Of a DNA stretch of 64,000 bases, positions 1 to 64,000 are shown piece after piece. The notes beneath the pieces were generated by a model. That model ran no database searches. It saw only the letters and a list, made by a program, of their open reading frames with translations, and had not been told where the DNA came from. Within the stretch, counting starts at the first letter, position 1, and each line of letters starts with the position of its first letter. This DNA comes from Alternaria dauci. Lineage: Eukaryota > Ascomycota > Dothideomycetes > Pleosporales > Pleosporaceae. The stretch lies in assembly GCF_042100115.1 (NCBI RefSeq), contig NC_091276.1:2108001-2172000 (forward strand). The letters are read 5' to 3'. The translations under genes were made by a program, and so were the position numbers.

Positions 1-450
1 CGCTCTTCGGAACTGGCGCCCCTAATGGAGGACTACTCCAAGAAGCTTGCAGATTGGCGGAAGCAAGGCACAGCCATGTACCTTGAAGCGTGGCGTGAGC
101 CGTCCGGATATCTACTGGATGTGCAGTACACGAACCGTACCAAGGAGCGCCCAACATCAGGCGGTGCAGATTCAGCAACGATTGTGAAGTCTCTCAGCTC
201 GAAAGACAAGGACGCGATCAAAGAAAAGTTTAAGAACTTCAACACAAGCTTCGACGACCTTGTCACACGGCACAAGTCGTACGCAATGGAGCCCGAAGTG
301 CGGAACCAGCTTTCCAAGGAGGTACAAAACATCATCGAGCCCCTGTACAACAGGTTCTACGACCGGTACCGGGAGATTGACAAGGGAAAGGGCAAGTACG
401 TCAAATACGACAAGGTCGAGTTGAACAGGGCATTGGCGAGCTTTGCGTAG
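1..450 (+). CDS. EXO70: Exocyst subunit Exo70, C-terminal part (5' truncated by window edge)
   Basis: The first reading frame is open from base 1 and ends at TAG 448-450. It gives about 149 residues of the helical C-terminal end of Exo70, the exocyst subunit that binds PI(4,5)P2 and Rho GTPases and tethers secretory vesicles at growing hyphal tips. The motif around FNTSFDDLV, followed by [15 protein letters not shown] and the basic [11 protein letters not shown] stretch, is typical of the family's last helical bundle, where the membrane-binding basic residues lie. The start and most of the protein lie upstream of the window. The Met at base 25 is internal, not the initiator. Identity rests on family recognition by eye and is strong. 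Confidence 0.88.
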
Positions 451-1400
451 CGGAGTGCGATGACTGCGGCGTTTGTTTGGAGTTGTTTGCTTGGGACATG
501 CGCAAAATACCCTTTGATTTGCATAGATAAGACGACGAGCTGGATATGGGGGGGTATACATAGGGGGACGATGTAATTGGGTAGGTGTCGGGTCTCGCAT
601 CCCGTGTACTGTGGTGCCACGCTGCAGCAGCGTGAGAGTCAGGGTCGGGTTGGGGGCGAGGCGGCGGTGTCGAGGTCATGGCGGATGCTCATAATGAAGC
701 AGCGGCCGCTTAATGTCTGCTGGGTAGGTAGTAACGCGCTGCTCGTGCCTTCTAATTAGCCACACGTGACACTGCCTGTTTGGGAAGCACGGTTCGCGAC
801 TGCCTCTTGCAGGCGTGCACAAGAGCACAAAACATACAGCAAGGCGAAAGGTGTCAACTGCATCCCTCCTACACTCTCCCCCGCCGGCCTTTGTCTCCAA
901 CCTGACGTGTGTTGTTCCCAGTGATAGTCCGCACCGGCACGCTGCTAGTGGTGACGCGGGGATTTTTGGTCTAGTGCCCATTGCTTCGGCGTTGCTCCAA
1001 TCGCGCCCATCCCTGTGCGGACCCCTTTCCTACCCAGCGACCGGACGGCACCACGACTTCCCTTCCCAACGTCGCAGCCTCCGGACAACCACGCCATTTT
1101 CTTAGCAGCCCACGGCACCACCTCAATTCATTGCTTTGAGTGCATCACTCACTCGAGAGCATAACTACCGCCCACTGGTACGCCGCCCTTCCTCCCACCT
1201 CTGTTTCACTTTATTTCTCCAGATCCTGGCTTGGGTCGCGTTGTTACATTTGTCTAGCAGCAGCCACGCCAGCCAGCACCACCGCCAGCACCACCACCAC
1301 GGCCTGCATGCATTGAGAGCCTCCGCTGACATCGCTTCCCCATCTACAGAAGCCCCCCACTTGACGGCCCATTGCCTGCGTTTACTACACTATTTACACC
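451..1400. other. Intergenic: Exo70 3' region and septin promoter/leader
   Basis: No coding frame is supported. The stretch holds the Exo70 3' flank, a CACGTG palindrome near 765, and a pyrimidine- and CA-rich leader (about 1080-1400) running into the septin start, as is usual for strongly expressed fungal genes. Confidence 0.6.
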
Positions 1401-3104
1401 ATGGGTAAGGAGCTTGCCCCGACCCCCGTCTCGCGACATCAACGACTACGCCTGAGCTACAAGACTATTGGCACCTCAGGCACACATAGACACACAGTAG
1501 TCAAACGGCAAAGTGTAGCAGGCCCAATGCAGTTCTGCACTGGTTGCTGCTTCCGCGCCTGACGGCCTTGTGCTCTCTCTCACTCACTTGCCGGCCCCTG
1601 GCTAACGCATCTCTTTAGAATCCGGTGCTACCTCTCCCGCGCCGCCTACCCGTGCGTCCCCATCGCCCCCAGCGTCTTCCAGCGGATTTGGAATGGATCA
1701 AACAATGTCGATGTCTAACGGCTCCTCTCCAGCGGTCCACACCATCACGGCAAAGAACCCCAAGGCCGCAGCTGCCATGGCAAACGACATGAACATTGTG
1801 CGCAGGAAGCTCACGGGCTACGTCGGTTTTGCGAACCTGCCCAACCAGTGGCACCGCAAGAGTGTGCGCAAAGGGTTCAACTTCAACGTCATGGTCGTCG
1901 GTACGTGTACCCCTCGCCCACTCTTGTCAATCGGAGCTAACGTGTCATCTCAGGCGAGTCTGGACTCGGAAAGTCGACCCTCGTGAACACGCTCTTCAAC
2001 ACTTCGCTGTACCCTCCCAAGGAGCGCAAGCCCCCCAGTCTCGACATTTCCAAGACCGTTTCGATACAGTCCATCAGCGCTGACATTGAGGAGAACGGTG
2101 TTCGTCTGAGATTAACAGTCGTCGACACACCCGGCTTTGGTGACTTTATCAACAACGATGAGTCGTGGGACCCGATTGTCAAGAATATTGAGCAGCGGTT
2201 CGATGCTTACTTGGATGCTGAGAACAAGGTCAACCGCATGAACATTGTCGACAACCGCATCCACGCTGTTGTTTACTTCATCCAGCCCACCGGCCACTCC
2301 CTGAAGCCCATTGACATTGAGGTGATGAAGAAGCTTCACACCAAGGTCAACCTCATTCCCGTCATTGCCAAGGCCGACACCGTTACTGACGATGAAATCG
2401 ACAACTACAAGAAGAGGGTACGTTGCTTTTTCTGCCTCCCCCTTTTTGGCTGTTGCTAACAATGACAGATTCTTGCAGATATCGCCTACCACAAGATCCA
2501 GATCTTCGAGGGGCCACGGTATGAGCTTGACGACGAGGAGACCATTGCCGAGAACCAGGAGATCATGGCCAAGGTTCCCTTCGCCGTTGTCGGATCCAAC
2601 ACCGAGGTTACGACTGTTGATGGCCGCAAGGTTCGCGGACGTGCGCTGCCCTGGGGTGTTGTCGAGGTGGACAACGAGGAGCACTGCGACTTTGTCAAGC
2701 TACGACAGATGCTCATTCGCACCCACATGGAGGAGCTCAAGGAGAACACCAACAACGCTCTGTACGAGAACTACCGTTCGGAGAAGCTTGCACAGATGGG
2801 CATCCAGCAAGACTCAAGCGTGTTCAAGGAGGTCAACCCTGCTGTCAAGCAGGAGGAGGAGCGCACGCTGCACGAGGCCAAGCTCCAGAAGATGGAGATG
2901 GAGATGAAGATGGTGTTCCAGCAAAAGGTGCAGGAGAAGGAGAGCAAGCTGCGCCAGAGCGAAGAGGAGCTGTACGCCCGTCACAAGGAGATGAAGGACC
3001 AGCTGGACCGACAACGACAAGAGCTCGAGGAGAAGAAGGCGCGCATCGAGTCTGGCAGGCCGATCGAAGAGAAGGGCAAGAGAAAGGGCTTCTCTCTCCG
3101 CTAA
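1401..3104 (+). CDS. aspB: Septin, Cdc3/AspB group
   Basis: Septins are GTP-binding proteins that form heteromeric filaments and rings at septa, hyphal tips and branch points. Exons are 1401-1404, 1619-1900, 1954-2417 and 2469-3104 (461 aa). The first coding exon is only ATGG, followed by a GTAAGG donor. The next exon begins AATCC and restores the frame, and the 214-bp intron ends with a GCTAAC branch point and TTTAG. Visible motifs: P-loop GESGLGKST (residues 96-104), switch DTPGFGDF, the G4 motif AKAD, the septin element WGVVEV, and a long charged C-terminal coiled coil (about 365-445) ending GFSLR. The sequence before the P-loop ([16 protein letters not shown]) places it in the Cdc3/AspB class rather than Cdc10, Cdc11 or Cdc12. 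All exon joins keep phase, so the model is firm. Confidence 0.93.
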
Positions 3105-4124
3105 GCGCCATGCCGGCGTCACGATCGTCGCCCCCCTCCCGCTCCGGACGACACACGCCTCTCAGCCACCTCTTCTCAGTTCTCTACACCCTCTTACCAG
3201 ACCTTGTTTAATATAATGCGGCCGACGATACCACTGCGTGCTATCGGTAAAAGGGATAATACACTACGATGGAACATTGGGGACGATGCACAGCAGTGTC
3301 ACATGTTGGTGCAGTTGTCCGGATTGTTGATTGATACCAACGTCTTTGCGCTCCTTTCCGATTCCCTTGCTTCACCTTCGGCATTTTCTATTATTTAGTA
3401 TTCGGCAGACGTAGTTCGGAGCGAGGAGTGTCGGACAGGTTTTCTTCATGTACTCTACAGACTATCATAGGCAATTTCATTTGTGGGCGAAACGCGAAGC
3501 TGATTCCGTACTCGTGATGTTGGTTGACAAACAACCAAACTTTAGTAGGGAAACAAACAGTGACGACATTATGCTTTGTGTGAAGACGCCGGCACATGGA
3601 GGCCTGGCTGGCGGCTGAGGGGATCGTCAGGGTGCAGGCGTGGTGAGAACGCACGGGCTTGTGCTAGCCCACTCCAGAATTGCAGTATGCCATGGCCATG
3701 TCGTCACCCCCCAAACGCCCGAATTCTGGTTTGCTGCCCGCTTTCCTACTCCCTTGGGGAACATACAACCACACCATTACTTCGCTCCTACTCTCCTCTG
3801 CGTCCATAATCTTCGCAACTACAGAGCACCTGCACTGAGGTCCCGGATCTGATTTCTTCATCGGTAAGTCGACCCCGCCTATCAGGCACGCGCGAATATC
3901 ACGAGCGGGTCCCGAACGCCGGGCAGTACCAGCAGTTTCCAGCACCCAGCCACCACTGTGGACACATTGCACCTTGACACCCTTTGGCGAGGCAGCAGAT
4001 CATTTCCAGTCGTCGGCCATTCCTCCTGTTCTACATTGGAAGCTGCATTCACCTCTCCAGATCTTTACTGACGTTGCAAGCTGCCCATTACGTAGCCCAC
4101 ACGACAGTTTCCGAAATACGCACA
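3105..4124. other. Intergenic between septin and POM33 genes
   Basis: No supported gene. It contains the septin 3' flank with an AT-rich run near 3208 and the pyrimidine-rich POM33 leader from about 3700 on. Short frames on both strands lack codon structure or family resemblance. Confidence 0.55.
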
Positions 4125-5026
4125 ATGGCACCCCCACCTCCTGCCTCCATGCCTCTGGGCCAGCGCCTTGCTGCCCTTGCTCAAACTCTCCAGTTCGCTT
4201 GGTTCGCCGGACACGTTACCCTGCTGCTCTCTACCTTGCGATACAGCTTGTCCTACCTCACCTTCAACTACTCCTCGCGCTGGGCCTCCTTCTCCTACCG
4301 CACTGCCTTCCTGTCAGCATGCGTCACGTACGGCATAGTAGTCTACAAGGCCTACCGCGCCCGCATGAGGGCCGGAAAGCAGGGTGGTGTCGTCGCTCTT
4401 GCTACCGATGAGAACGTTCAGTACTTGAGTAAGTCTTCTACGAGGCTGTGTATAGCTTCGCCCCCCACATAGCACGTGCTGACTATTTGGTAGTCATGGC
4501 TCTCGTATGGCTCTTCTCGCGCCAGATCCCTCTTGCCATACTCCCCTTCTCCGTATACTCCGTCTTCCACGTCGCTACCTATGTGCGCTCCAACCTGCTG
4601 CCCACCATCCAGCCCCCACCCGCTGCTCAGGCCGGCGCCAAGCCACAAGGCTCCGCTGCCTCCGAGGCTATTGGCAAGTTCGTCAAGGAGTACTACGACG
4701 GCTCCATGACTCTTGTTGCCCTGCTTGAGATCTTCCTCTGGTTCCGCGTCCTCGGCTCTGCCATACTCTTCCAGAAGGGCTCATGGATCCTCCTCGCTGT
4801 CTACACCGTCTTCTTCCGCGCTCGCGTTGCGCAGAGCAGCTTTGTCCAGGAGGCTATCAACCAGCTTACTGCCCGCATTGATGCTCAGCTTGCCAACCAG
4901 AGCACTCCTCCTGCCGCCAAGCAGGCTTGGGGTACCTTCAAGGGCATTGTCCGCCAGGCTGGCGATGCTACCGACATCCGCAGGTACGTTGGCGCACAAC
5001 AGGGTGCCCCTAAGAAGGCACAGTAA
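4125..5026 (+). CDS. POM33: Pom33/TMEM33-type transmembrane nucleoporin
   Basis: The Pom33 (TMEM33, fission yeast Tts1) family shapes ER and nuclear-envelope membranes and helps distribute nuclear pores. Exons are 4125-4428 and 4494-5026 (278 aa), close to the usual size of about 280 aa. The 65-bp intron has a GTAAGT donor and a GCTGAC branch point. Hydrophobic segments are visible at about residues 20-45, 58-77, 100-132, 170-190 and 195-212. The stretch between the third and fourth is Pro/Ala-rich, and the C-terminal tail is the family's amphipathic, Ala/Gln-rich region. The start is the first ATG (CACAATGGCA context) of a frame with no better upstream candidate. The assignment rests on overall pattern and size; no catalytic motif exists. 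Confidence 0.8.
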
Positions 5027-8000
5027 GCGTTTCGCAACGTTTGCGATAATGTCCGCACCTCCAATCGCGCACGACAACACACGTGTTGGAAGGTTGTGGT
5101 ACCAGTCTTGACGAAGATACGGCAGTCATAATGAGGAAGACAATAGACATGTTTGCGTCGCTTGTGGACGACTGAAGGAAAAGTGCTTGAGTCGGAATCT
5201 GGTCGTTAACGATATCCCAAATGTGCGAGGCTGGATCAGTCTAGAGTAGATGACAGTATGGTAGGATAGTATGGGTCGATGAAATATGTAGCCATACAGG
5301 ATTTGCGCTTGGAGGAGGATGTTGGGATGTATTCTCCTGTCTTCATGGAGAATCTTGGTGTTTCTGGTCTCTTATAATGTTCGCAACCGCAGTACAATCA
5401 ATGTTCATATCGTTACTTGGATCTCTATGCATGAATGCGGCTATGCTGGGTCGTCGTGATTTGGCACATGGACACAGCATGCACATTGTCTTGACGGTCT
5501 TGGTGCAATCTATTATGAGATTCAGTTGCGATGCTCATGCGCCCGTCTTCAATCAACCCTGTACGTTAGCGCTTACATCCCTCTCACGTATCATCCCGCC
5601 CCCAGTCTTTGAAACTTTGTGTTCTGATGTAATACCTATGATATATTGTGATCGACCCTGTGCACAGGGAGTGCAATTCGTGTTGGATACGCGTAACACT
5701 TTTTTTTCTTACTTTGTGATCACAAAACTGGAACCGCAATTATCATGCGAGAGCAAATCAATGTACAGTATGCTCCCGGTCCGTCCTATCTGACACCGGA
5801 ATCGTACGGCAATTTGTATATTACATGTCCATCATACTGTTCAGGTTAGGATATGCAGTACTCGGGCAGATATAATGCGGGTGTGGTTTTGCTTTCGGGT
5901 CTCCGCTTGTCGAAAGGATTTTCGGGGTGCGTGGGAAATCAACATTGGAAATGTCGAGTGATAAGTCTGATGTAAGAGACGGAACTGGACGGAACGACAG
6001 GAATGAGAGAAGAGTCGAGCGTTTCATTTAGTTGACCTTGTTCCTAGGGAAAACGGTGGAGTGTTTTGTTGTTGTTTAGTAGCATCATGAGTATCTGTGA
6101 ATGGGGCTGGTCTCTTCAACTTCAGAGCGAAGGAGTGAGCAAGTTTGTGGTATCAAAGTAACTTTGTTCATTCGAGGGGTCATAAGTATGGGTTGTGATG
6201 TGTATTTAGTTATTGTAAAAGAGGCCATGCTCGCATCCCAGCTACTATCCGGTGCTGTAGAGGTTGCAACCCGTAGTCTCATGCCCATGTACACACCGAC
6301 AACTATGACACCAATACCCTTTGCCAAGCTTGGTGTGCAATTGAAACACTATATGACGCCATTCCTGGTATTCGTAGCTGGGCACTGGAGCTATTTGGTA
6401 TTTGACATTATGTGTATGTATGCGTTGTCATCAACGGCAAAAGAAAACATAACCTGCTGACTACCGACATACCCGTCGTGTCCCTGACGACGGTATTTGC
6501 TTGTTCAGCGTCTTGTCGTAGCGCAACGGTGTGGAACGGAAGAGCGCAGAGGAAGAAGGAAATCTGTGACGGAAGTGAGTCTGGAAAGGTGGTTGGTTGT
6601 ATGCATGCATGTGTTCGTTGTCAGCTAGTCGATCAGGAATCCGCGGCCGAGATATGAGCGGTGACCTTTGGGTGGTGACGAAGTTGCGGTGAAAAATAAA
6701 GGTGGTGTTTTGCTTTGAACGTCTCGTCAAGTGCTGCTTCAACGAACAACGAAAAGCTATCATAGCTTTCCCTGCTAGGTATAACTGCTTACCTCGTGTA
6801 GCATACGAAGACCGGCTAAATTCCAGGGAACGAGATGCACAGAGTAATTGCTTTTGGCAAGTGTTGGCCCGTTGACGGAGAGGAAAACGTGCTTCATGTT
6901 CAACTTGCTTATGGCACCACAACGAGCCGAAGAAATGGGTTTTGGCACAGGTGATGTGGCATTTTGGCGAGGAATCGATAGTGTTGCTCGCTTAGAATCT
7001 ACGGTGAGCGATGTAGATAGGAACTGATGTGCGAGTCTCCAAGAAGAAGGAACGGGATTGCTGCAGCGAATTGCCGTGTGAAGCATGTGGCTGTGAAAGA
7101 TATGCAATTTATGCATAAAGCAACTTGATATCGTCCTGGGAGGGAGCCCTATCGGGCTTATCTGTACTGCACGTGTTGGCTCTGACCACATGAAGCAGGT
7201 CACCTACCTTTGGTACGCAATCCAGATGGATGAGCGCATGGCTTCTCGTGGCTGGATCTAGATGTTTGAGCTGTCCGAGCATCACCACGTTGTGATGCAT
7301 TTGAAATCTGCAATGTTCAGCCATGAACGTTCGGGTGCAGTACCAAAACTATAGTCATGGAAATCTTCGCAGAGGTTGCTGTGAACCTTGAAGTTGGTTC
7401 TAGGCGCGGTTGTTTTCTGGAAGGCTAAAGAATTCTCGACCAACTAGAGCCTCTGGGATGACGCTCCCGTACCAAACAGGTGTTCGCAATCTAGATGTGA
7501 AGTGTAAAGACAATTTGAACGCTGTTGTTTCAGGAGGTCCGAGAGGTGTTGATTGGAGACGACGCTCGCTGGTTGTGGCTTGCCATCCATGGGGAGATGT
7601 CCGTAGGGTCCACCGATAGGCCATGACATATGTCAGTGTCCGTGAGCCAATCTCGACCTCTGAGTCTGTCTCGATCCTGCAGCAAGATGCAAATCGCGCA
7701 TGATGCTGAGTTTGAAAGAGGGTGAAGAGTGGAGCCCTGGACTAAGGCCCAGACTTCCGAGGCTCTTGAAAGGCTACGTACGTGGCCTTGGTCGGTCAAC
7801 AGAGTCTGTTGAGGTATTCCAACATGGAAGGATCGGAGATGGGCGCTACAGCCATGACGATGATGTATGCGTCACGTAGAGACGGTTCCTGAAAAGTGCG
7901 GCGGAAGGTGGCTGCTCGCACAACTTAGCGTAATCGATAGCATTAGTCGCACGAAGCTCGTAAACATGCCCAGGCTACCGGGCAAATGCAGTTTCACGAC

Positions 8001-9541
8001 TCCCAGGATGCTAAAGATGGAATTTGTCGTCTGTGTTTTTCTCTGTGCGCGAGTATTGGAATGCTCCACCGGCCCCGTAATACTATCGGAGAAAACTAGA
8101 CGCGATGGACCGTCATACGAGGCGCCGAAGCCGAAGTTCCGCCAGCAAGTCAGCGCAGTCGGGAGAAAGGTACGTATTGGCGAGTATAGTCAGTCATGGC
8201 GATTCGTGCTGCGAACAGATTTGGTGTTGGCGGGCCAGGACAGTATCGTGCTGGGCCAAGTGCATGAGGCGAGCGGGTGAGGTACTGAAGACGGGCTAGG
8301 AGGACTGCGCCCCAGAGCTTGGATGTGGGGTTCGCAGCGCGCATTCGTCTGCAGTGTCCCCTTTTTGCACGCTTGGGTGCGGAGGTAAGATGGATCCGAG
8401 CAGCCGTATCGTATCGTACAGCGTGCGTGCTCTCAGGTGCGGAAGGTAGCGGTGAGTAAACTGACGTTGGCTGCGTGAGTAGCATGGGCGGCGTGATGGC
8501 GTGACGACGGCACAGGATGAGGACTAATGCAGGGCACTTGACAGCGGCGATGCAATCGATAGGGAGTCGACATGTGCAAACGATTCCGCAGTCGGAAGCA
8601 CGGGTGAAAAGTGTGATGGTTTGTTTCGTAGTGGAACTTTGTGGATAGGCAATAATAGTGCTCGCAGTAGTGCTCACAGGCGAGTCGTCGGCGGCTTGGG
8701 GAGTTTGATGCGCATATAGGATCGAGGGCACAAGCTTTTCCGACAAGACGGCATGCGAGATTGAGGGGTTCGATACAAAGTTTATGTCGTGTCAGTATTG
8801 GTATAGCAACTGGGCGATGAGTGAGTGTGGCGCTGTATGCAGACGAACAAGTTGGTTAGTGTGCTAGAGTGTTGATCGTGATGGAGTGAGTAGGCGAAGA
8901 TGTGGAGAGAGGACGATTAGATTGGGGATCATCTACCGCGTAACATCAGCCTACTGTCTTGCTGGGTCTCGATTTCTCTAGTCGCATGGTTTCAGGAACG
9001 ACGATGCGTGATGGGCACAACTCCGCACCCGGAACAACTGTGGGCATTTCTTACCAGGCACTCAGGCGGCCACAGGTCTCGCAGCCGCACACGCCACATG
9101 TCGCTCGCATTGGTAGCCCTGGCGATGGCGCATACGGCCAGGTTGCAGCTGGCGCGCTGGCCTGGGCGGGAGAGCGTGCGCGCGCCTGTAAAAAAGATGG
9201 CACGGCAGGGAGACGGCTACGGCGAGCTGGGAAGTGCAGGGAAGCAGCTAGCGAGCGACGCTATGCATCCGCCGCTTTCACCGTCTCGGTTCTCTCGGTC
9301 GGAGCCTGCCTGTGTATATAGACTCGTGAATGCCCTCACTCGTCAGGCTCTTCTCCCCACTGGCCATATTCCAACCCTGCCTGCTTGGTTCATGACGCCC
9401 ATTGTTCATCGACTCACGACCACAACATCCCACGACCAAGTCTCCAGCCTTCTTGCCTACACTTGGCCGACACCGCCGTACTACCGACACGACACATCAA
9501 CATAGTTACATTTTGGGAAGAAAGAAGAAAACAACAACACA
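5027..9541. other. Long gene-free stretch (4.5 kb) upstream of the cyclin gene
   Basis: The spacing is unusually large for this compact block. Frames of 60-200 codons occur on both strands (the longest on minus, 8150-8746), but they begin at non-ATG codons or have random-looking composition and no recognisable motif. No tRNA-like A/B-box pair, inverted repeat or transposase relic was seen. It may hold long regulatory DNA or noncoding transcripts for the cyclin gene. Confidence 0.5.
9313..9321 (+). promoter_or_regulatory. TATA-like element before cyclin gene
   Basis: The sequence GTATATAGA lies about 220 bp upstream of the cyclin ATG and is followed by a long CT-rich stretch (9340-9500) typical of fungal transcription start regions. 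Position and composition fit a core promoter. No experimental support is available. Confidence 0.35.
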
Positions 9542-10617
9542 ATGGACTACTCTCCCGCCCTATCCATCAACAGCGACATGACAGACGAAGAGTTGGACAA
9601 GTACTTTGCGAGCTGCGTTCCGCTGTCCAACCTGCCCACCCCTCCACCAGTAAAGGAGCCCATACCAACCCGGGCATCAACACCAGCCGCCCAGATATCG
9701 ACACCGTCACACGACATTGCTAGTCCTCCGCAACACAAAGGTTAGTTCACTATTACCTCACATGTTAAATCTCTGTTTACGGCAATGTCCATGATGGTGT
9801 GTACGAGTCGGTCCGGGGCGGCAGACCGACGTTCCCTGCATACGCCGCCTTGGCCCCCGTCATGCTTCATCCCAGATGCTCCTTTTCCAACTCAACACCC
9901 CCTGCTCCACAAATTCGACGTGTTCCTGTCGATCTCCTAGTTGGTCCACCAAGACCCCTCCAACCAGCATCAACGCCGTTGCCACTTCCTTGATTTCGGA
10001 CCGCTAACATACTATCTATAGCATACGCAGCCCACCTTGCGAACCTCGTTCCCCTCAACGTCTCCACCCACCGCCCTCATGCATCCGTCATTCAGGGTTT
10101 CTTGGACTGTGCTGGCCTGCCCGATGAGATTGTCGCCTTTGCAGGGTGCTTGCTGGATGCGTTGAGCAGCCGGTTTGCAGCTACTTGGCGGGATGCTCTT
10201 GCGCCGAGCGACTATGCTCGCGACGTCAAGAACTTTTTGAGGACAGACTCGCGTCAGAAGGCACACGTCAGCCCAGACATTGTTGCACTGGCCGCCCTTT
10301 CGCTTGCACACGGCTTCCTTACTGACCGTCAACGCTCCTCGCGGCACTGGAGCATCAGAGAGAGCGATGGTGCTTTCACCGTGCAGGAGATTGAGGCCAC
10401 CAAGCGGGCTATGCTGCAGGACATGGACTACGGTCTTGCTCGAATCTCCAACGACATGGTCGAGTCGAGGTTGAAGAACATGCAGCGAACAGGCATATCT
10501 CCTTGCACGCCGGCCTCAACCACGACCGCCACGAAACAACGACGAAACCTCTCCATCAGCCTCCCAGGTACTGCAATTTGGAGCTACGGCGTGCACACGC
10601 CGGAGCCCAGCCCATGA
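9542..10617 (+). CDS. Pcl/Pho80-type cyclin-like protein
   Basis: Pho85-type cyclins steer a cyclin-dependent kinase toward cell-cycle, polarity or nutrient targets. Exons 9542-9740 and 10022-10617 encode 264 aa. The 281-bp intron has donor GTTAGT, branch GCTAAC and acceptor CTATAG, and the frame is kept across the join. Residues about 85-210 form a cyclin box of the Pcl type: a DIVALAALSLAHGFLTDR helix, then RSSRHWS, then an insertion and FTVQEIEATKRAMLQDMDYGL, matching the family pattern in which a W precedes the helix that starts with 'VQEI' and a later 'D(Y)xL' follows. The N-terminus is Ser/Pro-rich, the tail basic and disordered. It sits behind a very long upstream region. A further small exon inside the long intron cannot be excluded. 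Confidence 0.68.
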
Positions 10618-11957
10618 GACAGCAGCTTCCTACGAACGCGCTACGAATCTCGTTCAGTCTACCATTTTTAACTGTCTTGCTGCGTACATTCACGATACCC
10701 ACATCTTTTCGGCATTTTTCGTCCTTGGTCGTCATGCGCATTTCTCGGCGTTCTCCGGCACTAACCGGGTGGTATACTCGGTGGTGTCTTGTGCATACAA
10801 CAGGCTTGTTGTAAACTCGTATATATTTGTTTCAAGGTGGCCTGGAGTGGGCTCGGTGGCCTGATGCAATGGCCTTTACGTCTAGTCCTGATTAGGCTAT
10901 TTGTGTAATATTCACTGTTGTAGTTTGGAGGATTGGCTTCTTGTCTGAGGATACCAACACCATGTAGAGGTGGCTCTAATATATGCTGGCACTTTATCAT
11001 TCCGAACATCCTCCCGAGCACCACGCTGCATGTGATGCAAATGTGTCGCGAAGAATTCGTTTGTCTGCCCGAACGCGCCAAAGACCACAATGGCGGTCGT
11101 TGGGTACTCTTTCTGTCTATGTAGGATCGGAGGAACATGCGATGGTGGGGCCGCAGCCTCAACTAAACATTGCATAGTCTTCCTTGTTCCGACAAGATCC
11201 GCGCAGGCCGAATGCGCGCTCATGAGATGTCGTCTATTTGACTTTTGGAAAAAAAGTAAAGGCTGGTACTCGAAACGTTCCGACGCGTTCCTCAGTCTTG
11301 TTTCGATTGACTCCGCACTTGGGCAGCGCGGTGTTGAGGGGTTGAAGACGTCACCCCAACCGGCCTGGCCTTAGTGAAGATCACACTACAACGCGCAATG
11401 CCCGCACTAAAGCCTCAGCATGCACAAGTTTATTGGACAACACGTCCGTCACGTCGTCGCTAACGGTTCCGCGACGGTTTCGTGGGGTCGGCTACCCCAC
11501 TTGGTACTGGTATGCCAGCTGCTGCATACAGCTTGCATGTGGAAGAGCTCAACAGCTTGTTGTTAGCTGTCAGGCTGCCTCCATGGGTGTGTTACTTCCC
11601 CGCAATCCACTAGGGCGCTCCTGCTCTCCTGATATATTCCTGCGTGCCTTGCCTCGATGCTCAGTCCATCTCCACCTCGTTTTCCTCGATCCCGTGTCTT
11701 GTAAACACGCCATTGCAGTCGCTGCCGCTCGTCTTTTCCATCTGGCGCTTCGCAAACACCGCGTCTGAGGTACTTCTGCGGCCTCTTTGTAAGCTGCAGC
11801 CTTCGTTGATCCTGTCAGATCACCCTAACGCTGTGCAATTGCGCCTCTTACCCTCGAAGCGGCAGCTGCACACCCCTCTACCCCGCCGTCATCTCTCGCC
11901 CAACAACGCCCTCTCTCCTTCAGCAATTCGCGTTTCACTGCAATTGATATTACAAAC
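10618..11957. other. Intergenic: glycogen phosphorylase promoter
   Basis: No supported gene in 1.3 kb. From about 11640 the sequence becomes pyrimidine-rich and runs into the glycogen phosphorylase leader. Short frames here overlap the leader and look incidental. Confidence 0.5.
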
Positions 11958-14825
11958 ATGGCCGCGAACCCTTCTCCCCGCGAGCGCAGGCCCTCGACGA
12001 GCGCTCCTCTTGCTGACCTCAAGGGCCCCGTTGGTCCCTCTTTTACCCGTCCCAAGCACAAGAGGACTGTAACTGGCTTCGGTCCCAGCGAGATTAAAAA
12101 CGTGGAAGCGAGCATTCCAGAGCCCCAGCGCGAGGCATGGAGGAAGTTTGTACGTCAATGGCTTCTAACGACATTGTACAAATCAAAGAAGACGACACTA
12201 ATTTGCATACAGATGCCCAAGCCCTTCAATACCCCCGAAGAATTCACGAAAGACACCGTCCGCCACATCGAGACTACCCTGGCGCGCTCCCTCTTCAACT
12301 GCGATGAGGCTGCCGCATACTCTGGGACCGCCCTTGCCTTCAGGGATCGCTTAGTTCTGGACTGGAACAAGACACAGCAGAGCCAGACCTTTGCTGACCA
12401 GAAGCGTGTCTACTGTGAGCAAGAGCGAGAAATATCATGATAGAAGGTCGTTTAACAAGGTTAGATCTTTCCCTCGAGTTCTTGATGGGCCGCGCCCTGG
12501 ACAATGCCATGCTCAACGTTGAGCAGAAGGATGTTGCTACCAGTAGGTTCTCCTCTCGAGATCACACATTGCTTCCTCTAACATTGATCCAGAGGGTCTC
12601 AGTGACCTTGGCTTTCGCATGGAGGACATCATCTCCCAAGAGCACGATGCAGCCCTAGGAAACGGTGGTCTTGGACGCCTTGCAGCCTGTTTCCTTGACT
12701 CGATGGCGTCTCTCAACTACCCAGCCTGGGGCTACGGCCTACGATACAGATATGGTATCTTCAAGCAGGAGATCATCGACGGATATCAGGTCGAGGTTCC
12801 AGACTACTGGCTGGACTTCAACCCCTGGGAGTTCCAGCGCCACGATATCGAGGTCGATATCCAGTTCTACGGCAACGTCAACCGCTGGCAGGACGATGAG
12901 GGCAAGCAACAGTCCTCATGGGAAGGCGGCGAGATTGTCAAAGCTGTTGCTTATGATGTTCCAGGTAAGTAATGCCATTATCGACCATTGCCTTTTTGCT
13001 GATCAGTGCAGTTCCCGGCTACAAGACTGGCACTTGCAACAACCTACGTCTCTGGGGTAGTAAGGCTGCCAGCGGCGAATTTGACTTCCAGAAGTTCAAC
13101 TCTGGTGAATACGAGAGCTCCGTCGCTGATCAGCAGCGAGCCGAGACTATTTCCGCTGTCCTCTACCCCAACGACAACCTTGACCGTGGTAAGGAGCTCC
13201 GCCTGAAGCAACAGTACTTTTGGTGTGCGGCTTCGCTCTACGACATTGTGCGACGTTTCAAGAAGAGCCAGCGCGCCTGGAAGGAGTTCCCCAACCAAGT
13301 CGCGATTCAGCTCAACGACACCCACCCGACGCTCGCCATCCCCGAGCTTCAGAGGATATTGGTCGATATCGAGGGCTTGGAGTGGGATGAGGCATGGAAC
13401 ATTGTCCAGAAGACGTTCGGATACACCAACCATACTGTGCTTCCTGAAGCGCTCGAGAAGTGGTCTGTCCCGCTCATGCAGCATCTCCTCCCGCGCCACC
13501 TCCAGATCATCTATGAGATCAACCTGCACTTCCTTCAGTTTGTCGAGCGCAACTTTCCCAAGGACCGCGACATGCTCGGTCGTGTTTCAATCATCGAGGA
13601 ATCACAGCCTAAGATGGTGCGTATGGCATACCTCGCATTGATTGGCTCACACAAGGTCAACGGTGTAGCTGAGCTACACTCCGACCTGATCAAGACTACA
13701 ATTTTCAAAGACTTTGTCAAGGTCTACGGACCGGACAAGTTCACCAACGTCACCAACGGTATCACCCCGAGGAGATGGCTTCACCAGGCCAACCCCAAGC
13801 TCTCAGCTCTTATTGCATCCAAGTTGGGTGGTTACGAATTCCTCAAAGACCTTACCTTGCTGCACAAGATTGAGGCGTTTGTTGACGACAAGGAATTCCG
13901 CAAGGAGTTCCGTGACATCAAGCACGCAAACAAGGTGCGACTTGCGCAACACATCCAGGAGCACAACGGCGTCAAGGTCGATCCTACAGCACTTTTCGAT
14001 GTCCAAGTCAAGCGTATCCACGAGTACAAACGCCAACAGCTGAACATTTTTGGTGTGATCCACCGTTATCTCCAGATCAAGGCCATGTCTCCAGAGGAGC
14101 GCAAGAAGCTAACTCCTCGCGTTTCCATCTTCGGTGGAAAGGCTGCACCAGGTTACTGGATGGCCAAGACAGTCATCCATCTCATCAACAAGGTGGGTGA
14201 TGTTGTCAACAACGACAAGGACGTGGGCGACGCGCTCAAGGTCATTTACCTGGCCGACTACAATGTCAGCAAGGCCGAGATAATCTGCCCTGCCAGCGAC
14301 ATTAGCGAGCACATCTCCACGGCTGGTACTGAGGCGTCCGGTACCAGCAACATGAAGTTCTGCCTGAACGGTGGTCTCATCATCGGAACGTGCGACGGTG
14401 CCAACATCGAAATCACTCGCGAGATTGGCGATCAGAACATCTTCCTCTTCGGTAACCTTGCCGAAGACGTCGAGGACCTTCGTCACGCACACATGTACTC
14501 GCAGTACCAGTTGGACCCACAGCTTGCGAGCGTCTTTGATGCAATCCACAACGGCACCTTTGGAGATGCAGATCAGTTCTCTGCTCTGATCAACGGCATC
14601 GTGGATCACGGCGACTACTACCTTGTGTCTGACGATTTTGCGTCGTACATCAAGACACAGGAGCTCATTGATGAGAGCTACAAGAACACCGAGGAGTGGA
14701 CCACCAAGACCATCACTACCGTCGCGCGTATGGGCTTCTTCTCCAGTGACAGGTGTATTGACGAGTATGCGGAGGCTATCTGGAACGTCGAACCGCTGCA
14801 GGTCAAGGCCGAGCCTGCGCCATAG
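11958..14825 (+). CDS. GPH1: Glycogen phosphorylase
   Basis: Releases glucose-1-phosphate from glycogen in the cytosol, using pyridoxal phosphate (EC 2.4.1.1, glycosyltransferase family 35). Exons: 11958-12149, 12213-12414, 12465-12542, 12593-12964 and 13012-14825, giving 885 aa, the usual fungal length. Landmarks in order: RSLFNCDE and [12 protein letters not shown] near the N-terminus, [62 protein letters not shown], and the PLP-binding [10 protein letters not shown] with the Schiff-base lysine at about residue 730. The N-terminal RPSTSAPL segment is a plausible phosphorylation region, by analogy with regulated phosphorylases. All four introns are 47-63 bp with consensus ends, and frame continuity confirms every join. 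Confidence 0.96.
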
Positions 14826-15146
14826 ATGGAAAGTGGAGAAATGGTGGATGCGTTGGTTTCGTGGTAGACGCTAGATGGTTGCGAGCCTAGATGCGTAGAC
14901 CTGACGCCATATATTTACGAACGATAATGAGGATTTGATTGCGATGACCAAAGTAGACTATGCACGTGTTTGCTGTCGTGTAAGATTCTGGTGGTGTTGT
15001 GAGAGAGTTGGTGTTGGACCCTGAAACGTCGCTCGGAATGAACCTATAGCAGCGCACGGTCGCGTCGCGCGACGTACGTCAACCGCAATCTGGCCAGCTC
15101 GACGCAAGTTCGCGACATATCGACAGCGTCCCCCTCACTAGCAATC
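14826..15146. other. Short intergenic spacer
   Basis: Glycogen phosphorylase 3' flank and promoter of the Yip1-domain gene (321 bp). Nothing else seen. Confidence 0.5.
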
Positions 15147-16294
15147 ATGGCGAACAGAGGCTACGATGTCGTCGTAGATGTCGATCAAGAGGTATGCAGT
15201 TGCTGAAAAACCGACGCAAACCCCCGGCGTCGCAATCGCTCTCAACTCGACATGGCAAGCTTACCAGCTCATAGGGCGACCTAGGCCACACCGACCTCCA
15301 AGAAGACCTTGAATTCCACAGCTCCAGTAAGCGTTACATACACATCCTCCGACACTCTCCCAGCCCAGCAACTAACCCATCTCCACCCCAGACTTTGAAA
15401 CCCAGCCCTCTGGCCGCGGCGCCCCCAAAATCCAACCCGACTCGTCATCCGCCTCCTTCCTGCCCGGGCCCGGCGGCTCCTCGTCGTCCAACAACCCCAC
15501 GTCGCGCAAACACTATCTCTGGTCGCTCAACTTCTACGCGCAAGCCTTTGACGTCGACACCGCCGAGGTCCTGCGCCGCTGCACCTCGGCGCTCTACCCG
15601 CGCGCCAACTTCCTCGACGTGCTAGAAGGGAATCCAGATCTGTACGGCCCGGTATGGATCGCGACGACGGTGGTGGTCATCTTGTTCTTGACGGGCACGA
15701 TTAGTCAGTATCTGGCGATGAATGGCGAGGAGCACTTTGCGTATGATTTTAGGCTGTTGAGTGGGGCGGCGGGATTGGTGTATGGGTATACGGCTTTTGT
15801 GCCCGTGGGGCTTTGGGGCGTGCTGAAGTGGTATGGGAGTGAGAGTGCGAATCTGCTCGAGTGCTGTTGTTTGTATGGGTATGCGAATTTGGTTTGGATT
15901 GCGGTTAGTTTGGTGGCGTGGAGTCCGTGGGGTAGTAAGTTCTTTTCCCTTTCTTCTTCTTCTTCTTCTTCGTCAGCGTGGACACGGGTATACTGATTCA
16001 AGCACTGCAGTTCTCAACTTCACGGTCGTAGCCCTCGGTCTCGCTGCTTCTGCGTTTTTCCTCCTGCGGAACCTTTACCCTGTGCTTAGCACTACGGAAG
16101 CCAAGACGAGCAAGATTCTTCTCGTTGTCGTTTTCTTGCTACATGCTGGTTTCGCCATCGCCATCAAGGTCTTGTTCTTCGCTGCGACGAGTCCGGTGGG
16201 ACCGAACAAGGGTGCGGGCAAGGATGCTGGGAAGGGCGTGGCTGATGGGGGCTCCGAGGGTAAGGGGGATATGTTGAGGATGCTTATGGGCTGA
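15147..16294 (+). CDS. Yip1-domain Golgi membrane protein (YIPF1/2-like)
   Basis: Yip1-domain proteins are multi-pass Golgi/ER membrane proteins that work with Rab GTPases in vesicle traffic. Exons 15147-15191, 15275-15326, 15392-15934 and 16011-16294 encode 307 aa. An acidic N-terminus of about 70 residues with a Gly/Ser-rich linker leads to HYLWSLNFYAQAFDVDT (73-89) and the family hallmark NPDLYGPVWI (113-122). Five hydrophobic segments follow, and the tail is short and Gly/Lys-rich. The first exon is only 15 codons. The splice phase is kept at all three joins (A|AC, A|TT). The last intron contains a TCT microsatellite. Assignment to the YIPF1/YIPF2 branch is by pattern; subgroup is less certain than family. 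Confidence 0.85.
15950..15971 (+). repeat. (TCT)n microsatellite inside intron
   Basis: About seven TCT units form the polypyrimidine tract of the third intron of the Yip1-domain gene, so length changes would be tolerated. Confidence 0.8.
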
Positions 16295-16750
16295 GATGGA
16301 GTGGATAAAGATCAACGGGTGAATGGGATATGGGTTTGAGATGATGAACTTTTGGCAGCAGAATCACAGCATGGCCTCAGAGTTGATAGCGCTTTGCTGA
16401 TGAATGGATATCATCTAAAGATGCGGCAGAGAGATTAGTGTCTTGCTTAGTCGAACAGCAGCTTCCAAATAGGGCGTGAAGACATGCATACTCTCTTATA
16501 TTTCTTACTTTACTCGAAAGTGCAATGAAGATGCTGTAGGTCAGCCACATGTTGAGGATGAGCATCCATTTTAGCTAATTATCGTTTCCTTGTATTATCC
16601 TCCACATCTTACTGGAGTGTACAACTGATTATCGTGACGTGTGTTTACTCAACTATTACCCACCTCATTATCCGCCATGGTTATCCTGTACAACTGCAAA
16701 CATGCAACTTGAACAACTGATGTACGAGTCAAACACCTCAAGCGTCCTCC
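16295..16750. other. Convergent intergenic spacer
   Basis: 3' flanks of the Yip1-domain gene (plus) and of the LTRCV-family gene (minus). AT-rich with no coding signal. Confidence 0.5.
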
Positions 16751-16852
16751 TCAAGCGTCCACCTCAACGTGTTCCTCGACATTCTCTTCAACGTCCTCTC
16801 CAACGTCCTCTCCAACTTTCTCTTCAACGTTCTCCTCAACACCCTCTTGCTC
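16741..16852 (-). repeat. Degenerate 12-bp coding minisatellite
   Basis: Units of about 12 bp, close to CAACGTCCTCTC on the plus strand, recur at least seven times. On minus they encode the acidic tetrapeptide series EENV, EEKV, GEDV, GEDV, EENV, EEHV at the C-terminus of the overlapping gene. Confidence 0.75.
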
Positions 16853-19004
16853 AGCAACAAACTCCTCGCCACCGTCAATGACCAACTTCTGAGGCTCAAC
16901 ACCTTGCAGAGCCAAAGCAAGCATGTGAACATTAGCCAAGGTGTAGTCAGCATCATGCTCAATGCAATACTTGACACAACGCGTGAAGATACCACCATCC
17001 TCGCCCTCTTTAGGATGCTTGAGCAGTCCCTTACCCATGTCGTGAATTTCATAGTCAACAACACCCTCGAGCTCATCGTCCCTGTACTGCATCATATCCG
17101 TAGCGGTAATATCATCCGCATTCTCAATCTTGGTACGGAACGCCTCTTCCCAATCGTCGCCGTACAGGGCTTTACCTCGGCCGATAGCAGTAATGCACTT
17201 GACGGAGCATGTGTTGCGCAGATATCCGCCCTCGATGTCGCGGTGGGAGTTGAGAACGTCGACGATGCCGGCGGGGCCCCAGTTGCGTGCGTAGAGGCGG
17301 AGTGCAACAGGGGGGCGTGCGAGAGACTGGAAGAAGTAGACAATGACCTCTGTGTCGGTGAGAGGGACGTTGGGGACTATGGCGCGCGAGGGCGGCATCG
17401 ACTCCCTGAGTGCGTGGTTCTTGCGCTTGTGGATGGATGTCACGCTGCGCTTCTGGGTGCTTGGGGGTCCGATGCGACCGGGAGTGATGGGAGACCTTGG
17501 AAAGCCTGCGGTCGGTGTGGCTAGGTACATTGATCCCATGGTGCCCGCGAGCTGACCCGAGGTGGGTGTCGTCAAGTTGGGGAAACCGGCGGTCATGTTT
17601 CCGGTGAGGTAGCCAGACTGTTGTTTGTCGTTAGCATCCAGTAGTGAAAGTCTAGACATGAGGAACTTACATCGATCTTGTTAGAGGGAGTGGCCATGCC
17701 GAGAGGTGCGGTGTGCTTTTTGCCGTCCGGGATCTTAACCTTCAGAGCCTTTCGTGCCCTGGTTTTCTCGCCCTTTTTGTTCTTTTTGTTAGCAGCCGGC
17801 TTGCTACCGGAAATCTCATGGTCTTGAGGACTGGGGCTAGACAGCTGGAATGTCTGGAAGGGTTCGTAGCGCTCTCTAGTTGGAGTGCGCGGCGTAGACA
17901 GGCCAGAGGCGGTAGCGTCACGGTAACGAGTTGTGGGACCTGGAGCTGACCTGGACCCTGCAGTGACTTCGTTGACGAGTGCCACAACGGTGTTGCGGAG
18001 AACCACATTGTCCATTTCGGCCTTGTTGAAACGGGCAGTCAGTGTATCAAGCGCCTCAGCCCTGTTACGGGTGAAGGCCACAAGGTCGTGGATCTCCTCG
18101 GACTCTGATGTAACCAGTCAGCCGGGAGGTTCTCACGGAAATATGATGTAGTGAGACTCACTGGAACGCTGCCTCCAAGAGCCGTCTAGCTGCAATTGCA
18201 GCTTTGGAGGCTGCTCAGAAAGCTGGTCTGCCTGCTGCGCATCTTCTGCCATGAATGGCGGAAACGGGAGTGGCAGCTCCTGCTGGCTGCCGAAGGGATC
18301 CTGGGACACTGTCTGGTCCAGATTCTGCTCTGTGTATGTGTCAGCCATTCAGTTCTTGAGGCAGTTGATAGCAATTGTATGCATGTAGATGCCAGTGAGC
18401 TGCTATGCCACTTGGTGACTGCGTTCTCATATTGATGGCTGAGTGGACTCAGAGTACTCACCTTGACGTGGTGCGATCACGGCAGCGTATGCCGGAAAGT
18501 ACAAATCCCTATAAAAATGCGGATTAGCCCGCGGTTCGTCGTCACGCATGTTGTCACTTGAATGGCGGGACAAAGAGGTTTTGAGGTTCGTGAAGGCTGA
18601 GTGGTTGTGTGGGCAGTGTTGTGATGGTTTATAGCGACATCAAATTTTGCCGCACGGGCGGTTGCCAGGGAGGAAACTCCAAACAAGATGAGAAAGACGA
18701 AAAACATGAAAGTGAGGGTGAAAACTTACCTTGAAGAGTGACCGTCCAGCCTATACTTGCGAGGTGAACTGCCTTGGTACACACTGTTGTTGCTGACGCT
18801 GCTCGCTCTGCTGGTTCCATGCTGCTGCGCAAAGATACTGTTGGGTAACCATACAGTTGGTTCGACATCCTCCTCTTTGTATGTCGATGCAGCAGACGAT
18901 GTAGAAGCATCATCGGCGAGCTCTGCTGGAGGCAGTGTAGAAGTCCGCAGAATTGCCCTTAGAAAGGTCTCCTGGCTCTCTTCTCTCTTGACAACTGAAG
19001 CCAT
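16751..19004 (-). CDS. Unrecognised LTRCV-family protein A1 with coiled coil and acidic repeat tail
   Basis: Five exons on minus: 19004-18730, 18508-18462, 18329-18162, 18104-17671 and 17617-16751 (596 aa). All junctions are GT-AG and phase-consistent. N-terminal 250 residues are Ser/Gln/Pro-rich. A short amphipathic stretch (EALDTLTARFNKAEMD) suggests a coiled coil, and a Lys/Arg-rich patch (KKNKKGEKTRARKALK) looks like a nuclear signal. Residues about 393-465 contain LTDTEVIVYFFQSL...VALRLYARN and a later AIGRGKALYGDDW. Residues 509-548 contain HPKEGEDGGIFTRCVKYCIEHD. Both blocks recur in the genes at 30348, 34296 (minus) and 34865. The tail is the acidic tetrapeptide repeat. I know no named domain matching these blocks. 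Function is unknown; a nuclear role is inferred from composition only. It is divergently oriented to the reductase gene downstream. Confidence 0.72.
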
Positions 19005-20529
19005 GGTGTTGGACAGTGTGGTGAGCAAAGGTGTTCGGATGACTGTCGATTGTTGACGAGACCTGTTGTGGATAAACGCTCGGACATGCGCTATGTGCCA
19101 TGACGACGCGGCACTGAAGACAGTAACGTGGTGAAGGTGAGACTTGCTGCACTGCCAATCGAGTCAGTCCGCCAACATAGCTTCCTCACCTCACCGGTGA
19201 AGACAGGGAAATGACTGTAAGGCTCAAGGCGACGTAGGCTGCGTGCATCCATCCCTGCAAGCATCGTAGCAGCTTGTAGTCACTAAACTGATAAAGGCAG
19301 ATCGCTCATGAACGATAGTATTGGAGGAGACGACAGTATCGCCATAGCAAGCCGCTCGACGAGCAATGAGATAGCTAAATGCAGGATGGATGAGAATTGA
19401 GTTGCAAAAGCTGGAAGGTGTGGAAATGGGAAGACGAAACCTGATGTACGCGTTTATGTAATAGCCCCTCACCAGGCTCCAGTAATAGGGAAGCAGCGGT
19501 CAGCATCCAAACGCCTCATAGCGACCGCGATTGGTCTATTGAGCGGTGAGATGATATTCGAAATCTTACTGAGCCTGACATATGGTAGGCAGGATCCTTT
19601 CTAGCAAGGGAAGACTGTCAGAGTGACAGAGATCTTTTGCACTAAATTGCACTGCCATAAAACTGCTGCGTGTCTTGCCCTGCTGTTGTTTGCGAGTATT
19701 GGTTTATATATATCTTCACTCATGGTGGAAAGTCTTACCGCTGCCAACAGCTCCAAACGTAGACGTACCCGTCCTCGGCCTAAACAAAAGAGCAGTTGGC
19801 TATTCTCCTGCCTTCTTAACAAACGGTTGATCTAGCAGAAGGGAGTGATACACCAGGACAGTCGTTGCAGCTTTGCAGAGACGTTGCTTCAAAGTATGTG
19901 AATTCTGCGTAGAGTACAAGGCCCGCTACACATCAACACTGAAGACGTGTGTATTGTCAGCGAACTGCGCAGAAGAATTCAATTCATTTACCGCCGTGTT
20001 TCATTCACATATGTAGAAAATGGTGCGATTGCAGCACCCACAACGATGAACCCCTTGCCTGAAAGATGCGCGTTGGTTTCGCCACATCGAACTGTTCATG
20101 CAATGACATGCAATCTCAAGCCGCAACGGTTTTCAAAGTTAAAGGAGAAGACTGTGGAGGGGCCACGGACGCGTAAAAGGTAACAACGGTAGCTGTCATT
20201 GGAAGAGAGTGATGATGTGAGGATGTCTGACGTCCGAAGTTCGCGTCGCGATGTTGGCGCACTAGTCCGCATATGGCGTCCCTTCCTTGCCGCAATGCTC
20301 CCCACAAGCCAGACCTCGTTTCTACTTTGCTCTCCTCATAAGACTCAGAAGACCTTCTAGCTTGCCTATTCAGTCTGGCTGGTATCGCCGACTGCGAGGT
20401 TGGGGAGGTTTTGGGATAGATGCTACTTCGGCATGTACCCAGACGGGAAAGGCCCAAGTTATCGATAAGGCGAGCTGTGAAGCTCCAGTGCGGTCATTGC
20501 GCTCTCTCTTTCAACCACCAAACCTAACA
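19005..20529. other. Divergent promoter region between A1 and the reductase
   Basis: No supported gene. Short frames on both strands have no family resemblance. TA-rich runs occur near 19705. Confidence 0.5.
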
Positions 20530-21549
20530 ATGTCTGCAAACATACTCATTGTGGGCGCTGGCGCCATTGGAGCGTTTTATGCATCTCGACTCGCAGTCGT
20601 CCCTGGCATTTCCGTGTCTGTCATCTGCCGCTCCAACTACAAAGCCGTGAAGGCGAACGGCTTCCAAGTTACCTCACCGCAATACGGCGACTACACCTTC
20701 GTACCGGCGAACACGTTTGCGAACCCAGAAGAAGCGCGGAAGAGCGACATACAATGGGACTACATAGTAGTCAGCACAAAGGCCTTGCCAGACGTCAGCG
20801 ACGACTCGACGATACTTGAGGGGCTGGTCAGCGATAAGACAGCCATTGTGCTGATACAGAACGGGCTGGGTGTGGAGGAGCCATACGCGAAGCGATTCCC
20901 ACAGGCGGCAATCTGCTCAGCCGTCACGATAGCGACATGCGCACAGCCCGAGCATGGCCACATCAAGCACAACAGATGGACGCGCATAAACAGCGGACCG
21001 TACCTGCCCCATCTAGACACCGGGAGCAAGAAAGATACCGACGCGCGCGTCACCGAGCAGAATGACGCGTTCATCGCTCTCCTCAAGGAGGGCGGCATCA
21101 AAGATGCCGAGGCCTACTCCCATGCTAAACTACAACTAGTCCGCTGGCATAAGATCGCCATCAATGCCTCGATGAACCCAACCTCCGTCCTCACTCAGTG
21201 TCTCCCCAACAATGTCATGTCTCTCGACCCGGAACTGCAGCGTCATCTCAAAGGCGTCATGTCGGAGATTCTTGAAACCGCTCCCAAGATCCTCGGCGAA
21301 CCCATGCCCAAAGAGTTTGCTACCCCAGACCAGATCATTCGCTCTACACAGAAGAATACCAGTGGTAGCAAGCCAAGCATGGCAATCGACTGGGAAGCGG
21401 GCAAGAAGATGGAGATCGAGGTCATATTGGGCAATCCATTGAGGATCGCCAGGGACAGAGGATACGAGATGCCGCGCCTGCAGAGTCTCTATGCCATGGT
21501 CAGAATGGCGCAGGAGGTTAGAGATCAGAGAAAGGGTGTCAAGTTGTGA
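20530..21549 (+). CDS. 2-dehydropantoate 2-reductase-like (ketopantoate reductase, ApbA/PanE family)
   Basis: Single exon, 339 aa. The family reduces ketopantoate to pantoate with NADPH in the pantothenate/CoA pathway; many fungal members are paralogues of unknown substrate. The N-terminus has the Rossmann motif GAGAIG (residues 9-14), followed by DYIVVSTKALPD and LIQNGLGVEEPY, the usual nucleotide-domain landmarks. The C-terminal helical domain has the WHKIAINASMNP signature with the family's Lys and Asn. The ATG at 20530 sits directly before the Rossmann strand. The frame is open upstream but that part does not look coding. With a fungal genome usually holding several such genes, calling it the PAN5 orthologue would be unsafe. 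Confidence 0.88.
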   Translation: MSANILIVGAGAIGAFYASRLAVVPGISVSVICRSNYKAVKANGFQVTSPQYGDYTFVPANTFANPEEARKSDIQWDYIVVSTKALPDVSDDSTILEGLVSDKTAIVLIQNGLGVEEPYAKRFPQAAICSAVTIATCAQPEHGHIKHNRWTRINSGPYLPHLDTGSKKDTDARVTEQNDAFIALLKEGGIKDAEAYSHAKLQLVRWHKIAINASMNPTSVLTQCLPNNVMSLDPELQRHLKGVMSEILETAPKILGEPMPKEFATPDQIIRSTQKNTSGSKPSMAIDWEAGKKMEIEVILGNPLRIARDRGYEMPRLQSLYAMVRMAQEVRDQRKGVKL

Positions 21550-22353
21550 GGTAGGGGATTGCTGCTGGCGATTGTCTTTCCAATTGCTTCCTCCATGGCT
21601 TTCCCCATCTTGATGAAGCGAGCCTGGTCGCAAACCGCAAACCCTTAAATCGACAGGGGTTGGTCGACAATGCGAAGCTCACTCCAGCCGTGTGTTTCCG
21701 TCTGTCACAGTGCAACGGATACATTTACCTTGTCCTGATTCATACTGATCCTGAGAAGAATATATACATACAAAGGAATCAGAAGAGTGTCTACTACTCT
21801 GGTAGTTCTTCCCAGAATAATAATCTCGGGGTATGCGAGCCCACCAGAAGGCCTTGCAACCAAGGTTGGCCTCGCGTCTCTCGCTTCATACGATCGCTGC
21901 ACGTTCCTCAAAGCATAATGCGTTATTACAAGAGGTGGCTGGGATTGAAGTGAAGGTGAACGCGGCGTCTTTGCCATCTGCGAACTCCAACACAAAGACG
22001 ACTCTTGAGTTTTCTGTCATTGAACTGTCTTAATTGTTTTCTGATAGTGAGCGCATTCGTTCTTTCTGGCGACGCCGGCATTGGTACTACGAAAAGAGTC
22101 ATCCAACATTGTGACGGTCGTAGGACCGTGTTTCTCACAATAGCATACAGGACCAGGTGAAGGCGCCTCTCCCCAACACGTATTTAACCAACAGCAGACA
22201 ATAGCTGTAACAGTTTGACCTCCGCTCTGGCCTACCTCTATTCTTTCACCACCAGTTGAACAATCTCACAAATTTCTCTTAGCCCTCCACGATACCTTTT
22301 CTACTACACCAAGCACAACAGCTATCACGACGACAACCACTGCTGCAGAAAAG
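21550..22353. other. Intergenic: reductase 3' flank and leader of the Gln-rich gene
   Basis: No supported coding frame. A CT-rich stretch from about 22230 to 22340 is a plausible transcription start region and leader for the gene at 22354. Confidence 0.5.
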
Positions 22354-23823
22354 ATGACCAGATTCACCGAAGAGCAGTTGCGGCAGCAGTGGATGTGGAA
22401 GCAGTTGACTCCAGAGCAACAGCAAGCACACCGGAATCGTTCAGCTCAGCGTGCTTCTCAACCGCAGTACGGGCAGCCACAAGGACATCAGCAGCAGCCT
22501 CCGCAGCCTCAACAACAGCAAGACGGGCAACCAGAAGGACAACCATCTCCACAGCGGCAGCAGCATTTGCGCCAACAATGGCAGTTGCGTCAGCAGCAGA
22601 ATGCCCAACGGCGACCGAACCCTACACAGTTCCCCGCGCAGTCTGTCAACAACACGCAACTTCCTGGTTCCGGTGTCATGGCGCCTCCCTTAAGTCCAAA
22701 CCGTATCGGAGTTTTCTGGCAGGCTCAGGCTCCACCACGCTCTCTACCCAACGCATCTTCTTCGAACATTTTATCGGGTGCGAATATTATTATGACGGGA
22801 AATGGCCAACAGCAACGCCACGGTGCAGCTCAGAGTCCTTCGACCAACAGAAACAGCGTGGCGAGGCCATATCCACCAAGTCCGCTATCTGTACCCTCCC
22901 CGACTCCCACTTTGACGAGGACCACTTCGTCCCAGAATGGGGCAATGGGACAAACATCGACGAATGCTACCTCGCCCGCTCGATACGGAAAGCCATCAAC
23001 ACCTAGCGCCAACTCACATATGCACACTCTGTCGCCGTCTCCCTCGCGAACGCAGAGCGCTGGCACGGGTCAGCAAGGACAACAGACCGCTCGCTTTCAA
23101 CAATCACCTCCCAAACAGGGCCATCCGCATGCGCAAACGAAACAGCAATTTACGCAGTCACATAACGGACCGTCTCCAACCACAGGTCAGAAACGCCAGG
23201 CAACAGACGCGCCTGAGGGTGCCAGGCCTGCAGACAAGAGGCCAAACCTGATTGCACAGTCTGGGACCGTCAACCACGCCACCCTCATACGCGAAACCGC
23301 TGTTACATCTCATCAGCCAGATGGATACCGTCAAGCGAATGGCATACCTAACGGCGCACCAAACGGCGTTGCACCGCATACGCGGGATTCCAATTCACAG
23401 CTTCGCGAGCAGCAGGCCAAGCTTGAGGCACAGCGTGAGGCAGAGCGCCGGCAGAAGCGCGAGTATCAAGCTAGAGTAGCCGAACAAGCTCGTGTCGCGG
23501 AGGAGCACCAAGCCGCCTGCGCCGCCGCCCTCCAGCGCGAGAGGGACCACAAGCGAAGGCAAGAGCTGCGAAATGACCCGAGCGCAAACTTCCGCCATAT
23601 CCTCGAGGTCTACAAGCTCATGCCGCTGACCAAGAGCGAGTTGCCCAACAGATACCTGACGGGACTGCTCGCCAACCGGCTCATGCCCATGGACGTCGAA
23701 AGCGACCTTGCGCTGGCGATCACGTTCGCCAAGGACCATTGGGATTACTACGGACAGTGGCCAAAGGATGTGAGACGATTTGCAGGCTATGAGAAGGAGA
23801 GGAGAGCCAAGAATCCTGCTTAG
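22354..23823 (+). CDS. Unrecognised Gln/Pro/Ser-rich protein ending in an LTRCV-like segment (A5)
   Basis: Single exon, 489 aa. Residues 1-330 are low-complexity Gln/Pro/Ser sequence. A charged Arg/Gln/Glu helix follows (about 350-415, QREAERRQKREYQARVAEQ), then a compact C-terminal block with DLALAITFAKDHWDYYGQWP and KDVRRFAGY. This aligns by eye with the DLTRCVKYA...FPxD segment of the neighbouring family (D-L-x-x-x-V/I-x-Y/F-A, then W/F-P-x-D). The TAG at 23821 is followed by 58 more open codons in the same frame, to TGA at 23998. They encode a protein-like, Trp-rich piece (EIEWRAFWQMQYEDFTKR), so the true or ancestral protein may be longer. No known function. Glutamine-rich composition suggests a transcription-related nuclear protein, by inference only. 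Confidence 0.6.
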   Translation: MTRFTEEQLRQQWMWKQLTPEQQQAHRNRSAQRASQPQYGQPQGHQQQPPQPQQQQDGQPEGQPSPQRQQHLRQQWQLRQQQNAQRRPNPTQFPAQSVNNTQLPGSGVMAPPLSPNRIGVFWQAQAPPRSLPNASSSNILSGANIIMTGNGQQQRHGAAQSPSTNRNSVARPYPPSPLSVPSPTPTLTRTTSSQNGAMGQTSTNATSPARYGKPSTPSANSHMHTLSPSPSRTQSAGTGQQGQQTARFQQSPPKQGHPHAQTKQQFTQSHNGPSPTTGQKRQATDAPEGARPADKRPNLIAQSGTVNHATLIRETAVTSHQPDGYRQANGIPNGAPNGVAPHTRDSNSQLREQQAKLEAQREAERRQKREYQARVAEQARVAEEHQAACAAALQRERDHKRRQELRNDPSANFRHILEVYKLMPLTKSELPNRYLTGLLANRLMPMDVESDLALAITFAKDHWDYYGQWPKDVRRFAGYEKERRAKNPA

Positions 23824-24000
23824 GAAGCTGAATCACAGAAACGACATGACCCATCGCCCAGCGATACTCAGAAGGCAATGGCGGATGGTATCGCTCCAGT
23901 CGATCCATCGCTGGTGGAGATTGAATGGAGAGCATTCTGGCAAATGCAGTACGAGGATTTCACCAAGAGGAACCCTGGTTTTGCCACGCGTTGTCTGTGA

Positions 24001-24800
24001 ACCACGGCCAGAGCTGCGTCTTGTTAGGATTTGGTAACGCGTTGCATGTTGACTTGGTGGAGGAAACAGGCAGACGCTGGTGGTATCATTCATGGCATTG
24101 ATTTGGCTGGACCGTATCTTGTCATCACTTGCATTGTTCTCGGTCTACAAATTCACATTACAATAGAGATAGTACAGTTCTACCGTACATTAAAGTAACC
24201 TATCCACTTGCGACTGTCCCTGTGACAAGAACGCATGAAGGAAACTTGCTTCATCGCTTTCACAACTGTAGCGTCCGTCGCCCACAATACAAGAGTCGCA
24301 AAGCACATACATGAAAAGAAGATCTTTGCCTTTCGAAACGTAAACGCCACGAATGATCCTACCAGATCTATTAGACAACATCGCGGTGGCAATGCTAAAC
24401 CGGGCGCGTGAAAGTAGAATCACCGAAAGGTACCGATACCTTGCCATTTCAGTGAATTGAACCATGACTGGAGGACCTCCAAGGCTCCTGCTCCGCGCGC
24501 TCTGTTTATACTTCTCCATTTGTGACTGATCTAGTCTGTTTGATCTATAGTAGAAGTGAACAGGGAGTGTATTGGGAGCTATCCGGGCCAAATTGCAGGG
24601 TCTGACTAGCTCGTGATCCCTTCTATGACACTATTTGGCCGCGCCGTTTCCAGACGCGACTATACCTTGCCTATCTCAGCTCACTTACTGTGAGGTAGGG
24701 AATGACCAATACCACTAGAGGGCTATTAACAAAGTCCACATCGTGCACAATTTCCTTCAACTGAGACTTGTCACAACACGATAGGACATTCGCCGCGACC
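24001..24800. other. Intergenic spacer
   Basis: No gene supported. Sequence is somewhat AT-rich and holds only short frames. It contains the promoter of the interrupted gene at 24801. Confidence 0.45.
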
Positions 24801-26837
24801 ATGTTCCTCAACAACACTTCAAAGTCAGCTGCCATGTCAGCTCAAACCAGCCAGGCTGCCCCTATAAGTACATCCAAATTCAACCGTCCCAACAAGAGAC
24901 GCCGCTCGCCAGAATCACCGGAGTCAGAGCGACCTGCTCTCCGCTCTGGCGCTGACTCATCGAACGGACAAATCTCCCCAGCATCTGAGCGAGAAGACGA
25001 GCGATACTTGAGCAACACCGCCAGAAATCACAATGAAAACGTAGCTCATAAAGATAGGCGCCAGCGCGTCTCTGGCGAACTCAACCTTGTTCACAACAAC
25101 GGAGTGTGTCACCCGTCCGACCAGAAAGAAACGCGACAGTCGCCCGCAAAAACTATAGGGCGGTCTAGCACTAATGCCACTGTGCCTAAACAAGATCAAC
25201 CACGCATAGGTATTGCTACCTTGCAACCCGTGTTCTTTGGCATCGCATCTTCCCGGCCAAATGCCTTGCGATCATCCAAGCTCGGTAAACATCTCACACC
25301 CCCTACGAGCCCTATCGAGGTACCAGTCGCTGAACTAACAAACATCGATTCTTCACCTCCCAATATCGACAACGAGATGCTCTTCAGACCGTTTCAAAGC
25401 CTCGAAGAGGATGGGACAGTCTTCAGGCCCTCAAGATCGGCATCTTACGACGCACAGGTTACAGTCAATGAGCCATGGCAATGCCAGGAATTTTCTCAGG
25501 GCGATGAGACGACACTTCGGGAGTTCAATAACCACCAAGAGCTACCACCAGATGCTTGAATCGTCACTACATCTGGAGTAGCTTCAACGATGGTACCAAT
25601 AGTCCCATCCTGGATTGCTGAGAATTCACGATACTCCATCGGGATAGACATGGCCTACAGAGGAGGGTATGATCCTGAACACCCACGGAACTACGAGCAC
25701 TACATCGCCCGGTTTACCGCCCGACCTGCATATCCTCGAGCAAAAGAGTATGAGTACTGCCCAATGCCAGAAATGTTGGATGTCGAGATGACGAACCAGC
25801 GGTTAAACTGGGTGGTTCCAGATGATGGCGAAGCTCCTCGTCGCTTGCGGGAACTGCCGGTACCACCACCGCACATTGATTCAGAATTGGCACGTTGTGT
25901 CCGTTTCGCGCAGTCAGATGCGCAAAGACGCGTGGATTGGCGAGCCCACCCTAGCCATGTCGCTGAGATCATTCGGCGTACCAACTTTTATGGAATGGAG
26001 TTACTGATCAGCCGGGAATATATGCGCATATCTTGTCCTCCAACCATAGATGAGTTTGAGCTGGCTATGGCAACTCGGCTAGCACATGCGTCTTTTGGGA
26101 AAGATCCAGTCGCCTACATTGCGGCTGATGTACGCGCTTTGGCAGATTATCTTGTGCGAGATATTCCTTCAGCAATGTGTCTTACCCTGAACGACGAAGA
26201 AGACCTTTTCAGCAATTTTAGCAGATTCTATCGAGCGGAGTTTGCAGATAAGCACCCACCTTTTGATGAGATCGGTCTGCCGACATGGCGTTTACTATTG
26301 AAGGGTGAGATGGGCATACCTTCGCTCAGGGCACAAAGCCTACGAGCCATCATTGACTCTATCGAAGAACAAACTGCTCAAGCCTTGATCGATGGAAGGA
26401 ATGTGTGCTCGCTGGCAAGTAGAGTATCTGATGAAGACGCTCATCTGAACAATGAGAGTGCAACCAACTACTCTCCATGTTCTGACTTAGATCATAACCT
26501 GGGCGGCAGCAATGTGGATGGTGGGTTCGGCTGGACCATCGGTGAATTCAACGCTGATCTTTCGGACGTTGACTGCATCCGAGGCTGGGACGAATTTAGC
26601 GCGAGCTTGCATTATCAGTCGAAGAAAGAAGGGGCTCTCGGAGAGTTTCTTGATCCCGTCTACGCAGCGGTGGATGGAGGAGCCCTAGAGCCGATGGCAG
26701 ACCTTGATCCATCGCAAACGTTTTGGAGCAATCAGAGTTCGTCGGTCCCATCGGACTGTGCGCAGGACATGAGCGCACCAGTCATCAACGTGTTCTCATT
26801 CGAGGCCTCCACTGTGGAGTCATTTTTTCGGCAGTAA
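24801..26837 (+). pseudogene. Interrupted gene: one reading frame split by a single in-frame TGA at 25557
   Basis: From ATG 24801 the frame runs 252 codons to TGA 25557-25559. The same frame then continues with no further stop for 426 codons to TAA 26835-26837. An ATG at 25590 lies only ten codons after the stop. The first part has a basic nuclear-type signal (NRPNKRRRSPESPESE) and Ser/Pro-rich sequence. The second part is folded in character and contains two stretches resembling the neighbouring family's motif, DSELARCVRFAQ and ELAMATRLAHASF followed by AADVRALADYL. I found no good intron (proper donor, in-phase acceptor) that removes the stop. Either one gene carries a nonsense mutation, readthrough occurs, or the second part is expressed alone. 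Product unrecognised. Confidence 0.5.
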
Positions 26838-27460
26838 GACTGGGACCCATTCAACTTTAAAACCAAGTCGGACCAATGGCTGTGAAGACATGCTGTTCGA
26901 GACTCTCCACTTATGAGTTCAAAATGCGCAATATCGAACTCCCGAGTTCATACCATTGGTGGTGGTGGTGATGGTGCTCGTTTTTTAGCGTATCTTTCTG
27001 TGTGGGTTGTGAGTGGCTTGCGTCCGGCTCGCGTCAAAGACAATTGGACGGAGACACCACAATGCGGATGTTCACAGTAGCCGCACATCTACCGATTAGA
27101 ACTGTTGCGATATCTCCATAGAACATGGTAACAAGGTTTCGCTAATCAGATGGATGGTAGTGGTCGATCCGGTTTGTGGTGGTAGCAGACCTCGGTAGCA
27201 TGGTATGTCGACCTTGGATGATCTCATCGATCGCAACAGTTTCAGAGAGTCATAGGAAGACATCGAACCAATATCTGCGGGTATATAGAATACGAATCCA
27301 ACAGCGTTGCAATACTGATGAAAACTTATCCGACACATTTCCTCCATTTGTAGTTCCAACCTCTTTTGTCCGATTGCGTTCTTGAGATCTCAGCACACAT
27401 CTTCAGCATCAAAGCCGTAAAGAATCGCATCAAGTCAACTCGTCAATAGAGACAGCAGAT
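26838..27460. other. Intergenic spacer with (GGT)n run
   Basis: A short GGT microsatellite lies at 26957-26976. No coding signal. The 3' half is the leader of the AT-hook gene. Confidence 0.5.
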
Positions 27461-28435
27461 ATGCCAAAAGCGCCGGTAAAATCGAAGAATCCAGTTGGTC
27501 GTCCGCGGAAAGATGGTCTACCAGCAGGCTATTACAAACATCTGAAAACCGCCCAAGAGCAAGCACCAGCGCCCAATACACATGCTCCGGGGGCTAATGC
27601 ACAAGTCGAGAAACGACCTCGCGGTCGTCCGCGCAAAAACGTTACCGTGCTGAGCCCTAGGCGAGTTAGGCAGGCGTCGGCGTCAGCGCCTGTAGCTGGG
27701 CCATTACCACGATCAGCACCCAAAGCATCGCCAGTTCCGTCTCGAATTCTACTGTCATCAATACAAGCCCCTTCTCAAGTAGGCTTCAGCGCAGGCCGTG
27801 GACCCAAAGCAGGGACTTTTACCTATCCTTCGCCCGACGGCTTTTACAATACACACATCACTATTCTTTCGGACACGACGACCGAGTTTGATGATGAGAC
27901 AGACATAGACACAGAAAAAGGAGACGAAAACACAGAGGACACGCTTATAAGTGTGGTCAGACCGGACGAGGAGGAGAAAATGTTTCCACTGGCAGAAGCT
28001 GAGGACGATCCACCCACCAAGGAAGAGTTGGCGGCACAAACGAAAGAGGAAAGACGAGAGGCGTCACGTCGACGCCAGAAGAGAATGTGTGAGTCTCACG
28101 GCTGTTACAACCAGGATTGCTGGCTCAACCATGTGCACCATGCGAATATGGCACTTTACTTTCAAGATCTCGATCAGCGTACAAGCGAGTCAAATAAGAT
28201 TACGAACCAAGTACACGAGCTCTTAGGGGAAGAGGAAAGGATATCGACGCCAGTACACGATGCGATAGCAATGGAAGGAGGAGCGCGACCACCGTCTGTC
28301 AGGGAAACAGAATCGGACCATCAGAGCCAATTTGAGACCCTGTTCTCTGAAATCATGCAAGGCCATGAGAGGCACGAGACATACCAGCCTACAGAAGAGA
28401 TGTTTTCGAGGATTTTAATCGGCTCCGTTTATTAG
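27461..28435 (+). CDS. AT-hook protein with a possible short CCCH zinc motif
   Basis: Single exon, 324 aa, not a recognised orthologue. Two AT-hooks are plain: PVGRPRKDG (residues 11-19) and RPRGRPRKN (52-60). They are minor-groove binders of AT-rich DNA. An acidic stretch follows (about 142-185). Residues 210-224 read C-x4-C-x4-C-x3-H inside MCESHGCYNQDCWLNH, preceded by a strongly basic helix (ERREASRRRQKR). The C-x4-C-x3-H half matches CCCH zinc fingers, but the first spacing is shorter than usual. The C-terminal 100 residues are acidic and helical. It sits between members of the unrecognised LTRCV family, one copy of which (pseudogene at 34865) also carries a GRPKR hook. Likely a chromatin or DNA-binding protein; targets unknown. 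Confidence 0.7.
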   Translation: MPKAPVKSKNPVGRPRKDGLPAGYYKHLKTAQEQAPAPNTHAPGANAQVEKRPRGRPRKNVTVLSPRRVRQASASAPVAGPLPRSAPKASPVPSRILLSSIQAPSQVGFSAGRGPKAGTFTYPSPDGFYNTHITILSDTTTEFDDETDIDTEKGDENTEDTLISVVRPDEEEKMFPLAEAEDDPPTKEELAAQTKEERREASRRRQKRMCESHGCYNQDCWLNHVHHANMALYFQDLDQRTSESNKITNQVHELLGEEERISTPVHDAIAMEGGARPPSVRETESDHQSQFETLFSEIMQGHERHETYQPTEEMFSRILIGSVY

Positions 28436-30236
28436 ATTCTATACATTGGGGAACCTAAAGAGACGTTTTAGTCAGAGGTATCCAGTTCAGTTGGGCACAA
28501 AACTAAATGGATGAAATTACCATAGGCTCAATCGTCGACAACAGACTCTATTTCATCCTTGAAGCGCATGACTCAAGTCATAGAATTTGTGCTGATGCCC
28601 TAAAGTCGGTTTTCGATGCGGCGCATGCGACGCGAGGTGCAGGCGTGATCTTATTTCGTGGGGCGATCCGAATATTGAGCGGTCATACACAACCCGTCGC
28701 GCTTGCAAGAGGAGATGCAGTAACTTCAAGGCCCAGCCAGAATCAATGAAGCGCGGTGATTGGGGGCGGCTTTGGGCGTACGCAAGGAGACATGGGCTGG
28801 TTCTGAAATGTCGTGTTGAATTTTGACCTCGGGCCAAGGCGAGCTGCAGAATTCGCCACCGTCATGCGGCCGGATAGTCCAGACTCCAGGACTTTTAACA
28901 GCGTAGGGAAACTTCTATCTAGCTCATCACGAAGCTTTCGCTTCTTTTTACTATACTTAACTATTACAGTGTTTCCACATGTCTACGTTTCTGCTCGAGC
29001 TTGGAGATCAGTTGTAAGGTCACGTGATCTCAACATGAATCGCAACATTCATCACTCCTTCCCCTTGAAGATACATGGCAGCCTATCAGATATCTTGATG
29101 TGAAGACATCCTTTTGCACATGTTTTAATGTATGCTAACTGTCCAACGCTTGAAACGCGTGCTGATCAATTTACACGCTCGATGACTTGGCGGTGCCAAG
29201 AGGCTAACGATACGCTAAGTTGAGGTTCGAATTTATCGCTACTTCCGCCATCTCACAATCACCCCCTGTGTGTATCCGATCGGCGGCCTCGCATAGTGTC
29301 AGAGCTAACAGTCGCTTATTACTTGTACGGTGTACGCGGCGTCTTGTTAGAACTTCTTTGTTACCATAAGGTTCTTCATGTATACTAGATCTAACCCGCG
29401 GAGCGGAAATTCAGTCCCAGTAGGAGCTTGAATGCAGCATATCTGTTGTTCCCTTCAGATGCGGTGTCTTACACTATCATGTTATGCACTTTCAAATGGG
29501 TTTAACCAATCTGCGTCACTTCCCTGGCCTGAGGTGCTTGACGCGACGGGCAAGAACGACGCGTGTACTACAAGCATGACATAAGAGCAAGCACTTTGGA
29601 GACTGCGAGGGGGTTTAAGAGTGGCGCACTATCTCCAATTCCTCGGCATACCAGATACGCTGTCGACCAACGGCGGCCAGTGAAAGAGACGTTCGACGGA
29701 CCGCTCCGCTATATATTTACATACCCAGTCGTGTCGCGGTCGCGGTTGCTATCTGTACAACATCAAAAAATTTTGACGTCACCAAATGGCGGTATCGGCA
29801 ACATCGATTTTTGTTGTCGCCATGGGCCAGAGCTTTTAGGAGCGTCACAAGCCTGGGGCAGAATTTCCTCAATCCAGCTGACTCCGCAAGCCCTTTTCTA
29901 ACGTCCACGCAGTCAACCCCAAGTGTGGGGTACGTCACTCCAGGCCCGAGTTTCCCTAGCAACATCGCCGGTCCCCGATCTCCGATGGGCTCAGCCTTGC
30001 TATTCCGACATTAAGCGTCATCAAGGCAGCGAACGACCACCCCAAAGCGCTAGGGCAATATCCTAGCGAGGGTTGGGACCTGTTTCAGTATAACTCTGGA
30101 AGACGGTACTTTCTCATATGTCTACCATATTGGCTTCTACCGACAAACTTGAAGTCGGTTGATCTCTCCATAGGGTCACCTGTTCGCTTTATATCAGTCC
30201 GTGAACAATCATATTCAAAAACCTGGTTTGCTACAA
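28436..30236. other. 1.8-kb gene-poor stretch
   Basis: No frame here looks coding on either strand. There are TA-rich runs (28920-28980, 29380-29400) and one CACGTGA near 29021. A GGTTCGAAT near 29225 has no matching tRNA A box or acceptor stem. No clear remnant of the flanking gene family was found by eye. Confidence 0.4.
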
Positions 30237-30341
30237 GTGAGTATCAAGTTCCATCATCCCAGAGGCTCGGAGAAGCATTCGTAAACTCAACCGACTGGTA
30301 CTGTTTACTCCTGACAAGCTGCGCTAACGCTTCCATCTCAG
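30237..30341 (+). other. Predicted leader (5' UTR) intron of gene A2
   Basis: Donor GTGAGTAT at 30237, branch GCTAAC at about 30323, and acceptor TCAG at 30341, six bases before the ATG. The length of 105 bp matches the predicted leader intron of the paralogue A3 (110 bp). Confidence 0.6.
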
Positions 30342-30347
30342 ACAAAC

Positions 30348-31799
30348 ATGGCGAAGCCACCAGCAACCAAGAAGCTTTCTTCGAAGAACAAAGACGGCTC
30401 AGACCATAGGTCTCCGACATCCATCTTCGGTCCAAATGCAGTCACACGATACCTCTGCATTCCGCGAACCGGCAACATCACCGGCGTGGAGCTTGCGGTT
30501 TTTCTTCCTGAGCTGCTCCGAACTCCTGGCGTCCTCTATCGATTCCTTCAGAACGGCGCCGATGCTCAGACTTTGGCCAAGATCTCTAGTTTGTTCCGAA
30601 CCACAGTAAAAGATCACCACACTCCTGCGATAGCTGCCAACGCCATGCGTCACGTTACTCAATCGACCATGCGCCGCCACCTCAAAGACGACCGTTGGAC
30701 TGAGACTCGCCACAAAGCTGGTTGGTACAAGACTCCCGGGCAGGTTTGGGACCATGACAACCTGACATTCGCCGGCGTCCAGAACTACTGCGAGGACAAT
30801 CCGACGGTCGGCCGCCACAAGCGACGGCCCATTCCCAATGTACGTTTTGCATTACTAGCAGTTGATATCGCGGTGTTTCCCTCTGGCGACGACGAGCTAG
30901 ACCTGACCCGATGTGTGAAGGCAGCTGCAGCCAACGAGGACTTCCCGCTGATGTTTCCACGCGACTATACCTACCTTACGTGGCTCTTAGGTGGTCCTCA
31001 GATTGTACGCTCTGCTCATCGCGACCGCGAACTCTTCAATCGTTGGAGGCAGATGAGCTGGGTAGAGATGCCTTCTGAGTACCAGGTCAACGCTACGCGG
31101 GAAATCGCCCACTACAAGTTCACGACGGAGCAGAAAGCGGCAACTGAACAGTATCTTCAGCAGTGTGCTTCTATCGACAAGCCTACTCTAGATGCTGTCT
31201 ACAGCCGTGCGGGCATGCCAATTTCCACTCCCTATGGCTCATGCATACCTTCAGCCAATGGTAATCTGTCGCCTGTCGACTCTGTGCTCGTTGGCCAGAA
31301 CATGCACAACGCGGCCGTAGATTCAGTACGCATGTTGCCTGAGATGAGTGAGGATAGCATGGACAGGCTGTATTCTAAGTGGCTAGTCGCTCACGGAACC
31401 TCTGATTCTGAGATCCGCGGAACAACTACGTCTACCTCGGACGTTGTGCGTCGCTATCTCGAATCTGATCGCAGTATTCCGGGTCCACTATCTCCAACCG
31501 CCAACGAGACCGTCGTCATAGCGTCCTCTTCTGGTGCTCTCAGCAACACCACTCTCGCTGATGGTTATGAGTCGTTGTCCCCACCTTCGATGGATTGGTA
31601 CCTTGACTACCAGGACAGCTTGACTGTGCCTGTTGGCGTCAGCTACATCGACCTTGAGATGTTGGATGCTTCCGGCCCTGAGACGACCGGTTCTTTCGGC
31701 CCAGAACACAACATGAGGTCTTCCCAAGTTGGTTCGGAAGACACTGGCTTTGACTCATCGGATGGCGTCGGTTGCGCTTTTGCTCCGGAGACACTTTGA
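30348..31799 (+). CDS. Unrecognised LTRCV-family protein A2
   Basis: Single coding exon, 483 aa, behind a leader intron. Residues 27-115 match the first family block: IFGPNAVTRYLCIP, NITGVELAVFLPELL, VLYRFLQNGADA, then AMRHV. Residues 164-232 match the second: PSGDDELDLTRCVKAAAA, FPRDYTYLTWLLGGP and HRDRELFNRW. The rest is Ser/Thr-rich and acidic, with many Asp-Ser pairs. Closest relatives visible here are A3 (minus, from 34296) and the pseudogene at 34865; A2 aligns with the latter without gaps across 33 residues. A GT...AG stretch at 30841-30862 is too short to be an intron and its codons are conserved in the paralogues, so it is read as coding. No homology to a named domain was recognised. 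No transmembrane or signal sequence is present. Confidence 0.75.
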   Translation: MAKPPATKKLSSKNKDGSDHRSPTSIFGPNAVTRYLCIPRTGNITGVELAVFLPELLRTPGVLYRFLQNGADAQTLAKISSLFRTTVKDHHTPAIAANAMRHVTQSTMRRHLKDDRWTETRHKAGWYKTPGQVWDHDNLTFAGVQNYCEDNPTVGRHKRRPIPNVRFALLAVDIAVFPSGDDELDLTRCVKAAAANEDFPLMFPRDYTYLTWLLGGPQIVRSAHRDRELFNRWRQMSWVEMPSEYQVNATREIAHYKFTTEQKAATEQYLQQCASIDKPTLDAVYSRAGMPISTPYGSCIPSANGNLSPVDSVLVGQNMHNAAVDSVRMLPEMSEDSMDRLYSKWLVAHGTSDSEIRGTTTSTSDVVRRYLESDRSIPGPLSPTANETVVIASSSGALSNTTLADGYESLSPPSMDWYLDYQDSLTVPVGVSYIDLEMLDASGPETTGSFGPEHNMRSSQVGSEDTGFDSSDGVGCAFAPETL

Positions 31800-32499
31800 G
31801 CTCTACTTGTTCCCGGTCCGCAGCCCATCGGGCAGCATTCTGAGGAACACGACTCATGACTTGATTTCTGTTGGAGCATACTGCGATAGACCGTCAAAAG
31901 GACATGGATCTCCCAGAAGATTGGCATTTTCGACGGTCTGTTTTATCAGGCTTGGGTCCTTATGCAACCGGAATGCTTGGAAAGTTAGGGAGTATGGCAT
32001 GGCATTTATGGTAAAACACCTCGGAGGAGTTTGGCGTCCTGTACAGCTACCGCATTATACCCTTTTTTTCTACTTTGTGTCTTCCGAAGATGTTTAAATT
32101 CAGTTTTCCAGTGTGCTATCCAATACAACATGATACATCATGCGGAATCTTCACAAGACTTCACCGCTGCTTGTAAATTGACATCTAGGGCATCATATAC
32201 GTATTGACATAGAACAGATACAGTATCGACGCACATACTGGAACATTTGGAGGATGGAGAGTATATGATTTTGCACTACATGTTCATTTCCAATGACGAA
32301 GTAACACTGGCACTCCCGGTAGAGGTTTCTTGCAAGAAGATGCTGTTCTCATTCATATATCTTCAACTATGCATCTATACGTCGATACATTGTGCATGAC
32401 TACCATGACGCTCAGGCGATTGAAAGCGAAGTCTAGCTTCGTAGGGGATGGAAGCGCGATGAGCAGACTATTGCTCAATACCGCCAGTCACCCATCACG
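31800..32499. other. Convergent spacer between A2 and A3
   Basis: AT-rich 3' flanks of two convergent family members. No coding frame supported. Confidence 0.5.
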
Positions 32500-34296
32500 T
32501 CACATACCGTCTCTGATAACCTCCTCGCTGACCCATCCAATCTCGTGCCTGTGCGCTGTGATGCACTCAAGGAAATAGTCATACTCGGTCCAAAGGCTAC
32601 CAAACATAGCAAACTGCTGCTTAGCCCAGCGAATGTTCTCAGCCCAGTCACTTGAATCGTTCGGGTGAGGCTGGCTCAGCAGATGAAGCTCGCGGAATGG
32701 GGCGTGGCGGCGGGGACCGTTGAAGCGGGCGTAGTCATAAGCAGACGCGTACATGGCCTCCATAGAGGTGTGAGGGGCAGAGGAGTAAAGGTAGATACTG
32801 AAATCGTCGATCCTGAGGCGGCCTTCTGAGAGGATAGGAGGGGCGAGGAAGATCGGTGGGCGGTTGAGGTACTCGCGCGCGGCATCCATCACATCCGGGG
32901 CATAATCGTTGGTCATGTATGAGGGTACCTCCCGCTGTCGCTTGTCTTTCTGGGGTGACGGGCCGATACTAGTCCAATGTCAGCGCAATGTCTTGTGGCT
33001 GGGGACAACAGATCACGTCATTGAGCTAGAGGACATGATCTAAGTAAGAGACTCACCCTGGGACTTTGAGCTTCAAGGGTCCGCGCTCAGGTACGAAAGC
33101 AGCTTTGATGTTGGATCTAGCCTTACGCGCAGCAAGGCGACCGCGAGCTGTAGGGACGGGCGAAGTGACCTCTTCAGCGTCACTCACGTTGTCCTCGGGA
33201 ACATCATCATCAGGCTCTGACTCGCCTTCTACGAAGTCGTCATCGTCGGTGGATGAATTAGGCGGCGGCGGCAGACGGGATAGCTTCTGTTTCTTTGCGG
33301 GAGTGTCGTAGGGCGAGTCGGAGCAGTCCTTGTCCTGTGACTGACGTCAGTAACATGTTCAGACACTACCATTAATGAGGTGGATCAGAAACCCACTGCG
33401 ATATCTACTTCAGACTCTTCAGTAAAGTTGATCTTCCTACCGACGAGCCTACCGCTCCTCCTCTTGTTGCCATCCAGCACTTTTCCGAGACCATCTCCAG
33501 TACGCTTTTGGGGTGTTGTTGACATTGTAATAGCAACCGAGTCGATTTCGCGGATGAATTTCTTGTTAATGCTGCGCGGGGTTCCGGTCTTACTGTTGGG
33601 AGTCCGACCTTTACCTGGTGTAGACTTGGCGGGTGAAAAGACGTAGTTGTTGTGACGAGCGAACACTTGCCTATCGTGGTGAGCGGGGGTAACAGTGACT
33701 GGTCCACCGAGGTGATTGATGAGGCGCTGAAAGTCGGTGGGGAAAAGCCACACTTCCTCTTCATGCTGAATAGCGTATTTCACACAGCGGGTAAGGTCGA
33801 GTGCGTCATCGCCAGATGGGTGTTCCTTCACATGTTGCGCAAGGACTTTGAAGTCCAACGGCTCACAATCCTCGTTGACCATGACCTTTTTAGGTGTAGC
33901 AGTAGTGATAATCTTAGGATGGGTGCGGTTGGGTGTACGAAAATCGGTTACGCTGAGGTCGTCTTCAGGTCTTGGGATCTCACGCTCATACTCCAAGTGC
34001 GATCCGAAAGTCCAGTCCCGATAGCCTGCGCGCCGCATGGCGTACTGGATCATGACCATAGCAGAGTTGGGTTTGAATTCTTGACCGGATGGCTGGACCC
34101 TAAACTCGTTGATCATAGCGGCGAGGTGGCCAGCTTTCGCACCATGTACAAGAAAGCGGTCGACAACATCGATAGACTTTAGCCAGTGTGGAAGATATGC
34201 CAGTATTTCGGCAGCGGTCATGTTGCCGTCCGGGAAAGGGAGGTTCCAGCTTGGGCAGTTCACGCCGAAGGCATTGTTCTTAGCAATAGCCGCCAT
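32500..34296 (-). CDS. Unrecognised LTRCV-family protein A3
   Basis: Three coding exons on minus: 34296-33397, 33340-33057 (an alternative acceptor six bases later, 33334, is also in frame) and 32968-32500, about 550 aa. Block 1 (residues 9-100): GVNCPSWNLPFPDGNMTAAE, ILAYLPHWLKSIDVVDRFLV, HGAKAGHLAAMINEFR, AMRRAGYRDW. Block 2 (159-212): HPSGDDALDLTRCVKYAIQH, FPTDFQRLINHLGGP, AHHDRQVF. Then a basic Ser/Thr region with GNKRRSGRLVGRK, an acidic run, ARGRLAARKAR, and a C-terminal block containing HAPFRELHLL and DSSDWAENIRW that recurs in the adjacent pseudogene. The ATG at 34320 is also in frame but lies within the predicted leader intron, so 34296 is preferred. Likely nuclear by composition. 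Function unknown. Confidence 0.74.
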
Positions 34297-34301
34297 GTCT
34301 A

Positions 34302-34411
34302 CTGATTTGATAGTCAGCATAGGTTTCGCTGAGCACGCAGAAGAACCGAATGAATGGCATGTGTGCAGGTAGAAGCTGCATGGATAGCAAGAATTGCAAA
34401 GGCTGCCTTAC
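34302..34411 (-). other. Predicted leader (5' UTR) intron of gene A3
   Basis: On minus: donor GTAAGG, branch GCTGAC, acceptor TCAG, ending five bases before the ATG at 34296 (110 bp). Same position and size as in A2. It suggests the two genes were duplicated together with their promoters. Confidence 0.58.
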
Positions 34412-34864
34412 CTCGAAGTAAATGCGTGCAAGTGTCGCCAAAAGTCGATAAGCAGGTTGGGCGTCGTCGTTCTCCTAAATACCAATCTCGGGATGTGCCC
34501 AACAACTGGGAATACGAAGCCCAAGAAACGCTCCAGGATAGCTAGAAGTTGGTACTTTGGCGAAGCGGGGTACAGCCAAGTCGTGCAAAAGTTGCTCCAA
34601 ATGACGCTCGGACCGGGCGGAGAGACCGTTTTGTTGATATTGCGATGACCATAACAGCAACGCGATGTACGCTCTAGTTGCCACGTGCACATTACCGCAA
34701 CCAACACGGGAACCAGCCCTTACGAATGCGCCGTGCATGTGTTCGTGATTATGGATCGGCCGCCATTTCCCATACCGTCGTCTGAACATCTTGTGGTTGC
34801 GCCGTTGTCTTTTGGACATCTTCCTTCCCTGACAGCAACAGTTCTAACCCAGATAGGTAGCGCA
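34412..34864. other. Divergent promoter between A3 and pseudogene A4
   Basis: About 450 bp between the A3 leader exon and the A4 start. A possible A4 leader intron (34745-34856, donor GTGATT) is about 112 bp, like those of A2 and A3. No other feature seen. Confidence 0.4.
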
Positions 34865-36190
34865 ATGGCACCAGGAGCCGAGCCATCTAGGCTCATGCCA
34901 CGATTGAACACAAACCCATGCGACGCACATCATGGCCATGGGCTCGGTCCAACAGCGCCCTCAAATTACCTCCTCTTTCCAGACCGTGCGTACTTGGCAG
35001 CCGTTGAGCACAGGCATATCTTTCGAACAGCGTACATCGCGGCGGCGACGTTGTGGACCGCCTGATCACAAACGGCGCATCATCACATCTGCTGTGATCA
35101 ATAATAAACACATACAGAGATCTGTTGGCGGAATGGAACCAGAACGCCTGTCGTCAAGATATCTGCGAAGCTATGCGTAGAGCCAGGTACAAGGATTGGC
35201 GGTTCAAGGCATATGAGACTTCTCCAGAAGAGAGAGAGTCGATCTGGGACGAGAGCGATCTGGATGTCACAGGCTGTTCAGTGTCCGGACCGGGTGGTGT
35301 GAAGAAGACACCAGTGAGTAATATACCGCTCAAGACCTTAGTCGTGGACGTGTGACGTGAATTGCAAGGTTATGGCGCGCTGGGTTCGACACGAATGGTG
35401 GGATACTTTTTGAACGGTCCACACGAATCGTGGTTTTACCCTCGCGACTATGATGCGGTGCTGCGGCTCGTGGGCGGCGCAGGTCCTGTTCGACACGAAC
35501 ATAGCGATCGCAAGGCTTCCAAAAGATGGACCGGAGTGAGCCCGCCACCATTGTTGAGCGCGTCAACAGATGCCCTGCTTGTAGCAGATGAAAGAAATAC
35601 AGAAGACAGAAAGAAGAACTTGGGTGGCATTGTAGGAGACGCATCAGCAGTGAAGAAACAGAAGAAAATAGACATATTGTCATCAGCAACTCCGCCGATA
35701 TGTGGAACACTAGCACTAGAGACGCCTCAAAAGAGTAACAAATCCAGAGGCAGACCAAAGAGGACAGTAAAGATTGAAGAGGAGCCAGAGTTGGAGGAAA
35801 TTGCTGAAAAGGACGAAAATGCGATGATGCAGGCTAGCCAATACCTACCGGCGACAGCATATGTCGCACCCCCAGAAGACAAGATCATGCCCTGGGAGAC
35901 AGCAACTGAATCAGAGGATGAATCAATCGGTTTGGCGTTCGCAAGGAGAGATCAAGTGGGGGAGACTGATCCGGATAGCGCTTATGCTTTTGATAGCCAT
36001 CGTCATGCCCCACCATACCGACAGCCCTATCACATCCATCTTCCGGATCCAGCGGACACAAGCCGATGGGCAGAGAATGTGTGGTTATCATCTGTGCAAA
36101 CACGCTGTTCCGCTACCCGTGGAACGCATCGTGCAGATTCGGAGAGATCGGGACTGGATATTGGATGAGTTCCTGGCTGAGAGAGAATAG
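34865..36190 (+). pseudogene. LTRCV-family pseudogene A4, divergent to A3
   Basis: Family sequence can be followed across frames. From ATG 34865, frame 2 gives LGPTAPSNYLLFPDRAYLAA, matching A3 block 1. After about 35005 the match moves to frame 1, with GGDVVDRLITNGASSHLL and EAMRRARYKDWRF, then TPVSNIPLKTLVVDV and SWFYPRDYDAVLRLVGGAG. In-frame TGA codons at 35005, 35095 and 35353 and a frameshift between 35000 and 35030 break it. The last TGA falls inside a 33-residue gapless alignment with A2, in which the LTRCV core has decayed to GSTRMV. The tail keeps a hook-like SRGRPKRTVK and a DTSRWAEN block, then shifts frame near 36090. Upstream, TTCTAACCCAGATAG just before the ATG is a relic of the leader-intron acceptor. 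Clearly inactive as a full-length protein. Confidence 0.78.
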
Positions 36191-36959
36191 TAGCGGGTGA
36201 GTACTGCGATGACGCTGGGGTCGAGAATGCCTTTGGCCTGGCTGTTTGGCAGGTCAAAGTGATGGCAATAGCGTTGTGTCATGTTGGTCCCACGTCATGT
36301 GAGTCAGCAGCAGCGGATGCGCGCCTAGGAATAATGTGGTCAGCCAGTAGCCAAGCAGACACCAATGACATCGTAGACCATATGCGTGGTATTGGGGATG
36401 GTGGTGCGATGGGTTCGCTCCTGGTGGCGCTGGGAGTGATGATAGAAGGAAGAGGTGAGGTGCCACGGCCCCACAAACCTCAGGCTGGGCGTTTCGGGCA
36501 GGCACGGGCTATCGGTAGCGTCGAGCACTGTTCCGACCGAAACAAACGTCGAACACCTTCCAAACTTCCTCACCCCAACGCGACAACCATCGCCCTTGCA
36601 CTTGCTCGTTTCACGAAAATATGGCTTGTATACGATGTCGCGTGACGCCACAGTGGATCGGAGGCTGAAGTTCCCGACGCGTTTATCGTCGCAGAAGATG
36701 ATTACACACAATGACAGGCAGTAGGTTGCGAAACAGCGAAAGCTTTTTGAACGAATCCGCTGTATGTGAGAAAGGTATTTAGATGCGAGAGGCCCTCTCG
36801 CGATTCGCCTTTCAAAGCTCTTGCTCTACACGATACCTCAGAAAACACTACACGAGCCGGTCTCACCTAATACACTCTTTACGAACCGACACGAACGTAT
36901 TCGACGACCTTGCACACCTTAGATCCAAGACGCCCTCACAAACCATCAATACTCGCATC
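36191..36959. other. Intergenic: promoter of the small secreted protein
   Basis: No coding frame supported. The last 180 bp are a CA/CT-rich leader. Confidence 0.5.
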
Positions 36960-37343
36960 ATGCGTTACTCGACCATTATCAGCGTCGCGGTCGCTTTCGC
37001 CCCGGCGGCACTCGCACAAAGCTCATCGGCCACCATTACATCAATGGTCCCCATGATGTCTCCCTCCGCGCCTCCCGTCACAATGGCTTGGAACAACGAG
37101 CCTAGCTCCACGGATTCATCGGCTCTTGCTTCGAAAGCTTCGTCCATGAACTCCGCCATGCAGTCGGCGCAGTCCTCAATGTCCATGGATATGGAAATGG
37201 AGAGTGGCATGACCATGTCTAACGGTATGGTCATGGCAACGGGCACTGCTCAGGCTGCCATGGGCAACTTCACCGGTGGCGCTGGCAAGATGGAGGTTGG
37301 TGGTGGTGTGGCAATGATGGCGGCCATCTTGGCTATGCTTTGA
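36960..37343 (+). CDS. Small Ser/Met-rich secreted protein, probably GPI-anchored
   Basis: 127 aa, single exon. Signal peptide MRYSTIISVAVAFAPAALAQ with cleavage likely after the ALA of 'ALAQ'. The mature part is Ser/Ala/Met-rich, with repeated Met-containing runs (MSMDMEMESGMTMSNGMVM) and one N-glycosylation site (NFT). The last 20 residues are Gly/Ala-rich and end in a hydrophobic AMMAAILAML tail, the layout of a fungal GPI-attachment signal. No cysteine is present, which argues against a typical disulfide-rich effector. The upstream in-frame ATG at 36783 lies in the leader and is not preferred because the signal peptide starts at 36960. It may be a cell-wall protein; the Met clusters could bind copper, but that is speculation. 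Confidence 0.7.
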   Translation: MRYSTIISVAVAFAPAALAQSSSATITSMVPMMSPSAPPVTMAWNNEPSSTDSSALASKASSMNSAMQSAQSSMSMDMEMESGMTMSNGMVMATGTAQAAMGNFTGGAGKMEVGGGVAMMAAILAML

Positions 37344-37879
37344 ACGGATTGCATACATATCTAAGGTTTGCTGAAGCGCACAACAAATGCTCGATCAGCA
37401 TATCGTTGCTGTTTCGTCCTTTTGATTATCTGGCATTCGTTTGTGAGAACTCAGTCTCCGTATCGCATCTTTTCCTCTCTTCACAAATACCATTTGTACA
37501 ATTAGACCTAATGTCGTTTCATTCGTATGTCATACAATTTCTTGACTTCTCACGGATTATGCAGACCGCAAGCTGTCACAAATTGCAGGCGAATTGTTCC
37601 TGTAGCGACAACAGGATAGGCGAGTTTACACCACAATCTGCTCATACCTCATCCATCCTGATCACATTGATGGTCTCAGCAGGTTCACTTGCTCCAACAG
37701 CCTATCACTCCCAGCGTAAGCCCAGTTTGTCCAGAGAGATTCAATGATGTTACGATGAAATCGGACAGTGCTCGACATCAAAGTCGAGTCAGGCAGCGAT
37801 CTGAGACTAAAGGATTTTCATTTTCATATAAATGATATCATCGCCTACCACCGCCGAAAACGAACACTACAGACTGCTC
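37344..37879. other. Convergent spacer
   Basis: 3' flanks of the small secreted protein (plus) and the peroxygenase-like gene (minus). AT-rich. No gene seen. Confidence 0.5.
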
Positions 37880-39244
37880 TTACTGTCCAGACCTCGGGCC
37901 TTCGGTTTTAAGAGAGGCACCGGGAAAGTTGCTTCCATACTCGAACATACTCTTGCCCGCTGGCACGCCCTGACACCCACCGCCCAGATCCTTGAGCGGC
38001 TGCAAGGCCGGCCCAAGACGACTGTTGACCGCACCCAAAGCAGCAGTCAGGGCAGCACCTCCAAGAACCTTGCTCAAGAAAGACGGGGTATCTGCTTGCA
38101 CAGTCTGCGCAATAAAGCACCCCATTTTCTTCGGATCATTCAAATCCTCTGCGAGATTGATGAACCCGCCGGTAATATCACCTACGTTGACGCCCGAGAA
38201 ACTGTTCACCGTGCCCGTGTTGCCGCCGACCTGGCAGTTCAACGGGTACGCGGCGCACTGTTGCGCAGTCGAGACACCGATGTCTGCGAGCGTCCACGGG
38301 TCAAGCGGGTGGCGCTTGTACCAGTTGTCTGGGATGCGCTCGTATCCGTATTTGAACGTCAACGCACCGCTGGCGTCACGCTTGTAACTGAAAAAATCCA
38401 TAAAGACCTCTTGCGTCAAGAACCCGCGTGGTGCCTCGGCGCTGTGGTTCGCGAGCAACTGGAACGCGAACATGTGCGCGCCAAAAGTAAATGCAATGCC
38501 AGCGTACGCTGGACTGAAGTAGAATGGATTCGTAGCGATACTGTGTTTCTTGCGGTTGTTGGAGTGCTCGGCGAGGACGCGAGGCGTAATGTTACCCCCT
38601 GTGCGCGCGTTGGCAAGGTCGAAGAGCTCTTGCATGTATTTTGGGTAGGAGCGACAGTTGGAGTTCATTTCGGGTGCCAGCCAGTCGCCGCGGGTTAAGC
38701 TAGCATCACCCTCACTTCTGAGATGGCCGTATGCGCAGATTCCTGTTTGGTTGCCGAGTGCGTTGCCGATGAGTGGAGGAAGTGAGCTGGTCTTGGGGGA
38801 ATGCGGACCGATGCTCCAGCGGCCGGAGATGGGGTCGCCGTTGAAGAAAGCAGTTGCAGTCTCAAGAAAGATGGTGGCTGTCTTATCCAGGCCGAAAGCT
38901 TGCCACAGACCGGTGTTGATGCTTTTTGCGTCGACGATACCGTCACGCTGGATGTAGCCGTGGTTTGCGGCTGCGTTGAGGCCGGAACAGGGGCCGCGAA
39001 TGTCTCCTGGGCCTGGGGCGCGCCACTCGTGCTCGCCAGATGTGTTGACGAGTTGGAGGGCGGGGTCGAACTGATTGAAGAGGGCGTGGTTGGGGGTGCC
39101 GGGATACTCTGGGAATTCGATGATCTGGGGCGTTGTTTGACGCTCTTGGATCCGCTTCTCAGCGACCATGCGAGCTATCTCGGGAAAAGCTGAGACCAGC
39201 AGAGCTGGCCCGGCCAGGATCGCTAGGGATGTCTTCGCAAACAT
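37880..39244 (-). CDS. Secreted heme-thiolate peroxidase/peroxygenase-like protein (Peroxidase_2 family)
   Basis: Single exon, 454 aa. Signal peptide MFAKTSLAILAGPALLVSAF. The heme-thiolate peroxidase family (chloroperoxidase, unspecific peroxygenase) binds heme through a Cys in a PCP motif and uses an acid-base Glu in an E-x-D motif. Here residues 85-96 read PCSGLNAAANHG, keeping the Cys (86) and the following N-A-x-A-N-H-G pattern but with Ser in place of the second Pro. EGD is present at 178-180. N-glycosylation sites occur (NQT, NIT, NHS). Length fits the long-chain secreted branch. The start is set by the signal peptide; an in-frame ATG 29 codons upstream lies in the leader. Likely extracellular oxidation of small molecules. 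Activity should not be assumed, given the changed motif. Confidence 0.75.
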   Translation of the reverse strand: MFAKTSLAILAGPALLVSAFPEIARMVAEKRIQERQTTPQIIEFPEYPGTPNHALFNQFDPALQLVNTSGEHEWRAPGPGDIRGPCSGLNAAANHGYIQRDGIVDAKSINTGLWQAFGLDKTATIFLETATAFFNGDPISGRWSIGPHSPKTSSLPPLIGNALGNQTGICAYGHLRSEGDASLTRGDWLAPEMNSNCRSYPKYMQELFDLANARTGGNITPRVLAEHSNNRKKHSIATNPFYFSPAYAGIAFTFGAHMFAFQLLANHSAEAPRGFLTQEVFMDFFSYKRDASGALTFKYGYERIPDNWYKRHPLDPWTLADIGVSTAQQCAAYPLNCQVGGNTGTVNSFSGVNVGDITGGFINLAEDLNDPKKMGCFIAQTVQADTPSFLSKVLGGAALTAALGAVNSRLGPALQPLKDLGGGCQGVPAGKSMFEYGSNFPGASLKTEGPRSGQ

Positions 39245-41281
39245 CGTGTCTTGCAATGATGGAGGGCGAAGAAATGTTGAGAATATTATCCTGGAGGAAG
39301 CATCGAATATCTTATATGTCTTCGCAATCACCGCTACAGATTAGTGCAACATTCGCAGTGCGGAGTGGAGGGTCACTCGTAGAGCTGTTCATAGTCGATC
39401 CGTTTGACCCTGAACGAGGTTCTGTAATCGCCGGCGTTGATCTGCAAGGCTTACATGACTACGCGGTATAGTTGCCAAGATCGAAGCCAGGAGTAACACC
39501 GCGCTATTCAAGGGCAACGGATGTCGTTCCGTGATTAGCAGTACAGTCAGACCAAGATTTAGCTGCGAAAGAAGTCCAAAAATGGCAAGTACCCTCCGAA
39601 GCCGTCTGGTATGCCTAGTCACTCCGATGTATTACCTATGTAGTAATTGGGTTGTGTGCAAGTGTTGCTCCGAATTTGTGTCGTCCTTTTGGGATATGAT
39701 CGGAATGAACGGAAGCTACAGTAGCACCTCCGCAAGTCGTTGATGTTGCGCGAGGTGTGAAGAGAAGTCGCGACGGCCTCTGGCAATCTCCGACAGCTTT
39801 GAGAGTCGCTTGGAGTGAATTGCAGAAGTACGAACTATGTGATATGAACCCAAAGGTTGTATCATCCGGCTGAGATTCAATCCAGTTTGCTAAGTCGGTT
39901 GATTATCGCACGATGCGATCGAGCGGGGATGGATGTTGTCTGCAAGACACCTTCAGTTCACTCCTTTCTTGACCTTACCACTCGCTCGTCCGGAGCTTGC
40001 AGATGACTTTGATTCCCATTTGGTAACCACGCTCATCGTTAGCACACCGAATGTAGCGCTAGACGGTCAGCCACGTTATGCGCAGGTTTGCTCAACCAAT
40101 CAAAACATGTGCTACAGACGGCGGGCGCCGTGTAAATCACATCAGAATGAGGGAATGGGGTGGCGTCAACGCAAATGTCGATTTAAGCTCGGGGAAATCT
40201 GAGTTCGGGGCCACGCTAACGGACACTACCCCGGATCTTTTACACTCCGTGGTTTAGATCGCCCGTTGGTTACCCAGATGGTATTTGAGATGATCCAAGA
40301 ACGGCACTTCTTACATACGGTAATCGCGCTATTGGCTGATAGTCCCAGCAACGATTCCAAGATTGTCTGCCAAGTGGCTTGACCTGACCTTGGGAAGCTT
40401 CCAAGGCTCCGTTAGCATCACGCACTCCGCCCGTGACTCTTACTTGTAAATCTTCAGCTCTTCATGCCTCGGCTTCTTCTCTTGGTATTCAGTGAACTGT
40501 AACCCTAGTGTCAGGGAAGAGTGTATTCTCCCATAGCCGGACAAGTACCTAGTCGCCGAAGATCTCACCAATCAGCGCTCTCGCTAGGTACTGTCCGCTA
40601 ATACCAGTAGCCCCTGAGTGGATCAGCGAGCTATCCCTTATACTGATCACCCAGTATCTAGTCCCCCTTTTGAAAGTCACCTGCATGCAGGGGTGCACCA
40701 GCACGAAGCGTTCGGTAGTGTATGCGGTATACTGCTGCTTCAAGATTGTCTGACACCAATGCCATTCAATCGACCGTCCCCTAAGGTACAACCCAATGAT
40801 TATCACGATACATTAGGCCTCCACTAGGAGCTCGAAAGTGACTTTACACACTTGTGAATGTTACCTAGGTATGACTGCAGTGAGGTCTATTGGCTAGGAT
40901 TGCGCTACCCAGGTAGCGACTTGAACGTAACAGTCCTGCCCATCTTATCAGAGCTCGATATTATTGTGATGAATATCCAGTGCGTGTCTTGTTCAGTTAA
41001 AATCAAAATTGTAGCTCCATCGCTATAAAAATGATAGCATTATGCTGGCACGGCAATGTTCCATGGGGCCAATTATTGCCAGGTATGACGTCATGCCAGC
41101 ATCCGCATCCGGGCTGCTTATAGAGACCTGGAGCTGGCTTCTCCCTTCGCCACAACCGGAACACCAAAAGCTTGCTCATAATTGGACTGTCTTTAATTTC
41201 TCATAAGAACTACCTGAATAGTTGTCGCCGTACCAATATACAACCCTACGGAGAAAACCCGAAACAGTTCGCACCTGCAAC
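39245..41281. other. 2-kb gene-poor stretch with a possible gene relic
   Basis: No intact gene. On minus at about 40440-40500 a short terminal-exon-like frame reads FTEYQEKKPRHEELKIYK and stop, preceded by a TTACAG acceptor. Further upstream a frame contains SGATGISGQYLARALIGE, like a Rossmann G-A-T-G-x-x-G motif, ended by a stop at about 40549. These may be scraps of a decayed dehydrogenase-like gene. TA-rich sequence around 40950-41060. Confidence 0.35.
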
Positions 41282-41932
41282 ATGGCGACAACAGATCAAA
41301 TGTCGCTCTTAGACCGTGTGTTCGCCGCGACAACGACGGAAGAATCCAGAGAACTATACGATGAGTGGGCAAAGACTTACGACTCAGACATGACCCTCCA
41401 CGATTTCACCGCCCCACGTCTAGTCGCCCAAGCTGTCGCCCGCGGCCTGAAGCTGAACCATATCTCACCAGAAAATCCTCTCGACGGCCTAAAGATTGCG
41501 GATGCGGGATGCGGTACCGGTCTAGTTGGCATCGAGCTCTCAAAACTTGGCGCTACGGATATTCTGGGTCTCGACATCAGCGAAGGCATGCTAGCGGTCG
41601 CTAAGAACACTGCTGTGTACGATGACCTGAGAACTACGGACTTGACGAAGCGATTAGAATTCGAAGACGGAAAATTCGATGCACTAACGTGCTGTGGCAC
41701 GTTCACGCATGGCCATTTGGGGCCGGAGCCGTTGGAGGAGTTTGTGAGAGTCGTCAAGGTTGGTGGAGTTGTTGTTGCAACTGTTCTGGACAGCTTTTGG
41801 GTTGAGAAGGGGTTTGAGAAGGAAGTTCAGAGGTTGAATAAGGAGGAGAAGGTTGATGTTGTAGAACAGGATCTACACGAATATCGGAAAGATGCTGGAG
41901 GCGGACGCGTATTGATTCTACGGAAGCTTTGA
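41282..41932 (+). CDS. Class I SAM-dependent methyltransferase, METTL27/WBSCR27-like
   Basis: 216 aa, single exon. An N-terminal helix with the ELYDEWAKTYDSDM motif precedes motif I, IADAGCGTGLVGIELSKLG (residues 72-90), the S-adenosylmethionine loop. LGLDISEGMLAVAKN follows, with the acidic residue that binds the ribose. FDALTCCGTFTHGHLGPEPL and VKVGGVVVATV occupy the positions of motifs II and III. The order and the E-x-Y-D-x-W-A-x-x-Y-D start resemble the WBSCR27/METTL27 group, whose substrate is not established. The first in-frame ATG (41282) is chosen. No signal or membrane segment, so cytosolic or nuclear. Confidence 0.83.
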   Translation: MATTDQMSLLDRVFAATTTEESRELYDEWAKTYDSDMTLHDFTAPRLVAQAVARGLKLNHISPENPLDGLKIADAGCGTGLVGIELSKLGATDILGLDISEGMLAVAKNTAVYDDLRTTDLTKRLEFEDGKFDALTCCGTFTHGHLGPEPLEEFVRVVKVGGVVVATVLDSFWVEKGFEKEVQRLNKEEKVDVVEQDLHEYRKDAGGGRVLILRKL

Positions 41933-42302
41933 CAGCGAGAAAGAACGCGATGGCACATGCCATCTTAAGGAGGCGCCGTTGAACTGCTCAAGCCACGCGA
42001 CATGTATGTGAAATCCTCGGTCCGGCGATGCACTTAGATACGTCCAGAGGGAATATAATGAGAATGAAGAAAAGTAGTTCGATAGCTCATACTTATTCTC
42101 GAAATACTATGGGATGTTGCTGTACATTGAGCTATGGCGTTAACTGGGTTTGAGGTATTCCCAATTTGTGAGCGACATTCTGGTGGCAGTGTTTGTGTTG
42201 CGCAAGTCGTGAGCGGCAGATCTTGTCTTTATGATCGCATTTCAAGTTATTGAGGCTTTGTACGCTCTTCGTCTTCGCCTGCGAGATCAACCACCCACCT
42301 TC
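41933..42302. other. Convergent spacer
   Basis: 3' flanks of the methyltransferase and the broken 2EXR-like gene. Nothing else seen. Confidence 0.5.
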
Positions 42303-42966
42303 TTAGTACTCATAAGGCCACAGCATTTGCTTGTCGACAACGGCTATTTCAATCTTCTTTTCGCTGTGCTGTTTGATCTGTTCTGTGATCAGGTGAAACC
42401 AAACACGTCTTAATGCAGCCGGCCAATCACGTGGAGCATGGTAATTAAGCCTCCGCAAGTTTTCAAAAGCACTGACAGAAGAGAAGCCAGCAATGGATTT
42501 CCGATCAGGTTGTCTGTATACGTGAACAGTGGAAATGGCGTTTCGCACATCCTTGGGCATGTCCATGACCAGGCCGGGTAAGTGATCGAGGCGCACGATA
42601 AGCTTGTCGTTTTGGGAGACCAGCAGCTTTGTCTCTGCATAGTACTGCCGACATACCGATTGGGACTGTAGAAGCGCGGGCAGAGGTTGGCAAGTAGGAG
42701 ATGCGCTTATGTCGTAGGAAATATAGATGCACCGTTTCTGTGCTGACCACGGTACCGACGAGTACAAAGGGATCAAGGTGCCGTCCGTGGGTTAGATGTA
42801 GGCATATATCCTGTTGCGAATTTCCCCAGGCAGGCGCAAGAGCGGTGACTGAACCTGGTTACGCAGTGTGCTACAACGCAGTCAGTTTCATTTGATGCAC
42901 CTTTACAAAAAGGTATTGAACTTACATCGCCGCCATAACTTCGAGGGGAGATACTGAAGAAGACAT
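42303..42966 (-). pseudogene. 2EXR/F-box-like gene broken by an in-frame TAA
   Basis: Exons on minus 42966-42926 and 42870-42303, with a textbook 55-bp intron (GTAAGT donor, CTGAC, TTGTAG). The product starts MSSSVSPLEVMAAI and reaches QSPLLRLPGEIRNRIYAYI, the hallmark of the large fungal 2EXR-type family (L-P-x-E-I-R-N-x-I-Y near the N-terminus). TAA follows at codon 40 (42794-42792). The frame then stays open for 162 codons with the expected continuation, VCRQYYAETKLLV, a region ending ENLRRLNYHAPRDWP, and a charged tail, to a normal TAA. No GT lies where an intron could remove the stop. CAA to TAA would explain it with one change. Function of intact relatives is unknown; many are thought to be F-box-like. 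Confidence 0.68.
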
Positions 42967-43168
42967 TTCTCAGGGCGTGAAATATTGGTTGAAGATTTTG
43001 CAGACGTGTAGGATGTTGTGGTTGTTGGTTGGAAAGTGAGATAATTCTGGTAAATACTGTATGCACCGCTACTAACCCTTTTCGGGCTTAGTGCCACTGC
43101 AATGCTCCTTTCGCTCCCAAGTTCGTCTGTCGTCCACTACCTAGGTACCGTTACAAGGCAAGAATACG

Positions 43169-44069
43169 TCAGTCCATCACAATCATCCCACGAAGATAGC
43201 CGGCGTACCCAAATGGCGTCGGCTGCGCGAACTGCGATACGGCAAGCCCCAACCCAAGCCCTGCGCCTGCCACACCCGTCTCTTGTATTGACGTGCTCGT
43301 CATACGCCGACTCACAGTTCCAACAAAACACTCCTCGTCCCAGTCGTACACGTATCGTTGAAAATCGTTATGCTCGCGGAAACGATCCGGTGCGTATCCA
43401 CGTACAGCCGTAAAGAGATCAACCAGATCCTCGTCCCTTCCTTCATCGAAGTAGATCCGCCCGCCAATAATCGGCCACGCAGCCGAGTATCGAGACCTAG
43501 GTATTGAGCCACATGCCAGCCATTCTGAGGGGCGCATGTATTTTGGATCGATGTCAAGGAGTGGACCAATTTCAGCCATGCAGACCCATTGATCCTCCCC
43601 ACGCTTTCTGCCGTGCCAGAGCGGAACCAGAGCACCGTGGAAGATCGAGGTGCCTATAAGGGCGATGGCGAGATCTGAGGCCTGAATTCGGACCACCTGG
43701 ATAGCGTCATGGCCCCGAACATGAAGCGCGTACGCCTCGTGCAGCGCCTCCGCTGATGCCAGTTAGTGTGACTGTATATTATGCTATGAGACAAGAGCGG
43801 CTACCAAAGTCACTGAACACCGAGATGAACGGGCTGGGCTGTGCGTCGCGAAGACATAGGTGGTGCTCTATGCATTCCAGGCTCAAGTGCGAGAGCGTGA
43901 ATTCACAATTTGCCTGGAATAGGCGAGCGCCGGTAGCTGATCTTGTATGATAGGCCGTTGCACTGAGCTCACTGAAGACGCGATAGAAGCATGGCCCTCC
44001 AAAGTCGTTGACCGGGTCATTTTGAGCGAAGTCGTTGCTGATTGGCTGGTCAAAATCTAGCCCCGTCAT
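43169..44069 (-). CDS. DUF7587-like hypothetical protein
   Basis: Exons on minus 44069-43805 and 43752-43169 (282 aa). The intron is 52 bp with donor GTAGCC and a strong CACTAACTGGCATCAG 3' end; frame is kept (G|CG). The N-terminal half has FYRVFSELSATAYHTRS and, after a variable linker, PSPFISVFSDFAEALHEAY, then VVRIQASDL. This is the pattern I associate with the fungal family DUF7587 (a YRV start, then P-S-P-F-I-S, then a strand with R-I/V). The middle has Trp/Arg-rich PLWHGRKRGEDQWVCMAEI. No catalytic residues are known. Such genes are common in accessory fungal regions and lie here beside the broken 2EXR-like gene. Confidence 0.6.
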
Positions 44070-44736
44070 CGATCGCCGTACAGCGGACGTACCTCAACAT
44101 TGTTCCATCCCAATTCATCTCAAAACACTGCAATGGTTGTCATCATCTCCTTGCCCTCGCAGCAAACAATCACCGGATGTATTAGAGATATTGCACAGTT
44201 TAACGTCTCGCGTGGAAGCCATCGGGTCGACTGGTCCGTGATGGCGCAAAGCTCGCACCACCACGGTGCAGCATTTTCTCTCCGCATCGGGCGACTTGTC
44301 CAGAACGCAATGCCGGCGTGCATCAGCTCTTCCCCAAACAAACACCTTCACTCATGAATTCGGTACTGACGAAGTTGCTTCCGCTTGCGGCTCTTGTGAG
44401 GAAAAAAACACCTCTTGTCATGCGCACAACTCCCAAATCTGGCAGCCACGCACGAGACGCCTCTCGGGCCACGCGACACGCTGGAACATGTACAGTGTTC
44501 AAGCAGTTCCCTGTGTGTCGAAGACCTTCACCTTGTTCGTGTGAATTTCGACGCTCTAGAACCGTGATCAAAATATCGAACGACTGATTAGAGTGAAGGC
44601 GCAAAACCAAATCGCCTACAGCCTGGTTGGCATTGGTGTGAAAGCATCCAGCTCGTTGTCTTATACGCAGCACCTCTTCCTTACTGAGAAGTTTTGGTTA
44701 TATTTAGAAGAACATTCAACCAAATATCATCTAGAT
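44070..44736. other. Divergent spacer
   Basis: Promoter region shared by the DUF7587-like gene (minus) and the hypothetical gene at 44737 (plus). Frames on both strands look incidental. Confidence 0.45.
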
Positions 44737-45399
44737 ATGACCATGGACCGATCACACTTGACGGATGATACACAGGAGCCGGTCATGCAAGAGACAGAAA
44801 AGGCAGCCATGCTACATTTGTGGCAAACCATGGGGTATGGAGGAACTCCTGGTCTCCCGAACTACGAAAGCCGCCCAGTTTACCCTGCTGCAATGCACAC
44901 GGAGCCGATCAACCGTGCTATTACCCTCACCCAGCCTACTCCGTTGTCTTTACAAGAGGCGTTAGCTACATCGCAGGAGACTGTATCACGAGCTATGGTC
45001 AATGCAGCTTCTGGAGAAGATGCACGCCCACCTGCACCGCTCGATCGTCATCTCCAGGACATGTATCAATCTTTTCCTCTAACGCCTACCAGTCCTCACC
45101 AGCATTCGGGACTATCTCCTGCGCAACCCTCTGATCCGCCATTTTATTTTGTCTCTCGACCAGATCAAGACTACGAGGCCATTCTACAAGCTATGGCAAC
45201 TGGTAACTTTGACATTCCCATCTTTGGAGCAGCAGGTACAGCCTTTATGAACCGCCCACTTCCAGGTACGCCTATGCCGCAGAACAAGAAGCGGAAGTGT
45301 GCTGAGACACCGCATGACACGGAAAGTCACGAGTTCGAGAGGGAGACAAAGAAACCAGCGAGAAGGGAGAAGGCTGACAAGCTTCAGAGCTTCACGTAG
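44737..45399 (+). CDS. Hypothetical protein with bipartite nuclear signal
   Basis: 220 aa, single exon from ATG 44737. No recognised domain. The N-terminal part is Pro/Thr/Gln-rich with a short helix (EKAAMLHLWQTMGY). The middle is disordered with SP/TP sites. A compact stretch reads FYFVSRPDQDYEAILQAMAT and GNFDIPIFGAAGTAF. The C-terminus carries a plain bipartite nuclear signal: KKRK, then about 17 residues, then KKPARREK. Composition resembles the other probable nuclear proteins of this region, but the LTRCV segment is not seen. The frame and Met context support a real gene; the function is unknown. Confidence 0.5.
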   Translation: MTMDRSHLTDDTQEPVMQETEKAAMLHLWQTMGYGGTPGLPNYESRPVYPAAMHTEPINRAITLTQPTPLSLQEALATSQETVSRAMVNAASGEDARPPAPLDRHLQDMYQSFPLTPTSPHQHSGLSPAQPSDPPFYFVSRPDQDYEAILQAMATGNFDIPIFGAAGTAFMNRPLPGTPMPQNKKRKCAETPHDTESHEFERETKKPARREKADKLQSFT

Positions 45400-45756
45400 A
45401 CGGCACTTTGCCACTAGTATTAGCTAGACAGCGCAAACTCAATATACGATCCTTTAATGGAAGCAAAAATTACAGAAACTATCGAGCGTGTGTGGCATGC
45501 TCCAGTTGCAGATCGGCTATTCACAGCGTTCGACTGCGTGCCAATATCTCCGTTCGACACATCTTGAATGCAGCCGTCTCGATTTACTGATGATCACTGT
45601 AATCCTCATCTTCGGCAGTCGCGTAATGACGTAACGGTTACTACTGCATGAATCATATCATACTCTCACCAGGTATACAAAATCGGAATCCACGAAACAT
45701 TTCTAGTCCCTTCACAATTCTTAAAGCATATTCTGACATCCCAACCCGCCGCCAAA
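45400..45756. other. Short intergenic spacer
   Basis: 3' flank of the hypothetical gene and promoter of the SnoaL-like gene. No feature seen. Confidence 0.45.
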
Positions 45757-46497
45757 ATGCCACACCCAAGCCTCGAATACACGACCATCCAACCTCCACT
45801 AGACACCTACCCCGAGCACGCCACGCGGAACAACGCCAACGGCACAGACGCAGATGTGCTCGAACGCCTAAAGATCCGTGAGATCTGTGAAGGATGGGGC
45901 ATGTACCGCGACGCAGCAGAATGGCAGAACTACTCATCCATGTTCCACCCCGGCGCGTACATTACAACGTCGTGGACCCAAGGCCGTCTGGACGACTTCA
46001 TCGCCTCGTCGAAAGAAGGGTTTGAGAAACAGACACCGCATGGTCCTTTTCCTTATATCCTGCATAGAATCTGTGGGCAGACGGTCGATGTCCAGGGTGA
46101 TCGCGCGATTAGTAAGATGAAGGTTACGATTACGTGTCGCATCATGCTGGATGATATTGAGATGGATAATGAAGCCGATACGCGGTTCTTTTTCTTCTTG
46201 TCGAAGAATGGGCAGGGGAAATGGGGCGTGGATTTTATGACTCTGCTTTTTGACAAGGATAAGATGGTGCCTGTTGTTTCTGGCAAGGAGTTTGAAATAC
46301 CAGAGGACGAAGTCAAGCAATATCCGAGTGGATACCGGTACCTGGCGTGGGCGGAGAGTAAGGCGGAAAGGCCACCGAAGATGGATCTGAATGCGCATGG
46401 GCCAGAGAGAGATATCCTGTATGCCAAGTGTAAGACGTGGTTGGAGGGAGGGGAGGTAAAGCCTAACCTCACAGGACATAATGTTGTGCAGTACTAG
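45757..46497 (+). CDS. SnoaL-like (NTF2-fold) protein
   Basis: 246 aa, single exon. The core from residue 30 has REICEGWGMYRDAAEWQNYS, SMFHPGAYITTSW, then FPYILHRICGQTVDVQGDRA and KMKVTITCRIMLDDIEMD, and WGVDFMTLLFDKDKMVPV. This is the helix-helix-strand order of the SnoaL_4-like domain found in scytalone dehydratase, polyketide cyclases and related fungal enzymes. A His in 'MFHPGA' and one in 'ILHRICG' lie in the pocket region, as in several family members. Many fungal homologues sit in secondary-metabolite or degradation loci, but no polyketide synthase is nearby. It overlaps nothing and is convergent with the thiolase gene. Substrate unknown. Confidence 0.75.
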   Translation: MPHPSLEYTTIQPPLDTYPEHATRNNANGTDADVLERLKIREICEGWGMYRDAAEWQNYSSMFHPGAYITTSWTQGRLDDFIASSKEGFEKQTPHGPFPYILHRICGQTVDVQGDRAISKMKVTITCRIMLDDIEMDNEADTRFFFFLSKNGQGKWGVDFMTLLFDKDKMVPVVSGKEFEIPEDEVKQYPSGYRYLAWAESKAERPPKMDLNAHGPERDILYAKCKTWLEGGEVKPNLTGHNVVQY

Positions 46498-46564
46498 GCC
46501 TTGGTGGCAGAGAATGGTGAAGAGAAGAAAATAGTTTCATATAAAACGCTACATACAATACATC

Positions 46565-47922
46565 TTAAACATTCTGCTCGTTGATGAAAAGACCAGCCAT
46601 ACCCATACCAGTACCAATGCACATACTGGTGAGCAGCACCTTCTTCTTTTGCCTCCTGCACTCGCTCAAACCAGTGACGATTTGACGTGCACCGGTGCAT
46701 CCCAGCGGGTGACCCAGCGCAATAGCACCTCCCCTTACGTTGAGCTTGTTGGTATCGATCTTGAGTGTGTCGATGCAGTATACGGCCATTGATGCGAAAG
46801 CCTCGTTGATCTCAATGAGGTCGACGTCATCGAGCGTGATGTTGAACTTGGAGAGGAGCTTGGGGATGGCAATGGTTGGGCCGATACCCATGATCCTTGG
46901 TGGGACACCGGCGACGGTGGCACCGACGTATTTTGCGAGGATGGGCTGGCCGAGCTTCTCGGCGGTGGAGCGCTTCATCAGGAGGATGGCAGCGGCACCG
47001 TCTGTGAGTTGCGACGAGTTGCCAGCGTGTGACCTGTCGCCGTGGGGCAGGAAGGCCGGCTTGAGCTTCTGGAGGGTTTCGAAGGTGGTGCCGGGCCGGA
47101 TGCCCTCGTCCTTGGTCAGGGTGACGGTCTTGAGCTCGCCAGTTTTGGGGTCCTTGACCTGGGTTGTGATGGGCACAATCTCATCTTCGAACCAGCCAGC
47201 CTTCTGCGCAACCTCGGCTCTCCGGAACGACTCAGCAGCGTACCTGTCCTGGCGCTCGCGCGAGATGTTGAAGTCGCTAGCGACGTTTTCCGATGTCTGG
47301 CCCATGGGCTGCATGCATTCGTTCGCGTCCTTCTGCTCGAGGATCTCGTCCACAAAGGGCCTCTCGAGCCTGTCGCCACCCACCGTCATGCTCTCGGCGC
47401 CCATGGCCAGACCAATCTCGATGCTGCCGACGGCGATCTGGCTGGCAATGTCCTGTACGGCCTTGAGGCCCGAAGAGCAGAAGCGGTTCACCGACGACCC
47501 GGCTGTCGTGATGGGGAAGCCGGCGGCGAGCATCGAGGCGCGGACGTAGTAGGCGGCCTTGGAGTCGGACACGTTGCCGACGCAGATGTCTTCTACAAGG
47601 GCGGGATCGAGATTGGCCTTTGCGACGACCTGCTTGAGCATCTTGACCATGATGCCATCGAGCGTCGTGTCCTTGAATCCGCCCTTGTGCGCCTTGCACA
47701 GGGGAGCGCGGATGGCGAGGGTGATGACGACATCGTCGGGGTTCTTGGTGGTGCTGTCGAGTACTGTCAGCGACTGCGTGCTCCCTCTGTCGTCTACCGC
47801 GCCATGTCCTTCACGTGCCGTCTTCTTCGTCTTGGTCTGGGACTGGGGAGAGCTTACAGGGCCGAGACGCCGCTCGTCGAGGGCGTCATGTGCGAGACGA
47901 TGGACTTGAGGCGGTCGGTCAT
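46565..47922 (-). CDS. POT1: Peroxisomal 3-ketoacyl-CoA thiolase
   Basis: Last step of fatty-acid beta-oxidation, splitting 3-ketoacyl-CoA with CoA. Exons on minus 47922-47858 and 47753-46565 (417 aa). The 104-bp intron starts GTAAGC. Of the possible acceptors, the one after CGACAG (exon from 47753) restores the frame as GVSALTTKNPDDVVITLAIR. The N-terminus carries a PTS2-type signal, RLKSIVSHM (residues 4-12), one position from the usual H-L ending. Catalytic features: the nucleophile Cys in VNRFCSSGLKA (about 114), INEAFA, and GHPLGCTGAR with the second Cys. The mature part matches thiolase length. A long antisense frame (47042-48292) mirrors this gene and is not real. Confidence 0.93.
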
Positions 47923-49266
47923 TGTCGGATTGGTGAAGATGAATTGGATTGAGGTATGCAAGAGGCGACGGCGAGGTTTGGGGGAGATAAAGACAGAATG
48001 CGGAGGCGGAGCTCTTAACATATGTTTGTGGGGCACACAACCGCGACGCAGCTTTTGGGCCGAGGATCTCGGAGCCACAAGTCACGTGTTCTTCTTCTCC
48101 GGCAACGGCCCTGGAGCATCGTCGGACCGTTTTCGCCTCGTCAACACTGGAAGAATAAGCATACTAATCAGTATATACGTTCGTGAGGTTGGAGGACATT
48201 GCTGGGGTCCACACGTACTTGTTGTTTGCTTATCCACAGAACCGCTGCACTGCCAATCCCATCTTCCCCACAATTCGCCGCCACACTACTGAGCCTCTTA
48301 GTCTGGCGCAGCACCTCTGACCTCATCCATTTTGACTTGGCTGCTGCGAAACAATGCTCCTCACACATCCACACCGTTTTCTTCGCACCTGACCCGCTCT
48401 TTCACCGGTCCATGCGAGGCATCAGGCCCTCTACCTCGCGTCGACGCCACCAATCTCTGCGTCGCGGTTTGGCCCCATTGTCCCATCGCATCGCGTCACG
48501 TCTTCTTGGCAAGACATGATGCGCACGAATCCTTCAGTCTCCGACATTGCGTTGCGTTTGACATATACAACGTCTGTATCCCTGCCTATGAAAGGTTACA
48601 TTGTGGGTTGTGTGTGTATGCGGTTAAGAGCTAGTGCATGAAGAACACAGCCTCGTGGCCAACAACACGACCCAATATTGGTGAACTGCGCCGCCAGTCT
48701 GTTATGCCAGCAGAGGGAATTTGGCCCCCAAATACCACCACACCCACACCACATTCCAAAAAGCATGTTTGCACCACCATCACGTTGCCATGAGGTAGAA
48801 GTGCGAGAAAAGGCAGACCCCGCATTTGTCGCGCACGAGTTTTTCCATTAGTGTTTACTTCCATCATGATACCGCGAAGACCAACCACGATGCCATGCAG
48901 AGCTTTTCGGATCCCCTTGTCCTACCGGCGAAGCGAGGCAGATCTAGACTAGCAGACTTACGCCCGACTGTTATCGAAATCTCCCCAAACCCCCTACACA
49001 GGCCAATGACTTGAGAGACGGCTTGAGGTACACCGCAGAATGCATGCTGCCTGCAAGCGCCCACAAATAGACCCAACTCCTGATTGGAGAGAAAAGTGCC
49101 ACTGGCGAGGCTTGCATGGTTGAACGCAACGGAAGCATGGGGGCGGCGGAGCAAGGCTGCGCTTTGACCTCATCCTCCCTATCTTTCCCAGTACTACATA
49201 TGCTCGTCCTGGGCCTCATTGCGATGAACGTCGCCCGCGTTCTTCCAACTGCTTGCATTTTCAACC
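47923..49266. other. Divergent promoter region, thiolase and membrane-protein genes
   Basis: No coding frame is supported in 1.3 kb. It contains the thiolase promoter and, from about 49100, the leader of the membrane-protein gene. Confidence 0.5.
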
Positions 49267-50289
49267 ATGGCCGCTGCATCGTTGTCAACTTCCTACACGT
49301 CGTCCACACCGACGTCGATGGCAGGACCGTTCATGACCGCTTTCACTCCGCCAGACCACTGCGGCAACGTTATCAAGACGGACTGTTATCTTTCCACGCC
49401 TTACAGTTATGTCAGCATGGGATCTTCCTATACATATTCTTACTTGGATCCCGTTAGCGATTGTTCTTATGTGGAGCGCGACCTCACGTGTGGCTCCGAT
49501 GGACATGCTACTCGTGACAGTGCATGTTTCCCAAACAATGATGGTGGTGGTAGTACCGGCGCGTTGATCTTTTCGCCAGGAACAGGGTGTCCTGGTGGGT
49601 GGGAAACGCTGAGTGAGGTTGTATATTCAAGCCAAACTACTGCAGTGTGCTGCCCGTCGTAAGTGTATCCTACACGAGTTCCTCGAAGAATGCTCATAAC
49701 ATCTTTTAGTGGCTATCGAGCACACTCCACCCAGGTGAGTTGTATCAGGTCTATCACCTACACCGACGACGCCACCACTGTCATGTCTTGCTCCAGTGGC
49801 GGGGGCATGGTGTCCGACACTATTACCCCTTCTACGTACACTATTTCCGATTCCACTTACACCTCCACCTCTGTCAGCACAAAATATTCGATTGTCTGGG
49901 CGCAAAGAATGCTGGTGGTCTACCCCACTGCCTCTGCAAGCGACGCAATTATCACTCCACTCGACGAACCGACCGCGAGCCCCGGGGGAAGTTCCCCACA
50001 ACCAATACCCCCAAACAAGGACGAATCTGGTCTCGGTACAGGCGCTATTGTGGGCATCGTTGTGGGCGTGGTCGGCGCGCTACTCCTGGTCGGCGCATTC
50101 TTCTTCTGGCGTCGTCGCCAACAAAATCATCGCCACGCCCCAGTCCCAAAGGGTAGCCCGGCAGGAGAACATGATGCGTTACCGGAATTTGTTGCAACGA
50201 ATGGCACGAGAACTGGGCCTGCGCAGATGACCACATCCACATCCAATGGATTGTTTCAACCACAACCGGAGCTGAGGTCTCCACGATAG
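49267..50289 (+). CDS. Single-pass membrane protein with Cys-rich outer domain
   Basis: Exons 49267-49658 and 49710-50289 (323 aa). The 51-bp intron starts GTAAGTG and ends TTTTAG, and the frame is kept (TC|T). Residues 20-165 are Ser/Thr/Tyr-rich with about ten cysteines (for example DHCGNVIKTDCYL, SDCSYVERDLTCGS, CPGGW, AVCCPS). A Ser/Thr/Pro stalk follows (about 166-235). One transmembrane helix GAIVGIVVGVVGALLLVGAF (242-261) is followed by a stop-transfer WRRRQQ and a short disordered cytoplasmic tail. No N-terminal signal peptide is evident, as in many fungal proteins of this layout. The architecture recalls stress sensors of the cell wall, but sequence identity to Wsc or Mid2 is not seen. 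Confidence 0.72.
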
Positions 50290-51670
50290 AGACTGCGGTG
50301 GTCGGTCGGTAGTTTTGCGTGCTGAGGACGCTGAAGATCAAGCGCGCATGTTTTCCGATTACGCAAAATTAGTCGCTTCCGCTATGATAATGATACCCTT
50401 TTTTCTCATATCATTCCATGCGTCTATTGGTCTCGCCTTGTGTAGACCGCTTAATGACCTTGTTCTTACAACGCTCTTGGTAACTTGGGCATAGGACGAT
50501 CTCCCTAGACGCTGATCGATGGCTTGTTGTTTATGCACACGGCCGGGAGCGACCTATGATTGTAAATCGCCGCGATGCAGTGGAAACTTCGTGCAGGCCA
50601 GTTGATGGGACCATTGTAAAATGCCCCAGGTCGATGGTGATCCGGTACACAGGACTAGAACGCCCATCCTTCCATGAACAGGTTAGCGTAGCGTTAGCGC
50701 GTATCGACGGCCCCATTACATCAGTAGCTGCTGTCTAACGTTCGGTATCGAATGATCGAGTTAAACCTCGCTTGAAAGAACACAACGAACACACGGCATC
50801 GCTATTCTGACTGACAATCTTTCCACGTGCCTTCCCATGCTACAAGGGGTCCATGGCTCCGCTACGGTAGCTTCGTAACCAACAGCTAAGCTGCGGTTCC
50901 AACATGACACCGTAACACGATCTCGACTACCTACGTCTTTCGAGCATGCGGTCACCATAACGGACACTACTATCACATCCAGTTGATGCAAAAGTTGTCG
51001 TGAAGTTGGAAATTAAGCAGTTGTTAGCGTTCACTGCGCGCTCGAAGTCGCCACCGCTACCATTCGTCGCAATACCTTGGAATCGACCATTGTCCTCTTA
51101 GCAGGGAAGCTCACTGTATACTATAAATGATGAAACTGAGGACCAGAATTTCTAGCAAATATGAAAGACTCAATTCGAGAGAATATGCAGAATATCCACG
51201 GGGGATGACGGCAAGGGACAAGTGAGTCTTCGGAGACATCTTTGGCTATTTGGCAAACCTAAGAAGATAGTGAAAGAGAACACAAGCGAGGGATCTTTGG
51301 TGCTTCTTCGCTATGGGAAAAGAGAAGAGTCAGTCGTTCGTCCAACGAAGGAGTACCAATCTGCGCTTCCTGAGGCGATCGTACAGCCCAAATGGAGCTC
51401 GGCTGATCAAAGAAGAGAAAGACAGAGCCTGGACTCGCTGTTTACCAACTCAAATATGCAGAATATGAGAGTACTGACTCGAGAATCCTTGGTTTCACTC
51501 TTAGGCACCAGAAAATATCGGCTCTCACAACAGTCCCTTGACCCACACTACCATCGCTACCTACTCGAATCTTTTGCTCTTTCGTTAAATCAACTCATCT
51601 ATCCACACTGAAACAGTCCGATCTTACGCAAATCACGTAAGTTGACCCACATATTCGCGCGACTGCAACT
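50290..51670. other. Intergenic: no supported gene
   Basis: A 129-codon frame at 51222-51611 starts at GTG, has no ATG with a convincing context and no motif. The region is the promoter of gene B0 at 51671. Confidence 0.45.
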
Positions 51671-52742
51671 ATGAACAGTTCTACCACCGCCGCCCAAGGC
51701 GGTTTCCCATTCAAAGTCCCCACACAGACAGCTCAGAACGGCGCTGGTTCATCGTCAAAGTCTCGCAGGCGCTCGGGTACCACATCAGACCCTTCTGCCA
51801 ATGGAAATCATATCAAAGAATCCAATTCAGATGGCGAGGACGAAGGCTTGGAGCAGTCAAGCAAATTCCCTACGAAGGTCTTGGTTGAGTTGCACAGAGC
51901 GAGGCCCAAAGGGCCTTTCAGGCCATCAGTGGCGCATCAACTCATACACCTGCTGAAAGGCAAGCAGCTACCACCAGACATGTTCCAAAGACCTATCCAC
52001 CCACTGAAGAGCTATGCGACGCCCTCGCAATTCGATCTTTCCAGCCTCACCATCCCGCTAACAGCGAAGGAGATCTTAACAGTAAACCATCTTCTCTTGC
52101 CACTCTATAACGTACTTATATGTATCCAGTTCTTTCCAAACCACGTCGACATTCCCGAAATACAACACAGGTTCTGTCACAGTGACATCAAAGGCTCGTT
52201 TCAGGCCAACTTCATTGTAAGTAATGTTAGGGATTGGCTGTATGTTTGTATTCCACAGAACTAATATGATCGTGAAGAATTCTCAGTACCGTCTCCAGGG
52301 CATAATGATCCTTATACCCATGGATTGTCGTTCGCACCTCTAGAAATCGAAAGCATACTTGGGAGGAGCGTTCCCAACGAAACCCACTACTTTTACCACC
52401 GGTCACTACACTTTCGTACCAGGTGAGGCCAATGGCTTCGACAACGTCAGGATAACCTACCCGCTCATCGACTGTGGCTTCCACGTTCACCCGCGCAACT
52501 TCCCTATGGGCCCCGACAGCGGCCCCTTCACGAAAGCTCTCATACAAGTCCAGCTTGCGGGCAACACGACACTGATGTTGTCTGAGCTCGACACATTTAT
52601 TGCGGCGATGGGCATCAGTCGGGAGCTAGAGGACGGATACACCGATGCAGGTTTCCAGGCTAGACACAGGGTGATGGTAAAGGAGTATAAGGCTTTCTTG
52701 CAAAAGAACGCAGGGAAAAAGAATATTCGATTTGATCATTGA
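51671..52742 (+). CDS. Unrecognised LTRCV-family protein B0
   Basis: Exons 51671-52216 and 52344-52742 (314 aa). The 127-bp intron has donor GTAAGT and acceptor CTCTAG, phase 0 on both sides; other acceptors lead to stops. The N-terminus is Ser-rich with SSKSRRRSG (possible nuclear signal). The middle has FRPSVAHQLIHLLKGKQLPP and LTAKEILTVNHLLLPLYNV. Residues 220-273 contain TYPLIDC, then NFPMGPDSGPFTKALIQVQ and LSELDTFIAAMGI. This parallels FPQGADQGVLTIAVLHARR and LSQLEQYITQAGL in B1 with the same spacing. It is convergent with B1. No named domain recognised; function unknown. Confidence 0.6.
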
Positions 52743-53234
52743 GATTCGGGTCAGATGGTCGCACGAAAGTGGAACATCTACGAACAGCTGGATGTATAAG
52801 CCTAAGTGCTGGTGGAGAGCTTTTAGGCATCAAGAGGACCAGCATTATCCGGTATTCGCGGCAGATTCCACTGTGTCCAGTAGAATCCTAGTGCGAAGAG
52901 GCTTCCACAGTCGCAATCGGGCAACGTATTAGTCTGAATTCAGCTGAAGACTTGTTTCTAGAACGAATGCAGTGGCTCAAACAAGAGAAATGTCTAAAAA
53001 TTGCTTCATTCAGTTTAGTCTACCAGACCACAGTTTAAACATAGTAGAGTAAGAGTTGACAGACAATTCCTTCCAACAACGCCGTCCATTACTATGCACA
53101 CTTGGAATGGCTTTTGTAAAGATCACATTGTCGCACAAATATGTCGTGGAACGATTGCAGAAGATATGCTTTGCTTCTCAAAGTCGTGTGCATAGCCCAT
53201 CTACATCACTACAAGCGCCTCGAACTGGTCATTA
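52743..53234. other. Convergent spacer between B0 and B1
   Basis: 3' flanks of two convergent family members. No coding frame supported. Confidence 0.5.
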
Positions 53235-54780
53235 CTAGACATCATTGGAAAGTCCTGCTGCCCTCCACCACCTCCTGATCTGATTGTAGCCTGGATCATG
53301 TCTTGGAGCCAGGTCAAGAGTCACGTCGGGAAATAGACGATCGCGAGCCGCTCGATCAGCCTGGACGACTGGAACAAGACTTGGACCTGGAAGGTTGTAC
53401 TGGGTGTTCAAACCCGCTTGAGTTATGTACTGCTCAAGTTGAGACAACCGTACATTATTATGGCCGTGGCGGCGAGCGTGAAGCACAGCAATAGTCAATA
53501 CCCCTTGATCCGCACCTTGAGGGAAGTGTACTAGACCATCGCCTAAGCTGAAGAGGAAGCAGTCGCGAAGATCGTTGAAGTCCACCCTTGCACCAACGCG
53601 GTCGGTATTGATGCCCTCGAGTGTAAAGCCAGCGGGATTGCATGCGTGGCTTTGGGCGCCTGTTCGGTGCTTCTTCATACTGCCAAAGGTATGGGCCCGT
53701 AGGTCTACTGTCCCGAGCGATCGCTGGTAGAACTTTGTATGGATCAGTATAGGCTTTTCAAATGTGAGGGCTGGACACTTACAATTAGCATGCGTAGCAT
53801 GGAGAGACTCCAACCGCCTGCCTCAAATCGCTTCCACAGTGCTCTCCAGGATGAGGCTGCGCGAGGAAAAAACTATTCTTTGGTTAGCTCGTCTTGCGCA
53901 TGCTGAGAATTGAGTGATAATGACTGACTGCAACAATCTCCACCAGGTTCACCTGAATGTTTGGTCCAAGAAGGCGAAGATCGACATGTTCCCACAGTGC
54001 AACACTGTTGAAGCGGCAATACGAGTCAGACAAAGCGCGGGGAGGCAAAGTCGCAGACCGGGGAGTAATCATAAACCAGGCCAGCTTGCGAGACTCCGGC
54101 CACTCGTACAAATGAGTGCCACTCACACCTCCAGGACGGATACCAGCTGTACGGGGGCCCTGGAGGATAGCGACATGGCCTGCTCGGGTGAGAACAATGG
54201 GCTGTATGGGCCGAGCCGCTGGTTGCTGTGGCGCCCTGGGCGCTATGGGAGGGAGTTGGGGCCTACTTCCTTGTATCTGTAGTGGCTGGCGTTGCACTTG
54301 AAAGGCTTGGCTCGCTTTCCAGTCGATGTACTGTAAGTAGTGCGAGAGACTGTGTAGTAGAGCTCGACTCCTGAGCTCAGGTGTATTGAGGGCCTCAAAG
54401 GCCATTCGCACTTCTTGCGGGACGCGCGACCTATACTCAGGTACCAGTTGCAGAAGCCCGTAACACTCGGCGACTAGGATAGGCTCCATTGTCACTGAGT
54501 CCTTGACCCAGTACTGTAGACCGCTCGCTGTGGGTACCATTGCACCGATCTGTTCCAGGCGCTCACTCGAGTTGCAAAAGTCCCCGATGACCTTTCGCGC
54601 GATTGACGAGCGGGTTACTGCTGTGGCGCGGAGCTCATCGCGAGTTATTTCGCCGAGCACTGGCTGCAGGTGGTAGTAGGAGCCTACGAAGGGAGCCGGA
54701 AATCTTCTAGTCAGTACTATTGGACTCAAAGAAGCCATAGAAAGACGGCCGTGACATAACATACCACTGTACTGGTCCAT
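53235..54780 (-). CDS. Unrecognised LTRCV-family protein B1
   Basis: Four exons on minus: 54780-54765, 54716-53935, 53872-53783 and 53723-53235 (458 aa). The first intron is exactly 48 bp (GTATGT donor), so its retention would add 16 in-frame residues. The second donor is GTTGCA, weak, but it falls at the same alignment column as in B2 and B3. Recognisable blocks shared with B2/B3: VPQEVRMAFEALN (early), GIRPGG and a hydrophobic strand before the intron, the small exon containing WRALWKRFEAGGW, and the C-terminal block DCFLFSLGDGLVHFPQG, then ADQGVLTIAVLHARR and NNVRLSQLEQYITQAGL (357-400). The canonical LTRCV is LTIAV here. A Pro/Gln/Ala-rich linker lies in the middle. Function unknown. Confidence 0.66.
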
Positions 54781-55330
54781 TGTGTTGTGTGCGTAGTCAG
54801 TGAAGTCGATTGGTTGGTGTTGATATCAGAGCTTCCTAGGTATGGTAGTTGTGTGAAGAAAAGTGGTTTTATAACTTAAACCCGCAAGAAAACGTGAGCC
54901 ACAGACCATTCAGTCGCTTATAAGTGAGAGCAAGAGGCACGTGAGTACGCATTCCGGCTCAGATCGCGTGAATCAGAGAGCTGTCGGAAGAATCATCGGG
55001 CCCCTGCACCCACGTGCTTTGGAAGCCAATCGGCAGTGTTTTCACTCATATCATGCGGACATTTGATTGCTGAATCGTCACGAAGATACTGGAAAGGACT
55101 GCCGGATCTGCTACTGCTTGTATAGGTCACCCAATTTAGGAAATTTTGGATATGAAGAGCGATATGACACAATGCCCGTATGTAGTTCTCCAGGCGAAGA
55201 GTATGTTCTCAACCTGTGACAAGAAGGGGCACAGTAAGAAGCTGGTACTTCCGTTTGACTGGTTTGTAACCGGGAATAACAGCGTTGCAACTCACAAATG
55301 AAAATAAAAGTACGATTGATGCTATTTGAA
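54781..55330. other. Spacer between tandem genes B1 and B2
   Basis: Promoter of B1 and 3' flank of B2. CACGTG occurs at about 55012, AT-rich elsewhere. No gene seen. Confidence 0.45.
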
Positions 55331-57212
55331 TTACACTGTACCCGAACTCCTTCCATGTCGACGTATGAAGTCCCTATCTATCATATCAAGGAAAGCTCGC
55401 GAAGGCGTATCCTCAACAATAACATTTGTGTCAGGCTGGATTACATCAGCAGCAGGAACGGTGATCCCATGCCTTGCTGCATACTGAACGATCTCCGATA
55501 TCCTGACATTCATGTCCTGAGACACGTTTCGCACATGCTGTACGCATCGCGTGAGGAGCTGGGCGTCGCGACCAGTGGGGTAATTCACCACACCATCACC
55601 TAGATGGTAAAGAAAGTAGTCGTGTAAAGGTCGGTCGGCCGCTTTCTTATCCATTTTCCCCCTAGTTGACATGTTCGAAGGAACATTCGTTGTGAAAGTG
55701 TGCGTAGGCACATCATCCGGTCGGCCATCACGATCGTGGTGGAATGTAGTGCGGTGGTAGTTGCGCGGATTTTGTAGCTGACGGGCGTATGCCTGCTACA
55801 GTGAGCTAGAGCTTTGTATAAAGAGATTTCAAGGTACTTACCATAAAGTCAGCAATTTCTTTCGGTGCCCAGGACTTCCGAATCCGATCCCACAGCTCGT
55901 AGTTTACGGTCTGGTAAGGAAGGAACTAGTTCAGCGTCAGTGATTACCTCGAAGTAAGGTGGATGTACATACAGTCAACATCTCCTGTGCGGTCGTGACA
56001 CAATTGATCAACGTAGGATCAATCGTCCTAGGCGGGGCCACTCCTCTCATTTCATGACGATCATCGGAATTGGCTGAAGCCGGAAGTGTCGCCAACGTTC
56101 TACCCTCGATCTCAAAATGAGCACGAATTTGGCCACGCGACATTGCGACACCCTTGCAACCCCTACCAGAAATATCCACTGTATTTCTAGTTGGGTATTG
56201 GGCCATCATTGCAGCGATGGGGTCCGCTAGAGGAGGCTGGACAGCTACAGGTACTGGGGGGATAGCCGCGGGTACCATTAGTTGACCTTGGGGTGCTACC
56301 GCTGCGACAGGCGCTGCTGATACGGGCCCTATAGATGCCACAGGGGCTGTGTATGCTACAGGGATTGCAGGTGCCACACGGGTTGTAGATGCCACAGGCA
56401 CATATGCGGTTGCAGCGTGTGTGGTAGTGTGATCCTGAGCGGTTGAACCGGATGGGGTTGCTTTAGAAACGCGTTCCGAGTTCGATGACGACCAGAATGA
56501 GAGGGACTGCTCGCTCGTTGGTGCTGTATTCTCGTTGCGGGATCGCTTACGAGTCTCAGTTATGTGCTCCTCTGCAGAGTTATCCTCAGCCATGACTGCT
56601 TTACGCTTCAACGAATGCGCCGCGGAGGTTGTTAGTTGCCCCCCGTGAATATGAACAGCAGCCGGGACACGCGTGGTCTGCTCGAAGAACGCGGCTCGAA
56701 CTTCCTCTAGTGCTATCATCAGATAGCATTGCGGAGTGGTGAGGAAGATTTCTACCCACGCCTCGATGAGTCGAACATGTGGCTTAGGCGTGAAGCAATA
56801 CATTAGGTCGTCATCCCCCTGAACGTCGTTAAGTTGGTTTTGCTGGAAGTCTGCAGAGTACTTGATGACTGCCTCGACTCGACGACGGTGATACTCATTG
56901 CTCTGCAGAAGGCGGTCTTGGCGGAGGTTTCTAGGCGTATAGTGGCCTGGCGTATACGTTACTCTTGGATCGTTCCAAGGGAGGGCCGCAAGGGCCGGTT
57001 GGTGATGGAGCCTGCTGTTGCCATAGAATCCGTTCGCCGTCTGCGTTGCAGGATTAGGAGCATATTGCATAGGCGCCACGGGAGGGCCAACGAGAAAAGC
57101 AGGCATACTGCTACGATTTCCATAGGCTTGAATGGGCGTCAGCGATGCTAGAAAGACGGTACACTTGAAACTTACTTCTCATTGCACTTGGTATCGTATA
57201 CTGAGTATCCAT
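55331..57212 (-). CDS. Unrecognised LTRCV-family protein B2
   Basis: Four exons on minus: 57212-57176, 57126-55973, 55910-55842 and 55795-55331 (574 aa). All introns are 46-62 bp with good consensus, and phases hold. Starts MDTQYTIPSAMR. Early block VRLIEAWVEIF and EEVRAAFFEQT. A nuclear-type signal (KRKAVMAEDNSAEEH, TRKRSRNE) and a long Pro/Val/Ala linker follow. Then GRGCKGVAMSRGQIRAHFEI and EMRGVAPPRTIDP before the small exon TVNYELWDRIRKSWAPKEIA. The last exon has LHDYFLYHLGDGVVNYPTG, RDAQLLTRCVQHVRNV and NVRISEIVQYAARHG (477-530). The string P-T-G-R-D-A-x-x-L-T-R-C-V echoes P-S-G-D-D-A-x-D-L-T-R-C-V of A3, linking the two subfamilies. No named domain recognised. Confidence 0.7.
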
Positions 57213-57954
57213 GGTATTGGAGTCAACCTTGGAATTGTTGTATGCTTCGGATCGGAAGTGTATATAGTCTTTTGACTTGATGTTGGGACAAGGGACGAGA
57301 GGGGCGTGAATTTCACTTGGCGCGCGCTGTGCGGAAAAGAAGAGAGTGCAGAGAGTTCTCGATGCGGTTGAGTTGTTCGTGTGTCTGCTGTTGGCTCTGA
57401 ACTGAACCGCGTGAATCGGACGCTTTTGAGTACAGAGGAGAGTGGCTCGAGCAACGCGCAACGACACTCGCCACTTCCAGGAGCGAATTCGCAATGAATG
57501 GAGGACTACTGGTGAAGGGTAGTGCTAACATCGTAGCCCAGATCGGCAATTGACCGTGTAACGAGAGATTTCACGCGGACCTTGTGTAGAATGAAACGAG
57601 TACCTGACGATGTCCGCAACAGGAGAAAAATATGTTCAGACGATACATGTAACTTCGATGCAGCAGTTGCAAGATATTGAATCGCTCAAAAGTCAATGCG
57701 ATGAAGAAGTCCTGAGCAGACGTTAGATATAAGGTCTTCGAGTCATTTGCGTACGCGCTACAAGACATCGCAAGCGTTGTCACCACAATACCTATACTAC
57801 AACAAACCCCACGTGACTACGCAGCAAACCATAAAAAGTACTCTTAACATACTCTATGACAGCGCATTCGCCGACACCAAATCGTAGATGAGTTCCTGTG
57901 TCTTTTCCACTAGCAAATCATGACTGGCATCTTATGTGAACAATGAATATCATC
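57213..57954. other. Spacer between tandem genes B2 and B3
   Basis: B2 promoter and B3 3' flank. Frames overlapping 57220-57550 on minus lie in the B2 leader and are not supported as coding. Confidence 0.45.
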
Positions 57955-59658
57955 CTATGGGTCTTCACCATTGAACTTGCTGCGGTAATCGTCCTTGATC
58001 ATCTCAAGAAACGCTTCCGACGGCAGCTGGTCCTCAACAGTCAGGTTCTGAAAGTCCATCTGCTGATGCGTTGGCACAGTGATATTCCATCTCTGCGCGT
58101 ACACAGCAGCCTCGCTCAGCCGGACATTTCGATCGCCTGTGACGTTTCGAACGTGGTCGATGACTCGCGTTAACATCTGCGCCTTACGTCCATGAGGGGT
58201 GCGAACCACCCCATCACCCATACTATGGAGGAAGTAGTCGTGCAGGATTCTGTTAGGCCCACGCGCCCCGCTATCCGTGCTAGTATGGCGTAAGGAGGCA
58301 GTAGGAACCTGGGTAGGATGCGCTACACCCCACTCCTTGGCCTTTGCGAAGTGATGACCAATTTTCGAGCGACCGAAAATCTTCGGGGTTTGAAGATCAT
58401 GCACATAGTTCTACAGGAAGGCTTAGTCAGCTTGGTTTCTCTCCGGATTGTTGATATACGCAACACTCACAATGTAGCGAGCTATTTGCATGGGTAGCCA
58501 ATGCTCTATTGCCCGTAGGCACATATGTCGATTGAGCGTGCATATGTTGGAAAAATACTGGTCAACTGTTAGTGCCTCAGCCATAAAAATGGATGATGGA
58601 GAATTTGTACTCACAGTAAAGTTTTCCTCTAGCGACGTTTCGAAAGGACAGAGGGTCACATTGATCGATTCAGGCGTGCGGAAGTTCGACATCTCGGTGC
58701 CAAGTGGAGAGAAAGCAGTAGGTGGCAGCTGATGGATGCTCTTGTGCTCAATCTCGACAAAGGCCCGAATACGCTCAGCGCTCCAGGCTTTGTTCCCGTT
58801 GTCGGTTGGAAGAACACTTCCCGGTCGAAACCCAGGGATATTGATGCCCTTTGCCTGGAGTAGCTGGTTGAAAACTGGCGGAGCCGCTGGATTCTGCTCG
58901 AATGCAGCTGAACCGTCGGGCACAGACTGTAAAGGGAACACCGAGACGCTAGGTACAGGTACTGTGTTTGGATGAGGGCCTGGAGCTAGGGCGAACGCCA
59001 GCTGCACGTGTCCTTGAGATACCTGCTGGCCAGGTTGAACTGGTTGAGCTGGTTGGACAGGTTGAACTGGTGGTAGCAGCTGGGGAGCGGCGCTGATTGG
59101 AGGTGGGGGTCGCTGAACAGCCAGATTCAACGGAGCCGTATGCGACTGAGTAAATCCTGAGGATGGGACTGGAAGCGGACCTGTCATCGAGTTGGCTGTT
59201 CCATCACCCGCAGAGCGCATCTGTTCAGGCCGAGGGTAGCCATGTTGGGATAGATGTTCTGCCACGCTCATGAATTCTGCGAAGCAAGGCCAATGTCCGT
59301 CGACATTGTAGAGCTGTTCCTCAAACGCCGTCCTTACTTCCAGTGGCGCGAGTCCAAGCAGCCGAGGGACGAATATGAAGACCATCATCCACTCTTCAGC
59401 TAAGAGACTGTTTGGCAGCCAGTAACGGTGGCCAGCAGCTACCTCGATGGGTGTGATGGGAAGAAAGACCCATGTAGAGGTATATTCCCAGATACTCTCC
59501 AAGAGAGGGACGATGTGCTGACTTGTCATACATGTGTTGTCAGCCTTGATCAGGTCTACCGTGAGGATAGGCTGAGCCGTTGGGTTCTGGGGTCCGCCGA
59601 TGGGGTTGTTCGAGAGGTGTAGGTCGGACGTCATGGCATCAAATGGAGACGGATTCAT
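57955..59658 (-). CDS. Unrecognised LTRCV-family protein B3
   Basis: Three exons on minus: 59658-58615, 58557-58471 and 58410-57955 (528 aa). Introns are 57 and 60 bp, phase 0, at the same positions as the last two introns of B1 and B2. B3 lacks their small first exon. Early block AEEWMMVFIFVPRLLGLAPL, EVRTAFEEQL. A Pro/Val/Gln linker has tripeptide PVQ/PAQ repeats. Then RIRAFVEIEHKSIHQLPP, the small exon YFSNICTLNRHMCLRAIEHW, and the last exon with RILHDYFLHSMGDGVVRTP, HGRKAQMLTRVIDHVRNV and NVRLSEAAVYAQRW (433-487). B3 and B2 are the closest pair in this last exon. The function is unknown; no signal or membrane segment is seen. Confidence 0.7.
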
Positions 59659-60610
59659 GGGTCAAGCCGAACCAGCAGTGACTAGTATCTGTTAGTATTA
59701 CGACTACCGATTGTGCCACTCCTTGTACGTACGTCTTGCGTGTGGATGAGTTGTTCCGTTGGCAATATCGTCCCCAGCGTCAGCACTGTTTATTTCGGCA
59801 GCTCTGTGCTATAATCGCTTGGTGGATATAATCGCGCAGTAAATGGCCGTTCGCACGTCGTTCTTGGTCGCTTGTACTGAATAGAGGAGAGTTGTGGTCC
59901 AAAACAGTATAGATATAGTGGGTTGAAGGTGAGCTATAAGTTGGACCAGAAAGGAAATACTGGAGGGGCTAGGGATCCTGGCCAGGGTATCCGCAAGGTG
60001 AATGCTATCCACAGCCTCTGCACAGGACAGAGGCGTCTTCATCTGCACCAAACGATCAGAATACTCAGTCACATTACTGGTCGAAAATGCTAGGCAATAT
60101 CCCCGAAAGTGGCAGTACTACCACCAGGGTGAAGCCTCAATGTTCACTGCGCTGATGTTGTGAGCCCATAATAAGGGCTTTATCAGGTTCGCTTATGTGT
60201 TGTTTTCACAACAATTGATACACTCCTGCGCGTGTGATGAGTCGGTCACATGCCCTTCTGTACTACCACTTCATCAACCAAATCTTGATATCCGCAAGTT
60301 CTCGCGTAAAAGGCGGCAACTTGAGCCTACAGGGTCGCTTCCTGGTCGCTTGCGGTACGGATGACTGGAAAATTTTCCTAATCAAGGTGAATGCGTGGTC
60401 CGGCGCGCCTTGCCAGTTCGGAGTCTAGAGGCGTTGTTGGAGCGCTGGACCCTGGATGGCTGCTTGTGAGGATAAAGTCGCCGCGAGCTCATACAAAATA
60501 CACTTTTCTCTCTAATACTGCGAAATTTGGGACCACACCGACAAGACGCCAGCGCATTGTTCCATAACAACAGTTTCGACCAGTTGGCCTGCTCGAATTC
60601 CTCGAACGAG
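59659..60610. other. Divergent spacer
   Basis: Promoters of B3 (minus) and the F-box-like gene (plus). AT-rich around 60180-60300. No gene seen. Confidence 0.45.
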
Positions 60611-61373
60611 ATGTCTCCAGTCACCTCAACTGTTGACAACTCTTCGAGGCAAAACATCAGCATGGATGGAGTGCCGGCTCGCGGAATGACAAGCACTGCC
60701 AGTATGATGTGAACGATCCGTGCTCGTCTTTCATCGTCTCTAACAACACGCAGGACCAACGGGAATCGAGAAGAAACGTCACACCCGCTCTAACCCCCCC
60801 GAAGCCTTCATCGCGCTCGGAGCTGAAGGGGATTTGCTCTCCGCACCATCGGCCTCATCGACCTCATCGTCGTCATCCTCTCGCACCGTCCTTCCGACCG
60901 CAGTGAAAGAACTCAAACATGCTCCCCGTCTCGACGAATGCATCGCACGGCTGCTCAGTGAGATGGAGGATGTTAAGGTACCGTCTCCGAGCTTTCTCAC
61001 AACGCGCATCCGAGGCGAAAACAACGACAGTAACGGACTCATCTCAGCACTACGCCTTTATCCCGTGCAGGAAGTCCTAGCCTGCTACATCTCCATGAAA
61101 GATCTCGAAGCGATTGCTTGTACATCTTCGACGCTTTCAAACTCCCTGAACTTGAAAGAGACTAGGCAATTCTGGGAGGACAAAGTCATGAATGGAAAGG
61201 GTGATGATGCAAGGAAGCGTGCGGAGCGTGACGCATACTATGAGGCTCTCGAAAACATGCCTGAGCCTCGAAAGCGGGAGCTAGATGAGGATCAAGAGCT
61301 TCCCTATGCACCACCCTGGCGCCCTCAGTCGCGGGGACCCAAGAGAATCAAGGCGGCATTCGGACATGTGTAG
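60611..61373 (+). CDS. F-box-like hypothetical protein
   Basis: Exons 60611-60701 and 60754-61373 (236 aa). The 52-bp intron has donor GTATGA and a strong CTAACAACACGCAG 3' end; the join A|GA keeps the frame, whereas starting in the second exon alone gives no early ATG. Residues about 128-170 read LRLYPVQEVLACYISMKDLE, then AIACTSSTLSNSLN and RQFWEDKV. This resembles an F-box: P-x-E-V-L, a D-L pair, then a Trp near the end. The tail is basic (RGPKRIKAAF). The N-terminus is Ser-rich. F-box proteins recruit substrates to SCF ubiquitin ligases. The match is short and by eye, so this is tentative. Confidence 0.5.
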
Positions 61374-62519
61374 ATGGACGAGACCTTGTGGATATACTCT
61401 CAAGCACTTCTCAGTCTGGGTATAGGAATGTGGCGCACGAGTATAGCGATCGATAGCAACCCATAGCAATCGAATATTAAAGATCCTTTTGGATAGAACC
61501 CCTCAAGCCACAATGCATCATGCATGCTGCTTATCCATTGACGGCACACTGAAAGAGAGTCCGGAACAGCTCATAGCTTCCATGCCGGCCGTCGATCAGG
61601 TGATATTGTCGGCCCAGTGGTGCCAAAGTTTACTTTGTCGTGCTGCTACCTTCATGCCTCGCGTGTCATCTCAGTATCTACAGCAGTGGTTCAAAATGGC
61701 AAGACACCATCGTGATTATTTACAGCAGATGAACCCAGCCAGACAACGCCCACCATGATGATTTGTCTGATCGCTGGACGATTCTTGTTCCATGAAGTCG
61801 TCCTGGCGATATTGCCCCGCCTGCTCCTTGGCCTAGTTGCCGCTGCTTCAAGCCGTGGAACCCCGTGGGCATGTGATGCTACGGAATGATATGGCGGACC
61901 GCAATGCCCGTTCCAAGGATGTTGCCGAGTGGCAGACAAGAATTGACCCTGAAGAGGAAGGACTAAAATCCTCAAGAAGGTCCGACAGCAATCAAAGTAG
62001 CATGAACACTTGTTTGTCCTAGACACAGTGTGCTACTTAAAGCGAGATGCTACCAAGGGTAGTGAAGATTCTGTTGTATTCTCAAAGGATCGATCCAGGT
62101 GGGACTTTCAAGTGTAGTTAGGGATACTACATCAATAAGAAAGATCTGAACTGTTCCCCGTATATAACCTGAAATTTGATGTTATAGTCAACGTCTCCTT
62201 GCAGACAGATGGAGGTTTCCGAGGATTGAACAGCGGTCCTCAACGTTGATGTTGATGTGTCGTGCTTGGATGATCGTAGTGGTCGAGACTTCTACAAAGT
62301 GGTGATGCGAAAGGTGCTCATGTTCGACGAAGCCGGTCTGAGTTGGGATGGCGGAAGACTCTCACTCGCGTACAGATTCCTCCTCCTCCTCCTCCTCCTT
62401 CACCCCACAACAATACTTTCTTGAACCACAATTTTCGGCTACAACACCGCTGCTTTGATTTTCGAATCCTCATATCCAACAACATTGCCCTTGCACTATC
62501 GTTCGCCACAGCTTCCGCA
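61374..62519. other. Intergenic with (TCC)n run in the leader
   Basis: No supported gene. A TCC microsatellite at 62378-62399 lies about 120 bp before the next ATG and is probably transcribed as leader. Confidence 0.45.
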
Positions 62520-63458
62520 ATGTATCCTCGAGGTTCCAAAGACGGATACGGTCCATCGCGTCCTCCGCGCGCGCCCTCAACCACTCAGACCGAGCGTGAG
62601 ACGCATGAAGAGGATCTTGACGAGAGCAGCCAGTCTGGAGGTGAGGAAGGACTAGAAGATGGACATAAGAACCATTTAACATTAGCTTCAGGTTCCCTCT
62701 CCACCCTTGACCAGAGCAACTCGGGCGCTAGGGCATCCCCTTCGAATACGACCACCGCTCCAGGAATCTTCCTGAGATATCGCCGACACGGAGACTCTTC
62801 ATCGACAGGCCGGATCAGTGTTGCTCCGCAAGGACAGGCCCAGCCGTCCAACCGTCCACATGATCCAGAAACACCGCCTCGCAACACGTCTCGAGGTCCG
62901 GAAGGCGACTTCCACACTGGTCATATCCCGCGTTACCACACACAACGAGGCTACCATAGGCAACTGACTAACGCTCGGGAGAACCACGCAAAAAATCCTA
63001 GTGAGGAGAACTCGGCTGCCATCGCTCGAGCTCGAAGCGCTAGAAGTCCGTTTGACCGCCGTCCTCCGCCACCACAGACAATTCCACCTGATCGATTTGG
63101 TCTTAGGTTGCCTCCTCATCCACATGTCTCTGGATTGGCGCCACCGACACAGGCTCACCCTACGTCAAATGGTTATGGCTCCTCGATACCAGCTATGGAT
63201 CGTTTCCATCGGGAAGCAGCCCAGTTAGCTATCGAACAGCAGAACAGGCGCCAGCAAACGACTCCTCCGCCGGATATGCCTCGACCTGTCCCAAGGCCCC
63301 GTGTCCGTCATCCTGCTCATAATCGTCCCCTGGACCAGTCTTCTACTTCGCGACAACCAGGTCAAGCGTCTGCGCATGCACCCCGAGACCCAACTAGACC
63401 GAAGCGCCCGCCTCATCGACAGCCAGAAGACGACGAAGACCAGGACGGAGGTATATAA
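62520..63458 (+). CDS. Disordered Pro/Arg/Ser-rich hypothetical protein
   Basis: 312 aa, single exon. The first ATG of the frame (MYPRGSKDGYGPSRPPRAP) is at 62520; the open frame upstream has no ATG. The whole protein is low-complexity: Pro, Arg, Ser, Gly and His dominate, with acidic runs (EEDLDESSQSGGEEG) and an acidic C-terminal end (PEDDEDQDGG). The only helix-like piece is FHREAAQLAIEQQNRRQQ. No domain recognised. Frame length and codon texture support a real gene, perhaps an RNA- or chromatin-associated disordered protein, by composition only. Confidence 0.55.
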   Translation: MYPRGSKDGYGPSRPPRAPSTTQTERETHEEDLDESSQSGGEEGLEDGHKNHLTLASGSLSTLDQSNSGARASPSNTTTAPGIFLRYRRHGDSSSTGRISVAPQGQAQPSNRPHDPETPPRNTSRGPEGDFHTGHIPRYHTQRGYHRQLTNARENHAKNPSEENSAAIARARSARSPFDRRPPPPQTIPPDRFGLRLPPHPHVSGLAPPTQAHPTSNGYGSSIPAMDRFHREAAQLAIEQQNRRQQTTPPPDMPRPVPRPRVRHPAHNRPLDQSSTSRQPGQASAHAPRDPTRPKRPPHRQPEDDEDQDGGI

Positions 63459-63763
63459 ATACAGAAAAGACCGCTGGAGAGCATCGCAAGATAAGTCGCT
63501 GTCGGTGGTAACACAAGTTCCGAGGATAGTATGACAGTACTTTCAGACACGTGTGGGGTACAGAGATGCGTGTCGACTAGAAACGACATGGTACCAAGTA
63601 TTGTAGCAGAGATAGAACTAGGAATATACGAATTATGTACGTATACCTCAGACCATCCAGCTTGATTTGACTCCGCCCGTATATTCTTTTGCGCGAGCCT
63701 CCGACGTCGGGGAATAGAACGCTGTACCATGATGTGGCTTCGAAGGGAGGTTTGGACGTGGGT

Positions 63764-64000
63764 TTACTCGGATATCTACAAGAAGCCAAGATAGTCAGCT
63801 CACCTGATCATGCACCAGATGTAGGGTCTGTGGACGTGGCGAATGTTGCATGCGGACTTCCGCCCCTAACGACTCTTTGGAGCACTGACCTTATTCCATA
63901 ACCACATCCCGACCACATATATCACGTACTTCCAGTAGGGCCAACTACCAAAGGAATCGATTGCCGGCCTCTTGCCTTCGTATGTGACGAGGCGTACCTG
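63764..64000 (-). CDS. Possible 3' end of a minus-strand gene cut by the window edge
   Basis: Reading minus from the edge, 63890-64000 is open and encodes VRLVTYEGKRPAIDSFGSW, then PYWKYVIYVVGMWLWNK, Trp/Tyr-rich and membrane-like. A plausible splice (donor GTCAGT) leads to 63804-63827 and then (donor GTGAGC, acceptor TTGTAG) to 63764-63775, ending at TAA. An alternative frame after the last acceptor (KPPFEATSWYSVLFPDVGG) also looks coding. Exon structure and identity cannot be settled without the sequence beyond the window. Confidence 0.3.

Follow-up and report, generated by a model that had tools for sequence, protein, structure and literature searches.

An apparently undescribed protein domain shared by clustered, diverged genes on one chromosome of Alternaria dauci

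Results

Related genes at the locus

We analyzed a 64,000-nucleotide stretch of the Alternaria dauci genome (contig NC_091276.1; hereafter the window). The following genes carry, or in one case probably carry, a common domain:

16751..18348, minus strand: A1, member, 495 aa in the splice model, introns 18161-18105 and 17670-17618
30348..31799, plus strand: A2, member, single exon, 483 aa, domain in the N-terminal half
32500..34296, minus strand: A3, intact member, three exons, 548 aa, introns 33396-33335 and 33056-32969
34996..36165, plus strand: A4, broken copy, head-to-head with A3, in pieces 35008-35094, 35098-35352 and 35356-36165
51671..52742, plus strand: B_51k, probable member, 314 aa, one intron 52217-52343
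53235..54780, minus strand: B_53k, member, 479 aa, introns 53928-53873 and 53782-53733
55331..57106, minus strand: B_55k, member, 560 aa, introns 55972-55926 and 55841-55796
57955..59658, minus strand: B_58k, member, 528 aa, introns 58614-58558 and 58470-58411

Our splice model of A3 is identical to NCBI ACET3X_006180 of A. dauci. The protein consists of an N-terminal domain (N-domain), a disordered linker with an RRSGRL motif and a C-domain, which has the A3-type pattern ..PFRELH.L..P...D.SDWAENIRWAKEQ....W.EYD..L..IT..R...W.SEE.I and recurs in 13 of the 44 rows that make up the first A3-family alignment. A4 retains remnants of both domains, with three TGA codons within the stretch aligned to A3. 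In A1, the domain lies close to the C-terminus (about 16888-17366), with a basic stretch upstream. The B genes have intron sites in common: both introns of B_53k are phase 0 and lie at these sites, and the intron of B_51k, which lacks intron 1, agrees in site and phase with intron 2 of the other B genes.

The sequence-only reading of this window had proposed that these genes share a conserved segment of 45 residues. The segment is real and the genes are related, but the segment makes up only the second half of a larger domain, which spans about 175-215 residues and is apparently undescribed. In A3-type proteins, block 1 of this domain reads LTAAEI..LP......R..G.....IA..IN..R.....N......MRR.G and block 2 reads P.G.DALDLTRCV.YA.....W.FP.DF..L...LGG. 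The core motif takes the form FTRCVKYC in A1 (minus strand), DLTRCVKAA in A2, DLTRCVKYA in A3 (minus strand) and PTGRDAQLLTRCV, PHGRKAQMLTRV and PQGADQGVLTIAV in the B genes. It is thus found in A1, A2, A3, the broken A4 and the B genes, as had been claimed, and profile and protein searches link these genes. An exact DNA pattern of the motif gave 0 matches on both strands of the genome, an uninformative result as the codons were guessed.

The stretch SDWAENIRWAKEQ of the C-domain resembles DLTRCVKYA, which raised the suspicion of an internal duplication. Profile-profile comparisons did not bear out a copying of the C-domain, or of the second half, from the first half (E 0.24-0.73 in four comparisons).

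Membership in the family

Queried alone against the entire genome, the N-terminal part of A3 found A2 (E 3.1e-19) and A4 (E 1.5e-13), and B_55k alone found B_58k (E 2.7e-26) and B_53k (E 1.3e-7). A1 as query matched nothing in the genome other than itself. An A3-family profile of 44 rows, which takes in one A2-type and two A4-type relatives but neither A1 nor a B gene, was run against 5152 six-frame ORFs. It recovered A2 (2.6e-42), A4 (3.4e-12 and 3.6e-9), A1 (E 1.6e-5, best single stretch 0.0092) and B_55k (E 8.4e-4, best single stretch 0.0014); B_58k reached only E 1.8 and B_53k was absent from the list. As this profile includes relatives of A2 and A4, and as a combined profile yields circular E-values for the genes on which it was trained, neither was used alone as proof. 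Searches not trained on the gene in question thus recovered A2 and A4 (A3 alone), B_53k and B_58k (B_55k alone) and, with the A3-family profile, A1, B_55k and three distant members described below.

Comparisons between the A and B genes agree with these searches. A profile of B rows only found A1 at E 4.9e-5 (single stretch 7.4e-5) and A3 weakly (0.51), and A2 as a single sequence scored weakly against the B profile (0.055). Aligned profile to profile, the A3 N-domain matched the B genes at E 2.9e-6 (probability 88%, 121 columns), and each half taken alone also matched (4e-5 for the first, 2.5e-4 for the second), compared with 0.48 for the A3 C-domain as a control. The hhalign comparison of A1 to the A3 N-domain gave 4.1e-8 over 135 columns. 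Neither of the two outcomes named as undoing the original proposal, a hit to a known Pfam family or no significant profile match among A1, A2 and A3, occurred.

Short helical or low-complexity segments might resemble each other by chance without forming a family. Two candidates from the window, A5 and the gene at 24801 (see below), do behave like chance or nearly so, but the searches gave E-values between 1e-3 and 1e-42, intron sites are shared, and the controls are clean: the best E-values were 0.8 (A3 profile) and 3.6 (B profile) for reversed ORFs and 3.9 and 0.2, respectively, for shuffled ORFs. For A1-A4 and the three B genes on the minus strand, chance resemblance is refuted, and we give it next to no weight as an account of the whole.

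Membership of the fourth B gene, B_51k at 51.7 kb, is probable, with moderate support. Its spliced product scored 12.2 bits, a score equaled by 0 of 500 shuffles; its unspliced exon gave E 0.75 with the combined profile and 0.033 and 0.0039 with hhalign. The membership list proposed earlier holds for A1-A4 and three B genes and less firmly for B_51k; of two genes described as weaker copies, A5 is not a member and the 24801 gene is unsupported. A5 (22354) scored -0.6 bits, at chance level, with 248 of 500 of its own shuffles equally good. For the 24801 gene, the second ORF scored 0.8 bits (6 of 500 shuffles equally good), and the gene as query matched itself and one row on contig C9 (E 0.23), so that neither the genome search nor the shuffle test supports its two motif-like stretches. 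Neither gene appears among the 29 rows that the combined profile gave at E<=10. A weak genome match on contig C7 (E 0.43) was also discarded, as three profiles listed nothing for its locus at E<=1.

The domain has no convincing match in the libraries searched

The domain had been described as matching nothing known, and the libraries agree. No family in Pfam-A or NCBIfam, the latter covering prokaryotes, exceeded its curated cut-off, and the few rows shown were far below it. Among the 44 A3-family members, Pfam rows named 13 stray families, each fitting one of the 44 (best E 0.0073). We found no convincing match in PDB sequences or folds, and no description of the family in an open-licence paper library. 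Relative to Pfam, NCBIfam, PDB sequences and folds, and BFVD, the domain is apparently undescribed.

The predicted structure of the A3 N-domain, which the sequence-only reading had suggested obtaining, is confident (pLDDT 92, pTM 0.88). Block 1 is modeled as three short helices (H42-50, H55-65 and H76-89). A two-domain model of the A3 orthologue P0039 reached pTM 0.56 as a whole, with pLDDT blocks of 78-98 in both domains, and the A3-type linker between them was modeled as mostly disordered. In Foldseek searches of the PDB, any match to the N-domain had E of 7 or more, and any match to the two-domain model E of 6 or more.

These models bear on the possibility that the N-domain is a remote, unrecognized member of the helix-turn-helix or Myb/SANT-like domains and that the genes encode ordinary transcription factors. 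The family appears to resemble such domains in its short helical blocks and conserved Arg and Trp: block 1 combines three short helices with a conserved Arg and an IA..IN..R pattern, and the end of the C-domain has a W-T-E-x-D..L-like stretch that is reminiscent of Myb. However, no sequence or fold match was found, no Pfam family is common to more than one of the 44 members at E<=1, and Foldseek found no related fold although helix-turn-helix structures are plentiful in the PDB. We consider this explanation unlikely, if the strongest of the alternatives.

Genomic distribution, age and divergence

The genome holds 12 members in two groups, counting A4 and B_51k, of which four lie outside the window. 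All 12 are on a single contig, C5, that accounts for 2.93 of 34.9 Mb. Three of the further members lie ~0.76 Mb away; the weakest distant member (C5:1349959-1351665) has E 0.0089 with the A3-family profile and 7.8e-7 with the B-only profile.

Protein databases were queried with A3 (twice) and B_55k; the first A3 search reached A3 proteins up to about 541 aa, and the second used full-length A3. Among the best 120 of 147 matches, A3 orthologues span Pleosporales, including Pleosporineae and Massarineae. Proteins such as Plenodomus lingam IAQ61_000765, Pyrenophora teres P3342_005922 and Bipolaris sorokiniana COCSADRAFT_94418 have the same N-domain, and the A3-type Pleosporales proteins are listed only as hypothetical, uncharacterized or unnamed. 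The proposal that the family is lineage-specific fits these data: the named matches listed belong to Pleosporales genera (lineage looked up for three), most matches being without names.

The two longer pieces of A4 match the Plenodomus proteins P0114/P0115 best (102/98.6 bits versus 55.5 for the next, and 53.5/52.8 versus 41.6); the 29-aa piece does not discriminate between relatives. By gene tag, the best A4 relative adjoins the A3 orthologue in two Plenodomus species. These closest relatives, IAQ61_000764 and NX059_002793, are two-domain paralogues annotated at 477 and 448 aa, whereas their A. dauci counterpart is broken. A3 and A4, at least, would thus have been neighbors since before Alternaria and Plenodomus split. 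In A. ventricosa, the counterparts of A3 and B_55k are the pair J4E93_003686/J4E93_003699, 13 gene tags apart and each on a contig of 2112376 bases.

A tree of 29 rows (leaving out P. lingam IAQ61_000765, P0113, A4 and B_51k), in which 10 of the 26 forks remain open and long branches are flagged for six rows, groups A2 with P0116 (44% identity, support 100/99) and A3 with other A3 rows, rather than the A paralogues together. Judged by the tree and by the A4 pieces, the A paralogues are not one another's nearest relatives, as genes from other genera come closer. The recent local expansion proposed for the A genes is therefore not borne out: because A3 has orthologues across Pleosporales and A4 matches a Plenodomus neighbor gene, A1-A4 do not represent a recent local burst, and the nearness of A2 to P0116 and the members 0.76 Mb away also speak against one. 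Sequence comparisons thus indicate that part of the family is old, not freshly duplicated.

The search with B_55k yielded 11 relatives at E<=10, of which the six that carry names are all from Alternaria, and the B genes may have a younger origin. B_55k is 72-74% identical to relatives in other Alternaria species compared with 42% to B_58k, so the split between B_55k and B_58k predates that of those species. The description of the family as fast-evolving fits B_55k (64.8% identity to the A. alternata row over the first 250 aa, 56.6% to A. ventricosa) better than A3 (86.9% and 74.5%, with 91.1% for the N-domain to A. alternata), in a comparison of two genes made without a genome-wide control.

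Discussion

Our best explanation as a whole, to which we assign a probability of about 0.4, is an order-restricted Pleosporales family of nuclear proteins built on one undescribed folded domain. The N-domain, a putative binding module, would contact a shared chromatin, DNA or protein partner, and the linker would provide nuclear import and charge-based contacts, with the proteins acting in the nucleus. A3 would be the conserved core member, and A1, A2, the B genes and the distant group may be rewired, diverged copies with different tails. These proteins could be chromatin or transcription cofactors that combine a folded N-domain with a disordered basic linker and, in the case of A3, with a folded C-domain as well. 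We consider a cofactor likelier than a classical sequence-specific factor, as neither a helix-turn-helix nor any other PDB fold matched; as Foldseek returned nothing, a DNA-binding role likewise has no fold support.

Two sequence features hint at a nuclear location in part of the family. A linker motif R[RK][SK]-x-RL occurs in 28 of 48 proteins (those of at least 430 aa containing WAEN), with a looser match in six more, a count without a background rate; the 14 that lack it include all six Bipolaris rows and both Plenodomus neighbor genes. Its R-R-S-x-R pattern resembles nucleosome-binding arginine motifs of the LANA/CENP-C type, but the remaining residues of those motifs are absent. Simple basic clusters, again counted without a background rate, are present in A1, A3, B_53k, B_55k and two of the three distant members; none was found in A2, B_58k, B_51k or one distant member. 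An activation tail considered for A2 and one distant member was rejected, as an acidic-aromatic score of at least 16 is also reached by 11 of 58 other long ORFs.

Two further explanations were considered. The locus could be one of self/non-self recognition or conflict (incompatibility, drive-like or dosage-sensitive nuclear factors), where clustered paralogues diverge under selection and die, like A4. The clustering and strong divergence of the paralogues, the broken copy, the restriction of B_55k relatives to Alternaria among named matches and the faster divergence of B_55k than of A3 would all suit it. However, A3 is conserved across the order, unlike a conflict gene, and the Pfam rows include no NLR-, HET- or toxin-like domain; we regard this explanation as improbable. 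That these fast-diverging orphan genes of a plant pathogen encode secreted virulence proteins is far less probable still. By a simple hydropathy check, no N-terminus is strongly hydrophobic (within the first 40 residues, the top mean over 12 residues is 1.59 in B_53k and at most 1.14 in the others), the proteins have long low-complexity or disordered linkers, and A3 orthologues also occur in saprobic genera.

A bolder form of the nuclear reading, which we offer as a doubtful but possible extension, is that the domain has a fold of its own and represents a new class of chromatin or DNA binders in fungi, the family's paralogues having stayed linked through much of Pleosporales history. A3 would then serve as a conserved nuclear regulator at the core, with the linked B genes as partners that have been rewired rapidly, possibly through conflict. 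Fungi commonly have orphan families, and the importance of this one therefore hinges on its function. If the nuclear reading is right, an order rich in crop pathogens carries a conserved, confidently modeled domain that the libraries searched do not recognize, together with linked, diverging paralogues, and the family would offer a tractable case for studying the origin and lasting clustering of orphan domains.

A domain shared by the A and B genes

The sequence-only reading had proposed a conserved segment of about 45 residues, the 'LTRCV' stretch, in A1 (16751, minus strand), A2 (30348, plus), A3 (32500, minus), the broken gene A4 near A3, and the B genes, named here by kilobase position (B_51k, plus strand; B_53k, B_55k and B_58k, minus). 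In genome searches, the N-terminal part of A3 alone matched A2 (E 3.1e-19) and A4 (1.5e-13), and B_55k alone matched B_58k (2.7e-26) and B_53k (1.3e-7). To connect the A and B genes, we trained an A3 profile on 44 rows of the A3 family, including one A2-type and two A4-type relatives and excluding A1 and B; a B profile combined three B genes with four Alternaria relatives. Both were run on 5152 six-frame ORFs taken from 244 kb of contig C5. The A3 profile matched A1 at E 1.6e-5 (0.0092 for its best single stretch) and B_55k at 8.4e-4, with B_58k at only 1.8 and B_53k absent, and the B profile matched A1 (4.9e-5), with A3 at only 0.51. The best E-values for the A3 and B profiles, respectively, were 0.8 and 3.6 on reversed ORFs and 3.9 and 0.2 on shuffled ORFs. 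Profile-profile comparison aligned A and B across 121 columns with E 2.9e-6 and a probability of 88%, and the two halves of the domain also matched separately (E 4e-5 and 2.5e-4). One distant member was common to both profiles and is listed here with the other family genes beyond the window.

C5:1349959-1351665, minus strand, distant member (A3 profile E 0.0089, B profile 7.8e-7)
C5:1355936-1357975, plus strand, distant member with a long, highly charged tail
C5:1360484-1362040, plus strand, distant member
C5:2175506-2175919, further B-type gene, 3.5-3.9 kb beyond the window end (B profile E 2e-11)

Together, the single-query, profile and profile-profile matches, with clean reversed and shuffled controls, establish the shared segment in A1-A4 and the minus-strand B genes as real, B_51k being a probable member. 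Each half matches separately and a distant member matches both profiles, so the stretch first proposed forms the second half of what is a longer domain. We conclude that this is a real, order-restricted and apparently undescribed domain family.

Members and gene structures

The window corresponds to C5:2108001-2172000. We searched the 34.9-Mb genome (10 contigs) with A3, A2, A1, B_55k, B_58k and two distant members. Matches at E<0.01 were confined to C5; A1 and one distant member returned only themselves at this threshold. The three distant members form a second group (C5:1349959-1362040) about 0.76 Mb from the window genes, bringing the family to 12, counting A4 and B_51k, a total that very diverged copies elsewhere could have escaped. 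A3 is an intact three-exon gene whose joined product is identical to Alternaria dauci ACET3X_006180 (NCBI); the order suggested by the sequence-only reading, Pleosporales, is correct. B_53k, B_55k and B_58k share two introns at the same domain sites, all phase 0; B_51k has the second and lacks the first. By eye, the B-type gene beyond the window has a GTAAGC...TAG intron after ...LEMAT, the intron 1 site of the other B genes. The N-terminal exons of B_53k, B_55k and B_58k (53235-59658) contain a possible second, weakly conserved stretch, EVR.AF (BLASTP E about 1e-4 for B_58k against each of the other two, three-protein set).

The proposed membership list was too long and needs trimming: A5 is not a member, the likeness of its C-terminal segment to the motif being no greater than expected by chance, and membership of the gene at 24801 is unsupported. 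A5 (22354-23823) is a long, Gln-rich, low-complexity ORF. The 24801 gene (24765-26837) has a basic N-terminus (KRRR) and is split by a lone TGA (25557-25559) into two long ORFs in the same frame; it is either a broken gene or contains an unresolved intron. Between these and A2, an ORF at 27386-28435 carries two GRPRK motifs of AT-hook type; its match to Pfam AT_hook (E 0.62) fell below the cut-off. Elsewhere, a minus-strand ORF at 46565-48163, presumably thiolase-like, overlaps an open frame of 419 aa on the other strand (47033-48292, plus); antisense frames this long could lead gene prediction astray.

Age and divergence

Protein database searches with A3 returned 117 relatives (first search, including Pleomassaria siparia) and 147 (second search). 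Among the best 120 of these 147, identities were 91% in A. alternata, 76% in A. ventricosa and 62% in Pyrenophora teres, and the matches listed also included Exserohilum, Stemphylium, Bipolaris, Didymella, Plenodomus and Trematosphaeria (suborder Massarineae). We read synteny indirectly, from gene tag numbers. In A. ventricosa, A3 (J4E93_003686) and B_55k (J4E93_003699) lie on one 2,112,376-base contig. Two Plenodomus species each have an A3 orthologue (IAQ61_000765 in Plenodomus lingam, NX059_002792 in P. lindquistii) whose tag number adjoins that of another, A3-like gene (IAQ61_000764 and NX059_002793, respectively). When the three ORF fragments of A4 were searched separately against 159 proteins and 10 references, one scored 102 and 98.6 bits to the Plenodomus neighbour genes (next best 55.5) and another 53.5 and 52.8 bits (next best 41.6); the shortest (29 aa) did not discriminate within this set. 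Given these best matches, A4 looks like a decayed old neighbour of A3 rather than a fresh duplicate. A 29-row tree placed A2 together with its relative P0116 (support 100/99) and joined the two Plenodomus neighbour genes (99/100), separate from the A3 orthologues, its deeper order being unsafe owing to long branches. Part of the family is thus anciently clustered, and for the A genes the evidence does not support the recent local expansion originally suggested, given A3 relatives as far as Massarineae, the affinity of A4 and the grouping of A2.

A younger origin is possible for the B genes: B_55k, the B gene queried against the protein database, had 11 relatives at E<=10, and all six with a named organism were Alternaria. 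B_55k and B_58k are 42% identical, and B_55k is 72-74% identical between A. dauci and the A. infectoria group, which indicates that these paralogues parted before those species did. Between A. dauci and A. alternata, A3 is 86.9% identical overall (N-domain 91.1%, linker 78.5%, C-domain 92.4%) and B_55k 64.8% (first 250 aa); between A. dauci and A. ventricosa the values are 74.5% and 56.6%. The description of the family as fast-evolving therefore holds for B_55k only relative to A3 and carries no absolute rate.

Possible function

Among 48 proteins of at least 430 aa containing WAEN, the linker motif R[RK][SK]-x-RL occurred in 28, with a looser match in 6 and none in 14. This motif is reminiscent of the arginine motifs carried by nucleosome-binding proteins. 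Basic clusters were present in 6 of the 10 members examined, and none of the members checked had a strongly hydrophobic N-terminus. An activation-tail signal showed no excess over background. A hidden classical DNA-binding fold ranks lower as an account of these proteins and seems unlikely, and we consider a conflict locus more doubtful still. The linker motif, the basic clusters and the lack of a strongly hydrophobic N-terminus favour, judging from architecture and with a probability of roughly 40%, a reading in which the family proteins would be nuclear chromatin or transcription cofactors.
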